IMG/VR virus record: IMGVR_UViG_3300042888_001512
Coordinates: 1 to 42,730 of that record
From: a virus
Length of the DNA: 42,730 nt
Reading direction: 5' to 3' (one strand)
Shown: piece after piece, positions 1-42,730 of the stretch
How the letters are laid out: each line of letters begins with the position of its first letter
Position numbering within the stretch: position 1 is the first letter of the stretch
Translations under genes and position numbers: made by a program
The notes under the pieces: model-generated
What the model was told of the DNA's origin: nothing
The model's input: only the letters and a program-made list of their open reading frames with translations
Databases searched by the model: none

Positions 1-1785
1 GAACAACTAAAAATATTCGCTCGTTGTTTAGGCGAACCAATATATGCAATCGAAACTTTTTTAAAAACATTCGATTTAACACAAAAAGGTATGGTACCTT
101 TTAATTTGTTTCATAAACAAAAAGAAATAATTAAATCTTATGAAAAGTATAATCGTAACTTAGTAACCAAACCTAGACAGGCAGGTGTATCAACTACCAC
201 TGCCGCATATATTGCGGTTAAAACCGCGTTTGGTGATCCAGATAACCCCCATAAAGTACTAATACTCGCCAATAAACAAACATTGGCACAGGAATTCTTA
301 AAAAAAATAAAAGATTTCTTAGACCAAATACCTTATTGGGTATGGGGATTGGATGAGGGTACGGATTATTTAGAAATTAATTCTAAGGGACATTTAAAGT
401 TAAAATCTAATGGTTGTGAAATTAGGGCATTAGCAACATCAAAAGATGCCTTAAGGGGTTTTACGCCAACATTCTTAGTTATGGATGAGGCTGCCTTCAT
501 CGATAATGGGGCAGATGTATTTGGGGCTGCATTAGCATCCTTAGGTACAGGTGGTAAAATTGCATTAATATCTACACCAAATGGTATGGACCCATTATAC
601 TATAAAACTTATGATGGTGCCAAAAATAAAGATAACAACTTCAATGTAGTTGAAATGAAGTGGTATCAGGATGTTAGATACAACAGAGGATTATTTTGGG
701 TTAGGGGAGAAAATGAAAAGATAGAATGTAAAACTTTAAATAGGACTAAGTTGAGGTGGGAATATTTAGATAAAATATATGAAACTGATGAATCTACCAT
801 AGATTATTATGAGGTTATGGTGAAAGAGGGGTGGAAACCTTTATCCCCTTGGTATGAAGAAATGGCGGCAGATATGGGTGATCCTAAAAAGATTGCACAA
901 GAGTTAGATGTTTCATTTATTGGTTCGGGTGGTAACGTAATAGATGATGAATTTATCTCTTATCACGAAGAGAATTATGTTAAAGATCCAGAATTTTCTG
1001 CAGAATTAGAGAAAGCGATGTGGATTTGGAAGAAACCTGAGGTGGGTCACAAATACATAATGGGTGTGGATGTTAGTAGAGGTGATGGTAAAGATAGTTC
1101 TACTATAGTCATTTTAGATTTTGAGAATTTAGAACAGGTTGCAGAATTTAAATACAAACTACCACCAGATATGTTGGCAGAAGTAGTTTACAAATACGGT
1201 AATATGTATAATGCCTACACAATAGTTGATATTACTGGTGGTATGGGTGTTGCGACAGTATTAAAACTGTTAGAAATGGAATATAACTTCTTACACTATG
1301 ACGACCCTAAAAGTAGAAAGTTATCTGAAAAGTACGCAAAAACAAAATATAATGAAGGTGATAAAGTTCCGGGATTTAATGTGGGTAATACTAGACTACA
1401 ATTAGTTTCTGAATTTGAGGAACATATAAGAGAAAATAAAACTATAATAAGATCTCATCGTTTAATTTCAGAATTGAGGACTTTTGTATATAAAAACGGT
1501 AGACCCGATCATATGGAGGGTTATCATGATGATATAATAATGGCTTATGCTATGTGTATCTTTATAGTACAAACATCATTCAAAAAATTAGAGATGGTTG
1601 AAAAACAAACTAAGGCTATGTTAGAGAGTTGGATAAACGTTAATAATAAAACAGTTGCCCCACTATTAGAGGATCAGAAGTATGTAAATCCATTCTATAC
1701 TAACACACCAACATACCACCCTAAACAAGGGAATAATAGTAATAACGACAATGGTGAGTACAATTGGTTGTTTGGTAGGAGATAG
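1..1785 (+). CDS. gp17: Large terminase subunit, gp17-like, 5' end outside the window
   Basis: This is the ATPase-nuclease motor that packages DNA into the prohead and cuts the concatemer. The reading frame is open from base 1, and the residues before the first ATG (at 91) continue naturally into the PFNLFHKQKE segment that resembles the start of the T4 gp17 ATPase domain, so the true start lies to the left. Walker A is KPRQAGVST (nt 169-195), Walker B is VMDEAAF (about nt 478-498). The RNase H-fold nuclease shows DVSRGDGKD (about nt 1069-1095), DITGGMG (about nt 1228-1248) and a C-terminal HDDI (about nt 1525-1536). About 594 residues are visible, close to the family length (T4 gp17 is 610). 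The portal gene follows after 53 bases. The assignment is very secure; only the N-terminus is missing. Confidence 0.96.
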   Translation, partial: EQLKIFARCLGEPIYAIETFLKTFDLTQKGMVPFNLFHKQKEIIKSYEKYNRNLVTKPRQAGVSTTTAAYIAVKTAFGDPDNPHKVLILANKQTLAQEFLKKIKDFLDQIPYWVWGLDEGTDYLEINSKGHLKLKSNGCEIRALATSKDALRGFTPTFLVMDEAAFIDNGADVFGAALASLGTGGKIALISTPNGMDPLYYKTYDGAKNKDNNFNVVEMKWYQDVRYNRGLFWVRGENEKIECKTLNRTKLRWEYLDKIYETDESTIDYYEVMVKEGWKPLSPWYEEMAADMGDPKKIAQELDVSFIGSGGNVIDDEFISYHEENYVKDPEFSAELEKAMWIWKKPEVGHKYIMGVDVSRGDGKDSSTIVILDFENLEQVAEFKYKLPPDMLAEVVYKYGNMYNAYTIVDITGGMGVATVLKLLEMEYNFLHYDDPKSRKLSEKYAKTKYNEGDKVPGFNVGNTRLQLVSEFEEHIRENKTIIRSHRLISELRTFVYKNGRPDHMEGYHDDIIMAYAMCIFIVQTSFKKLEMVEKQTKAMLESWINVNNKTVAPLLEDQKYVNPFYTNTPTYHPKQGNNSNNDNGEYNWLFGRR

Positions 1786-1800
1786 TATTTAGTTTTTTTT

Positions 1801-1817
1801 GATATTTATTATAATAG
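1801..1817 (+). promoter_or_regulatory. Candidate late promoter upstream of the portal gene
   Basis: GATATTTATTATAATAG lies in the 53-base gap between terminase and portal; the TATTTATT core (1803-1810) ends 28 bases before the ATG. The same core occurs at six other virion-gene starts in this window. It resembles the AT-only T4 late -10 element (TATAAATA), but transcription has not been shown. Confidence 0.55.
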
Positions 1818-1838
1818 TAATAAAGTATAAAGATAAAA

Positions 1839-3737
1839 ATGGCTAGAAAAACGATATTCCAACAGTTAAATGATTTATTCGGTCCTGAAGTAAAAAGGGC
1901 TCAAAATAAGTCAAGATATTCCATAAATGATAAAGAACTTCTTAAAACTAAATCTAAGGAGGATTTTGAATTTGAGAAACTTAAAAGACAACAAGATACA
2001 TACTTGTCAAATATGTGGCAGAAAGTTGATAATGAAATATATCAACACTCCATATATTACGAAACAACTAGATTGGCATCATATGCAGATTTTGAGGGTA
2101 TGGAATTTTTCCCAGAAATTGCTGCGGCATTAGATATTATGATGGAGGAATCTACAACTTTAAATTCAGAAAATAAAGTTTTAAATATATTCTCTGAAAG
2201 TAGAAGGGTGAGAAGAATCTTAGAAGATTTATTTTTTAATAGATTAGATATACATACCTCATTACCTATGTGGACAAGAAATACTTGTAAATATGGTGAC
2301 AATTTTTTATTCTTAAATATTGATAGTGATGAAGGTATTACAGGTGTTAAACAATTACCTAACATTGAAATTAGTAGAAAGGAGAATGAAGGGTTTGAGG
2401 GTAATACTACTATTAAAGAAAATGATAAATTTAATCCGGTCACATTTATTTGGGGTCAAAGAGATATAGAATTTAATGCTTGGCAAATTGCCCATTTTAG
2501 ATTATTAGGTGATGACAGAAGGTTACCGTATGGTACATCTATGTTAGAAAAGGCTAGAAGAATATGGAAACAATTATTATTATCTGAAGATGCGATGTTA
2601 ATCTATAGAGTAACTAGGGCACCAGAGAGAAGAATATTTAAAATATATGTCGGTAATATTGATGAGAAGGATGTCCCAGCATATGTAAACAAAATCGCAG
2701 ATAACTTCAAAAGAAGTCCAGTTATTGATCAAAAAACTGGACAGATAGATACTAGATATAATCAAATGGCACAAGATCAAGATTATTTCATACCTGTTAG
2801 GGATCCAAACGCACCAAGTCCGATAGATACTTTGGCGGGGGCAACAAACCTTTCTGAAATAGCAGATATTCAATACTTACAAAAAAAGTTATTTACTGCA
2901 CTTAGAGTACCTAAACCTTTCTTAGGGTTTGAGGAGGCGAATGGTGACGGTAAAAATTTGGCGTTGCAAGACATTAGATTCGCTAGAACTATCAATAGGA
3001 TACAACAATCTATAATACAAGAACTTAATAAAATTGCAATTATACATTTATATATTTTAGGTTTGGAAGATGAGTTAGAAAATTTCTCACTTTCCCTTAA
3101 TAACCCATCTACACAAGCAGAGATGTTGAAGGTTGAACAAACTCAATTAAAAGTAACGTTGTATAAGGATTCTGTAGCAGACGCAGGTAATGGTTTTGGT
3201 GCAATGTCTATGACTAGAGCCAAAAAAGAAATTTTAGGTATGTCTGAAGAAGAAATTAGAAATGATTTAGAACAACAGAGATTAGAAAAGGCAGCAGCAG
3301 CGGAGATGGAACAAACCGCAGAAGTTATTAAGAAAACAGGATTATTTGATAGGGTTGATAAACTATATGGGGACTTTGATGCATTATTATCAGGTGCTGG
3401 TGAAGCCGAAGCAGGTGCTGGTGGTGACACAGGTGGTGCAGATATGGGAGCAGGTGGAGATATGGATGCTGGTGCGGAACCAGCCGCAGAACCTGCAGCT
3501 GCAGAACCAGCAACCACAGAATCTTTTAGAAAAGATGGTACTTTATTAACTGAAGAAAAAAGAAGAAAATACGATGAAAAAACTAAAAGATATCAAGGTA
3601 TTTATTTAAGGAGATTAACTGAAAGTTTACAAAATAACGAACACGTTTACAATTTAGATTCTGTTGAAGAGGGTACTGATATATTGAATTCAAAAATTAG
3701 TGAGATGACTAAAGAGATTGATAAACTAACTAAATAA
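1839..3737 (+). CDS. gp20: Portal protein, gp20-like
   Basis: The portal forms the dodecameric ring at one head vertex, through which DNA enters and to which the tail attaches. The 632-residue protein lies directly between terminase and the prohead protease cluster, as in T4-like phages. The segments ARRIWKQLLLSEDAMLIYRV and APERRIFKIYVGN (about residues 230-275) are characteristic of gp20 homologs. It is longer than T4 gp20 (524 residues). The extra length is mostly a Gly/Ala/Glu-rich low-complexity tail at about residues 520-565, followed by a charged helical C-terminus. The ATG at 1839 follows an A-rich leader and an upstream TATTTATT box. Identity is based on sequence resemblance and gene order and is secure. 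The function of the low-complexity tail is unknown. Confidence 0.93.
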   Translation: MARKTIFQQLNDLFGPEVKRAQNKSRYSINDKELLKTKSKEDFEFEKLKRQQDTYLSNMWQKVDNEIYQHSIYYETTRLASYADFEGMEFFPEIAAALDIMMEESTTLNSENKVLNIFSESRRVRRILEDLFFNRLDIHTSLPMWTRNTCKYGDNFLFLNIDSDEGITGVKQLPNIEISRKENEGFEGNTTIKENDKFNPVTFIWGQRDIEFNAWQIAHFRLLGDDRRLPYGTSMLEKARRIWKQLLLSEDAMLIYRVTRAPERRIFKIYVGNIDEKDVPAYVNKIADNFKRSPVIDQKTGQIDTRYNQMAQDQDYFIPVRDPNAPSPIDTLAGATNLSEIADIQYLQKKLFTALRVPKPFLGFEEANGDGKNLALQDIRFARTINRIQQSIIQELNKIAIIHLYILGLEDELENFSLSLNNPSTQAEMLKVEQTQLKVTLYKDSVADAGNGFGAMSMTRAKKEILGMSEEEIRNDLEQQRLEKAAAAEMEQTAEVIKKTGLFDRVDKLYGDFDALLSGAGEAEAGAGGDTGGADMGAGGDMDAGAEPAAEPAAAEPATTESFRKDGTLLTEEKRRKYDEKTKRYQGIYLRRLTESLQNNEHVYNLDSVEEGTDILNSKISEMTKEIDKLTK

Positions 3738-3756
3738 GTTTTTTTATAAAAGTTTA

Positions 3757-3770
3757 ATATTTATTATAAA
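3757..3770 (+). promoter_or_regulatory. Candidate late promoter upstream of the gene at 3780
   Basis: ATATTTATTATAA lies in the 42-base gap after the portal gene; the TATTTATT core (3758-3765) ends 14 bases before the ATG. The sequence between box and ATG is A-rich with no GGAG-like ribosome site. Confidence 0.55.
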
Positions 3771-3779
3771 AACTAACAC

Positions 3780-4547
3780 ATGGAAAATTTTGGCAATATA
3801 AAAGACACTTTTAAACAATTAATGATTGAGTCTATAATTAATAAAGATGAGAAGGGTAAAAAATTGTTTAATAAGTTTTTAAAGACTATCGGTGAAAACA
3901 AAACATTAAAAGAACAGTATTTAATCTATAGTAATTTACAAAATAGAAAATTTGATGATTCTTCTGAGTCTAAAGAATATATTAAAGAGAATATAACCCT
4001 ATTAAAATCGTTGAATAAAAATCATATTAATGGTGGTAATGAGTATTTTTCTAAATTACTTAAAGGAGTAGCCTTAGTTAAAGAAAATCAATCATTCTAT
4101 AACGATATAGATTTTTTATTAAAAACTGATAAAAACGCATCTAACATAGATAAAATACAGGAATCTATTAATAACATATCTAAAAGAATGTTAGAAAAAG
4201 ATATAGAAGAAACTGTAGTAACAGAATCTATAGGTTTACCACCAAGTATGTTGGCAAATATTTTAGTATCTAAATTCAACTCAAAGTATTCTGAAATAAA
4301 CGAAACGGAAAGAGAAATTATAAAAACAGTTTTAAATGGTAATAAAGATGAAAAGAAATCTTTATTCGAATCTGTTAAAAGAGAATGTATAGATAATATA
4401 GATAACAAATTAAATGAATCCTCCGATATTGAAATAAAAGATAAGTTATTAAAGGTAAAAGATAAATTATTAAATACTAACTTCGATTACGAAAACTTCA
4501 ATTCACAGATAGGTAAAATTTACAATTTAAAAGAATCGATAGATTAA
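3780..4547 (+). CDS. Unknown head-region protein, possible prohead core component
   Basis: I do not recognise this 255-residue protein. It is highly charged, Lys/Glu/Asn-rich, predicted by eye to be almost entirely helical, with no membrane segment or cysteine cluster. In T4 the space between genes 20 and 21 is occupied by small prohead core genes (67 and 68), so a core or scaffold role is plausible from position only. A KLNESS segment near the C-terminal third contains an LNE tripeptide like the gp21 cleavage consensus, which would fit an internal head protein. It has its own candidate late promoter and is followed by a strong terminator. The start at 3780 is the only ATG right after the leader. 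Confidence 0.8.
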   Translation: MENFGNIKDTFKQLMIESIINKDEKGKKLFNKFLKTIGENKTLKEQYLIYSNLQNRKFDDSSESKEYIKENITLLKSLNKNHINGGNEYFSKLLKGVALVKENQSFYNDIDFLLKTDKNASNIDKIQESINNISKRMLEKDIEETVVTESIGLPPSMLANILVSKFNSKYSEINETEREIIKTVLNGNKDEKKSLFESVKRECIDNIDNKLNESSDIEIKDKLLKVKDKLLNTNFDYENFNSQIGKIYNLKESID

Positions 4548-4553
4548 AAAATG

Positions 4554-4578
4554 AACCCCTCCGAAAGAGGGGTTTTTT
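4554..4578 (+). terminator. Intrinsic terminator after the gene at 3780
   Basis: The stem AACCCCTC / GAGGGGTT (4554-4561 and 4567-4574) has a CGAAA loop and is followed by a run of T. The stop codon of the upstream gene ends 7 bases before the stem. This separates the portal-distal unit from the next gene. Confidence 0.9.
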
Positions 4579-4588
4579 ATTTATATAA

Positions 4589-4618
4589 TTTGACTAATAA
4601 CTATTTTAATAGTATAAT
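4589..4618 (+). promoter_or_regulatory. Sigma70-like promoter upstream of the gene at 4659
   Basis: TTGACT (4590-4595) and TATAAT (4613-4618) are separated by exactly 17 bases, the classical housekeeping spacing. The same site also reads TTTG (4589-4592), then 20 bases, then TATAATTA, which fits the Bacteroidota spacing but matches its -7 box TAnnTTTG only partly. It lies just downstream of a terminator and about 40 bases before the ATG, so it could restart transcription independently of the late sigma factor. Confidence 0.55.
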
Positions 4619-4658
4619 TACATAAACTTTAAATAACAAAAAATGAAAAATTTTATGA

Positions 4659-5096
4659 ATGAAATTAGGAAAAGAAATCAAATTAGATTTATTAGAAAAC
4701 TATAAAACAAAAATCGGTACCGTAAATAATAAAGAATCAAAAAGTTTATATTTAAACTTTTGTGCGTGGGGGGAGTTAAAAGAAGAAGGCGAAAATTTTA
4801 ACTACGATTTTTTCTTAAGTAATATAAGAAAAAAAATAAAACAAAAAATAAGTAATACAGTCAACAAAGAATTATTTCACGAAAATAAATACATTGTAGA
4901 TTTAGATATGAGAACTTCAGGGTTAAATATTAATAAAAGAAGTTTTATGTCTTGTGAAATAACATTATATCAGAAAAAACATTTACCCATAAATAAAATT
5001 AATATCGTAGAAAATAGTAAAAAAATAATCTATGATGTCGTAAATGAATGTTTAGAAAATAATCCAGTTTTTACTTTCCATAAATCTAAAAAGTAA
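4659..5096 (+). CDS. Unknown protein in the head-gene cluster
   Basis: I do not recognise this 145-residue, lysine-rich protein. It looks like a single small alpha/beta domain with alternating strands (for example KYIVDLDMRT and SCEITLYQ) and no signal peptide or membrane segment. It differs from its neighbours in being preceded by a terminator and a sigma70-like promoter rather than by a TATTTATT box, so it may be expressed at another time than the capsid genes around it. The chosen ATG at 4659 gives the long frame. An earlier ATG at 4643 opens only a 20-codon frame in another phase that overlaps this start, which could act as a short leader peptide or be chance. No function is proposed. Confidence 0.75.
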   Translation: MKLGKEIKLDLLENYKTKIGTVNNKESKSLYLNFCAWGELKEEGENFNYDFFLSNIRKKIKQKISNTVNKELFHENKYIVDLDMRTSGLNINKRSFMSCEITLYQKKHLPINKINIVENSKKIIYDVVNECLENNPVFTFHKSKK

Positions 5097-5110
5097 TTTT
5101 TTACCACAGT

Positions 5111-5127
5111 GGTATATTTATAATAAA
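5111..5127 (+). promoter_or_regulatory. Candidate late promoter upstream of the prohead protease
   Basis: GGTATATTTATAATAAAAG contains TATTTATA (5115-5122), ending about 19 bases before the ATG at 5142. TATTTATA is also the reverse complement of the T4 late box TATAAATA. Confidence 0.55.
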
Positions 5128-5141
5128 AGTATAACACTGTT

Positions 5142-5831
5142 ATGGAAATTCTTAAAAAAAACGAAATAAATAAAAAAGGTATTCTTGTCGAATATGACGC
5201 AGGATACATTTCCCCAAAAGATAATAGACATTTTGTAAATGAAATGTCAAACTTAACCAAAGGTCAACCTATTATAGAAGAACCTTTGGTTGTTTATGCC
5301 GTAATGCAAAAGTATGGTGTAGAGAATAGAAATGGTAGAGTATACCCAGAGGCTATCTTAAGAAGAGAGGCAGAAAACTATCTAAAATTAATCAAAGAAA
5401 AAAGAGCATTAGGAGAGGCGGATCACCCAGAATCTTCTATAGTTGCCGTAAGTAGAATTTCACATAACGTAGTCGATTTATGGTGGGAAGGTAATGTACT
5501 AATGGGTAAGTTAGAAATTATTATGTCACCAGGATTTGTTAATCAAGGAATAATTTCTTGTGAAGGTGATAGAGTTGCCAATTATATAAGAAAAGGTTTA
5601 AAAATCGGTGTATCATCAAGAGGTGTTGGTTCTTTAGAAAAAGAGGGTGGTAAGAATATTGTTCAAGATGACTTTGAATTAATTTGTTGGGACATAGTTA
5701 CCTCACCCTCAACTCCAGGATCTTGGATTTATAGTGAGGAACCTTCTGTCGAACAACAAATGTCAGAATCTAAAATAAAAAATAAAGATAATCTATTAAA
5801 AGACTCTTTAAATAATTTTTTATTGGATTAA
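5142..5831 (+). CDS. gp21: Prohead core protease, gp21-like (peptidase family S77)
   Basis: This serine protease is built into the prohead and cleaves the scaffold and the capsid N-terminus during maturation. The family signatures are visible: NRNGRVYP (residues 62-69), GEADHPE with the likely catalytic His95, and GVSSRGVGS with the likely catalytic Ser at 158-159. The length of 229 residues is close to T4 gp21 (212). Its Asn- and Lys-rich C-terminus may be a self-processing or core-binding tail. The gene lies before the scaffold and major capsid genes, the T4 order 21-22-23. The start at 5142 follows a TATTTATA box and a short leader without a Shine-Dalgarno sequence. Confidence 0.93.
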   Translation: MEILKKNEINKKGILVEYDAGYISPKDNRHFVNEMSNLTKGQPIIEEPLVVYAVMQKYGVENRNGRVYPEAILRREAENYLKLIKEKRALGEADHPESSIVAVSRISHNVVDLWWEGNVLMGKLEIIMSPGFVNQGIISCEGDRVANYIRKGLKIGVSSRGVGSLEKEGGKNIVQDDFELICWDIVTSPSTPGSWIYSEEPSVEQQMSESKIKNKDNLLKDSLNNFLLD

Positions 5832-5857
5832 TAAAAAAATAACACTTTTTAAAAGTA

Positions 5858-5879
5858 TTGCATATTTATTAAGAAATGC
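5858..5879 (+). promoter_or_regulatory. Candidate late promoter inside an inverted repeat, upstream of the scaffold gene
   Basis: The TATTTATT core (5863-5870) is flanked by TTGCAT and ATGCAA, a 6-base inverted repeat with the box in the loop. TAATTTTG at 5883-5890 matches the Bacteroidota -7 box, and a TTG lies 22 bases upstream, slightly long for that class. The ATG at 5932 is about 60 bases downstream, the longest leader among the TATTTATT sites. Confidence 0.5.
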
Positions 5880-5931
5880 AAATAATTTTGCGTTATTTAA
5901 TAATAAATAAAAACAAATAAAAAAAGAAAAA

Positions 5932-7356
5932 ATGGCTGAAAAAAAGAAATCAATCATCGAAGAGGCTTTACTAGAAGCAAAGTCTTTAGAGGATGCCTTA
6001 AAAGCCAACACGAAAGAAATACTTGCGGCACATATGTCGAAAGAAATTGAGAGCATCGTTGAGTCGTCTTTAAAAAATAAAGATGAGAAAAAAGAAGAAC
6101 CAATCTCCGAAGAAGATGACGAGATTAGTGTTGACGATGTAGAAACTAAAGGGTCCGATGATGATGAAGAAGACGTTAAGTTAGATCTTGACGATGAAGA
6201 AAACGCTGATGATGATGAACTACAATTTGGTAGTGATGATTCTGATGAACCTAATAATGAACCTAAAGTTGATTTAGATTTAGACACCGACCTAGACTTA
6301 GATGCTGGTGAGGGAGACGATGATGATGACGATGATGATGAAATTGGGTTAGGTTTTGAATTACCTGCTATGGGTGCAGAAGATGACGAAGAAATTTTAG
6401 ACTTAACAGGTGCTTCAGACGAAGAAGTTGTTACAGTATTTAAAAAACTTTCTGACAATGACGAAGTAGAGGTAGTAAAAGATCAAGGTGGAATTCATCT
6501 TAAAGATAATGGAACGGGTGCAGAGTATTACATTAAGGAATCTATGGAAGAAGGATGGAATTCTATGGAAGAAGGTGAACAATGTTCTGAATGTGGTTCA
6601 GGTACTATGTACGAAGATGAAGAAGGGAAATACTGTTCCGAATGTGGTGCAGGTGATTCTCAAGATCAAATCGTATATGAGATTGAACTAGACGAACCTT
6701 CAAGTGAGGAAGACGGATTTGAAATAAAAAATTGGGACGATGCGTCTAAATGGCTTAGAGATACGCCAGAAGGAAGACACGCAGGAAGTAGACCAATTGA
6801 AGATTTTGAAGAAGGTGCTTACATTGAAGAAGATAAGTTGCAGAGACACTCTAGAACTAATGGTAAACAAAGATACCACGGTGCTAGATTAGCGGCAAGA
6901 GAATCGAGAACAACTAGTAAACCTGTAGTTCGCAGAGAACCAACAAAAAACACAGTTTCCGAATCCAAAATAATGAGAGAATACAGAGAGTTAAAATCTA
7001 AAAACGAAGAGTATAAGAAAGCACTCAATGTATTCAAAGAAAAACTAAACGAAGTTGCGTTGTTTAACACTAACTTAGCATACGTTAATAGATTATTTAC
7101 TGAGCATTCAACTACTAAGAAAGAAAAAATGGAAATTCTTAAGAGATTTGATAACGCTGAGACAATTAAAGAATCTAAAAACATCTACAAAACTATTAAA
7201 ACGGAATTAGATTCTAAATCCCCTATTAATGAGTCAGTAGAAACTAAAGTTAATAAAACAATACAATCTTCAAAATCTACTAATTTGAATGAGTCTACTG
7301 CATATGTAGATCCACAAATTACAGCGATTAAAGATTTAATGAGAAGAATCTCATAA
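5932..7356 (+). CDS. gp22: Prohead core scaffold protein, gp22-like
   Basis: The scaffold fills the prohead, guides capsid assembly and is later degraded by gp21. Evidence is position between protease and capsid genes, a charged helical N-terminus (KSIIEEALLEAKSLEDALKA) like that of T4-type scaffolds, and a long coiled-coil-like C-terminal half (about residues 340-430). At 474 residues it is much larger than T4 gp22 (269). The extra part includes an Asp/Glu-dominated stretch (about residues 60-150) and a compact CSEC-N13-CSEC zinc-ribbon-like motif (about residues 218-238). INES and LNES tripeptide sites near the C-terminus fit the gp21 cleavage consensus. The role is inferred from position and composition; the added domains are of unknown function. 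Confidence 0.82.
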   Translation: MAEKKKSIIEEALLEAKSLEDALKANTKEILAAHMSKEIESIVESSLKNKDEKKEEPISEEDDEISVDDVETKGSDDDEEDVKLDLDDEENADDDELQFGSDDSDEPNNEPKVDLDLDTDLDLDAGEGDDDDDDDDEIGLGFELPAMGAEDDEEILDLTGASDEEVVTVFKKLSDNDEVEVVKDQGGIHLKDNGTGAEYYIKESMEEGWNSMEEGEQCSECGSGTMYEDEEGKYCSECGAGDSQDQIVYEIELDEPSSEEDGFEIKNWDDASKWLRDTPEGRHAGSRPIEDFEEGAYIEEDKLQRHSRTNGKQRYHGARLAARESRTTSKPVVRREPTKNTVSESKIMREYRELKSKNEEYKKALNVFKEKLNEVALFNTNLAYVNRLFTEHSTTKKEKMEILKRFDNAETIKESKNIYKTIKTELDSKSPINESVETKVNKTIQSSKSTNLNESTAYVDPQITAIKDLMRRIS

Positions 7357-7392
7357 AAATAATAAAATAACAAAATTAAAAATAAAATTAAA

Positions 7393-9147
7393 ATGGGACA
7401 TTTGTTAAACTCAGGTGAAGTCGGAAATATCGGACTAGAACACCTAAAACAAATCAGATCTAAAACAATTTCTAAATGGAACAAATTAGGTTTCTTAGAA
7501 GGTTTAAAAGGTCACGTAAAAGAGAACATCGCTCAATTATATGAAAACCAAGCATCTGCATTGTTGAACGAATCAACAGGAGCAGACTCATCAGGATCTT
7601 TCGAAACTGTGGTTTTCCCAATTGTGAGAAGAGTATTCTCTAAATTATTGGCTAACGATATCGTATCAGTACAAGCGATGAACATGCCAATCGGTAAATT
7701 ATTCTTCTTTGTACCTAAGACATCTGATGGAGCATTTCCATTGAATGGTTCTAACAACGGTGCTAATGGAGCATTACCAGAATGTACAATCTCTGCTTGT
7801 GGTGACACAACTTTGACTACATTCCAAGAAAAATCACTTTATGATTTATATTATAATGATGGTTTATATGATGCATCTAAAGGAAGTTATACTGTATTTT
7901 CAACTACAGGTTATCAAGGTGTAATTCTTAACGCTAACGGTACTAGTACTGTAACTGCATTAACTGCACAACCAAAAGCAAGTGACGGTTCTTTCAGAAA
8001 CGTTAAATTACGTGTTACTGGTTTCACATCCACTAACGCAGGTAGATTAACTGGACCAGATGGTAACGAAATGGATACTGAGGCATTCTTAGCATCTTTA
8101 AAAATTGTTACTACTCCAGCAATCAATGATCAAGACGGTCAAAATATTATCGCAGCAGGTGCTGAGATACCATTTAGATTGGTAACACAGAAATACGGTA
8201 GAGGTATCGTAGATTACGGTCAAGATATCTGTGATACTGACGGAGGTTTATTGGTTGAATTAGATTTAACTCACCCAGCATGTATTAGTTGTTCTTCAGC
8301 TAATTTTGATGGTTACGTTGGAGCTGCATCAGCAACTACGTTCACAGGATTAACAATCTCTTGGAGACAATACCAAACATTAGAATACGCTACAGAAATG
8401 GGTGAGGTTTCTTTTGAATTGGATGAAGTAGTTGTTTCTGTAACTGAGAGAAAATTGAGAGCAACTTGGTCTCCAGAATTAGCACAAGACGTTAGTGCAT
8501 TCCATAACATCGATGCAGAAGCTGAACTTACGGCTCTTTTATCTGAGCAGGTTGCTGCTGAGATCGATAGAGAGATCTTAAGAGACTTAAGAAAAGGTGC
8601 GGCTTGGCAATTGAGATGGGATTACAACGGATGGAAGAGAGCTAACTCTGGTGGTGGTTTCAACGCATACACTCAAAAAGAGTGGAATCAGACGTTGATT
8701 ACTAGAATCAATCAAGTTTCTGCACAAATTCACAAATCAACTTTGAGAGGTGGCGCAAACTTCGTAGTAGTATCTTCTGAGATATCAGCAATTTTTGATG
8801 ACTTAGAATACTTCCACGTATCTAACGCTTCTCCAGAGCAAGATCAGTACAACATGGGTATTGAGAAAATCGGTTCATTAGGTGGAAGATATACTGTATA
8901 TCGTGACCCATATGCACCAGCAAACTCAATCATCATTGGACACAAAGGTAAGTCATTGTTAGATACTGGATACATTTACGCTCCGTATGTACCATTACAA
9001 TTGACTCCAACATTACAAAACCCATTCAACTTCGCACCAACGAAGGGGATTATGACTAGATACGCTAAGAAAATGGTTAATAACCGTTTCTATGGTGTAG
9101 TAACAGTTGACGGTGTTGTAACATTCAATATCAACGAATTGAGATAA
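7393..9147 (+). CDS. gp23: Major capsid protein, gp23-like
   Basis: This HK97-fold protein builds the head shell. The N-terminal region (residues 1-60) looks like the T4 gp23 propeptide, and ALLNE/STGAD at residues 56-65 fits the gp21 cleavage consensus, predicting mature protein from Ser61 (T4 gp23 is cut after residue 65). The segments VFPIVRRVFSKLLANDIVSV and FNFAPTKGIMTRYAKKMVNN are strongly conserved in this family. Length is 584 residues against 521 in T4. Codons look more polished than in neighbouring genes, as expected for the most abundant product. No TATTTATT box precedes it, so it is probably transcribed with the scaffold gene. A strong terminator follows 23 bases after the stop. 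Confidence 0.97.
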   Translation: MGHLLNSGEVGNIGLEHLKQIRSKTISKWNKLGFLEGLKGHVKENIAQLYENQASALLNESTGADSSGSFETVVFPIVRRVFSKLLANDIVSVQAMNMPIGKLFFFVPKTSDGAFPLNGSNNGANGALPECTISACGDTTLTTFQEKSLYDLYYNDGLYDASKGSYTVFSTTGYQGVILNANGTSTVTALTAQPKASDGSFRNVKLRVTGFTSTNAGRLTGPDGNEMDTEAFLASLKIVTTPAINDQDGQNIIAAGAEIPFRLVTQKYGRGIVDYGQDICDTDGGLLVELDLTHPACISCSSANFDGYVGAASATTFTGLTISWRQYQTLEYATEMGEVSFELDEVVVSVTERKLRATWSPELAQDVSAFHNIDAEAELTALLSEQVAAEIDREILRDLRKGAAWQLRWDYNGWKRANSGGGFNAYTQKEWNQTLITRINQVSAQIHKSTLRGGANFVVVSSEISAIFDDLEYFHVSNASPEQDQYNMGIEKIGSLGGRYTVYRDPYAPANSIIIGHKGKSLLDTGYIYAPYVPLQLTPTLQNPFNFAPTKGIMTRYAKKMVNNRFYGVVTVDGVVTFNINELR

Positions 9148-9167
9148 TCAATTAAAATTTGAATAAT

Positions 9168-9196
9168 AAAAAGGGTAGAGTTTTCTACCCTTTTTT
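9168..9196 (+). terminator. Intrinsic terminator after the major capsid gene
   Basis: The stem AAAGGGTAGA / TCTACCCTTT (about 9170-9179 and 9184-9193) has a GTTT loop and is followed by a T run. Because A runs also precede the stem, it could act on both strands. It insulates the capsid gene from the gene at 9231. Confidence 0.92.
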
Positions 9197-9225
9197 GTTT
9201 TATAGAATATTTATTATTATATTTG
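9194..9225 (+). promoter_or_regulatory. Overlapping host-type and late-type promoter
   Basis: TTTG (9194-9197), 20 bases, then TATATTTG (9218-9225) is an exact match to the Bacteroidota housekeeping promoter TTTG-N19-21-TAnnTTTG. The late-type TATTTATT core (9208-9215) lies inside the spacer. The predicted start falls within a few bases of the ATG at 9231, so a host-sigma transcript would be nearly leaderless. Confidence 0.55.
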
Positions 9226-9230
9226 TAACC

Positions 9231-10082
9231 ATGAGAATAAAGAAAAAATATGTATTACTTGAATCGTTGTTAATTGACGTAAGTAGTGAATTTAGTGATA
9301 ATGAAAAAAGAATACTAAAATTAATACACAAAAAATATAATAAAGAAAGAGAAAATTATAATTATAGTCTCTACGATGTTGCTGCATGGTTAATAGAAGA
9401 CTTTGATTTATCATATGAAGATGCGTTTGAACTATCTAAATCTTATTTTTGGGAGGGTCGTAGATTGTTTAGTGAATATGAACCATTAAGAAAAAAATGG
9501 CCAATCGCTGAGATATTTTTCAATAAACTAGGTGAATTTAGTGGTGAATTTGCCAAATCATTTCCTAATGATATATATGGTACTTTAGAAGTTAAAATAA
9601 AAGATGACGAAGGGTTTAATGATGTGAGAGATGTTAGAATATGGGGTGGGTTTAACTCACTATCATTCTATTTAAATTTTCCATTTTATAGAATATATGA
9701 CGGTTTTAGAAGTACCTATATTGGTGGTGAAAGTTCTGATGCAAGACTTATAAGAGTAGATATTGATTTTAAACTATTAGGTGATGATGGTAATACTATC
9801 GACGCACCTCGATGGAGAACTGAAGAATATGAAAGTGGTAGTATTAATTTAAATGAATTCTTAGTTTCTGTAAATTATAGGATTGGTTCGGGTAGTAGTC
9901 TAGAATCTAAAAATTTAATGGAGTTTAAAGTTCCGTTCCCAAAACCTCTAACTAAACAGTCAGTTATGGATATATTTAAAAAATTAACAGAGGACGTAAT
10001 ACAAAAAATTCAAACCACTACTTTTGAACTACCCGCAGGTACTGAACCAATAGTTGTTAGTGCAGGTAGTCAACTTGATTAA
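9231..10082 (+). CDS. Unknown protein downstream of the capsid gene
   Basis: I do not recognise this 283-residue protein. The N-terminal 95 residues are charged and helical, including a DVAAWLIEDFDLSYEDAFEL segment. The rest looks rich in beta strands with aromatic residues and could be a structural or decoration domain. A longer TTG-started frame from 9159 would run through the capsid terminator and its promoter, so I chose the ATG at 9231, directly after TATATTTG and TATTTATT elements. Its 3' end overlaps the convergent gene at 10057-11469 by 26 bases. A virion role is suggested only by the late-type box and position. Confidence 0.78.
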   Translation: MRIKKKYVLLESLLIDVSSEFSDNEKRILKLIHKKYNKERENYNYSLYDVAAWLIEDFDLSYEDAFELSKSYFWEGRRLFSEYEPLRKKWPIAEIFFNKLGEFSGEFAKSFPNDIYGTLEVKIKDDEGFNDVRDVRIWGGFNSLSFYLNFPFYRIYDGFRSTYIGGESSDARLIRVDIDFKLLGDDGNTIDAPRWRTEEYESGSINLNEFLVSVNYRIGSGSSLESKNLMEFKVPFPKPLTKQSVMDIFKKLTEDVIQKIQTTTFELPAGTEPIVVSAGSQLD

Positions 10083-11469
10083 CTATATTAAATTTCATAG
10101 TATTAGTATATGTTTTAACTAATAGATTGGAGGTTAATTTAATATCTATATAATATTCATTCGGTATCATCCAAGAGGTGTCTAATACGAAGTAATTCTT
10201 AAGGTAAGTCCTATTAACATCCATCCAATCAATTACATTGACTTCGGTGTTACCTTCTCTAATCCACACTCTATATTGTAAACCATCAATAACAGAAGTT
10301 TGGTTTATGGTATATGGTTCCCTTACATTAACAAATACTTTTCTATAATCACCTCTTTTGATTTTCTCATCTCTTCTGATACCTGATAAATTAATACCAT
10401 ATTCTATCGGTAAGGATTCATCATCACCAAAACGATAATACTCACTATCATCTTTAATTTCAAATTGTAATGTTACGTTTGGACGATTAATACCACCCAC
10501 TGCGATACCTGACCATGTATCTGTGAATATAGTACAATCAGATGTGGTGATAGGTACAAATAATTCAATATAATACACACCTTTTGTTTGTCTTACAACA
10601 TTATTTTGGGTGTAAGAAGAAAATATTGCCCCACTACCATTTTTTACTACTACTGTTGGTTTGACATCTAAGTTTGTTGGTTCCCCACCTAAATTAGTGT
10701 AGAAGTATAATCTATTTAATTTACCTCTATAAAAATTCTTTCTATCATCTCTAATTGGGTTATCATAAACAGTTTCTACAAATGGTTCATAATAAGTTTG
10801 AGTGTGTCTAGTAAAGAAACCTACATATCTCGCAGGTACTACCTCCATCATTTCTAAAGACTCTTCAAAGGCAATCCCATAACCGTTATTTGTAGTACCT
10901 GTACCACCAGTTATTAAAAGATTAACTTCATCGGTAATATCCATCTCAATATTTTCACTACCCTGATCAAAGTGTTGGTATGTCACAGTTATTGCAGATG
11001 GTGAACCTGAATAAACACCAGGTTGTGACCATTGTGTTGATCCGCTAGAATATAACCAGTTACTTGCAGATTCTACAAATGTTATATTATCATATGGTTG
11101 TATACCTTCATATTGTTGATAATCGTAACCACAACCCTCATCCCAAAACTCATTTATTCTAAAAAGGATTAAGTTAAATGAAGATGTCCTTACTTTATTT
11201 TCTAATACTCTTTGTGCCTGTAAATCCCTATCGAAAAAAGAACTATTTGTCATTCTTAACGTGTGGGTTACGTTAGATAAATCACCTAACTCACCATTAT
11301 TATATTTTGTCTTTAGATCAGAAACATCAAAATAAAATAAATGTCTCGTAAAGTCTAGTTGGGTGTCTTTACCACCATAATACAATTCAGCAATAGGATT
11401 TTTACCCGTATTTACTAATGTATTGTAAATAATTGTATTATCTTTATCGATGTAAGTTCTATATAGCAT
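10057..11469 (-). CDS. Probable virion structural protein
   Basis: This 470-residue protein is not recognised by family. It is rich in Tyr, Asn, Thr and Gly with many predicted short beta strands, no catalytic motifs and no membrane segment, a composition typical of tail, fibre or baseplate appendage proteins. Segments such as HLFYFDVSDLKTKY and HTLRMTNSSFF suggest a jelly-roll-like N-terminal domain, and the C-terminal half has repeated strand-rich Ig-like character (by eye). It is the last gene of the minus-strand tail operon and has its own TATTTATT box 12 bases before the ATG. Its 3' end overlaps the convergent gene by 26 bases. A virion role is likely; the exact part is not known. Confidence 0.8.
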   Translation of the reverse strand: MLYRTYIDKDNTIIYNTLVNTGKNPIAELYYGGKDTQLDFTRHLFYFDVSDLKTKYNNGELGDLSNVTHTLRMTNSSFFDRDLQAQRVLENKVRTSSFNLILFRINEFWDEGCGYDYQQYEGIQPYDNITFVESASNWLYSSGSTQWSQPGVYSGSPSAITVTYQHFDQGSENIEMDITDEVNLLITGGTGTTNNGYGIAFEESLEMMEVVPARYVGFFTRHTQTYYEPFVETVYDNPIRDDRKNFYRGKLNRLYFYTNLGGEPTNLDVKPTVVVKNGSGAIFSSYTQNNVVRQTKGVYYIELFVPITTSDCTIFTDTWSGIAVGGINRPNVTLQFEIKDDSEYYRFGDDESLPIEYGINLSGIRRDEKIKRGDYRKVFVNVREPYTINQTSVIDGLQYRVWIREGNTEVNVIDWMDVNRTYLKNYFVLDTSWMIPNEYYIDIKLTSNLLVKTYTNTMKFNIVNQVDYLH

Positions 11470-11476
11470 TTTTGTT

Positions 11477-11491
11477 TTTTAAATAAATATC
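11477..11491 (-). promoter_or_regulatory. Candidate late promoter upstream of the structural gene at 10057-11469
   Basis: Read on the minus strand the 22-base intergenic gap contains GATATTTATTTAAAA, with the TATTTATT core at 11489-11482, 12 bases before the ATG. It occupies nearly the whole gap after the baseplate gene. Confidence 0.5.
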
Positions 11492-12796
11492 TTAATTACT
11501 ATTAATATTCTTATTTAGTATTTTATTTAAATCAAATCTTAAAACGTCTGTAGTAACTGTACTAGGATCAGCACTTAACCCGTGATATGGGTGTACGTGA
11601 AGTTGTACATATTTTTTAACCAACTCTAAAAATTCCATTAAAACATCACCATATACTAATGGGTGTGCCTCATTATTTATTTTTTGTTGTTCATCATCAG
11701 TAATCAATTCTTTAGGGTTAGCCAACTCAAAAGTATGTTCACCATCATGACTTATAAAATTAATTTTATTTGCAACAATATTAATTACACTACTTTTTTC
11801 ACTTTTATTTTTTACTACTTTTAACTCTTTAATTTTTTTCTTAACTTCAACAGGTATTGCATCAAACATTGCGATACCATCATTACCTTTATAAATTTTT
11901 ATTAAGTCAAATGCCTTTGATTTGATTTTCCATTTAGATCCTTTATTTACATCAATAAATACTTTTGCAGCAGATAAGGCTTGATCCCTAGATGTTGATC
12001 CAATAAAACTATCTTCATTCTCAAAAGAAGTTTTTAAATTACCTGTATTTGCGTCAGTTACTGTTATAAATAATTCTGTTCTATTAATATCATTTTGACT
12101 ATATCTATTTTGTGGTAAATCACCTGATAATATAATGTTAGAATTGGTTATTGTATTCATAGTGACAGTTATTAGTGTGTCAGGAGAAGGTGTTACATAA
12201 GTAATAACTTCTTTTTCTTCCACTTCTCTTTTTAACTTTTCACCACCATACTTTAATTGTACATATCCTAAATTTTTATTATTAAATTTGTTTGGTTGAC
12301 CTTCTATAGTTTTACCAACTCTTAACCACATTTGGTTATCTTTCTGTATAATATCAGTATTAAATCTACCCTGTAAAATTATGTCTTCTTCATTACCATA
12401 TGCACCAATATCTAAATTAGGATCTTTTAATTTAGTATATCCATCAGGTAAAATAGACATTGCTGAATTATAATTCTCACCCTCAAGTTTAGTTGGTTGG
12501 GTAATTAATGGACCAATCCAAAAACGTTTATTTTTAAATGATGCGGTAGGAGATGAATCGTTGTGTTCATATTGAAAAACAAACACACACTCACCAACTT
12601 TAGGTAAGGTAACTAAATATTTTGGTAATAGTGGTACACATTTTATCAATGATGAATCACTCTCTGTGTCATCTACACCTGTTATCCTAACTTCTATTCT
12701 CCCAGATTTAGTGGTATCAACTACGGATACAACCTCACCTACCCTTATGATAGGTATTACGTTAGTATTAGTACTATCCTTATAATAATTATTCAT
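11492..12796 (-). CDS. Baseplate spike or hub protein with gp5/gpV-like OB fold
   Basis: The likely role is the central baseplate spike or an assembly protein at the tail tip. The N-terminal 110 residues (GEVVSVVDTTKSGRIEVRI, then PKVGECVFVFQYEHN and NKRFWIGPL) fit the OB-fold domain of T4 gp5 and gpV-type spike proteins. The C-terminal part contains INFISHDGEHTFELANP and a histidine cluster LHVHPYHG (about residues 397-404), similar to the HxH motif of gpV/gp5-type proteins. Between them lies a charged region of about 200 residues with no recognisable lysozyme domain, unlike T4 gp5. It overlaps the 63-residue upstream gene by one base (TAATG). The fold call is from motif resemblance; hub versus accessory spike is not resolved. 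Confidence 0.72.
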   Translation of the reverse strand: MNNYYKDSTNTNVIPIIRVGEVVSVVDTTKSGRIEVRITGVDDTESDSSLIKCVPLLPKYLVTLPKVGECVFVFQYEHNDSSPTASFKNKRFWIGPLITQPTKLEGENYNSAMSILPDGYTKLKDPNLDIGAYGNEEDIILQGRFNTDIIQKDNQMWLRVGKTIEGQPNKFNNKNLGYVQLKYGGEKLKREVEEKEVITYVTPSPDTLITVTMNTITNSNIILSGDLPQNRYSQNDINRTELFITVTDANTGNLKTSFENEDSFIGSTSRDQALSAAKVFIDVNKGSKWKIKSKAFDLIKIYKGNDGIAMFDAIPVEVKKKIKELKVVKNKSEKSSVINIVANKINFISHDGEHTFELANPKELITDDEQQKINNEAHPLVYGDVLMEFLELVKKYVQLHVHPYHGLSADPSTVTTDVLRFDLNKILNKNINSN

Positions 12797-12987
12797 TAAT
12801 CTTCTCCTTTATATCTTTTTACTAAAACTTTATTACCATAATAATAATCCTTTTCAACCTCTTCTAATTTTTCAGATAATTTTAATATCCTATCTCTTAA
12901 AGAAATTTGTTCATGTAATAAACTTTCTAAATTCATCTTAATAGATGAATTGCCCAAATTTTCCCAATCTATTATTTTTTTCTCCAT
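12796..12987 (-). CDS. Small helical protein in the tail operon
   Basis: This 63-residue protein is mostly one predicted amphipathic or coiled-coil helix (residues 17-50, SLLHEQISLRDRILKLSEKL) with a basic C-terminus. I do not recognise a family. It lies 3 bases after the upstream gene and its stop overlaps the ATG of the spike-like gene, so translation is probably coupled. A small chaperone or structural peptide of the baseplate is possible from position alone. Confidence 0.72.
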   Translation of the reverse strand: MEKKIIDWENLGNSSIKMNLESLLHEQISLRDRILKLSEKLEEVEKDYYYGNKVLVKRYKGED

Positions 12988-12990
12988 AAT

Positions 12991-13437
12991 TTACTGTGCA
13001 ACACCTTCTACTTTTACTGCTTGGGTAGTAGCCCCCTGTACAACTATTGGTCCACCAGCGTTACCACCAGTCGCAGTTATTGGTACTCCAGGTGGGAATG
13101 CTGCCTCAACCTTCATTTTAGTTTTAATGGCATTAATTATTTCTTCAATTCTTATTACCTCCATCATTAAATCTTTATTTTCCGCACCACTGGGTAACGG
13201 ACCAATGTCAATACCAATCTCTTTTTTCCTTTCGATTATCTTTGATGCAACGTCAATTGCACTCAAACCTTCCCTAAATTGTACCCCTATTAAAATTTCT
13301 TCTTTATTAAGAGGAGTTAATTTTTTTTGTACTTTAAATGCCCTTTTTAAGATTGCAGCAATTGCGACTAAAGTACCTGCGATACCTGCTGCCTTCGCTA
13401 ATTCGTTGTTACTACCACCACATGATTCTGTTGCCAT
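12991..13437 (-). CDS. Unknown tail-operon protein with a hydrophobic N-terminal segment
   Basis: This 148-residue protein has a short Cys/Gly/Ser-rich start, then a hydrophobic stretch AKAAGIAGTLVAIAAILK (about residues 14-31) that could be a membrane or buried helix. A helical middle follows, then a Gly/Pro/Ala-rich, low-complexity C-terminus (about residues 110-148). It lies between two virion-type genes and shares their compact spacing (11 and 3 bases). No family is recognised. A small virion protein or tail-tip component is possible; the hydrophobic segment also allows a membrane role during infection. Confidence 0.72.
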   Translation of the reverse strand: MATESCGGSNNELAKAAGIAGTLVAIAAILKRAFKVQKKLTPLNKEEILIGVQFREGLSAIDVASKIIERKKEIGIDIGPLPSGAENKDLMMEVIRIEEIINAIKTKMKVEAAFPPGVPITATGGNAGGPIVVQGATTQAVKVEGVAQ

Positions 13438-13448
13438 AATATAAAATT

Positions 13449-15158
13449 TTAATCACAAAATCTACCTTTTTTATTAAAGGATAAATTAGTATTATTTAAA
13501 GAATTTAAATTTATTTTATCAGTAAACCCACGAGCCAAATCTACTAAATCCTCACTTTTACCAAATAACTCATTTACTTTTTCTAAATTTTCATTAACAA
13601 AACCAGGAAGTAAACTTAATTTAGATTTAAAATAATATATACTTTTTTCTTTTATTTTTTTTGTCACAACACAAAGTATTAAATTCTTAAGTGCTTTAAT
13701 AACCATAGGTAATAAAAAGTCATAAATTAATTTTCTCAAAATTTCCGCAATTATACAACGTATAATACATTCATATTCTTTCAAAATCTTTTTTACTGAT
13801 ATTTCTTTAACTGGTGCTGAATTTACTAAAAAATAAAATAAATTTAACATCATTAAATTTTTAGGTGTTAAGACTATTTTGGTTAATGCTATCTGTAAAG
13901 CACTTATAAAATTGGCTAAGAATTCTGCTGACGCAGAATTTTTATCAAGATTTTTAACCCCATCCGTAGACTCACTTATTAACTTATCTAAAGATCTAGT
14001 GTAAGTATTAATTTTTTCTTGTAACGTAGATGCGGCATTTAGTTCATCACTTATAGATTTTACTGTCTCATATGATATTGAACTAGTTTGTTTACCGCAA
14101 CATTTAGTATATTGTTTTACACCTAATTTTTTTTGACTAGCGATTTTTTTTATGTTAGATATTTGTTTACTATCAAATTCATAAAAACTATCATCTAAAC
14201 TAATTTCGGGGTTGTCAATACCGTTATCGATATAATCACTAATTGCTTGTTCAGTTTCTACTGTCCATAATAAACATTCATCAGGTAAGTCTATTTTATT
14301 TGTCAAAGTACCATATATTAAATTAACTATATCTGGTACTACTTTATCTACATTAAATAAAGGATTTTGACTATTAAAATAATCGTTTAAGAAAGTTATA
14401 AGTGTTTTAGTTTGATATGTTTGATTTATTAATCTTACATTAAATACTCTAGGTCTTGGTTCAATGTTTTGGTATTCTACGGTTCCATCTGATTCAATAA
14501 ATGCCGATGGGGAGTTTTCAAAGTATCTAACCTCAACAATTTGTTTACCATTTACAGGATCAGTCCATATCAATGGATTCCCATTTTCCTGAATTACTTT
14601 CCATAAAAATGCGTTTAAATCATTAGTTTCGTCACCATCATAAAATAATTGTCCGACTTCACTATTTGGATCAACCGCAAATAAACAAGTTAAGTCTAAT
14701 TTATTTAGTTCGATATTCATCCCAACACCAGGTGTACCTGAATTAGGTAGTGGTGTTCCGTTTGCGTCATATATTATAGTAGTTGGGTCAGTAACGAACA
14801 ACCATCCAGGTATTTTAGGATCAATTTTACACGCAAAACAACTTTTTATAGAGTTTATTAAATTTACTGATAAGTTTTCTGAAAGAGGAGTTAATTGTTC
14901 AACTAACCAACCGATTAGTTGCATCCTCATTTCATCAAAATTAATTCCCATTACCAACGCTAAAATATCATTTAAAAAATCGATAACCTTTTGACTGGGA
15001 TTTAAATCCGACAAATCAGGTATTACATTAGGTAAAGATAAATCGGGTAAATTATTACAAGTAGTTTTATTTAAAGATATTAACTCTAATATTTGTCTTT
15101 TAATATCAGCGATAATATCTTTAGGTTCACATACAACGTTTTTAAATTTTTCACTCAT
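13449..15158 (-). CDS. Large probable baseplate or tail protein, family not recognised
   Basis: The protein has 569 residues. The N-terminal 120 residues are helical with paired cysteines (SCFACK). A beta-rich middle (about residues 120-300) contains DPNSEVGQLFYDGDETND. The C-terminal third is strongly helical with hydrophobic stretches (LRKLIYDFLLPMVIKALKNL, about residues 485-505). Cysteine pairs (KCCGK) stand out in a phage with few cysteines. It lies second in a minus-strand set headed by a TATTTATA box and followed by spike-like genes, so a baseplate or tail-completion role is plausible. No enzymatic motif was seen. Confidence 0.78.
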   Translation of the reverse strand: MSEKFKNVVCEPKDIIADIKRQILELISLNKTTCNNLPDLSLPNVIPDLSDLNPSQKVIDFLNDILALVMGINFDEMRMQLIGWLVEQLTPLSENLSVNLINSIKSCFACKIDPKIPGWLFVTDPTTIIYDANGTPLPNSGTPGVGMNIELNKLDLTCLFAVDPNSEVGQLFYDGDETNDLNAFLWKVIQENGNPLIWTDPVNGKQIVEVRYFENSPSAFIESDGTVEYQNIEPRPRVFNVRLINQTYQTKTLITFLNDYFNSQNPLFNVDKVVPDIVNLIYGTLTNKIDLPDECLLWTVETEQAISDYIDNGIDNPEISLDDSFYEFDSKQISNIKKIASQKKLGVKQYTKCCGKQTSSISYETVKSISDELNAASTLQEKINTYTRSLDKLISESTDGVKNLDKNSASAEFLANFISALQIALTKIVLTPKNLMMLNLFYFLVNSAPVKEISVKKILKEYECIIRCIIAEILRKLIYDFLLPMVIKALKNLILCVVTKKIKEKSIYYFKSKLSLLPGFVNENLEKVNELFGKSEDLVDLARGFTDKINLNSLNNTNLSFNKKGRFCD

Positions 15159-15164
15159 AATATG

Positions 15165-15545
15165 TTAATCTATATCGTACTCAGTATTTTTATTGTTTGC
15201 TTTTTCTTTGAACAACTCTCTAAGTAAATTTTTATCATCCTCAGTAATACTAGAACCATTTGACTGATCACCTTCTTCGGATTTAGTTCCTATGATTTGA
15301 GATTGTAATTTCGCTAATGCAATTTTTTTATCGATAGTAGTTTCAATAATCTTTAATGTTTCATTATTAACCTTACCTATCTGATACTCATCATTTATGT
15401 CTTGTATCTCAACGCGTATCTTTCTTTCAGTCAACTCTCTTCTCGCATTGTTCATAACATTACTACAATCGTTATAAATTTCCTGCATCAGTTCCTGAAG
15501 ACTGTTTTTATCTATATTTATTTTAGTTTTTTTTGGTCTAGACAT
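15165..15545 (-). CDS. Small charged helical protein heading the tail operon
   Basis: This 126-residue protein begins with a basic, Lys-rich segment (SRPKKTKINIDKN), is helical throughout and ends in an acidic tail. Length and character would allow a small DNA-binding or adaptor protein (for example a small terminase-like subunit), but I see no helix-turn-helix clear enough to claim that. A TATTTATA box lies 15 bases upstream of its ATG, and the large tail gene follows 6 bases after its stop, so it appears to be the first gene of the late tail transcript. Confidence 0.72.
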   Translation of the reverse strand: MSRPKKTKINIDKNSLQELMQEIYNDCSNVMNNARRELTERKIRVEIQDINDEYQIGKVNNETLKIIETTIDKKIALAKLQSQIIGTKSEEGDQSNGSSITEDDKNLLRELFKEKANNKNTEYDID

Positions 15546-15555
15546 ATCAATGGTT

Positions 15556-15570
15556 TTTACTATAAATATC
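15556..15570 (-). promoter_or_regulatory. Candidate late promoter of the tail operon
   Basis: On the minus strand GATATTTATAGTAAAAACC holds TATTTATA (15568-15561), ending 15 bases before the ATG at 15545. It lies in the gap between the sigma-factor gene and the tail genes, where a switch from early or middle to late expression would be expected. Confidence 0.55.
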
Positions 15571-15583
15571 TAATTTTAAAAAT

Positions 15584-16318
15584 TTAGATATCATCATCAT
15601 CGATTTTATCATTTTTAAGAAATATATACATTTTCTTAAATCTTCTCATACCTACTCTTATATCTTTAGTAGATAAATCAGATATTTCTCTTATATATGA
15701 AAGTATAAGATTTTTGTTATACTTATTCCCACTCTCAACTTGTTCAAAAATAGATTCCCAATTATCTAAAATTCTAGTTAGTGCGTCACCAACCTTAATT
15801 TCATTTTCAGATAACTTACCAAATTTCATATCTGCCTTTATACTCGCAGATATTTCTTCAATGAATTCATCTAATTGTAATTTGTCATCATCAATATGAT
15901 AGACAAAATCGTCCATCGTTTCGACAGTCTTATAAACATCATCATAAGATACATCGGATTTTAATTTTTTATCATCTTTTATTAATTGTCCTAAAAGATA
16001 ATGTTTACATATCGTACCAAAATAAGAATAAGCCTTCTTATTCTTATCTGGTTTGAAGTTATGCATTTTTGTTATCAAAAAAGAAAGAGTATCAGAATGA
16101 ACATCTTCATATTCATACTCTTTTCTATATAATTTGTATCTTCTTATGATGGATTCAACCATCTTATTTATTGGGTCTTTTAGATATTCAACATAAATTT
16201 TATTTCTTTCGCTATACGATTCACTTGTTAAAAATTTAACTACTGCTTCTTCCTGTTCAGGACCAAAATATAAAGTATTCGTTCTCTTCCGACCCCTTTT
16301 CTTAGGTTCTTCGGACAT
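15584..16318 (-). CDS. gp55: Late-transcription sigma factor, gp55-like
   Basis: This protein probably directs host RNA polymerase to late phage promoters. In the 244-residue sequence, residues about 50-115 (DPINKMVESIIRRYKLYR, then YEDVHSDTLSFLITKMHNF and AYSYFGTICKHYLLGQLI) match sigma region 2: core-binding helix, then the aromatic promoter-melting helix. No full region 4 with a helix-turn-helix is evident, consistent with reduced gp55-type factors that depend on a sliding clamp and a co-activator; those partners are not in this window. It lies directly upstream of the tail operon and its candidate late promoter. Low identity is usual for gp55, so the call rests on the region 2 pattern and on the late-box distribution. 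Confidence 0.8.
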   Translation of the reverse strand: MSEEPKKRGRKRTNTLYFGPEQEEAVVKFLTSESYSERNKIYVEYLKDPINKMVESIIRRYKLYRKEYEYEDVHSDTLSFLITKMHNFKPDKNKKAYSYFGTICKHYLLGQLIKDDKKLKSDVSYDDVYKTVETMDDFVYHIDDDKLQLDEFIEEISASIKADMKFGKLSENEIKVGDALTRILDNWESIFEQVESGNKYNKNLILSYIREISDLSTKDIRVGMRRFKKMYIFLKNDKIDDDDI

Positions 16319-16327
16319 ATCGAATGT

Positions 16328-17104
16328 TTATGGTGTATATGTTATTTCTCTATCTTCAGTGAAAAAATATTCTTTTTTGGCTTTACCAACCCAAAATCTA
16401 CTTTCTAATACATCAATAGTATTCTTATATTCTACAAATAAAGAACCTTCTCTATTGTTTGTATGTTTATACCCCAATTTAGGTATTACCATAATCGGTA
16501 TTGATAGATATGACATTCTTAATAGGAACTCATATGTAAATGTTAATTTAATGTTTTTCTTTAAACCACCGTTTTCTAAAAATAATTCTTTATTTACTAC
16601 CATCCCATCAAAGTTGAAGTTTTGGACTCTTTGTAAAGTATTATTATCTAAATAACCAGATTGTTCTGTAAAGTCTTTTGCCCAAACACTCTCATTAGTA
16701 AATGATATGAATTTACCATTTGCATCTGTTTCGTATACTATAGGTAAGAACACACCGACCTCAGGATATGATTCAGAATATTCTAAACCATTTTTAACCC
16801 AAATAGGGGATAATTCATCATCATATTCTACAAAAGTAAAATAATCACTTGTAGATTTTTCTACCCCATAATTAATCTGTGATTGGAAATCGTAATTTCC
16901 TGTTTCATTTTCAATTACTTTAGTAATTTCTTTTAAATCACCATAATTGTAATCTGTTAAAAATTTAATTACATCTTTATCGTTTGATGTAATAAATAAA
17001 ACCTCATTAGGTTTAACTTTTTGATTTTTAATACTTTCAATACATCTAGTTAGATATTCTTCTTCTAACTTATGAACTGGTACTAATACTGATATTTTTG
17101 TCAT
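16328..17104 (-). CDS. Family 2 glycosyltransferase
   Basis: This GT-A fold enzyme transfers a sugar from a nucleotide donor. The 258 residues begin with the typical strand ISVLVPVHKLEEEYLTRCIE and IKNQKVKPNEVLFIT. The metal- and donor-binding acidic motif appears as FVEYDDELSP (about residue 93-102). The C-terminal region has an acceptor-side GGLKKNIKLTFTYEFLLRMS segment. No membrane helix is present, so it is a soluble transferase. It lies 4 bases downstream of a GT-B glycosyltransferase and just before the late sigma gene, somewhat separated from the main glycan block by PhoH. Donor and acceptor cannot be told from sequence. Confidence 0.88.
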   Translation of the reverse strand: MTKISVLVPVHKLEEEYLTRCIESIKNQKVKPNEVLFITSNDKDVIKFLTDYNYGDLKEITKVIENETGNYDFQSQINYGVEKSTSDYFTFVEYDDELSPIWVKNGLEYSESYPEVGVFLPIVYETDANGKFISFTNESVWAKDFTEQSGYLDNNTLQRVQNFNFDGMVVNKELFLENGGLKKNIKLTFTYEFLLRMSYLSIPIMVIPKLGYKHTNNREGSLFVEYKNTIDVLESRFWVGKAKKEYFFTEDREITYTP

Positions 17105-17108
17105 ATTT

Positions 17109-18242
17109 TTATTTTTTAATATTATTATCTACGGCTAATTCTTTTTGTTCTATCTGATCATAAGTGTGTTGTAATTCAACAATCCTTCTATCAAAAATAC
17201 CTTTATATACTTCAGTTAAAATTTTATCTGACTCTTCCGTACTATATTTGTTTTCCCACTCAGACATATTGTTAAGGATATTTTCTGGAATTGAATCTTC
17301 TAAATATAACCCAACCATAGTTGCAATGATATCAGGAATTGAATTTAGGTTTGGTGTCCAAATACCGTTGTCATTTAAATTTAAATTACCATTCTGATCA
17401 ATACTACCCATCCATTCAGGTACCATTCTAGGAATTTTACCAATAACTGGTGTTTTAGTTCTAATAGATTCTAATGGGAACGTACCAAAACTTGATAATT
17501 CATCAATCCACACACTGACAAATGATTTCGCCAATTCCTTTGCAAACATCTCTCTAGGTAACCCAGACATATCTCTAAATGTTACAAATCTATAGTGTGG
17601 GTATTTTTGGTAGAAAATTTTAACAATTTTTAAAAGTTCTCTTTTATCTCTGGCGGACATTGCAATAGTCGGTATTTTAGGTTCTGAAGAATTTTTAAAA
17701 TATTCAGGAATACCAATAGGTATAATGTCAGTTCTAAGTCCTCTAAATACTGAATTAACATAAGTACTTAAATTTTCATTTGTTGTTATTACATCAGTAA
17801 TACCAAATTGTTCCCATCCCTCTCCAATTTCTAACATTTCAAAAATGTATTCATATGATTGTAAGAATACAATTCTTTTACAAGGGAAGTTAGCCGTTTG
17901 TTTGATAATACTAGCAAATGCTTCAGGTATTACCACAAAATCAGAAGGTCCAACTTGTAATTTTTGGGATTCGATAGATACGTGAGGTAAGTTAGAGTAT
18001 TCTTCACCTAACCATTCGGCAATACCCATACCGTCCTCATTTTCTTTTAACCTATAATCATCCTTATCGTGTAGAATGTTGGCGTTATACCCTAATTCTC
18101 TAAGTTTTTTTACGTGTTCGTAAATAGTTGCAACACCTGCGGTTGGATTACCTTTTGTGTCGATAGTAAAGAAATAAATACCGAAGTCTTTATTCTCTAT
18201 TTTTCCAATTGATTCTTTTATTTTTTCTAATTGTTCACTCAT
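17109..18242 (-). CDS. GT-B glycosyltransferase (GT4-like)
   Basis: The 377-residue protein has two Rossmann-like halves. The N-terminal half includes FGIYFFTIDTKGNPTAGVATIYEHVKKLRELGYNA-type sequence, with a loop and helix after the first strand as in GT4 enzymes. The C-terminal half carries PTIAMSARDKRELLKIVK and the nucleotide-sugar loop FVSVWIDELSSFGTFPLESI (about residues 240-262), where the glutamate matches the GT4 donor-binding E. Soluble, with no membrane helix. The preceding gene is separated by 26 AT-rich bases and the GT2 gene follows after 4 bases. The donor is unknown. The start at 18242 has an A-rich leader. Confidence 0.8.
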   Translation of the reverse strand: MSEQLEKIKESIGKIENKDFGIYFFTIDTKGNPTAGVATIYEHVKKLRELGYNANILHDKDDYRLKENEDGMGIAEWLGEEYSNLPHVSIESQKLQVGPSDFVVIPEAFASIIKQTANFPCKRIVFLQSYEYIFEMLEIGEGWEQFGITDVITTNENLSTYVNSVFRGLRTDIIPIGIPEYFKNSSEPKIPTIAMSARDKRELLKIVKIFYQKYPHYRFVTFRDMSGLPREMFAKELAKSFVSVWIDELSSFGTFPLESIRTKTPVIGKIPRMVPEWMGSIDQNGNLNLNDNGIWTPNLNSIPDIIATMVGLYLEDSIPENILNNMSEWENKYSTEESDKILTEVYKGIFDRRIVELQHTYDQIEQKELAVDNNIKK

Positions 18243-18268
18243 AGCATTTTATTTTTATTATTATTTTT

Positions 18269-18601
18269 TTATAATTCTTTTATTATACCCTTCATCAAAA
18301 GAGTGTTATAGGCTAATTTAAATGGTACAGAGGTTGAGTTTAAGGCGACTTTACCCATCCTATTATCTATTTCTTCATTATATGATAATAGTGTCCCTAT
18401 CATCTCCCTATAAAGTTCATATTTCGTTACATCGATCTGTACTACAGATTCATCCACTAAGTCCCCATCATTTTCAGAGTCTTCTTCAGTTTCTATATTT
18501 TTTTCAATTCTAACATTAGGCTCAATTCTAACTATTTCTGACAATCTTTCCACATCAATATATAATTCTTTACCCCCAATCTCTAATAATAAGTTTTCCA
18601 T
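18269..18601 (-). CDS. Small unknown protein
   Basis: The protein has 110 residues and is acidic, with a clearly acidic linker (TEEDSENDGDLVDES, about residues 40-54) between a strand-rich N-terminus and a helical C-terminus (YELYREMIGTLLSYNEEID). No family is recognised and no membrane segment is seen. It lies between the pseudo-HAD protein and the GT-B enzyme, with AT-rich gaps of 45 and 26 bases. It is kept as a gene because of its position in the collinear run, normal amino-acid composition and A-rich leader. Confidence 0.65.
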   Translation of the reverse strand: MENLLLEIGGKELYIDVERLSEIVRIEPNVRIEKNIETEEDSENDGDLVDESVVQIDVTKYELYREMIGTLLSYNEEIDNRMGKVALNSTSVPFKLAYNTLLMKGIIKEL

Positions 18602-18646
18602 ATTTTATTTTTTATTATTTTACTTTATTTTATTAATAAGTAAATG

Positions 18647-19279
18647 TTAAACATCTTCAAAATCTATAGTTTCAGTGTTTAAAATTTTACCTAAAAGTTT
18701 TTTATCATCTATTATTTCTTTAAGATCGACAATTGTATAATCGGAATCACAATTTTTATTATAATGATTTATTACTTTTATGGAAATCTTATCGTTTGGT
18801 TTACAATTTAAAGTTGTTGGGTTTGCAGTAATTAAAACATCTACATGATCCCATTTTTTATCATAATCTCTAACAAAAACAATATTATTAACTTTCGCAG
18901 ATAATTTAGACAGAAAGAATAATGTTGCAGGTTTACTATTATTTAGTTCTTTACTTATCACAATTGGTGTGTGTCCCATATCTTCTATGATATTGTGTAA
19001 CTGATTTAAGTGTTCTACTGAATTTAATTTAACCTCACCTGCGTGCCCGAAAATTTCTAAAGATGAATCAACATATAAAAATTTATTTAATTCTTCTTCA
19101 CCACCTTTAAAATCAAAATGTTCTAAAAGTTCTAAAGTGTCGATAACTCTTTTTTCTACCTCAACCTCTTCACCATCTTCACCTTCATTCTCCTCAATCG
19201 GGTAATATTTATCGTACACAGATTCAAATTTTGTTATGAAATCTCTAACTACACCATCTATTGTTATACCTACTATCAT
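18647..19279 (-). CDS. HAD-like protein with missing catalytic residues
   Basis: The start MIVGITIDGVVRDF looks like the HAD nucleotidase motif DxDGVVxDF, but the nucleophile aspartate is replaced by Thr6. Later, VDVLITANPTTL (about residues 148-159) lines up with the DVLIDDNP metal-binding motif, with both aspartates replaced. VISKELNN and DYDKKW occupy the positions of motifs II and III. The 210-residue protein therefore seems to keep a HAD fold without phosphatase chemistry. An acidic insertion (ENEGEDGEEVEVE, about residues 29-41) is in the cap region. It is coupled to the 49-residue gene upstream by an ATGA overlap. A binding or regulatory role is possible. The HAD assignment is from motif pattern only. 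Confidence 0.62.
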   Translation of the reverse strand: MIVGITIDGVVRDFITKFESVYDKYYPIEENEGEDGEEVEVEKRVIDTLELLEHFDFKGGEEELNKFLYVDSSLEIFGHAGEVKLNSVEHLNQLHNIIEDMGHTPIVISKELNNSKPATLFFLSKLSAKVNNIVFVRDYDKKWDHVDVLITANPTTLNCKPNDKISIKVINHYNKNCDSDYTIVDLKEIIDDKKLLGKILNTETIDFEDV

Positions 19280-19425
19280 TCTTTTTCTAGTTTAAAAATT
19301 CTTAATAAATCTTCTCTACTCAACTTTTTTATTTTACAAAAATATTTTATTGCCAAAATTTCATCCTTCTGTGTGGTATAGTTTATCACTTCACCCTCTT
19401 TAGTTTTTAAAAAAAATTTTCCCAT
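19276..19425 (-). CDS. 49-residue unknown protein between PhoH and the HAD-like gene
   Basis: This short frame begins MGKFFLKTKEGEVINYTTQK and ends in a basic, helical CKIKKLSREDLLRIFKLEKE. Its ATG overlaps the PhoH stop (TAATG) and its TGA overlaps the next ATG (ATGA), so both junctions are of the translational-coupling type used throughout this run and the space between the larger genes is filled exactly. That precise fit is the main argument that it is real. No family is recognised. The strand-strand-helix-helix layout suggests a small folded domain. Confidence 0.7.
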   Translation of the reverse strand: MGKFFLKTKEGEVINYTTQKDEILAIKYFCKIKKLSREDLLRIFKLEKE

Positions 19426-20180
19426 TATTTATTCTCCTCTATTTTATCAAAAATTTCTTCAATAGTTTTTATTAACGGATTTCTAACAATATCACCTTCA
19501 TCTCTTAATGTAACAGTACCGAAGTCTTCTTTATCTTCAAATTTATTAATAATAATTTCTAAAGAACTATCACTTTTCTTTTTTATATCTCTTTGTTTTA
19601 CATCCCCTAATATGACCATTTTAGAATCATTCCCTATTCTAGTCATAAGAGTTCTCATATTTGGTAGGGTAATGTTTTGGGCTTCATCTACGATAATAAT
19701 AGTATTATCAATACTTCTACCCCTAACAAACGCCAACGGTTGTATACTGATTATACCTAACTCTCTTAATTTCCTAGTCATTGTTTCACCAATAATTTTT
19801 TCAAAGTTATCTATGAATGAAATCATATATGGTTCTAATTTTTCTTTTAAATCTCCAGGTAGAAATCCTAATTCCTCACCAGGTAATTGTGTTACCGATT
19901 TAACTAATAAAATCTTTTTATACTTGGTTCTAGCCTTAACAATTTTAAGTGCTTCGGCACACGCAATAAAAGTCTTACCAGTTCCAGGTAAACCAGATAC
20001 AATAGTTATTTGATTATTTTTTATAGACTCAACTAATTTTTTTTGGTTTTCGTTTTTACATTTAACGTTAACGAACATTGAGGACAGAAATTTTTCTTCT
20101 TCCTCATTTTTTCTATAGATAAATTCTTCTACTTCTCTAAGATCTTCCTCAGAAAGTTTTCTATTTTTTCTTCTCGACAT
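19425..20180 (-). CDS. phoH: PhoH-like ATPase
   Basis: PhoH proteins are P-loop ATPases related to the helicase domain of RNA helicases and are common in T4-like phages; their role in infection is not settled. The 251 residues show Walker A GLPGTGKT (63-70), Walker B IIIVDEAQN (162-170), and the family segments KSVTQLPGEELGFLPGDLKE (95-114) and LAFVRGRSIDNT. No extra PIN domain is present, so it is the single-domain phage form. The N-terminal 45 residues are charged and helical. It is followed by the 49-residue gene with a 1-base overlap and preceded by a 36-base A-rich gap after the fucose-synthesis genes. Confidence 0.93.
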   Translation of the reverse strand: MSRRKNRKLSEEDLREVEEFIYRKNEEEEKFLSSMFVNVKCKNENQKKLVESIKNNQITIVSGLPGTGKTFIACAEALKIVKARTKYKKILLVKSVTQLPGEELGFLPGDLKEKLEPYMISFIDNFEKIIGETMTRKLRELGIISIQPLAFVRGRSIDNTIIIVDEAQNITLPNMRTLMTRIGNDSKMVILGDVKQRDIKKKSDSSLEIIINKFEDKEDFGTVTLRDEGDIVRNPLIKTIEEIFDKIEENK

Positions 20181-20216
20181 ATTTTAATTTTAAGTTTTTC
20201 TTATTAATTGTGAATG

Positions 20217-21131
20217 TTATTTTCTAATCACATTATAATTACCTTCGAACCAATCTATAGTTTCTTTTAACCCTTCATAAAGTGGTGTAAATTTAAAGTT
20301 AGGTAGGTAATTTTTAATTTTAGAATTATCACTTGGTTTTCTAAATTGACCATCAGGCTTTGATGAATCAAATATAACGTCTCCTTTGAAGTTCATCAAT
20401 TCTACAATGATACCAACGACTTCTTTTATCGATATTTCTTCCGATGTAGATAAAATGATTGGTTCGTTTTCTTCATAATTATTTAATACCCATTCAGTAA
20501 GTTTAGATACATCTCTACTAAAAATAAATTCTCTTAGTGGAGTACCACTACCCCAAATAGAAAAGTCTGTTTTATTTTCTCTAGCCAAATAACATTTATG
20601 AATTAATGACGGTATTACATGCCCATTCTCTATGTCGTAATTATCTTTTGGACCATAAATATTTGTCGGTATTACTGATTTATAGTTAACACCATATTGT
20701 TCATTATACGACTTAATTTGTACATCTACCATTCGTTTCGCGTATGCATAAGCATCATTAGAAAAATGTGGTGGACCTAAATGTATTTTTTTTTCAGTTA
20801 GCGGGTAATCAACATCATTAGGGAACACACACGTAGATAAAAATGCAACTAGTTTTTTAACACCAAATAATCTTGCACTTTCAATTATATTTGTGTTCAT
20901 CATTATGTTGTCGTAAAAAAACTCACCCTTATATTTCATATTACTACCAACTCCACCTACTTTTGCCGCACAATGTATGATACCATCAAAATTATGAGAC
21001 TCTATTAAAGTGTTAACTTCACCAGTAATTCTAAAATCCACATCTTTTGATGTGGGTTTAAAATATTGTTCACCGATAAATTCAGATCCAACTAAACCAC
21101 TTCCTCCTGTAACTAATATTTTATTTCCCAT
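20217..21131 (-). CDS. fcl: GDP-L-fucose synthase (GDP-4-keto-6-deoxymannose epimerase/reductase)
   Basis: The enzyme converts GDP-4-keto-6-deoxy-D-mannose to GDP-L-fucose with NADPH, in the cytoplasm. It is an extended short-chain dehydrogenase of 304 residues. It has the nucleotide-binding motif TGGSGLVG (8-15), the WcaG-type segments HCAAKVGGVGSNM (53-65) and LSTCVFP (98-104, with the conserved Cys), and the catalytic Tyr128/Lys132 in YAYAK. Length matches the family (about 310-320). Its ATG overlaps the end of the GDP-mannose dehydratase gene by 11 bases, so the two steps of the pathway are coupled. With GT10 and GT11 fucosyltransferases in the same run, the product is clearly intended for transfer. 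Confidence 0.93.
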   Translation of the reverse strand: MGNKILVTGGSGLVGSEFIGEQYFKPTSKDVDFRITGEVNTLIESHNFDGIIHCAAKVGGVGSNMKYKGEFFYDNIMMNTNIIESARLFGVKKLVAFLSTCVFPNDVDYPLTEKKIHLGPPHFSNDAYAYAKRMVDVQIKSYNEQYGVNYKSVIPTNIYGPKDNYDIENGHVIPSLIHKCYLARENKTDFSIWGSGTPLREFIFSRDVSKLTEWVLNNYEENEPIILSTSEEISIKEVVGIIVELMNFKGDVIFDSSKPDGQFRKPSDNSKIKNYLPNFKFTPLYEGLKETIDWFEGNYNVIRK

Positions 21132-22098
21132 AATATTCTAACCAGTATTCTAACATTTCATCTAACATAGTTTCAAAAGTATAAATAGGGTTCCAATCTA
21201 ATTCTTTCTTTAGTTTAGAAGAATCACCTTTTAAAATTTCTAACTCCTCAGGTCTAAAATGTTTTTCATCTACAACAATATAATCTAAATAATTTAATTG
21301 TAAATAATTAAAAACGTATTCACAAAGGTCTTTTACGGAATGTGAAACTCCTGTTGAACAGACGTAGTCATCTGGTTTATCTGACTGCAACATCAACCAC
21401 ATTGCGTAGACATAGTCTTTTGCATGACCCCAATCTCTTGTTGCAGTTAAATTCCCAATATGTAATTTATCTTGTAACCCTAATTTAATCCTAACCGCAG
21501 CCTTAACTACCTTATTAGTAACAAAGTTTGTCCCTCTTCTCGGTGATTCGTGATTAAATAGAATACCGTTCCATATTTTCATATCATAAGAATTTCTATA
21601 ATTTCTACAGATATTATATGAAAATACTTTTGCACATCCATATGGGGATACTGGATTCATAGGTGTGGTTTCTCTTTGGTATCCATCGGAATCAATGGAA
21701 TTTCCAAACATTTCAGATGAAGATGCCTGATAAATTTTCGACTGTGGGGATACCATTCTTATCGCCTCTAAAAGATTAAGTGTACCCACACCAGTAACAT
21801 TTGCAGTATATATTGGTTGATCGAAACTAATTCTAACGTGTGATTGTGCAGCCAAATTATAAACTTCATCTGGTTGTACTTTAGATAAAATTCTAATTAA
21901 CGATGCCATATCCGTTAAATCCGCATACTCTAAATTTATTAAATTACCATCTCTTAAAGATTCAATTCTTGATGATTGTGTTTCAGATACTGAGTTTCTT
22001 TTCACAGTTCCCCAAACCTCATATCCCTTTTCTAAAAGAAATTCTGCTAAATATGAGCCATCTTGCCCATTAATTCCAGTTATAAGTGCTTTTTTCAT
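21121..22098 (-). CDS. gmd: GDP-mannose 4,6-dehydratase
   Basis: The enzyme takes GDP-D-mannose to GDP-4-keto-6-deoxy-D-mannose, the first committed step to GDP-L-fucose (or GDP-rhamnose and related sugars). The short-chain dehydrogenase of 325 residues shows TGINGQDGSYLAE (7-19), NLAAQSHV (81-88), ASSSEMFG (125-132) and catalytic Tyr153/Lys157 in YGCAK. The substrate-side motif LFNHESPRRG is intact. It is somewhat shorter than the usual bacterial enzyme (about 350-370). The next gene encodes the second enzyme of the route. No mannose-activating enzyme (ManC/ManB) is certain here, so GDP-mannose is presumably drawn from the host, although nucleotidyltransferases of unknown specificity are present nearby. 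Confidence 0.95.
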   Translation of the reverse strand: MKKALITGINGQDGSYLAEFLLEKGYEVWGTVKRNSVSETQSSRIESLRDGNLINLEYADLTDMASLIRILSKVQPDEVYNLAAQSHVRISFDQPIYTANVTGVGTLNLLEAIRMVSPQSKIYQASSSEMFGNSIDSDGYQRETTPMNPVSPYGCAKVFSYNICRNYRNSYDMKIWNGILFNHESPRRGTNFVTNKVVKAAVRIKLGLQDKLHIGNLTATRDWGHAKDYVYAMWLMLQSDKPDDYVCSTGVSHSVKDLCEYVFNYLQLNYLDYIVVDEKHFRPEELEILKGDSSKLKKELDWNPIYTFETMLDEMLEYWLEYYGK

Positions 22099-22538
22099 TT
22101 TTTATATTTTTTAATGTAATCTGAACATATACCTAAACATTCAGTTAATTCCCAATCTTTTACCGATTCAGGTAACACCGCAATTGATCGCGATGTTAAT
22201 TTTTTACCAGGAAATGTCCATATAAAATTTTTAGAAGTTAGTGTTATATCATCTTCTTGATGCCAGAAGTAGTTAATTTCATACCCACATTCCTGAAAAT
22301 ACAATATAGATTCTATATTTTTACAATGTACCCACAATTTAGATAATCTATCTTTAAACCATCTAAAATCTACACCGTATTGTGGTTTATCGTGTCCTAA
22401 AAATAACACACCATCTATATACCAAACATCTACCTCAACATCATAACCTTCACTGATTGCCTTATCTATGAACATTGGTTCGTTTTCATAAGACTCAAAC
22501 TTACCATTTAAGTTACCTCTATGAGAAATCAAAATCAT
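22095..22538 (-). CDS. Short glycerophosphodiester phosphodiesterase-like protein
   Basis: The family cleaves glycerophosphodiesters with a TIM-barrel fold. At 147 residues this is well below the usual 230-300, yet the active-site pattern is complete at the N-terminus: SHRG (residues 5-8), YENE (17-20), VEVDVW (34-39) and LGHD (47-50). The C-terminal half of the barrel is shortened but retains strand-like segments. It overlaps the SGNH gene upstream and the gmd gene downstream by 4 bases each. In this context it may act on glycerol-phosphate-containing glycans or simply bind a phosphodiester. Substrate is unknown. Similar short forms occur in polysaccharide loci. Confidence 0.72.
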   Translation of the reverse strand: MILISHRGNLNGKFESYENEPMFIDKAISEGYDVEVDVWYIDGVLFLGHDKPQYGVDFRWFKDRLSKLWVHCKNIESILYFQECGYEINYFWHQEDDITLTSKNFIWTFPGKKLTSRSIAVLPESVKDWELTECLGICSDYIKKYKK

Positions 22539-23173
22539 ATTAAACCCTTCTCTTTAAACCTTTCTAATATAATCGACATACTCGTTTGACTTAAATGCAT
22601 ATTTGATCTTGGCCACGTATCCAAATAGTAGGTATTTGTTTCGTTATTTTCATTAATCATATCGTGAAATATTGTAACAAACCCAACATTATTTTTATTA
22701 CACAATTCCTCTATGTATCTATTGAATTCTTTTGTTACTAAATTTCTCTCGATACAGGTGCCAAAACTAGGTCCTGTATATAATCTTGATTCATGCCAAG
22801 ATGCGATAGGACCCCAAACAATACAATTAATACCTCTATCTTTATATGATAGAATAACACTAAAATATTTGTCAACACATTCTTTAACAATACTATCTAA
22901 AGGTAAATTCTGTAATGACATTTGTTTAATTAAATGTGCCCTAATATCCACCTCACCAAAACAGAATAATAAACTATCATTTTCTTGATAGTGTTTTGAA
23001 ATTATGTCGTCAATTAAATGTTTTTTATTTTCTAGTTGGTATGCAGTTGCGGGACCTAATCTATAACTTTTAAAATATGGTAATGTGTTTGATGCGATTT
23101 CAGGCCACTCAGGTTGCATTTTTTCTTCACCACTAAAAACTGCAGAATGGCTATCACCTATACAATGTATCAT
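22535..23173 (-). CDS. SGNH/GDSL-type hydrolase, possible glycan esterase
   Basis: SGNH hydrolases are serine esterases or acetyltransferase partners, often acting on O-acetyl groups of sugars. The 212 residues begin with CIGDSHSAVF, giving the block I serine (Ser8) of the GDSx motif. FCFGEVDIR (about residues 70-78) occupies the block III region, and LDTWPRSNMHLS near the C-terminus supplies the DxxH-like catalytic Asp and His. There is no signal peptide, so it acts in the cytoplasm. Its start overlaps the upstream glycosyltransferase gene by 20 bases. Addition or removal of an acyl group on the phage glycan is the likely role; which one cannot be told. Confidence 0.75.
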   Translation of the reverse strand: MIHCIGDSHSAVFSGEEKMQPEWPEIASNTLPYFKSYRLGPATAYQLENKKHLIDDIISKHYQENDSLLFCFGEVDIRAHLIKQMSLQNLPLDSIVKECVDKYFSVILSYKDRGINCIVWGPIASWHESRLYTGPSFGTCIERNLVTKEFNRYIEELCNKNNVGFVTIFHDMINENNETNTYYLDTWPRSNMHLSQTSMSIILERFKEKGLI

Positions 23174-24137
23174 ATTTTATAATATTTTCACTTAAATTGT
23201 TATAAAAATTAATTTCATCTTGTTCACCATTTTCACCACCAATACCCCATGGGTTTTGATTACCGTAAACAGTATTAAACATAGGGTGAATACCAAATCC
23301 ATTTTTAACAAATAAGAACTTTTTATTGTTGTCCCTTTTGTATTTATTTAACGCTATTTCATCGTATGCGTCTACTGTTGGATGTGATAATATATTAACC
23401 CATTCAGATGTTTTTATAAAAAACATACTATTAGTGAAATATGGTGAATGGATTTCAAATAATTCATAATTATTATCGGAAGTAAATTTATCAATATTTT
23501 TTAAAATATAGTTATTAATTTCCATCTGAGCTTCATATGAAATCCTAAGTGGGTGAATACCTTTTGTAATAGTGTTTAATGAATTTAAACCTTCGTAAAA
23601 CTTATTATAATCCCATTCAGTAGCGTTTATTGTAAACTGATTCAAAGGTGTGTAGTCTACACTCCATAAACCATTTGGCATTGGTCTGTTTAAAAAATGT
23701 TTATAAACAATATCTCTAACTGAAAAATCATCAATAAAATCATTAATAAAAAAATCACATGATGGAATATTATTAGACATAGTTGGTGCTAAAGTTAATA
23801 CTTCATCATTGTTTAATATATCAACATTTTCAATTAGGTAATCCCAAACATAATTGTTAATAAAACAATCTTCATCTAATTTAACTGAATATTCAGTATC
23901 AGTTGAAATAGCAATTCTTATTTTATTTAAGTAATTATGGTGTGCGTTAATTACATGTATTGTATATTCAATACCTAAACTATCACATTTATTAACCCAA
24001 TCATTGTCATGCGTTGCTAAAACATTTAATTTTAATTTTAGTTTATTTTCTGGTTTTATTTTAGATAGAAAATAAAACATTAAATTTGAGTAATCTAATC
24101 TATTGTGTGATAAATAATTTATAGTTATTGTTTTCAT
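23154..24137 (-). CDS. Probable GT-A type glycosyltransferase
   Basis: The 327-residue soluble protein starts with a strand and loop (TITINYLSHNRLDYSNLMFY) like GT-A enzymes. The segment YSVKLDEDCFINN (about residues 83-95) is a good candidate for the acidic DxD donor site. The later segments NPWGIGGENGEQDEINFYNN and FGIHPMF may form the acceptor side. It overlaps the SGNH gene by 20 bases and the next gene by 4. No specific CAZy family is assigned. The glycosyltransferase call is supported by fold pattern and context and is weaker than for the GT2, GT10, GT11 and GT25 genes. Confidence 0.65.
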   Translation of the reverse strand: MKTITINYLSHNRLDYSNLMFYFLSKIKPENKLKLKLNVLATHDNDWVNKCDSLGIEYTIHVINAHHNYLNKIRIAISTDTEYSVKLDEDCFINNYVWDYLIENVDILNNDEVLTLAPTMSNNIPSCDFFINDFIDDFSVRDIVYKHFLNRPMPNGLWSVDYTPLNQFTINATEWDYNKFYEGLNSLNTITKGIHPLRISYEAQMEINNYILKNIDKFTSDNNYELFEIHSPYFTNSMFFIKTSEWVNILSHPTVDAYDEIALNKYKRDNNKKFLFVKNGFGIHPMFNTVYGNQNPWGIGGENGEQDEINFYNNLSENIIKYDTLYR

Positions 24138-24925
24138 TTCATATAATTTTGTCTAATAAATTGTTTTAATTCACAATTTTTAGGGTAATTAACTCTTTTA
24201 ACAGAGAAATAACCTTGATTGAATTTTTCAACAATTTGATTTATTGTTATTACCCAATTATAATTAGGTTTATTTGATGGGTCGTAAGTACCAAAGTAAG
24301 GTGGGAACTCCCATTGTTGTCCGCTAAGTAAAATCATATAAGGTAGAAAAATATTTATCATATCATCATTAGGGTAATATTCTAAACATTTGTCTAAATG
24401 CTGCTTAGCCAATAACATAACTTCTTTTGTTACTGTCATACATTCCCAATTAGCACTCATAGGTAAATCTATATTGTATTCTAGATATAAATTTTTAGGG
24501 TCCCAACGACCATATGGTTGCTGTAATGGAAACCCTACAATAGTTTTGTCTGAGTCTTTCCCATTATATGATGAAACCCAATCTTCAGTATTTAAAAATT
24601 GTGCATAATTAACACCTTTTTCAAAGTTAATTCCATTTATAAAGTATTGGTTAGATGAAACTAAACAAAAGTGTTCAAAACTATTTATTTCTTCTTCACT
24701 TATATTTTTAATTAAATCAATCAATGCACCAAAAATAAAACTAGAATGGTTTAAAGGACCAACCATATGACGCATTCTAATTTTAGGATGATCTAATGTT
24801 GGGTGATTAATCATGAAATCACAATTATCATGGAAATAAGATATGTTAGATATCATATCATCAACATCTTCAGTCGTATGTGTTGTTGAATGAGCAAATA
24901 TTATAAACGCTGTTTTAGATTTCAT
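24134..24925 (-). CDS. Possible GT14-like (core-2/I-branching type) glycosyltransferase
   Basis: The 263-residue protein begins TAFIIFAHSTTHTTEDVDDM, followed by FHDNCDFMINHPT, LVSSNQYFINGINFEKGVNY and a WECMTVTKE segment (about residues 170-180). This order resembles branching-enzyme-like transferases (GT14 and related), where SxxDxPL-type loops precede the acceptor site. No signal or membrane segment is present. Overlaps are 11 bases with the aldolase-like gene and 4 with the next gene. If correct it would add a branch sugar. The alternative is another GT-A family with a similar layout. Confidence in transferase function is moderate. Confidence 0.55.
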   Translation of the reverse strand: MKSKTAFIIFAHSTTHTTEDVDDMISNISYFHDNCDFMINHPTLDHPKIRMRHMVGPLNHSSFIFGALIDLIKNISEEEINSFEHFCLVSSNQYFINGINFEKGVNYAQFLNTEDWVSSYNGKDSDKTIVGFPLQQPYGRWDPKNLYLEYNIDLPMSANWECMTVTKEVMLLAKQHLDKCLEYYPNDDMINIFLPYMILLSGQQWEFPPYFGTYDPSNKPNYNWVITINQIVEKFNQGYFSVKRVNYPKNCELKQFIRQNYMK

Positions 24926-25913
24926 TTATAGTTTTTATTAATTCGTCAATTCTGTTGTGTATTGCTTGTTGTACTTCAGAATCTAAATTGTTATAATTCA
25001 ATTTATTTTTAAGTTCAATAAATTTAGGTTCAGAGAAAACATAATGACCACTTATGTTTATGATTTCTTCTTTGTTATCTTCTGGTATAAAATCAGCGTC
25101 AACCCATTTTACCCATCTTTTTGATTCATAACAAATTTCATAAAATTCATCTAGTAATTCTATATGATTAGTTTTAATTATGTTTAAAATAATTTTTGTT
25201 TCTATTTGTCCAAATTCTGGGGCAATATTGATACAGTTTAACCCATTATTAAATTTCGATTTAACTAATTCATTTGTTAGGTAATCACCATTATGTTCTT
25301 TTGAAATCATATCATGATTTCTGGCAACTTTAACCATTTCAATCAACCTATCTTGATTAAAATTACCGATGTTTGTGTTACCTTTTAATGCTGTTCCAGA
25401 TTGGATTACAGCGTATTTAATTTGGCCATATATGTCTAACGGTAGTAATTCTTTTAAGTCTTCTAAAAGATTGTTTAATTCTATTTCATTTGTTGGTCTG
25501 ATTGCTTCTTCAGTTCCAACCTCAAATAACATGTTTGGATTTAATCTATAACCTTTTAAAATAAATTCAACTGTGGCTAATAACCCATCACGATATTCTT
25601 TATGTTTTTTCCAAACATCAACATGTATTATATCGAAATATTTGCAATCTTCAATAAAAGAATCTATACCGTCATCTTCACTATACCCTTGTGATGGTCC
25701 AGCATGGTCTCTTACTAATAAGATTTTATTAGATTTGCTTCTTACATATTCGCAGAAGTCTTTAGTTGTCCAATTGTTAACATAACCACCATTAAACTCT
25801 ACTTGCCTTCTAGATGGTATTAACCCAATTTCAACGTTATTTTCATTTGAGTAATTAATAATTGCGTCAACAATATTTTTACTCATCGGTCCTATAAATA
25901 TTTTTGGTTTCAT
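24915..25913 (-). CDS. GatZ/KbaZ-type tagatose-bisphosphate aldolase-like protein
   Basis: GatZ/KbaZ proteins are TIM-barrel partners of the class II tagatose-bisphosphate aldolases. The 332 residues show the family segments IGLIPSRRQVE (about 31-41), LLVRDHAGPSQGY (about 65-77), LFEVGTEEA and KEHNGDYLTNE (about 205-215), all in the expected order. Typical GatZ is about 420 residues, so this is a shorter version. No GatY/KbaY catalytic partner is seen, which suggests it works alone, perhaps building or cleaving an unusual sugar precursor. It is followed (upstream in sequence) by a nucleotidyltransferase-kinase, cupin and HAD phosphatase in the same transcript. Reaction unknown. Confidence 0.8.
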   Translation of the reverse strand: MKPKIFIGPMSKNIVDAIINYSNENNVEIGLIPSRRQVEFNGGYVNNWTTKDFCEYVRSKSNKILLVRDHAGPSQGYSEDDGIDSFIEDCKYFDIIHVDVWKKHKEYRDGLLATVEFILKGYRLNPNMLFEVGTEEAIRPTNEIELNNLLEDLKELLPLDIYGQIKYAVIQSGTALKGNTNIGNFNQDRLIEMVKVARNHDMISKEHNGDYLTNELVKSKFNNGLNCINIAPEFGQIETKIILNIIKTNHIELLDEFYEICYESKRWVKWVDADFIPEDNKEEIINISGHYVFSEPKFIELKNKLNYNNLDSEVQQAIHNRIDELIKTINEI

Positions 25914-25925
25914 ACACCAAATATA

Positions 25926-27476
25926 TTATTTATAAAACACTTTGTAAAGATTAAAGCGACCAAAATAATATAAAAACTCACCCATTTTGTAATCATGTAA
26001 TGGCGACATGTTTAACCATATGATTGCTGTCAGTGTTTGAACCTTTTTTAAATCTAATCCATTGTCAAGAATCCACTTATGTAACTTTTCTCTACAATTA
26101 GTTAAAATATCACTTCTTAAAATATCACATTTAATACCGTTTGATGATTTTTTAACTGAGAATAATTCTTTATGGACAATATCGTGATTGAATAATAAAT
26201 TGTGATTTAATTTAGCTAAGTCATAATAGATGTCACCATTTTTTAAATCACCACCAAAATCTTGTCTCCAATCTAACAAAACAAATTCACGATTACCTTT
26301 ATAAATTATATTATCTAAAATGTAATCACCATGAAATTGATAATAAGTGTCTGAGCATAACCAATTTTTATTTATTTCTTTTATCATATCAATAACTGGT
26401 GGTACTACCATACCATTGATGGTAATTTCTTCATCACTTATTTTATTATCATTAAATAATTTTTGTAATCGTTCATAAGTTTTATCAAAATAAAACTTTT
26501 TAGTTATTTTTTTAAAGTCTTCAGACTGACCATGTTTAACCCATAGGTTGTTTTTACTCCAATCTAAAAAATCTTCAAAAATAATTTCATTTACTGACGT
26601 TGCTAATAAATCACCAGCAGCATATTCGTATTTGTAAAAATTATCTTTACTATCAATCAATTTAGGTGTTAAACCATATAGTTGTTTACATCGTTCAACT
26701 CTGTTAGCACAAATTGTTTTATTATAGAAAAATTTAATAACAAAATCATTAAATAAAAATATTGATTCATCTACTTTATCTAACAATTCAAATTTGTCAT
26801 ATATAACTTCTCTGGCATGTTTTAATTCAAACACATTACCTATGTCTAACCAATTAAAATATTCTTTTGTTTCCCATTTAATATTCATTCGATTGATTGA
26901 GTGACAATCGCTTAATGTTGTATCGCTAGTATCTGCTTCATATTCCTCTTGTAGTGAATCCCAAAACAGTTTATAATCTTTTATACCAGCAAGTCCAATA
27001 TAAGCAAAATTAGACGTTAAATCACCTTTATCATTTATCATTCTATTAGGGATAAAAGATAAAGTTCTATATTGTGAATTGTTTTCTTTGAATTGACAAG
27101 CTAACCAGTTTTCTGTTGGTTCTTTAATTTCTTCAGTTATAATAGTATCAGCTGCATGAAATATAAATGGACATCGTAATTCATCTTTAGCTTTTAACAT
27201 TGAGTAACCAAGTGATGAACCTTCACCTTCATATTTATCAACTTCTATAAATGTAATTTTTCTTTCTGGATAAGCTAGTGTTAAAAAATCTTTAACTTGT
27301 TCTCCAAAATAACCAACAGTTACAACTAATTCAACTTCTTTAGGATATGCTTCTACGATATATGATATCGCTGGTTTTTTACCAACTCTAACTAAACATT
27401 TATTAGTGTATTTAGTTAAATCACCTAATCTAGAACCAACACCACTAGTAGTTATTAAAACTTTATACTCGACCAT
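25926..27476 (-). CDS. Bifunctional sugar nucleotidyltransferase and APH-type kinase
   Basis: Residues about 1-235 form a nucleotidyltransferase: LITTSGVGSRLGDLTKYTNK (GxGxRL, with Lys of the following KCL/KKP), and FIFHAADTII with the metal-binding Asp. Residues about 240-516 form an aminoglycoside/choline-kinase-like phosphotransferase with the Brenner motif FHGDYILDNIIY (about 379-390) and LLDWRQDFGG (about 402-411). The fusion would phosphorylate a small substrate and then activate it as an NDP derivative, much as separate LicA and LicC do for choline. It overlaps the cupin gene by 14 bases. Donor nucleotide and substrate are unknown. Confidence 0.85.
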   Translation of the reverse strand: MVEYKVLITTSGVGSRLGDLTKYTNKCLVRVGKKPAISYIVEAYPKEVELVVTVGYFGEQVKDFLTLAYPERKITFIEVDKYEGEGSSLGYSMLKAKDELRCPFIFHAADTIITEEIKEPTENWLACQFKENNSQYRTLSFIPNRMINDKGDLTSNFAYIGLAGIKDYKLFWDSLQEEYEADTSDTTLSDCHSINRMNIKWETKEYFNWLDIGNVFELKHAREVIYDKFELLDKVDESIFLFNDFVIKFFYNKTICANRVERCKQLYGLTPKLIDSKDNFYKYEYAAGDLLATSVNEIIFEDFLDWSKNNLWVKHGQSEDFKKITKKFYFDKTYERLQKLFNDNKISDEEITINGMVVPPVIDMIKEINKNWLCSDTYYQFHGDYILDNIIYKGNREFVLLDWRQDFGGDLKNGDIYYDLAKLNHNLLFNHDIVHKELFSVKKSSNGIKCDILRSDILTNCREKLHKWILDNGLDLKKVQTLTAIIWLNMSPLHDYKMGEFLYYFGRFNLYKVFYK

Positions 27477-27816
27477 ATTTATCTTCTATTCTAATAACGT
27501 CATCTAGAAAATTTGTAGAACTTTCTAAATACAAACTGTCAACGATTGCCGACATTCTGTGAACTACAAATGGTTCAATAGTGTAATACTCACCTTCATT
27601 TAAAATCATTTCGGTTAAGGTGTCTTTGTCTGGACCAATTTCAAATTTAATTTGACCTTTTAAAACATAAAAAGATTCATGTTTTTTCTCATGGTACTGT
27701 AAGCTGCAACTATTTCCAGCTGTCATGAATAATTCTTTAACAACATAATTTTCATTAACTTCAATCCATTTTTCCCATCCCCATGGTTTATCAACTTTTG
27801 TAACTTCTTTTTTCAT
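27463..27816 (-). CDS. Cupin of the mannose-6-phosphate isomerase C-terminal type
   Basis: This 117-residue single cupin starts KPWGWEKWIEV, the signature segment of type II phosphomannose isomerase and GDP-mannose pyrophosphorylase C-terminal domains. It continues with SLQYHEKKHESFYVLKGQ (residues about 38-55), giving the two His and Glu metal ligands, and later PFVVHRM with the last His. It may isomerise or epimerise a phosphosugar. It lies between a HAD phosphatase and the nucleotidyltransferase-kinase, overlapping the latter by 14 bases, so it is probably a step in the same activation pathway. It is shorter than a full PMI, and substrate is not determined. Confidence 0.83.
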   Translation of the reverse strand: MKKEVTKVDKPWGWEKWIEVNENYVVKELFMTAGNSCSLQYHEKKHESFYVLKGQIKFEIGPDKDTLTEMILNEGEYYTIEPFVVHRMSAIVDSLYLESSTNFLDDVIRIEDKYGRV

Positions 27817-27817
27817 A

Positions 27818-28177
27818 TTATAAATCTTTTATTGAATTTATACCTTCATTTCGTTTAAGGTTTATTGCTATTGCTGTGTCATGTTCTTTGTCTTTTTTTC
27901 TATCATTGACAACAACTCTGATTCCACCTCCTAGACCCATTATTAATTGATCATAAAAAATACCTAACTCAGCTAATTGTTTAACGGTTATATCTCTAAC
28001 ACCTTCACGTCTTCCAGTTGTTAAAATAATGTTATAACCTTTTCTATCCCATTCAGATAACTTTTCTAAAGTGCCATCTAAAAGTCTAGGTGTTTTAGTA
28101 AATTGCTCTGCAATATTTTCGGAATGATCAATGAGTGTTCCATCAATGTCTAAAAAAATTGTTTTTGGTCTATTCAT
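27818..28177 (-). CDS. Small HAD-family phosphatase
   Basis: The 119-residue protein has an intact HAD motif I, IFLDIDGTLID (Asp10 and Asp12), motif II LTTGR, and a motif IV-like VVVNDRKKD (about residues 88-96). No cap domain is present, as in the capless HAD proteins found in capsule and LPS gene clusters. It lies 1 base from the cupin and 16 bases from the upstream glycosyltransferase-like gene. Likely it dephosphorylates a sugar phosphate in the same pathway as the cupin, kinase-nucleotidyltransferase and aldolase-like protein. Confidence 0.85.
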   Translation of the reverse strand: MNRPKTIFLDIDGTLIDHSENIAEQFTKTPRLLDGTLEKLSEWDRKGYNIILTTGRREGVRDITVKQLAELGIFYDQLIMGLGGGIRVVVNDRKKDKEHDTAIAINLKRNEGINSIKDL

Positions 28178-28193
28178 AATTTTATTTTTTTAA

Positions 28194-28886
28194 TTATAAT
28201 CTGTTTTTGTCAACATGTGAAGCGTAAAATTTTTCCACTGGAAATTGCCAATCTGTTTTGTGTGGTGGTAACCCAGATTTTCCACTAGGGCTTTCATTAA
28301 AAAGTACATCACCAAATAAAGAGCATTGTGTTAAATCATATCCTTGTTCTTCAAAAAAGAAACCATAACAACCTTCACAATAACCAGTTTCTGCTTTATT
28401 ATTTGGTAAAAATTTATTAGCCCCCATTTCTAGCATTCTTTTCATTACTTTATTTTTACAGAAAAAAATAGGACCATAACAACCGCTACCTTCATTAAGA
28501 TAATTATACTCAGATTCTAATGTTATTCTTTCACCCCATGTATTAAAATTACCTAACACTCTGTCAAAATTCATTAAAGTTACTAAATCACGTTCTTTAA
28601 GATAATCTAAATTAGCTTTAACTCTCATTGAATCATGCATGAAGAAATAAAATTCTTCATTAGGGTATTTGTTGTAAGCATGCCAATAAGCACCTACCAT
28701 CCAATTATTATTATTTACGTCTTCAATTATAACGTCATATTCTTTTAATATTTCAAAATATGTTTTATCGTTTGAATCACTATCAACAACAACTATTTTT
28801 TCAGTTGGATGATAGGTTCTAATATCTTTAACTAATTGAATAATAAAAGGAAAATTTGGATTATATTTGCATGATATAACAAACAT
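28194..28886 (-). CDS. Putative glycosyltransferase, GT-A type
   Basis: The 230-residue soluble protein begins MFVISCKYNPNFPFIIQLVKD and has KIVVVDSDSNDKTYFEIL (about residues 30-47), like the first half of a GT2 fold. FYFFMHDSMRVKANLDYL (about 79-96) replaces the usual DxD with HDS. The C-terminal part includes SGCYGPIFFCKNKVMKRM and ETGYCEGCYGFFFEEQGYD, which could be an acceptor or ED-type site. Translation is coupled to the upstream gene by TAATG. Context and fold pattern support a transferase; the lack of a canonical DxD leaves doubt. Confidence 0.6.
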   Translation of the reverse strand: MFVISCKYNPNFPFIIQLVKDIRTYHPTEKIVVVDSDSNDKTYFEILKEYDVIIEDVNNNNWMVGAYWHAYNKYPNEEFYFFMHDSMRVKANLDYLKERDLVTLMNFDRVLGNFNTWGERITLESEYNYLNEGSGCYGPIFFCKNKVMKRMLEMGANKFLPNNKAETGYCEGCYGFFFEEQGYDLTQCSLFGDVLFNESPSGKSGLPPHKTDWQFPVEKFYASHVDKNRL

Positions 28887-29542
28887 TATAAATAATTTTT
28901 TTCTTCGTATCTATGTAAATGTCTTTCATAGACGTTTATGTTTGAGTTGTGTGCTGATTTGTTGTCACCGTCAACCATCATTAACCAAAATTCAGCATTA
29001 TGTCTAATTGTTAAAATTGCTTTAGCATCTACTTTTGAAATTTCATCAATCAATGGTAGTTTTTTAATATGGTTTGAGTTAGCCCACCAGAAATTACCAG
29101 AATAATGTTTTGTTGGTTCTGTAACTAAATCAACACCATATGTGTCATAATTACCTAATTCTTTTACCGCTTGTTCATGCTGCTCAACATTAAAATATAA
29201 CATATACTTACGCCAATCATTTATACATTCATTATTAGGCCATGTAACACCTTTTGTATGAATATATAAAATTTTATCATTAGTTATTGTGTTTTTACAA
29301 TGTGTTTCTATTTGTTTCAACGTATAGAACTCACCAATGTTAATGTCAGATATTTGTTTAAATTTTATATCCCAATTTGTTGGGATGTTTAATTCACCAT
29401 TACCTACAACACATACATTTATAAAATCTGCTGTGTTAATTAAATTTGTTTTTGTTAATGACTCAAATATTTCATTAACAACTTCTTGGTAGTTACCAAT
29501 AGTTGCAACATGAACAAATACTATTATCTTATCCTTTAACAT
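28886..29542 (-). CDS. Putative glycosyltransferase resembling rhamnan-synthesis type proteins
   Basis: I use the ATG at 29542; a longer frame from 29599 would overlap the upstream methyltransferase much more deeply. The 218-residue protein begins MLKDKIIVFVHVATIGNYQE. The segment KILYIHTKGVTW followed by WRKYMLYFNVEQHEQAVKEL and HYSGNFWWANSNHIKKLP resembles the catalytic part of proteins annotated near polysaccharide transferases in O-antigen and rhamnan clusters, where HTKG and GNFWWA segments are typical. Soluble. It overlaps the methyltransferase by 14 bases and the next gene by 1. Sugar specificity unknown. Confidence 0.65.
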   Translation of the reverse strand: MLKDKIIVFVHVATIGNYQEVVNEIFESLTKTNLINTADFINVCVVGNGELNIPTNWDIKFKQISDINIGEFYTLKQIETHCKNTITNDKILYIHTKGVTWPNNECINDWRKYMLYFNVEQHEQAVKELGNYDTYGVDLVTEPTKHYSGNFWWANSNHIKKLPLIDEISKVDAKAILTIRHNAEFWLMMVDGDNKSAHNSNINVYERHLHRYEEKNYL

Positions 29543-30173
29543 AACGATATACAGAAATTCCTTTTTTATAAATTGTTTCGCTAATAAAGTCTTTTTCATG
29601 TTTTAATTCAGTAATTAACCCATTTTTTAATTTTCTATCAAATTCATCTGAACCAACATTAACAACTGTGTCATGGTAAATTACATAAGCGTTATCATCT
29701 AAAAAAGGTAATACTAATTCAGTATCTAATTTAATCCCATGTTCTGTATGGTCACCATCAATAAAAACCATTTGGAATTTAATATTTAAGCTTTCTAACC
29801 ACTTTCTTGCTTCTTCTGAATGACTATCACCAAAAAAACTTTTTAATTCACCAAAGTTCTTTAAATGATTAAAATTATTATCTCTAGCGTTAGGGTTGCC
29901 ATCATAACTAATCGATGGATGTACATTTAAATCCATCACATAAACATCTTTAATTTTTAAAAAGTCAGTAAAGATTCTAGTGTTCCCACCAGCAGCAACA
30001 CCTATTTCTAGGAAATTATTAATTTCAGTGTCTTGATAAGTTACTAAAAAATCTGTTATTTCTTCTGGACATTGTTGTAATTCATAACCTCCTTTGAAAT
30101 TACCTCCAAATACCTCTACGCAGTCTGAACCAGCGTTTAATACGAAATCTAATATTTCTTCTTTTGTTTTCAT
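29529..30173 (-). CDS. Class I SAM-dependent methyltransferase
   Basis: The 214-residue protein has the SAM-binding motif FLEIGVAAGGNTRIF (about residues 53-67), acidic residue YVMDLNVHP for the ribose hydroxyls (about 77-85), and VFIDGDHTEHGIKLD (about 136-150) followed by YVIYHDTV, typical of the Methyltransf_24/CmcI-like families that use a metal near the active site. It probably O-methylates a sugar or a small precursor. It lies 3 bases from the cupin gene at 30177 and overlaps the transferase-like gene downstream. Target not identifiable from sequence. Confidence 0.83.
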   Translation of the reverse strand: MKTKEEILDFVLNAGSDCVEVFGGNFKGGYELQQCPEEITDFLVTYQDTEINNFLEIGVAAGGNTRIFTDFLKIKDVYVMDLNVHPSISYDGNPNARDNNFNHLKNFGELKSFFGDSHSEEARKWLESLNIKFQMVFIDGDHTEHGIKLDTELVLPFLDDNAYVIYHDTVVNVGSDEFDRKLKNGLITELKHEKDFISETIYKKGISVYRYVKG

Positions 30174-30176
30174 AGT

Positions 30177-30497
30177 TTAATTTATATATTTATCATTATT
30201 TGATGATGGTGTTTTAACAACAACTGTAACAACATCAGTTATACATTTGAAATCGGTGGATTCATTTGGTTGAATGGTTATTATATTATCTTTTTTATAT
30301 TTTACACCATTCATTTCAACTTCACCTTCAACAATTACAGTGATTTCAGTTGCTATTTTATGGTGGTGTTTTTCTTCATAATCACCAGCTTTATATCGTT
30401 TAACCGCAACTTCAAAATGTTCATTATCGATTAAGGTTGGTTTAAAGTTACCAACAAACCAACCTTTAATATAATCATTTAAATTTGTAAGTGTCAT
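30177..30497 (-). CDS. Small single-domain cupin
   Basis: The 106-residue protein has VAVKRYKAGDYEEKHHHKIATEIT (about residues 30-52), in which the HHH cluster and a Glu supply metal ligands of cupin motif 1, followed by IVEGEVEMNGVKYKKDNI and a motif 2 region with no clear His. It is a different type from the phosphomannose isomerase-like cupin at 27463. Position between two methyltransferase genes (3 bases and 1 base) suggests a role in the same sugar tailoring branch, possibly an isomerase or an epimerase, or a binding protein. Function not known. Confidence 0.75.
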   Translation of the reverse strand: MTLTNLNDYIKGWFVGNFKPTLIDNEHFEVAVKRYKAGDYEEKHHHKIATEITVIVEGEVEMNGVKYKKDNIITIQPNESTDFKCITDVVTVVVKTPSSNNDKYIN

Positions 30498-30498
30498 C

Positions 30499-31206
30499 TT
30501 AATAAGTTAATAAAACACCAGTATCTTGAACCATTGTTCTGTTAGCGTCATTCCATTCTTCAAAATCCCATTTGTTTGTTGTCATATCATCATAAAAACG
30601 TCTAACTTCTTTTAATCTGATATCCCAAATATTATCAATAACAATTAACGTTTCTTTATGAGAAAACTTTAATGCGTGTTCCCAATCTTTTTTAGCACCT
30701 TCATATGAATGATCGCCATCAATAAAGATTAAGTCATAACCACCTTCTGGTGCTATACTTTCTAAAATATTATGGTTCATTTCAAATAACTCTTCGTTGG
30801 TATGATTTAAAAAATCTTTAAAAACAATACCTTCATCAGTTAATTTCCATTCATCGTAATCTGTTTTATAAGGATACCAATACATTGGTTTTATTCTTTT
30901 TGGTAAATTATCTGATGAACCATATCCATCACATCCACCTAATTTAATATCAAATGTGTGTATAATACCTTCATCTGGTTTTAAATATGTATCCATACCG
31001 TTTGACATCGATATAGTGCTATCGTAATGGTATGAACCAATTTCTAATATGTTATTAGGTTTTACCATTCTTACTAATGTATTTAAACATGCTCTACAAT
31101 GTGTTGCACATCCAGCATATTTTGTACCTTGAAGGATACCATTTTCTGGTCCTTTATCAATGTAGTAATCTTTAAAATTTTCTTTAATAAATTCTATTTT
31201 ATTCAT
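30499..31206 (-). CDS. Class I SAM-dependent methyltransferase (second)
   Basis: The 235-residue protein has ILEIGSYHYDSTISMS (about residues 53-68) as SAM motif I, TFDIKLGG for the ribose-binding acidic residue, and LIFIDGDHSYEGAKKDWEHA (about 159-178), followed by LIVIDNIW. The FIDGDHSYEG signature is that of the Methyltransf_24 family seen in cephalosporin hydroxylase-like and glycan-modifying enzymes. A CATHCRAC motif (about residues 33-40) precedes the SAM domain and is unusual. It is coupled by TAATG to the downstream putative transferase. Probably an O-methyltransferase for a sugar. Confidence 0.83.
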   Translation of the reverse strand: MNKIEFIKENFKDYYIDKGPENGILQGTKYAGCATHCRACLNTLVRMVKPNNILEIGSYHYDSTISMSNGMDTYLKPDEGIIHTFDIKLGGCDGYGSSDNLPKRIKPMYWYPYKTDYDEWKLTDEGIVFKDFLNHTNEELFEMNHNILESIAPEGGYDLIFIDGDHSYEGAKKDWEHALKFSHKETLIVIDNIWDIRLKEVRRFYDDMTTNKWDFEEWNDANRTMVQDTGVLLTY

Positions 31207-31988
31207 TAGAAATGTGGGTAATTTAATTGTATTGTTATTTTTGTGTTATTATTAGTTTCAATTTTTATATTATGGTCTAAATGGGAATTAAATTTATTTG
31301 ACACCTCATTTGAATTATTGTGTTCTAAAGCACCCCATTCAAAAGTTGTTTCTGGCATCATATTTTTTGTTTTAAAACCTTCATTAGTTATTAACCATAT
31401 TCCGTATAATATGAAATCAAAACACCACCAATCATTTATTATTTCATGATAATTATCTAATTTACTTAAATATTCATAAAACCTAAAAAAGGTGTTTTTT
31501 TCATATACATGTATTTCGTTAAACCACCAATATTGCGAAAAATTATTTGTTTCTTGTATTAAAATTTCGTTATTAATTAAGTTCATTTTTTCAGCAGTAT
31601 TTTTTATAACGTCACCACCTTTTAAACTGTTGTTCACTTTTAATATTTTTGAATCAAAAATTTCTTTATAAACAATATCAGTATCAATATTACGAACAAA
31701 TTTTATTTCACTATCTAAAACACCTATGTAATCGTAACGTTCAAATACGTCTCTCAACCCAAAAAGTTTTTTAACAGTAATTATACTACCACTATTAACT
31801 AATTCTTGATCTAAAATTATTGAATCGTATTTTTTATCTGTTAGTGTTGAAAACACTTTTGCTTCTTCAGAATTAGAAAAAACAAAAAATATATCATCAC
31901 TAGAATGGTATCTAAATGAGTCCAATAAATTAATACCATAACCAAAATGTGGTTGGTAAATCGGGATGATTGTCGCTGTTTTACTCAT
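31206..31988 (-). CDS. Putative glycosyltransferase
   Basis: I chose the ATG at 31988 (MSKTATIIPIYQPHFGYGIN); the longer TTG frame from 32027 would overlap the upstream gene. The 260-residue protein shows IFFVFSNSEEAKVFSTL, an acidic candidate donor site YIGVLDSEIKFV (about residues 88-99), and NDWWCFDFILYGIWL near the acceptor region. This layout resembles uncharacterised GT-A proteins of polysaccharide clusters. No membrane helix is clear. It follows the neighbouring transferase-like gene by 7 bases. A transferase role is likely from context, family not assigned. Confidence 0.58.
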   Translation of the reverse strand: MSKTATIIPIYQPHFGYGINLLDSFRYHSSDDIFFVFSNSEEAKVFSTLTDKKYDSIILDQELVNSGSIITVKKLFGLRDVFERYDYIGVLDSEIKFVRNIDTDIVYKEIFDSKILKVNNSLKGGDVIKNTAEKMNLINNEILIQETNNFSQYWWFNEIHVYEKNTFFRFYEYLSKLDNYHEIINDWWCFDFILYGIWLITNEGFKTKNMMPETTFEWGALEHNNSNEVSNKFNSHLDHNIKIETNNNTKITIQLNYPHF

Positions 31989-31995
31989 ATTTAAT

Positions 31996-32727
31996 TCAAT
32001 TACATGTGTTATATAGAGATTCAACAATTAGTTGAATCTCATGTGAATACTTCTTATGGTTTATATTGTTTATTATATTAATACCGTCTATAAATTCTAA
32101 ATGTTCTTTAAAGTTTTCAACAAAGTATTCACCTATTAATTTTTCAGAATAAAAATTTTCATCATCAAATTTTAGTTTTTTAACATATTCATAAACATTA
32201 CTTATGTTTTTTAAAATATTAAAATCACCAAAAATAAATTTATCTTCAACAACCCCAAAAATTTCATTTCTAAACAAATAAGCAGTATCTTTTACATTAA
32301 AATCAGAAATTATTTTGTTAGGTGTAATAAATGGTAAGTTATCTAACCTAGTGATTATCATAAAATCATAATTCTTTGTTATTAATTCAACACTTTTTTT
32401 AATTGAATCTAACATCGATAAATTTCTATAAGGGTATAAATTATGTATATTAGTTTTTATCGGTAAATCTAATTTTTTACATTCATCAATATACATACAT
32501 GTATTATAATCTCTTATTTCAAAATTGAAATTTTCTACGTCTTTCGTTAACCCATTGATTAATTCATCGTTAATTTTATTTTCATCAAATTCAGAAATAG
32601 AATCTGGTATTGAGTAATAAAAATTAATTTCATGTTTATTTTTATCACATAAATCGTAAATTCTATTCAGATTGTTTAAATTTGATGAATCACCTAAAAA
32701 ACCATAAAATACAACACAAATTTTCAT
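31996..32727 (-). CDS. Putative glycosyltransferase
   Basis: The ATG at 32727 is preferred to an upstream TTG (32736), leaving one base after the stop of the HAD-nucleotidyltransferase gene. The 243-residue protein begins MKICVVFYGFLGDSSNLNNL and contains YPYRNLSMLDSIKKSVELI and a candidate donor site MIITRLDNLPFI (about residues 123-134). TRLDN-type sites and the preceding helix pattern are seen in uncharacterised GT-A proteins next to capsule genes. The region LFRNEIFGVVEDKFIFGD may contact the acceptor. Soluble. Evidence for activity is indirect. Confidence 0.55.
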   Translation of the reverse strand: MKICVVFYGFLGDSSNLNNLNRIYDLCDKNKHEINFYYSIPDSISEFDENKINDELINGLTKDVENFNFEIRDYNTCMYIDECKKLDLPIKTNIHNLYPYRNLSMLDSIKKSVELITKNYDFMIITRLDNLPFITPNKIISDFNVKDTAYLFRNEIFGVVEDKFIFGDFNILKNISNVYEYVKKLKFDDENFYSEKLIGEYFVENFKEHLEFIDGINIINNINHKKYSHEIQLIVESLYNTCN

Positions 32728-32728
32728 A

Positions 32729-34102
32729 TTAATCAATAAAATGTTCTAAATAATTTTTTAAATCTTCTGGTGTACCTAAACCCCACATTTTTTCAATGTT
32801 ATACGGTTTAAATTTAAAACCATCAGATATAGCTTCATTGTAAACTGGTGCAACATAAAACTCATTATTAACTCTAATGTTTTTTTCAATCATTTGTTCT
32901 GCATATTTAACATAATCAGAACCTTTATTCCAATAATATACCCCAACAGTTGCAATATCACTTATAGGTTTTTTTTCAGCTATTTCAGTTATATAACCAT
33001 TTTCATTTAATTTAACAAAAGACCATTTAGGGTGTGTTGCTTTAAATGTTAACATACCTCCATCTAAATTGTCGTTAGTCATAGAATAGTAGAAACTATT
33101 ACTATCCCACTCAACAAATTGGTCTGAATTTGCTATAAGTAAATGTTTATTATTATTTATATATTCTTTAGCTAAAAGAGTTGTACATGCAGCACCTTCA
33201 GTTACACCGTCAACTTGAACTATTTCGCAATTAGGTGTGATTAGGTTTAATAGGTATTTTAAATTATATTTTTCATAGTGTTCCTTTTGTACTATGTAGA
33301 TAAAATTAGCTTTAATATTTAAGTTTTCAATTACCACTTGAATCATCGGTTTATTATTAACTTCTATAAGTGGTTTAGGGAATGTATATCCAGCTAAACT
33401 AAATCTAGAACCAGCACCTGCCATCGGAATTAAAATGTTAAATTCATCCGATTCCCATTTTTGTTCTGTTTTAGATCCATACGTTACACTTTTAATTAAT
33501 TTTGTTATCTTATCATAGGTAACATCATTTGGTGTTTCTACTGCACATAAATAAGCACCAGAATCCAATGCGGCTTGTCTTCCATGGAAACTATCTTCAA
33601 TAACCATAGTTTCATTTGGTTTAACCCCAGCATGTACCATGCTTTTAAGATACATTTCTGGGTGTGGTTTTGAATATTTGACATCTTCATTACCAAAGTA
33701 ATGATCAACATATTCTAAAAGACCAGTTTTATGTAACATTAATTTAATAGATTCTCTAATAGAATTAGATGCGACATATATTTTATAACCATCTTTTTTA
33801 AGTTTCCTTAAAACATCTTTTAATTTTAAATCTTCTTTTAATTGTTCTTTTATCACATCAAAAGTTAATGTTTGTTTTAACTCCCAAATTTTATTATGAG
33901 TTGACTGCGGTAACCCTTTATCTGTAGATAATAAATTTAATTTGGTTTTGGTTGGTAACCCATCGTATTTAGTTAAGTGTTCTTCTCTGTTTATAGCAAA
34001 TTTCCCATCAATTTGTTCTAAAGCTTTATTTAACGATTCGTAATGTATTTCTTTAGCATCTACTAATACACCATCTAAATCAAAAACTATTAATTTAATC
34101 AT
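32729..34102 (-). CDS. Fusion of HAD phosphatase and sugar nucleotidyltransferase
   Basis: Residues about 1-205 are a beta-phosphoglucomutase-like HAD domain: VFDLDGVLVD (Asp8, Asp10), YVASNS, YSKPHPEMY with the motif III Lys, and MVIEDSFHG. Residues about 220-457 are a nucleotidyltransferase: ILIPMAGAGSRFSLAGYTFPKP with the GxGxRF...KP signature, and LLIANSDQFVEWD with the metal-binding Asp. Both active sites look intact. The pairing suggests a phosphosugar is dephosphorylated at one position or isomerised and then activated as an NDP-sugar. It abuts its neighbours by one base on either side. Substrate unknown. Confidence 0.87.
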   Translation of the reverse strand: MIKLIVFDLDGVLVDAKEIHYESLNKALEQIDGKFAINREEHLTKYDGLPTKTKLNLLSTDKGLPQSTHNKIWELKQTLTFDVIKEQLKEDLKLKDVLRKLKKDGYKIYVASNSIRESIKLMLHKTGLLEYVDHYFGNEDVKYSKPHPEMYLKSMVHAGVKPNETMVIEDSFHGRQAALDSGAYLCAVETPNDVTYDKITKLIKSVTYGSKTEQKWESDEFNILIPMAGAGSRFSLAGYTFPKPLIEVNNKPMIQVVIENLNIKANFIYIVQKEHYEKYNLKYLLNLITPNCEIVQVDGVTEGAACTTLLAKEYINNNKHLLIANSDQFVEWDSNSFYYSMTNDNLDGGMLTFKATHPKWSFVKLNENGYITEIAEKKPISDIATVGVYYWNKGSDYVKYAEQMIEKNIRVNNEFYVAPVYNEAISDGFKFKPYNIEKMWGLGTPEDLKNYLEHFID

Positions 34103-34103
34103 A

Positions 34104-34790
34104 TTAATTTAATTGTTTTAAAACATTTATTTTATTATTATTTGGTTCATTAAAAACCCTATCTTTACCCCCTTTAATTATAAATACACTAGAATTGGTA
34201 TTCATATTAAATTTATATTTTTCTCTAACTTGTTTGGACCATAAAACATCTTCACCTTCACCCCACGATAAACTTTCATCTAATGGGAATTCTAACATAA
34301 CATCTTTTTTGGCAACCCAATACGAACCAGATATGTACATATATTTAGATAAATGTGTCATATCATAAGGTATTAAACAATCTTTACCAATAATATCATC
34401 CATTTGATTACCATTTAATGGCCAAATACACCAATCTCTAAATCTTTCACCATTGTTATTTATTATTTTATCAATTCTTATTTTAAAATTATTACCAGAA
34501 GTTAACTGACCTTGATACCATCCTTCCATTAATTTTATATAATCATGTAAATAAACAATATTTTCAAATTTAGACTCTTTAGTGATTAAATTTTTCTTTT
34601 TTGTTATCCAAGCCTTTTTTAAACTCTCGTCAAAATTTAAAATTTTAGTATTTTTTCTTACAATACTACAGTTACCCACAATTAATATTTCATAATTGGG
34701 TATATTTTCATTTTCTATTGAGTCGATGATCTCATTTATCATCGTATCGTTGTTACCGCCAGTTATTATCCCAAATGTAAAATCCATCAT
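34104..34790 (-). CDS. GT2-like glycosyltransferase
   Basis: The 228-residue protein starts FTFGIITGGNNDTMINEIID, with NYEILIVGNCS (about residues 32-42) as the second strand of a GT-A fold. The donor-site region is less canonical (VYLHDYIKLMEGWY, about 79-92, HDY in place of DxD). YISGSYWVAKKDVMLEFPLD and SWGEGEDVLWSKQVREKY (about 172-190) fit the GG and ED acceptor-side motifs of GT2 enzymes. It overlaps the GT10 gene by 4 bases in ATGATG context. Likely a soluble transferase of unknown specificity. Confidence 0.72.
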   Translation of the reverse strand: MMDFTFGIITGGNNDTMINEIIDSIENENIPNYEILIVGNCSIVRKNTKILNFDESLKKAWITKKKNLITKESKFENIVYLHDYIKLMEGWYQGQLTSGNNFKIRIDKIINNNGERFRDWCIWPLNGNQMDDIIGKDCLIPYDMTHLSKYMYISGSYWVAKKDVMLEFPLDESLSWGEGEDVLWSKQVREKYKFNMNTNSSVFIIKGGKDRVFNEPNNNKINVLKQLN

Positions 34791-35608
34791 TTAAATATTT
34801 TTGTATTCTTATATATCCAATCCTCGGATATTAAAAATTCTTTTGCCTTTTCAAAATTATTTTTTATACTTTCATATTTTTCATTATAGTCTTTTTCAGT
34901 TAAATTGTAAAGTATATTTTCTAACTCATCTACTGTATCAAATACTATAATACCATTAATATCAAAAAAATTTTCTATTGATGGACACCCATAGTATATG
35001 GGGATAGTACCTGTCATAAAACAATCTATTATTTTCTCAGTAAAGTAATAATCCATTTTTATATTTTCAATAACTATAGAAAACCTATAATCGATTAAAC
35101 CTTCCGTTTTTAACTCTATTGGTTTATATCCTCTACCGTAAGTGGTAATTACATCTTTAAATTTATCAATTATCACATGTCTTAATTTATGACCATGTGT
35201 TGTTTTCTTATTAGAGGATATGATAGATACTAATTTGTTTTTTTCATATATTTTTTGTTTTTCTTTAGGTATCCAACATCCACCATGTGGATAAAATAAA
35301 TAATTTTCACCAATATCTAACAAATCTTTATTATATGTTAAAACATTTTTAAAATCATTATTTACTGTTTTAATAAAATTATAAATGTAAGGATTAACAG
35401 ATGGGGGTTCTAATAACCAACCAATTTTATTTTCTGAGTTACCAATATTTAAATTTAGAAAATTATCCGTAAAGAAAGTAGTGTCTTCTAAATTTAAATT
35501 TTCATCCCTATACCACTCAATAAATTTAGATGTTTGGTGATCAGTACTATATTTTGCATGTGAAAAATTAGCGTCAAATATTTTTACTTTTTTTAAATTC
35601 GAATCCAT
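34787..35608 (-). CDS. GT10 alpha-1,3-type fucosyltransferase
   Basis: GT10 enzymes transfer L-fucose from GDP-fucose to N-acetylglucosamine or glucose in an alpha-1,3 (or 1,4) linkage, as in Lewis antigens. Of 273 residues, the family signature is clear at 175-210: YRFSIVIENIKMDYYFTEK followed by IIDCFMTGTIPIYYGCPSI, where the Glu, Tyr and Lys contact GDP-fucose. GRGYKPIELKTEG (158-170) precedes it as expected. No transmembrane anchor, unlike animal enzymes; no heptad-repeat tail, unlike Helicobacter pylori FucTs. It overlaps the GT11 gene by 16 bases, and the GDP-fucose route is encoded in the same run. Family call secure, linkage inferred. Confidence 0.9.
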   Translation of the reverse strand: MDSNLKKVKIFDANFSHAKYSTDHQTSKFIEWYRDENLNLEDTTFFTDNFLNLNIGNSENKIGWLLEPPSVNPYIYNFIKTVNNDFKNVLTYNKDLLDIGENYLFYPHGGCWIPKEKQKIYEKNKLVSIISSNKKTTHGHKLRHVIIDKFKDVITTYGRGYKPIELKTEGLIDYRFSIVIENIKMDYYFTEKIIDCFMTGTIPIYYGCPSIENFFDINGIIVFDTVDELENILYNLTEKDYNEKYESIKNNFEKAKEFLISEDWIYKNTKIFK

Positions 35609-36369
35609 TCTTTAGGTATTAAATCACTGTCATTTATATTTGTTTTTTCTGAAAACCAAATCTTTGGACAAATTATTTTTTTGTTTTTATTTTTATTTAA
35701 CCATGCACCCCACCAAGAAAAAGATGAATTTGCGTTAATATTATTATCACAGTTTTTTATAACTGATAAATCAAATACCTCATCTTCGTAATGAGAATAA
35801 TAAACGTTTTCACCTTTTATATTTTCTTTACACCACCCAATGTCGTCAGAAATAACTATAAAATTATTATCCTTAAAATATTTCATAGATTCTATGTAGT
35901 ATTCTATAGGGCAAGATGGGTGAACGTCTTTAAATTTTAGATAATCACCTCTTCTAACATGAATCGATGTTAAACTTTTACCATTTCTAATTGTATCTAA
36001 ATAATCATTAACTATCTTATCTACATCATCAAAGTAGAAAATTTCTTTTATATAATTTTCTTGATCTTTAAAATATTTTTCACTTTGAAAATATCCGTTA
36101 AGTATTACATTTTTCATATTCGGTATTTCCGAAAAATTAAAATTAAGTTCTTGATATGTAATTAAATTATCACTACTATCAATTACTTTATTTTTTATGT
36201 TTTTAAATATTGTATTAGAATAGTGATTAGAAGGTTTACCCTGATTTGGGGTTTGACAATTACTAAAGTCAAAATAATAATCACTACCTACTTTTTTTGC
36301 GTAACCAATAGTTGTTGCAATTTGAAACATTTGATTACCTAACCCACCTAATAAATTACATGTTATCAT
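35593..36369 (-). CDS. GT11 alpha-1,2-type fucosyltransferase
   Basis: GT11 enzymes add L-fucose from GDP-fucose, usually alpha-1,2 to galactose (H-antigen type). The 258-residue protein carries all signatures: LLGGLGNQMFQIATTIGYA (6-24), SIHVRRGDYLKF (135-146, binding the GDP diphosphate), and SSFSWWGAWL (215-224) near the C-terminus. It is a little shorter than typical bacterial FutC (about 300). No membrane anchor is present. Coupled to the upstream GT2 gene by ATGA and to the GT10 gene by a 16-base overlap. Family assignment is firm; some GT11 enzymes make other linkages, so alpha-1,2 is an inference. Confidence 0.94.
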   Translation of the reverse strand: MITCNLLGGLGNQMFQIATTIGYAKKVGSDYYFDFSNCQTPNQGKPSNHYSNTIFKNIKNKVIDSSDNLITYQELNFNFSEIPNMKNVILNGYFQSEKYFKDQENYIKEIFYFDDVDKIVNDYLDTIRNGKSLTSIHVRRGDYLKFKDVHPSCPIEYYIESMKYFKDNNFIVISDDIGWCKENIKGENVYYSHYEDEVFDLSVIKNCDNNINANSSFSWWGAWLNKNKNKKIICPKIWFSEKTNINDSDLIPKEWIRI

Positions 36370-37232
36370 ATATAATTCCCTATTATTTCTTTTTTAATTT
36401 TAATTATTTCAGTTAAATATTCTTTTTTTATAGATTCATAGAGATTTAATTTTTCTTCACTATTAACCATTTGTTCTTTATTTAAATTTTGTGGTTTATG
36501 ATACATATGATAAATTTCGTTTTTGGGGTTATCGGTAATACCAATACTTTCCATACTTTCTATCTTATCCCAAAAGAATAAATCTTCTGGTGACCAACCA
36601 TAAAATAATTCAGGATCATAACCACCTACTTCAAAAAACAAACTATTTTTAATTAGAATGGATCCTCCAGGTGCGCAACAATCACCTACTTTTAAATCAC
36701 TATCGTCAATTTCATTAATCTGAATCTCACCGTTTTTTATTTTTTCAGTTTGTTCTTCATTAAAATATAAAACCCTTCGTCTATTAAAAGTCTGTATGCA
36801 GTTTACACCCTTTTTTTCAATATTTTCAAAAATATTTTTTATAAAATCATCTTTAACTAAACAGTCTAAATCATGAAATAAAAAATATTCACTATTTTTA
36901 TATAATATAGCACCACTATTATTACATAAACTTTTATTAAAGTAAAAATTATCTGATTCTATAAAAAAATAATCTACATTATTTATTTTACAAATTTCTT
37001 TATGTTGTGATGTTTTAGATTCCTCAACAACAATAATATTTACTTTACGATTATAATTACAAATAGATTTTTTTAATGAAACTATTAACGGTGTAAGAAA
37101 TTCAACTCTACCCCTAACAGGTATGATAATAGTTAACCAATATTTTTTATTGGGTTTCTTCTTTTTTATTCTTTGATATAATTTATCTTGTAAATTTTCA
37201 AAAATAATATTTTTAATTGTTTCCACACTCAC
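36366..37232 (-). CDS. GT2/GT7-like glycosyltransferase, possible galactosyltransferase
   Basis: The 288-residue protein has an N-terminal basic helix, then LTIIIPVRGRVEFLTPLIVS (about 33-52), NIIVVEESKT and a donor site FLFHDLDCLVKDDF (about 116-129). GGYDPELFYGWSPEDLFFWD (about 207-226) strongly resembles the GWxxEDxD acceptor loop of beta-1,4-galactosyltransferases and chondroitin polymerase-type enzymes. If it adds galactose or GalNAc, it could make the acceptor for the GT11 and GT10 fucosyltransferases encoded next. No ATG is available near the N-terminus, so translation probably starts at a GTG (37232, or 37226). It lies 11 bases from the GT25 gene. Confidence 0.85.
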   Translation of the reverse strand: MSVETIKNIIFENLQDKLYQRIKKKKPNKKYWLTIIIPVRGRVEFLTPLIVSLKKSICNYNRKVNIIVVEESKTSQHKEICKINNVDYFFIESDNFYFNKSLCNNSGAILYKNSEYFLFHDLDCLVKDDFIKNIFENIEKKGVNCIQTFNRRRVLYFNEEQTEKIKNGEIQINEIDDSDLKVGDCCAPGGSILIKNSLFFEVGGYDPELFYGWSPEDLFFWDKIESMESIGITDNPKNEIYHMYHKPQNLNKEQMVNSEEKLNLYESIKKEYLTEIIKIKKEIIGNYI

Positions 37233-37243
37233 ACCATTTTATT

Positions 37244-37864
37244 CTAAAATAACCATCTATTGTCCTGTACTGTGTTTTGGATATCACTAAAACTAGGTCT
37301 TTGGGTGGCGATACTAGGGTGAAAGGAATAACAATCATATGATTTTTGTACATCAGAATAATAAACATCAACAGGTTTTTGTTTTCTACCCAAAAGATCT
37401 ATTAATAAATCATAAACACTTTCATTAATACCAATACAATGTGTTGAGTAGGTATTATTACATTTAATAATTTTATCATTTATTAAATTAATTTGGTTAC
37501 CCACATGTTTATTGTGATTGCCACCAAACCACAACATATCCCATTCTTTAGGTAATTGATCGAAATATAAGTTTAAATTATTTATCTCTTCGGTGAATTC
37601 AATATCATCTTCTATCAATAATATATTTTTATATTTTTTTTCTTTTGCGTTTTTAATTAATTTTAAATGAGTTTCAAGTAAACCCAATTCTCCGTTATTA
37701 ATAGGATAAGGGTTATCATTAATTGTGTTACCGTCTACTGCAGAAACTCTATTAACACCATCAAATTGTCCCCATACTTTTAATTCTGTGACAGTTTCTT
37801 CCCATCGATCTTTTCTTCGATCGAGATTAATACAAAATATTTTATCAAAATAATCCTTTATCAT
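37244..37864 (-). CDS. GT25-family glycosyltransferase
   Basis: GT25 enzymes include LPS galactosyltransferases and collagen galactosyl- and glucosyltransferases. The 206 residues show the family N-terminus IFCINLDRRKDRWEET (9-24), VSAVDGNTI, GELGLLETHLKLIKNA (about 58-73), and the donor-binding acidic motif ILLIEDDIEF (about 81-90). HCIGINESVYDLLIDLL and VDVYYSDV (about 140-170) are also family-like. No signal peptide. Coupled to the upstream two-domain transferase gene by ATGA. Galactose is a common GT25 donor, but glucose is possible too. Confidence 0.9.
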   Translation of the reverse strand: MIKDYFDKIFCINLDRRKDRWEETVTELKVWGQFDGVNRVSAVDGNTINDNPYPINNGELGLLETHLKLIKNAKEKKYKNILLIEDDIEFTEEINNLNLYFDQLPKEWDMLWFGGNHNKHVGNQINLINDKIIKCNNTYSTHCIGINESVYDLLIDLLGRKQKPVDVYYSDVQKSYDCYSFHPSIATQRPSFSDIQNTVQDNRWLF

Positions 37865-39267
37865 TTTACCACAATTTTATTATCTTTAATTTCAAAATTT
37901 TTACTTATTATTTTTAAGTATAATTCTTGACTGTTTTTATTCGCATTTGTAGATACAGTTCCATCATTTTCATGATGAAAATATATAAATAATGGTTTAG
38001 GGATTCTTTTACCCACATAACCCTCTTTCATCATTCTTAACCACATATCATAGTCTTCCCACCCATTTAATTCTTCATCATACCCACCTACTTTTTCAAA
38101 AGATTCTCTGTGGAACATAGAACAGTTAACTATGAATGGGCCTTGTACTAATCTTTCCTTACTCCATTCTGGTCTTTGTTCAACACCCTGCATCTGACCA
38201 ACATGATGTGTATCACAATAAACAGGACTTATATTCTTATTTGTACTAAGTATATTAACACAAGTTTTAATATAACCATCCATTACCATATCATCAGAAT
38301 CTAAGGGTAAAATGAATTCCCCCTTTGAGTATTTAAATGCCTCATTTCTCGCAGATGAAGGTCCACCATTTTCTTTATAAACAACTTTTACCCTATCAAC
38401 GGTTTCTAATTGTTTAAGTTTCATTTTCACAAACTCATCTGTTGATCCATCATCGACTAAAATTATTTCATAATTAGTGTAGTCTTGATTAAAAACAGAA
38501 TTTAATGTCTGATTAATTCTATTACCGTAGTTATATATCGGCATCAATATAGAAACTAAAGGTTCTTTATCCTTAACTTTTTTAATATCATAGGTGTATG
38601 GGATAATCTGTGGTAATTTATCCACATATTTATCAACAAATTGTACTCTATTATTTTCCCATTGATCGTTAGTTTGTCCTATGGACAGATGTGTTATAGA
38701 TATATCGGAAATGACACCTACCTTAACACCATTTAAAAAATTATTAAAACAAAAATCTACCTCATAAAAATGAAAACCTTTAATGTCTTCATCAAAAGTT
38801 TGTTTAATATTATTTTTATTAACCACAAAAAATAATCCATCTACAATGATAGTATCTTCTATTTTATTACCAAAATATTCACTATATTTAGACAACCACT
38901 TTTTACCTTCACTTTGGTGATATACTTGTCCGATAACTTCTGTCATCCCACAATCCCACCATCTACCTGATTTTGGTAAGTACTTAGTACCCGCTTTACC
39001 TAAAATACCGTAATCAGAATTTCTTTTAAAATGATTAAGTATTTTTTTACCCCAATTCTTTGTTTCAAAGATTATATCATCATGACAAAAAACTACTATG
39101 TCATTAGTAGTTTCTTTTAGTGCCTTATTATATATTTGGGTTAGTGAATATTCACCGTCATTTATATACTGAATAACCTCTAAGTCTTTATATATCCCAG
39201 AGGTTTCTTCAATATGTTTAATATGATTTTGATTATCTTTCCTAGTTGAGAAAACTACACTAATCAT
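37861..39267 (-). CDS. Two-domain glycosyltransferase (tandem GT-A domains)
   Basis: Residues about 1-220 form one GT-A domain (ISVVFSTRKDNQNHIKHIEE, then DIVVFCHDDIIFETKNWG as donor site). Residues about 235-468 form a canonical GT2 domain with LVSILMPIYNYGNRINQTL, EIILVDDGSTDEF, ENGGPSSARNEAF, FILPLDSDDMVMDGYI and GGYDEELNGWEDYDMWLRM. Two catalytic domains in one soluble chain suggest addition of two sugars in sequence, or an alternating disaccharide as in chondroitin-type synthases. No membrane segment. It overlaps the upstream small gene by 8 bases and the GT25 gene by 4 (ATGA). Confidence 0.9.
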   Translation of the reverse strand: MISVVFSTRKDNQNHIKHIEETSGIYKDLEVIQYINDGEYSLTQIYNKALKETTNDIVVFCHDDIIFETKNWGKKILNHFKRNSDYGILGKAGTKYLPKSGRWWDCGMTEVIGQVYHQSEGKKWLSKYSEYFGNKIEDTIIVDGLFFVVNKNNIKQTFDEDIKGFHFYEVDFCFNNFLNGVKVGVISDISITHLSIGQTNDQWENNRVQFVDKYVDKLPQIIPYTYDIKKVKDKEPLVSILMPIYNYGNRINQTLNSVFNQDYTNYEIILVDDGSTDEFVKMKLKQLETVDRVKVVYKENGGPSSARNEAFKYSKGEFILPLDSDDMVMDGYIKTCVNILSTNKNISPVYCDTHHVGQMQGVEQRPEWSKERLVQGPFIVNCSMFHRESFEKVGGYDEELNGWEDYDMWLRMMKEGYVGKRIPKPLFIYFHHENDGTVSTNANKNSQELYLKIISKNFEIKDNKIVVK

Positions 39268-39520
39268 CTTTTCTTTTTTTAATCCTATCTTTTATTTCTT
39301 TTAGTTTTTTTTTATACCATTCCGTTAACCAACCGTCATTGTAATTAGACATAACTAATTCACCCTCAATTAATTTAATATATTTTTTTAAATCAATTTC
39401 ACCATCCAGTTGTTCTTCTTCTCTAAAAAAATTTCTGACTTTTTGACCTAATTCATAATCATTATGTGTAGTTTTCACCATACTTTTTATAATTTCGTAT
39501 CTAAATTTTTCTTTTTCCAT
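39260..39520 (-). CDS. Small charged unknown protein
   Basis: The 86-residue protein (MEKEKFRYEIIKSMVKTTHN) is helical and highly charged, with a Lys/Arg-rich C-terminus (KKKLKEIKDRIKKRKDD). I place the start at the ATG at 39520; a GTG at 39526 would add two residues and create a GTGA overlap with the dUTPase stop. No family recognised. Position between dUTPase and the glycan block marks the boundary between nucleotide metabolism and glycan genes. Confidence 0.7.
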   Translation of the reverse strand: MEKEKFRYEIIKSMVKTTHNDYELGQKVRNFFREEEQLDGEIDLKKYIKLIEGELVMSNYNDGWLTEWYKKKLKEIKDRIKKRKDD

Positions 39521-39522
39521 AC

Positions 39523-40086
39523 TCACTCTTTTCCTGTAGAACCAAATCCATCACTACCTCTTTCAGTAGACGATAAATCATTTACTTTAATTAATTCAGA
39601 AATACCTTGTCCAACTACATTCATAATAACACCTTGTGCAATTCTTTCACCAGGGTTTATAACATAAACTTTATTACTTAAGTTTATTGCGATGATACTG
39701 ACTTCACCTCTATAACCTTCGTCAACTGTCCCAGGCGTGTTTAAGACACTAATCCCATGTTTTAATGCCATACCACTTCTAGGTCTAACTTGTAATTCCG
39801 TGTTAGATGATAATTCAAATCTTAAACCTGTCGGAATTAAGGCTCTTTCTAGTGGTTTAAGTGTTACTGGTTCTGTTAAGTTAGCCCTAAGGTCAAAACC
39901 ACTATCCCCAACTTTTGCGTATTCAGGATCAGGATTTTTAGAATTATTAGTAAATTTAGTTTTAATTCTAAAATCTGTGAAACTAAAAACATCGTCAAAA
40001 TCACTACCACTGTTTATATTTTCTATTTGATTAACTAAATTTTTAAGTTCCTCTAATTCCTTTAATTCTCTCGATAATTCGTCCAT
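39523..40086 (-). CDS. dut: dUTPase
   Basis: dUTP diphosphatase hydrolyses dUTP to dUMP, which keeps uracil out of phage DNA and feeds dTMP synthesis. The 187 residues include the trimeric dUTPase motifs: GDSGFDLRA (motif 1), RPRSGMALKHGI (motif 2), NTPGTVDEGYRGEV (motif 3), GERIAQGVI (motif 4) and RGSDGFGSTG (motif 5). An additional N-terminal helical segment (residues 1-35, rich in Glu and Leu) extends the usual 140-150 residue core. It follows the HD-domain gene by one base. This is a standard phage nucleotide gene. Confidence 0.97.
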   Translation of the reverse strand: MDELSRELKELEELKNLVNQIENINSGSDFDDVFSFTDFRIKTKFTNNSKNPDPEYAKVGDSGFDLRANLTEPVTLKPLERALIPTGLRFELSSNTELQVRPRSGMALKHGISVLNTPGTVDEGYRGEVSIIAINLSNKVYVINPGERIAQGVIMNVVGQGISELIKVNDLSSTERGSDGFGSTGKE

Positions 40087-40087
40087 A

Positions 40088-40651
40088 TTAATTATTTTGT
40101 TTACATTCGATTATTGATAAGTCATTAGATATTCTTAGTATAGTAGATAATGTACTACCATACCATTTAGATTGTTTATCTTCTTCTGATTTATCAAAAT
40201 TTATAATTGACTGATATTCTTCTTCAGATAATTCTATACCATATTTTAAACAGTAGTAGGCTGATCTTTCACCCACTTTCATAGAAATTAATTCTTCGTT
40301 AAAATCATACATTTTACCAACATTGTTCCTATGCCATTCAGAATCACAGAAATTAAATAAAAATGTTTTACCTATTTGGTGTAGAAAACATACCTTTATA
40401 ATAGATTCTTTATCTACTCTAAGTTCAGTAGGTAGTGTTTCATTTACGTTAATTGCGTACTTAGTCACTTTTAAGATGTGATCCAACAACCCTCCAGGGA
40501 AAGCGTTATACATACTTTTCATATTGGATGCGGGTGCGGTGAATAAATTTTCCCCTAAAAATTTTAACAATTCTTCTGTAAAGATGTTATACATCCCATT
40601 AGTTTTCTCAAACTTTTCTCGATTTTTTAAGATTTTATCTTTTAGTTCCAT
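40088..40651 (-). CDS. HD-domain protein with altered HD signature
   Basis: HD-superfamily proteins are metal-dependent phosphohydrolases, many of which act on nucleotides. The 187-residue protein has PGGLLDHILKVTKYAINV (about residues 52-69) giving the first His, KVCFLHQIGKTFLFNF (about 86-101) at the HDxGK signature, and a C-terminal RISNDLSIIE that can supply the last Asp. The central pair reads His-Gln instead of His-Asp, which should weaken or change metal binding. It lies one base before dUTPase, so a role in nucleotide metabolism or signalling is plausible. Activity uncertain. Confidence 0.75.
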   Translation of the reverse strand: MELKDKILKNREKFEKTNGMYNIFTEELLKFLGENLFTAPASNMKSMYNAFPGGLLDHILKVTKYAINVNETLPTELRVDKESIIKVCFLHQIGKTFLFNFCDSEWHRNNVGKMYDFNEELISMKVGERSAYYCLKYGIELSEEEYQSIINFDKSEEDKQSKWYGSTLSTILRISNDLSIIECKQNN

Positions 40652-40690
40652 ATTTTAATATTTTGTTATAATAATAAGGATTTTATTTGA

Positions 40691-41938
40691 CTAAATCAAA
40701 TTTAGAGTTTTTTTTTCGTTCACTAATTTAGTATAAAGTTCTCTTCTTTGTTTACATACAGATTTCATATCGTATGTACCGTTTACCGTATTATATAGAT
40801 TTTCACCCATAGTTGTTATAATTTCAGGATTCTCAACTAATCTTTTTAAATGAGAATACCATAATTTATGGTTTTTAATTGTTGGCACTAATAACCCATT
40901 ACCATTTTCGTTATATGTACCACCTTTTTCATACGAATCTATAATATCAATTTTATAAGGTCCGAAATCTTGACCAACAACTGCCTTTTTATGGAATCCC
41001 GCCTCAATCACCTTTAATTGTGATTTTACTTTGTTGAATGTACTTTCTTTTAAGGGTGCCAAAGAAATGTCAAATAAGTTATAATTAGATGCATATGAAG
41101 TAATAGGTTTAGTCCATACTCTTCTATATGGTTCGTTATTAACATTTTCATATTCTTTGTTTTCAAAAGTGTGTAAGAATTTTTTATAATCTTCACTTAC
41201 AATCTTATAGTCATCTGTAAATATTTTTTCATAATGGTACCAAACAGATTCCATAGGTTTGATTGGTCTCTGTTGTTGTTTTCCAGTTGTACTATCAATT
41301 GTAGTAACACTACCTCTAAGATCAAAACCACATAATACAAATTGTACTTTGTCTATTAACCCATCACTTTTAAATTTACCTGCAACAGTTCTTAAAATTT
41401 CTAAATCTTTCATATGTGAAGAACCGCCTAACCAACCAATTCTAACCCTATCACTCTTTTCATTATTACTTATGTATTGTTTTTCTTCTGTGTTAATTGC
41501 ATTTGGGATTACGAAAACATTTTTATTAATTTTCCTAATCTCATCCGCAAAAATAGGTGTTGTTGTTGTAACATTCCTAGAAACTTTAATATTATTTAAT
41601 ATTTTCTTATCTAACTGATGTTGTTGTATGATTGCCCACGCTGGGTGATCAGGACCAGGTGACCAATGATCATCTAAATCCATAATTGTCGCAATACCTA
41701 ACTCATCACATCTTTCTAATAATTTAGGTAAATTGTCATAATCACCTAATGTACGATGATAGTGTATCAAATCATACTGTTTCAAATATGAATCATTATC
41801 TAAGTCTGGTTCGTAATCGATATCGACTTTAAAATCATTAGGAAAGTATTCTTCTAATTTAATGTGAGGGATTGTTGATCTGTAATAACTGACACCTGTT
41901 CTGTCGCTTGGTACTACCAATATGTTAATTTTATTCAT
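40691..41938 (-). CDS. GT-B glycosyltransferase (GT4-like)
   Basis: The 415-residue protein has INILVVPSDRTGVSYYRSTI (residues 3-22), the glycine-containing acceptor loop, then YDLIHYHRTLGDYDNLPKLL and ATIMDLDDHWSPGPDHPAW. The C-terminal half has RVRIGWLGGSSHMKDLEIL (about 165-183) and KVIEAGFHKKAVVGQDFGPY (about 330-350), the GT4 donor site with the glutamate. Soluble. It is the first gene of the long minus-strand run, reading away from the divergent control region at 41939-42060, and is separated by 39 bases from the HD gene. Sugar unknown. Confidence 0.85.
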   Translation of the reverse strand: MNKINILVVPSDRTGVSYYRSTIPHIKLEEYFPNDFKVDIDYEPDLDNDSYLKQYDLIHYHRTLGDYDNLPKLLERCDELGIATIMDLDDHWSPGPDHPAWAIIQQHQLDKKILNNIKVSRNVTTTTPIFADEIRKINKNVFVIPNAINTEEKQYISNNEKSDRVRIGWLGGSSHMKDLEILRTVAGKFKSDGLIDKVQFVLCGFDLRGSVTTIDSTTGKQQQRPIKPMESVWYHYEKIFTDDYKIVSEDYKKFLHTFENKEYENVNNEPYRRVWTKPITSYASNYNLFDISLAPLKESTFNKVKSQLKVIEAGFHKKAVVGQDFGPYKIDIIDSYEKGGTYNENGNGLLVPTIKNHKLWYSHLKRLVENPEIITTMGENLYNTVNGTYDMKSVCKQRRELYTKLVNEKKTLNLI

Positions 41939-42060
41939 AATAAATTTTTTTAGAAATATACTATTTTCTTTATTTTTTTAAATAGTAAAAAAAAATTCTT
42001 AAAAAAATTTGGCAGTTAAAAAAATTTGTATTACTTTTACAATAACAAAACAAAACAACT
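41939..42060. promoter_or_regulatory. Divergent control region with a host-type promoter and an inverted repeat
   Basis: This 122-base AT-rich gap separates the minus-strand operon from the + strand gene at 42061. Toward the right, TTTG (42008-42011), 20 bases and TACTTTTA (42032-42039) match the Bacteroidota promoter TTTG-N20-TAnnTTTG except for the last base. Toward the left, the minus strand reads TATATTTC at 41960-41953, seven of eight matches to the -7 box, but without a -33 TTTG. ACTATTT / AAATAGT (41960-41966 and 41980-41986) form a 7-base inverted repeat with a 13-base loop, which could be an operator or a hairpin. No TATTTATT box is present. Confidence 0.6.
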
Positions 42061-42630
42061 ATGGAAAATTCATCAATCGTATCAAAAGTAAAAGAGTACA
42101 AAGGAAACAACGGATTTATCCTTTCTCTACAAGGTGGACTTAACAAATATGGTTCACTTACACCTAAACAACTTTCCGCAGCAGAGAGTTTCTTCAATAA
42201 ATTCGAACAACCTAAACCACAAGTTTCTGAAGGTAAAGAGGTTAATGTTAACCTTAAAGTTTCTAAATTTATTGCAAAAAGAATTGCAGAGGAGAATAAA
42301 TTGGACTTCCGTCCTTTTTTAGTTACAATCTCAAAAGTTTTGAGAAGTACTAATAAGGCTTACGAAGTAGTTGGTAGAATGAACACTTCAGATGTAACTT
42401 CTTGCAGATGTTGTGGTTTGGATTTGACTGATTGGAAATCGCAGGCAACTGGTGTCGGTCCAGTATGTGCAAAGAATTTAGGTATCCCTTATGTTAAAAA
42501 AGAAGAGGATGTTGTAGTATTTAAAAAACTACTTAAGTTGAAAATTGAGGAGATTGGTGATTTAACTTTTTGGGTTCCTAAGTCTCAGATTGTTGAGGGA
42601 TTGGGTGAATTACAATCACAATTGTCTTAA
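42061..42630 (+). CDS. Zinc-ribbon protein of unknown function (DUF6011-like C-terminal motif)
   Basis: The 189-residue protein has a helical, basic N-terminus and a compact cysteine cluster TSCRCCGLDLTDWKSQATG followed by VGPVCAKNLG (residues about 113-140). The spacing and the S-x-x-x-G-x-G-P-x-C ending match the short zinc-binding module found at the end of many phage proteins (DUF6011 type). The module is thought to bind metal; biological role not known. It is transcribed alone from a host-type promoter at 42008-42039 with a leader of about 15-20 bases and is followed by a terminator, so it is likely an early gene. Confidence 0.85.
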   Translation: MENSSIVSKVKEYKGNNGFILSLQGGLNKYGSLTPKQLSAAESFFNKFEQPKPQVSEGKEVNVNLKVSKFIAKRIAEENKLDFRPFLVTISKVLRSTNKAYEVVGRMNTSDVTSCRCCGLDLTDWKSQATGVGPVCAKNLGIPYVKKEEDVVVFKKLLKLKIEEIGDLTFWVPKSQIVEGLGELQSQLS

Positions 42631-42635
42631 AAAGA

Positions 42636-42660
42636 AAAACCCTCTACTGAGGGTTTTTTT
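42636..42660. terminator. Bidirectional intrinsic terminator between convergent genes
   Basis: AAAACCCTC / GAGGGTTTT (42636-42644 and 42649-42657) with a TACT loop has T runs on both strands. It lies 6 bases after the stop of the zinc-ribbon gene and 3 bases from the stop of the convergent minus-strand gene. Confidence 0.92.
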
Positions 42661-42662
42661 AT

Positions 42663-42730
42663 TTATCTTCTTTTTTGTGGTAGTGGTTTCAGTTTACCTG
42701 AGAAAGTTGTACCACCAACCCTTATCTGAA
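42663..42730 (-). CDS. C-terminal end of a minus-strand gene cut by the window edge
   Basis: On the minus strand a frame open from the window edge reads QIRVGGTTFSGKLKPLPQKR and one more Arg before TAA at 42665-42663. It ends 3 bases from a bidirectional terminator, where a convergent gene would be expected to end. Only 21 residues are visible, so nothing can be said about function. Confidence 0.6.
   Translation of the reverse strand, partial: QIRVGGTTFSGKLKPLPQKRR

Follow-up and report, generated by a model that had tools for sequence, protein, structure and literature searches.

A phage-borne island with genes for GDP-L-fucose synthesis and two fucosyltransferase families, and its candidate role in virion glycosylation

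Why does a phage carry enzymes for making GDP-L-fucose together with two different families of fucosyltransferases, and onto what might it place the sugar? We considered this question for a stretch of 42,730 bases (hereafter the window), which is an entire virus record. Because terminase, portal, protease and capsid genes are aboard, the fucose cluster is phage-borne; the record is probably a fragment. It comes from a large environmental phage of a T4-like lineage, the host of which is probably one of the Bacteroidota. The fucose genes sit in a 19-kb island that occupies a fixed place from PhoH to dUTPase (Table 1). As an earlier note on this DNA had described, the four open reading frames lie in one minus-strand run, gmd and fcl overlap (by 11 bases) as do the GT10 and GT11 genes (by 16 bases), and the catalytic and donor motifs of all four products are kept.

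Table 1. Features of the window, in order of position.
Coordinates	Strand	Assignment	Basis or occurrence
7393..9147	+	Major capsid protein	phrog_138; served to choose relatives
19425..20180	-	PhoH, near island boundary	in 12/13 relatives
20217..21131	-	Fcl, predicted GDP-L-fucose synthase (GDP-4-keto-6-deoxymannose epimerase/reductase), animal-like type	solved relatives, residues
21121..22098	-	Gmd, predicted GDP-mannose 4,6-dehydratase	family matches, catalytic residues
22095..22538	-	Uncharacterised; phage S-SM2 relative at 39%	no meaningful Pfam match
22535..23173	-	Uncharacterised, perhaps GDSL/SGNH hydrolase	PF13472 E 0.0095, below cut-off
23154..24137	-	Uncharacterised, glycosyltransferase-like by eye	no Pfam match
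24134..24925	-	Uncharacterised, glycosyltransferase-like by eye; kept in L019, L027	below-cut-off Pfam at most
24915..25913	-	Uncharacterised, perhaps GatZ/KbaZ aldolase-like; kept in L019, L027	PF08013 E 0.0047, below cut-off
25926..27476	-	Nucleotidyltransferase (CTP:phosphocholine cytidylyltransferase-like), C-terminal part weakly APH-like	family searches
27463..27816	-	Cupin resembling mannose-6-phosphate isomerase C-terminal domain	family searches
27818..28177	-	Small HAD-like phosphatase	family search
28194..28886	-	Uncharacterised, weakly GT2-like	PF00535 E 0.0039, below cut-off
28886..29599	-	Uncharacterised; sole island protein with borderline hydrophobic segment	hydropathy
29529..30173	-	Methyltransferase (Methyltransf_24)	family search
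30177..30497	-	Small cupin-like protein by eye	no Pfam match
30499..31206	-	Methyltransferase (Methyltransf_24)	family search
31206..32027	-	Uncharacterised, glycosyltransferase-like by eye	no Pfam match
31996..32736	-	Uncharacterised, glycosyltransferase-like by eye	no Pfam match
32729..34102	-	Fusion: HAD (beta-phosphoglucomutase-like) and NDP-sugar pyrophosphorylase	family searches
34104..34790	-	Uncharacterised, glycosyltransferase-like by eye; adjoins GT10 also in L019, L027	below-cut-off Pfam at most
34787..35608	-	Predicted GT10 fucosyltransferase	PF00852; structure model
35593..36369	-	Predicted GT11 fucosyltransferase, HVRRGDY motif	PF01531; structure model
36366..37232	-	GT2-type glycosyltransferase with GWSPED loop	weak PHROG 'galactosyl transferase' match, E 1.6e-5
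37244..37864	-	GT25-family glycosyltransferase	family search
37861..39267	-	Two-domain GT2, recurrent far island boundary	in 13/13 relatives
39523..40086	-	dUTPase, beyond far boundary	in 12/13 relatives
40691..41938	-	Glycosyltransferase phrog_7162, outside island	in 11/13 relatives

With regard to the supply of the sugar nucleotide, Gmd matched PF16363 over its full length (406 bits; positions 1-332 of 332) and slightly missed the cut-off of TIGR01472 (404.5 bits; cut-off 415); the catalytic Ser/Thr-Glu-Tyr-Lys set is present as SSSE and YxxxK, a Ser replacing the E. coli Thr as it does in Arabidopsis GMD. Fcl scored 236 bits against NF047922, under the cut-off of 500, and among solved structures it comes nearest to GDP-L-fucose synthases (4e5y, 323 bits). 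Its S99, C101, Y128, K132 and H171, comprising Ser-Tyr-Lys and the epimerase-site Cys and His, align with E. coli S107, C109, Y136, K140 and H179, which we take to be catalytic positions. Judged from their sequences, Gmd and Fcl should convert GDP-mannose to GDP-L-fucose; GDP-mannose pyrophosphorylase was absent from all family searches of the window proteins, and only the last two steps are encoded here.

Family search and structure prediction of the two fucosyltransferases, which the earlier note had proposed as a check, agreed with its assignment, as both models matched solved fucosyltransferases best. The GT10 protein scored 33.1 bits against PF00852 and the GT11 protein 98.7 bits against PF01531 (cut-off 23.9 in each case); neither had an NCBIfam match at E<=0.01. 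GT10 carries the YxF...EN...TEK donor motif, and its model (pLDDT 91.3) has the GT-B fold of alpha1,3-fucosyltransferases, with HpFucT and FUT9 as top Foldseek matches and GT10 alpha1,3-fucosyltransferases as all ten best chains; by VIA, Z was 16.0 to FUT9, with other GT-B enzymes close behind at about 15. Since GT11 had no significant solved relative by sequence, structure comparison was used instead: its model (pLDDT 94.2) matched NodZ, AtFUT1, POFUT1 and FUT8, all but one of the 47 chains at E<=0.001 were fucosyltransferases, and the protein has the HxRRxD motif and a fold in common with the NodZ, FUT8 and POFUT fucosyltransferases. By family match and modelled fold, GT10 and GT11 are thus predicted fucosyltransferases from GDP-fucose-using families; both are small and without hydrophobic segments, and could serve as tools.

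While the interpretation of these genes as leading from GDP-mannose to GDP-L-fucose, with fucosyltransferases of two families, has stood, the accompanying view that such a combination is unusual in a phage has to be given up, as comparable sets occur in phages S-SRM01 and S-SCSM1 and in 12 of the 80 best IMG/VR GT10 loci, where all four genes lie within 10 kb either side. An alignment scan of IMG/VR yielded at least 578 confirmed GT10 relatives; a scan that used one sequence, the GT10 protein, gave no hits, its peptide patterns probably being too strict. Fucosylation gene sets recur in aquatic phages. No paper that links phages of Bacteroidota to a glycosyltransferase and to fucose turned up in a literature search.

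As for the other island genes, low-threshold Pfam scans of ten unassigned proteins gave below-cut-off matches only; the product of the gene next to gmd (22095..22538) is, by eye, one that we take to be glycerophosphodiester-phosphodiesterase-like. No acceptor-making enzyme was identified in the island beyond GT2, GT25 and the weak PHROG 'galactosyl transferase' match. The alpha-1,2 and alpha-1,3/4 linkages and the difucosylated Lewis b/y-like product that the earlier note had in mind are conjectural.

To place the island in its lineage, we used 13 records selected by capsid protein as relatives. Window genes that lie outside the island, 24 in number, were found on average in 10.3 of the 13, and the 24 island genes in 1.67. 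A strong gmd match was present in just five relatives and a weak GT10 match in two, so fucose is no constant of the lineage, and the GDP-fucose genes at the PhoH end of the island recur in part of it. In one of the two nearest relatives (G014; capsid protein 86%), the matches to the 24 island genes were limited to gmd at 81%, the double GT2 at 68% and more distant versions of fcl, GT10, GT11 and GT2 at 32-43%. A place that is kept and an interior that is swapped are as expected if diversifying selection acts on an outer glycan. The island combines sugar-nucleotide enzymes, several glycosyltransferase families and variability among relatives, and in these respects belongs with the glycosylation ('LPS') clusters of the T4-like cyanophage type.

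We propose, giving the proposal about an even chance of being right, that this is a phage glycosylation island whose glycan is assembled in the cytoplasm, with a virion protein as its most likely carrier. The host would supply GDP-mannose, from which Gmd and Fcl would make GDP-L-fucose; GT2, GT25 and unclassified proteins would build an oligosaccharide, GT10 and GT11 would add fucose to it, and the methyltransferases and two nucleotidyltransferase fusions would attach other groups. Mycobacteriophages are a documented case of virion glycosylation, as told in PMC12619734, and chloroviruses, which make GDP-fucose, bear fucose on their capsid protein (PMC5408694). For membrane proteins, a first hydropathy script with a threshold of 1.6 gave mixed controls (an S-SM2 symporter at 2.14 and a photosystem D1 fragment at 1.85 passed; a high-light-inducible protein at 1.5 and an S-T4 'putative membrane protein' at 0.79 failed), and the E. 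coli colanic acid locus was therefore taken as the control; 4 of its 20 genes have three or more hydrophobic segments. By hydropathy, none of the 24 island proteins of the window has two or more, and no flippase, polymerase or initiating phosphoglycosyltransferase of a Wzx/Wzy-type surface polysaccharide locus is evident in the island, such genes possibly lying elsewhere in the genome. Across 18 islands, a borderline hydrophobic stretch occurred in 8 of 212 open reading frames, as counted from the strongest stretch in each, and the protein at 13449-15158, outside the island, has two such stretches. From the lack of an evident export or polymerisation membrane protein in the island we infer that assembly is cytoplasmic and uses a soluble acceptor.

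The same hydropathy result counts against the island remodelling the surface glycan (LPS or exopolysaccharide) of the infected host, for example against superinfection, with its transferases extending host lipid-linked intermediates that host flippase, polymerase and ligase then export. We consider this possible but unlikely; cyanophage clusters have been interpreted in PMC7824862 as modifying host LPS or capsule, and some of the cyanophage 'LPS' clusters lie near phoH according to PMC3037559. Moreover, lipid-linked glycans, too, are made with transferases that lack membrane segments (in the colanic acid locus, WcaA, WcaC, WcaE and WcaI have no hydrophobic segment and WcaL has one), so the island could borrow the host flippase and polymerase. 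Against remodelling of the host surface, no integrase was found among the window proteins searched, in a record that is probably a fragment, so a long-lived lysogen is not indicated.

T4 glycosylates its own DNA. DNA hypermodification with diverse glycans was reportedly described by Pyle et al. in 2024 (cited in PMC12619734); here, too, glycans might be placed on hypermodified bases of the phage DNA as protection from restriction. A thymidylate-synthase family protein was present in 4 of 17 records tested, but these four scored 278-308 bits against PF00303 and could be plain thymidylate synthases, the other 13 records, possibly fragments, have none, and no base-modifying enzyme was found among the window proteins searched. 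We consider this destination improbable. It is very improbable that the cluster is a free secondary metabolite pathway, as raised for another cyanophage cluster in PMC7824862, or mostly decaying cargo, the 'stuffer' DNA raised for cyanophage clusters in PMC3037559, given 19 kb of open, mostly overlapping or abutting genes with intact catalytic motifs and the recurrence of four-gene sets in other phage loci.

The Fcl of the window is unusually near to the animal enzyme, with 50% identity to it versus 34% to that of E. coli. Matches at E<=1e-60 were found in 4 of 148 genomes of the phylum of a Helarchaeota locus (38-41% identity); searches in the phyla to which a Flavobacterium genome (395 genomes) and a Chromobacterium genome (398 genomes) belong gave no match at E<=1e-68 among up to five candidates scored per genome, a result that, without a positive control, shows nothing. 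Should the Fcl of these phages indeed group with the animal enzyme and not with bacterial Fcl, its gene might have passed between phages and eukaryotes. Phage GDP-fucose synthases of an animal-like kind would also matter for how the eukaryotic pathway arose.

Building on virion glycosylation, we tentatively suggest, as a reading with the odds against it, that the interval between PhoH and dUTPase acts as a 'serotype' locus of the virion in a lineage of large, probably Bacteroidota-infecting T4-like phages. Fixed flanks, the double GT2 at one end, the opposite end supplying GDP-fucose in some members, and a freely exchanged interior would give near-identical particles different glycan coats, with the animal-type Fcl adding possible gene movement between phages and eukaryotes. 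Phages that bring along most of a sugar-decoration pathway are good subjects for learning what purpose phage glycans serve.

Among known systems, the freshwater Synechococcus phage S-SRM01 (MW015081) has, like the window, a gmd-fcl pair, GT10, GT11 (two copies), GT25, GT2 and a related nucleotidyltransferase and HAD phosphatase, all clustered within about 12 kb (193177-205028), with 34-49% identity for gmd, fcl, GT10 and GT11; unlike the window phage, it is a cyanophage with an additional NodZ-type transferase and a bacterial-type Fcl, which at 473 bits against NF047922 (versus 236 in the window) likewise misses the equivalog cut-off of 500. Cyanophage S-SCSM1, absent among the 20 GT10 records listed, is described in PMC9602691 as carrying gmd and fcl together with three fucosyltransferases: an alpha-1,2 enzyme and, unlike in the window, one of O-FucT and one of NodZ type. 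Cyanophages P-SSM2, S-SM2 and S-SSM7 share with the window phage large sugar-gene 'LPS' clusters in T4-like genomes that are polymorphic among relatives, that of P-SSM2 also near phoH (PMC3037559 and PMC7824862); S-SM2 and S-SSM7 have GT10 and GT11 but, unlike the window, no full-scoring gmd and fcl. The E. coli colanic acid locus resembles the island in its gmd-fcl pair inside a glycosyltransferase run and differs in having a flippase, polymerase, initiating transferase and Wzc, with no island counterparts by hydropathy. Finally, chlorovirus PBCV-1 infects eukaryotic algae, unlike the window phage, and is likened to it here by published description; as described in PMC5408694, it has its own GDP-L-fucose route (GMD/GMER) and carries fucose on its major capsid protein, bypassing the usual ER/Golgi route.

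The coordinates that an earlier note had proposed for Gmd, Fcl, GT10 and GT11 were confirmed, and family search and structure prediction, both suggested in that note, matched GT10 and GT11 best to fucosyltransferases. Gmd gave a full-length match to GDP_Man_Dehyd (406 bits) and 404.5 bits against TIGR01472 (cut-off 415), and, like its Arabidopsis counterpart, has Ser in place of the E. coli Thr. Fcl scored 236 bits against NF047922 (cut-off 500), the solved structures nearest to it belong to GDP-L-fucose synthases, and S99, C101, Y128, K132 and H171 align with S107, C109, Y136, K140 and H179 of the E. coli enzyme. GT10 passed PF00852 modestly (33.1 bits) and GT11 passed PF01531 strongly (98.7 bits); both AlphaFold models were confident (pLDDT 91.3 and 94.2), and both donor motifs vary little or not at all among phage relatives. 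The top ten Foldseek chains for GT10 were H. pylori FucT, human FUT9 and Arabidopsis FUT11, with a VIA-align Z of 16.0 for FUT9 and other GT-B enzymes near at about 15. All but one of the 47 chains matched by GT11 at E<=0.001 were fucosyltransferases (NodZ, AtFUT1, POFUT1, POFUT2, FUT8), the exception being a photosynthetic supercomplex chain. We regard the underlying observation as sound and the annotation as good, with the Lewis b/y-like epitopes raised in the note as a hypothetical product.

Features of the window, with occurrence among 13 relatives chosen by capsid protein
Feature	Position	Strand	Remark
Terminase, portal, maturation protease, major capsid genes	91-9147	+	family matches; capsid gene 7393-9147
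Late sigma factor-like	15584-16318		phrog_234, E 7.8e-5
Glycosyltransferase-like, outside island	16328-17104		weak phrog_3692 match; 13/13
Glycosyltransferase-like, by eye only	17109-18242		13/13
PhoH	19425-20180	-	near bracket of sugar genes
Fcl	20217-21131	-	5/13, 3 at >=233 bits
Gmd	21121-22098	-	7/13, 5 at >=405 bits, 2 weak
Second sugar or phospho-group block	24134-28177 and 32729-34790		HAD-pyrophosphorylase, HAD, cupin, nucleotidyltransferase fusion, 24915 and 24134 genes
GT10	34787-35608	-	2/13, 99 and 74 bits
GT11	35593-36369	-	4/13, 3 at >=147 bits
Double GT2	37861-39267		13/13
dUTPase	39523-40086	-	far bracket of sugar genes
Glycosyltransferase-like, outside island	40691-41938		phrog_7162; 11/13

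The window spans an entire IMG/VR virus record (42,730 bases), probably a fragment, in which a long minus-strand run comes after the plus-strand head genes and includes about 19 kb of sugar genes between PhoH and dUTPase. Most capsid and terminase relatives are T4-type phages, and Flavobacterium phage immuto, one of the closest isolates, carries the same head genes, annotated there as T4-like gp20 and gp23. Relatives were chosen through capsid-protein similarity, without use of GT10: among 25 of 80 capsid-matched records selected by length, 13 span the island (one of them stopping at the double GT2), three were fetched but cover one side only, one stops before PhoH, and eight, too short past the capsid gene, were not fetched. 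Outside the island lie 24 window genes, which occurred on average in 10.3 of the 13 relatives, a value lowered by cut records; for the 24 island genes the mean was 1.67. An order of PhoH with an adjoining gmd or fcl, variable genes, GT2 and dUTPase recurs among the relatives and is also seen in five site-spanning records chosen through GT10 (G029, G031, G045, G046 and G049). G014, with a capsid protein 86% identical, is among the two closest relatives; its gmd is 81% and its double GT2 68% identical, fcl, GT10, GT11 and GT2 have only distant matches there (32-43%), and we found none for the remaining island genes. The second sugar block is common to the window and one comparison record (L019) at 63-87% identity, and another (L027) has four of its six genes at 60-65%. 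The 16328-17104 and 40691-41938 proteins are candidates for a constant glycan core.

Family searches of the window proteins showed no GDP-mannose pyrophosphorylase; one nucleotidyltransferase fusion resembles CTP:phosphocholine cytidylyltransferase and the other joins an NDP-sugar pyrophosphorylase to a beta-phosphoglucomutase-like HAD, so that the record encodes only the last two pathway steps. GDP-mannose would presumably be supplied to the phage by its host. Of the 42 window genes examined for a Shine-Dalgarno-like motif (48 are listed), two have one upstream, with 1.8 expected from shuffling; the corresponding figures are 1/24 in immuto, 13/31 in cyanophage S-SRM01 and 11/20 in the E. coli colanic acid locus. 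This scarcity, as in the Flavobacterium phage and not the cyanophage, together with the immuto relatives, makes a Bacteroidota host likely, with a Microcystis phage scoring about equally to the immuto phages for capsid and terminase.

Window Fcl is 50.2% identical (151/301) to PDB chain 4e5y, an animal GDP-fucose synthase, and 34% identical to E. coli Fcl. In a midpoint-rooted tree of 38 rows, drawn from the matches listed in two search patterns and with one eukaryotic row, it clusters with 4e5y and phage sequences in a group of 16 rows (98/94), the nearer fork joining it with 4e5y being weak (90/69); Fcl of S-SRM01 and of LR756508 fall among bacteria. The sole cellular row of this group among the matches listed, L232, carries a Flavobacteriales label but is probably a misbinned phage contig (6.7 kb), because it has a late-sigma-like ORF (phrog_234, E 2.1e-6). 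Among the matches listed, the lineage Fcl thus appears to group with phage sequences and the single animal enzyme rather than with bacterial Fcl; the loci concerned are window Fcl, L232:2414-3355, L017 and L018.

In 19-residue hydropathy scans, no protein among the 24 of the island showed more than one hydrophobic segment, and one showed a single borderline segment; across 18 lineage islands (13 capsid-chosen, five GT10-chosen), a borderline stretch was seen in 8 of 212 ORFs. The colanic acid locus of E. coli, where gmd and fcl are likewise present, gave nine segments for WzxC, eight for WcaD and three each for WcaJ and Wzc, and no export route is therefore evident in the islands. We favour a virion protein as glycan acceptor, giving this about an even chance. 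Modification of the host surface by way of host machinery, the view put forward for cyanophages in passages of two papers (PMC7824862, PMC3037559), is a less likely alternative here, and glycosylation of phage DNA a rather improbable one. In a search of 17 records, four encode a thymidylate-synthase family protein, which could be an ordinary thymidylate synthase.

The earlier view that a phage GDP-fucose pathway with both fucosyltransferase classes is unusual proved wrong, since S-SRM01, S-SCSM1 and IMG/VR loci have comparable sets. The GenBank phage collection holds 20 GT10, 102 GT11 and 132 Fcl-like records. After removal of five GT10 records that repeat another (from the same phage, or equal to it in length and match), 15 were tested, including the near-twins S-SSM7 and S-SSM6a; 12 have GT11, three gmd (>500 bits), four fcl (>190 bits) and one, S-SRM01, all four. 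An alignment scan of IMG/VR gave at least 578 confirmed GT10 relatives. Among the best 80 of these loci (flanks up to 10 kb per side; thresholds of 90, 230 and 140 bits), GT11 occurs in at least 41, lying no more than 60 bases from GT10 in 24 of these; gmd occurs in at least 22, fcl in at least 25, gmd with fcl in at least 17 and all four in at least 12. The counts are lower bounds because flanks are cut, and some of the loci are near-duplicates. In the huge phage LR756504, GT25, GT10 and a weak GT11-like gene lie end to end (L005:19354-21523), with Fcl in a distant part of the genome (597 kb) and no gmd found. The four S-SRM01 genes share one cluster, where GT10 is annotated merely as 'putative transferase'; a passage of its paper names a NodZ-type fucosyltransferase (PMC8557907), and one on S-SCSM1 describes gmd, fcl and three fucosyltransferases of O-FucT, alpha-1,2 and NodZ type (PMC9602691). 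The class of gene set is already known, and what merits further work is the lineage, the exchange at a fixed site and the animal-like Fcl. Bacterial O-antigen loci likewise combine fixed flanks with a swapped interior.

Follow-up and report, generated by a model that had tools for sequence, protein, structure and literature searches.

Four adjoining genes of a T4-like phage, encoding a HAD phosphatase, a cupin, a nucleotidyltransferase-kinase fusion (NTK) and a GatZ/KbaZ-like protein, form a real unit. On balance we read this cassette as a small de novo NDP-sugar pathway, in which a rare sugar would be made from a common sugar phosphate and activated for use in a glycan. The same four genes were found in dozens of other aquatic viruses and in few bacteria. 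Among viruses the KbaZ-HAD pair is conserved, whereas the cupin-NTK block next to it is exchanged for a cupin-NTK fusion together with a shikimate-dehydrogenase-like gene.

The sequence analysed was an IMG/VR virus record; the whole stretch of 42,730 nt is referred to as the window, and the positions in Table 1 are those of the whole window. The four ORFs are transcribed from the minus strand in the order HAD, cupin, NTK, KbaZ-like, and their coordinates agreed to the base with those of an initial annotation made from the sequence. The motifs named there (LVRDHAGP, SKEHNGDYL, TSGVGSRLGDLT and FHGDYILDN) were all located. HAD and cupin are separated by 1 bp, cupin and NTK overlap by 14 bp, and a 12 bp gap lies between NTK and the KbaZ-like ORF, which in turn overlaps the next ORF by 11 bp. 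For this next ORF the Pfam search gave no confident match; its family (family 17) is present in 15 viral loci.

Table 1. Coordinates of the cassette genes and of neighbouring features in the window.
Feature	Position	Strand	Details
HAD phosphatase	27818..28177	(-)	119 aa, cassette gene 1; PF03767 34.4 bits vs cut-off 27
Cupin, type II phosphomannose-isomerase kind; proposed ketose/aldose isomerase	27463..27816	(-)	117 aa; PF01050 35.0 bits vs cut-off 23.6
NTK, whole ORF	25926..27476	(-)	516 aa
NTK residues 1-230, nucleotidyltransferase domain (GxGxRL), boundary approximate	26787..27476	(-)	LicC/RmlA/MurU top folds; 51.4 bits to 1jyk
NTK residues 231-516 + stop, APH/choline-kinase-like kinase domain	25926..26786	(-)	PF01636 E 9e-4, below cut-off
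GatZ/KbaZ-like TIM-barrel protein, proposed stand-alone ketose-phosphate C4-epimerase	24915..25913	(-)	332 aa; predicted fold and conserved residues
Next ORF, context, outside core	24134..24925	(-)	263 aa; glycosyltransferase-like by position only
GDP-mannose 4,6-dehydratase, context	21121..22098	(-)	PF16363 406 bits
GDP-fucose-synthase-like reductase, context	20217..21131	(-)	PF01370 156 bits

The window is a contig of a T4-like tailed phage. A bacterial capsule locus of the host was rejected because the record is viral, with plus-strand genes matching terminase, portal and major head protein families. The island that holds the cassette also carries the GDP-mannose 4,6-dehydratase and GDP-fucose-synthase-like genes, GT10 and GT11 fucosyltransferase-like genes, methyltransferases and a HAD-nucleotidyltransferase fusion. 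The presence of GDP-fucose genes with GT10 and GT11 was counted in favour of the proposed pathway.

Viral contigs were searched with the KbaZ-like alignment alone, and 80 of 161 relatives were kept, giving 79 usable loci. Within 3.5 kb, NTK was present at 77/79 loci, HAD at 73/79, cupin at 71/79 and all three at 69/79, a co-occurrence that partly reflects the shared ancestry of the viruses. Of the ten incomplete loci, most are short or truncated close to the cassette; one (L019), with neither cupin nor HAD, is likely a real exception and counts against the proposed pathway. Near-duplicates are included in these counts, and at a KbaZ identity below 92% there are 58 loci carrying all four genes. 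The dN/dS of the cassette genes against four relatives was 0.00-0.29, indicating purifying selection; taken with these 58 loci, this shows that the four genes are not a chance set. Co-occurrence of the four families in other genomes, on which the initial annotation had staked its proposal, was thus found. Its four-gene cassette stands as a unit, although as one version of a modular pathway and not as a unique block, and its proposal of a route to an NDP-linked building block is supported.

The same search was run on 84,980 genomes of bacteria and archaea; of the 80 relatives kept, approximately 20 were close subfamily members, several of them on contigs that may be viral. NTK was detected at E <1e-50 in 1/399 genomes of one Flavobacteriaceae-family draw, in 8/380 and 8/192 genomes of two bacterial phylum draws and in 1/295 genomes of one archaeal-phylum draw. 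In marine Bacteroidetes KbaZ stands alone: 10 such genomes were searched and none had a full-length NTK, which counts against the proposed pathway. In our judgement the sampled viruses carry the pathway much more commonly than the sampled cells; sampling differs between the collections and no ratio is claimed.

The KbaZ-like protein belongs to a subfamily of its own that lies below the Pfam cut-off. It scored 16.1 bits against PF08013 (gathering score 26.7), and 8/78 subfamily members match that family at E 0.001. Structure prediction, which the initial annotation had proposed as a check on this protein, gave a GatZ-type barrel (pLDDT 95.5; alignment of 77-78 relatives). The top five PDB matches of the model were chains of 3txv and 2fiq (GatZ) at TM 0.73-0.80, and class II aldolases ranked after these among the solved neighbours (identity 11-15%). 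BFVD held no close viral match to the model.

Active-site residues were compared by aligning the KbaZ-like sequences with E. coli GatZ, KbaZ, GatY and KbaY. The catalytic Asp and metal ligands of GatZ (D87, H88, E171 and H257) correspond to D69, H70, E135 and H207, which, together with E131 and D210, are kept in 76/76 viral members. The GatZ family-specific residues C20, E44 and K279 (PMC11907403) are not kept, being G, I and N in the KbaZ-like protein, and R68, K205 and E131 are invariant where GatZ has G, E and V; the substrate, or even the reaction, may therefore differ.

A true aldolase was considered, which would join DHAP or dihydroxyacetone to an aldehyde and yield a ketose for conversion to an NDP-sugar or NDP-higher sugar by cupin, HAD and NTK. 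It is unlikely, for all that the protein shares its fold family with the class II aldolases, the invariant E131 is shared with GatY/KbaY and not GatZ, N229 matches aldolases rather than GatZ, one KbaZ-like member matches PF01116 (as does L213) and split transketolase halves occur in about ten of the 79 viral loci. The second metal His of aldolases, in their GTAHG motif, is missing, and the nearest solved folds, GatZ and KbaZ, act as epimerases. The C1-phosphate loop, HG(A/G)S with N-x-(D/A)-T in class II aldolases, is replaced by HNGDY with NIAP, as it is by HSTDY with KVGP in GatZ, which would favour a ketose lacking a C1 phosphate and hence epimerisation. Because GatZ and KbaZ epimerise Fru-6-P to Tag-6-P (PMC11907403) and the aldolase loop is replaced, the protein is likelier to be a stand-alone ketose-phosphate C4-epimerase than an aldolase.

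No GatY/FBA relative (PF01116) was detected in 20 virus records of up to 281 kb, some of which may be fragments; the E. coli control was positive. Fructose-type PTS operons hold relatives with the same active site, and no GatY was seen beside these. Both observations were counted for a stand-alone epimerase. The initial annotation's point that the GatZ/KbaZ-like protein lacks a GatY/KbaY partner was thus supported, and its aldolase aspect gave way to the likelier epimerase. Matches in Listeria phages (H2-H5) were rejected as phage cassettes, since these phage records seem to contain sequence of bacterial PTS operons; they were classed as catabolic relatives.

NTK also scored below Pfam cut-offs (APH, PF01636, 19.4 vs 23.2 bits; NTP_transf_3, 17.4 vs 27) and reached 25.0 bits against the MurU equivalog NF045761 (cut-off 250). 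In its predicted structure (pLDDT 93.6; alignment of 67 relatives) the top fold matches of the N-terminal half were LicC, RmlA and MurU, and the model supports assignment of this half as a LicC/MurU-type nucleotidyltransferase domain. Nucleotidyltransferase residues G12, G14, K26, D110 and D211 are invariant in the 67 members and R16 nearly so. Kinase residues H382, G383, D384, N389 and D402 (HGDxxxxN plus a second Asp) are invariant in these 67 as well. Cupin residues K27, Q40, H42, E47, H86 and R109 were found in 77/77 members, with Q40, H42, E47 and H86 resembling metal ligands. HAD residues D10, D12, R56 and D92 were present in 79/79 aligned members and T54 in 74/79; this protein gave weak matches to HAD-IIIA families.

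The cassette was compared with cellular loci. The initial annotation had suggested a comparison with bacterial capsule loci; among the bacterial loci compared, a Flavobacteriaceae polysaccharide locus (L104) carries the version with the fused cupin-NTK (version II, below). Patescibacteria loci L213 and L214 comprise a KdsC-like HAD, a full-length AroE-like protein, NTK, KbaZ and cupin. Patescibacteria loci L209, L210 and L211 have NTK and a KdsC-like HAD with a ribulose-phosphate 3-epimerase (RPE), without KbaZ and cupin, and L210 and L211 additionally have a 6-phospho-3-hexuloisomerase. The enzymes of L209 and L211 were judged by sequence likeness; both L210 proteins scored over cut-offs (epimerase 218.8 bits, cut-off 212.6; hexuloisomerase 192.8, cut-off 160). 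The NTKs of these three loci fall in one clade (99% SH-aLRT) with the KbaZ-partnered NTKs of L109 and L212, two loci whose lack of a cupin counts against the proposed pathway. Given this shared clade, KbaZ, alone or with cupin, would occupy a place that a ketose-phosphate epimerase with a sugar-phosphate isomerase can also fill. The replacement is the strongest functional clue.

It also bears on a reading of NTK as a LicC/LicA-like enzyme making a CDP-linked non-sugar or polyol head group, with KbaZ, cupin and HAD as unrelated neighbours. By sequence and by fold alike, the nucleotidyltransferase domain is most like CTP:phosphocholine cytidylyltransferase LicC, and the kinase is choline-kinase-like. 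However, the four families stand together in most viral loci, the bacterial NTK partners in the absence of KbaZ are again sugar-phosphate enzymes (RPE and HxlB), and RmlA and MurU are close behind LicC in the fold search. We regard such a head-group pathway as improbable.

Two versions of the cassette were distinguished. In version I, that of the window, cupin and NTK are separate; version II has a cupin-NTK fusion (~640 aa) and a shikimate-dehydrogenase-like ORF (~205 aa) before KbaZ. This ORF was present in 23/23 fusion loci, and only three loci, all of them cut, have the ORF with no visible fusion. Its catalytic Lys and Asp are kept in 26/26 sequences and its cofactor domain is short: against the aroE model TIGR00507 (cut-off 200.2), the bacterial protein of L213 scored 224 bits and the viral protein of L011, with its shortened cofactor domain, 73.9. 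The pathway proposed below does not account for this gene, which weighs against that pathway.

The version label needs 12 changes on the KbaZ tree, of which well-supported branches require 8 for the version II group, and one change among the viral rows of the NTK tree. Pairwise distances correlate within the two blocks (KbaZ-HAD r 0.71; cupin-NTK r 0.74) and less so across them (0.11-0.33). In loci L026 and L028, gene order is the same throughout. Their DNA is 84% identical as far as position 5484 and, past the one block that differs, is 84% identical once more from position 8000 of these loci, where KbaZ starts and that block ends. The L026 block consists of the cupin-NTK fusion and the shikimate-dehydrogenase-like gene, and that of L028 of cupin, NTK and a TylF-like methyltransferase. 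At the protein level, these loci are 82% identical in KbaZ and 75% in HAD, and 31% in NTK and 35% in cupin; a further pair, L051 and L055, is 92% identical in KbaZ and 34% in NTK. Because the rest of the island is shared by L026 and L028, we tend to think that the sugar made by the two blocks is the same or very much alike.

The reactions of the proposed pathway, their order, the sugar and the nucleotide are our reading of the gene content, conservation, predicted folds, catalytic residues and co-occurrence described above. The KbaZ-like protein would act first, on a ketose phosphate (in the simplest case Fru-6-P), and invert its C4 by a metal-dependent retro-aldol/aldol reaction, as proposed for GatZ. 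The cupin would interconvert ketose and aldose in the manner of type II phosphomannose isomerase, HAD would remove the distal phosphate, and the kinase half of NTK would phosphorylate C1 before its nucleotidyltransferase half adds the nucleotide. The NDP-sugar could then be used by glycosyltransferases of the same island. The full simplest route would run from Fru-6-P through Tag-6-P, talose-6-P, talose and talose-1-P to NDP-talose. NDP-D-talose as product is a guess, and a doubtful one, that applies if the substrate is Fru-6-P and the stereochemistry of phosphomannose isomerase is retained in the cupin; another rare aldose would result from a heptulose or pentulose. Galactose is less likely because GalE offers an easy way to UDP-galactose. 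In their last three steps the cassette enzymes resemble MupP-AmgK-MurU, which takes off the 6-phosphate, phosphorylates C1 and adds UMP (PMC5371407), and this likeness was counted for the pathway. The initial annotation had suggested substrate salvage for NTK; salvage of an imported sugar was disfavoured as the main role, as the kinase comes with an epimerase, an isomerase and a phosphatase, making de novo supply from a sugar phosphate likelier.

Another place for HAD, suggested by the covariation of KbaZ with HAD and by the HxpA route, would be on the ketose phosphate; it might also follow the kinase, the order of heptose pathways. The latter order belongs to another possible scheme, in which the cupin isomerises, the kinase acts with the distal phosphate still on (1,n-bisphosphate), HAD then removes that phosphate and the nucleotidyltransferase activates a skeleton that may be C7. 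GmhA, HddA/HldE, GmhB and HddC provide the same four activities, and HldE fuses kinase and nucleotidyltransferase. The weak HAD-IIIA matches agree with this scheme, and the split transketolase could supply sedoheptulose-7-P. KbaZ, however, has no role in known heptose pathways, and the kinase belongs with APH rather than with GHMP or PfkB. The distances of HAD follow those of KbaZ (r 0.71) far more closely than those of NTK (r 0.28), favouring a HAD step near KbaZ, although gene order may explain this. The heptose order is accordingly thought unlikely, and the epimerase-first pathway is preferred.

Host O-chain change and virion or DNA glycosylation are options for the destination of the product. 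For pelagimyophages, a proposal exists that their glycosyltransferase-bearing islands modify the O-chain of the host (PMC7029224). As a tentative wider view, aquatic phages may carry, far oftener than sampled bacteria, a modular NDP-rare-sugar pathway running via a GatZ-type epimerase; they may swap its activating half (cupin and NTK against cupin-NTK fusion and shikimate-dehydrogenase-like reductase) beside a fixed KbaZ-HAD half, and so change or re-create their own or the host's surface sugar.

Each enzyme family or fold is already known, as is NDP-sugar synthesis as a pathway type. Phage glycan islands are usually read as glycosyltransferases using host sugars, and the GatZ/KbaZ fold has long been filed as an aldolase chaperone. 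The gene combination was not found in the open papers searched by full text, nor was a description of its viral spread, the sub-threshold KbaZ subfamily or the block exchange. If the proposal is true, the phage brings an NDP-sugar building block that the host may not have, with relevance to virion decoration, host-surface change and superinfection, and the GatZ/KbaZ fold gains a biosynthetic role. One break of the block exchange falls at the KbaZ start codon, and the exchange offers ready-made pairs differing only in the activating half, so that the same-sugar question is directly testable.

Among known systems, Enterococcus phage 9183 has a HAD gene directly before an NTK relative (QOC57539, QOC57540; 22% identity over 96%), but neither KbaZ nor cupin beside the pair. 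MupP-AmgK-MurU likewise places a HAD phosphatase, an APH-family kinase and a small sugar nucleotidyltransferase in series; in the cassette the latter two are fused, and the input comes from a ketose-phosphate epimerase and an isomerase, not from recycled MurNAc. The ADP-/GDP-heptose pathway (GmhA, HldE or HddA/HddC, GmhB) shares isomerase, kinase, HAD phosphatase and nucleotidyltransferase, including an HldE-like fusion, whereas the cassette has a cupin in place of the SIS isomerase, an APH kinase and the extra KbaZ-like enzyme. The cupin resembles the type II phosphomannose isomerase at the C-terminus of ManC/AlgA (PF01050) in its Q-H-E-H set and acidic/arginine C-terminal tail (IRIEDKYGRV), but is stand-alone or, in version II, fused to an unrelated nucleotidyltransferase-kinase and not to a GMP domain. 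The E. coli route from Fru-6-P by GatZ/KbaZ to Tag-6-P and by the HxpA phosphatase to tagatose, used in engineered sugar production (PMC11907403), also pairs a KbaZ-type C4-epimerase with a sugar phosphatase; the cassette adds the isomerase and the activating enzyme. GatZ/KbaZ themselves (PF08013; 2fiq, 3txv) share with the KbaZ-like protein the fold (TM 0.73-0.80), the catalytic Asp, the two His and Glu metal ligands, and the D-Y and P after the last two strands. They differ in length (~420 aa vs 332 aa), at an identity of ~13-15%, in scoring above the Pfam cut-off and in their C20, E44 and K279, and they are catabolic, whereas the KbaZ-like protein has no GatY partner and lies among biosynthetic neighbours.

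In all complete cases, the shikimate-dehydrogenase-like ORF was coupled to the cupin-NTK fusion (NTK, nucleotidyltransferase-kinase) that defines version II of the cassette. The PF08484 methyltransferase often adjoined KbaZ, which suggests that some versions of the cassette yield a methylated sugar. Split transketolase genes were present in approximately 10 viral glycan islands, and the genes at L044 and L048 are another sugar-phosphate set carried by viruses.

Relatives of the HAD_2-NTP_transferase fusion, which lies in the same island of the window as the cassette, were found in 17 viral loci; this protein is possibly a second activated-sugar enzyme of the island. As the window also carries the dehydratase, synthase-like and fucosyltransferase-like genes listed below, GDP-fucose is probably both made and used by the phage. 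The short ORF at 22095-22538 had no Pfam match and its family was found in 19 viral loci.

Further features and their positions
Feature	Position	Further loci
Shikimate-dehydrogenase-like ORF, cofactor domain shortened	L011:5381-5995	25 others
Methyltransferase, C-terminal C-methyltransferase domain (PF08484)	L011:6956-8089	23 others
Split transketolase, thiamine-binding and pyrimidine-binding halves in two ORFs	L026:15442-16532	
Class II aldolase/adducin-type gene and transaldolase/F6P-aldolase, adjoining cupin and HAD	L044:327-2081	L048
HAD_2 and NTP_transferase domain fusion, 457 aa	window 32729-34102	
GDP-mannose 4,6-dehydratase, GDP-fucose-synthase-like, GT10 and GT11 fucosyltransferase-like genes	window 20217-22098 and 34787-36369	
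Short ORF, SHRGN at start, glycerophosphodiesterase-like in appearance	window 22095-22538	
Lone KbaZ-like gene, marine Bacteroidetes	L092:9001-9978	12 similar
Patescibacteria polysaccharide loci, NTK and ribulose-phosphate 3-epimerase	L210:7171-10517	L211, L209
Fructose-type PTS operons with KbaZ-like gene	L131:7335-11222	L124, L160, L003

Lone KbaZ-like genes of marine Bacteroidetes were mostly flanked by a beta-lactamase-like hydrolase gene on one side and succinate dehydrogenase genes on the other, and no full-length NTK was found in 10 searched genomes of this kind. 6-phospho-3-hexuloisomerase was also paired with NTK in two of the Patescibacteria loci (L210 and L211), and the three loci may represent a second rare-sugar pathway. 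No GatY, the aldolase partner subunit of GatZ, was encoded beside the KbaZ-like gene in the four PTS operons, and in Erwinia this gene was followed by a transaldolase. These operons probably serve uncharacterised sugar use, and their KbaZ-like proteins share the active-site type of the cassette protein.
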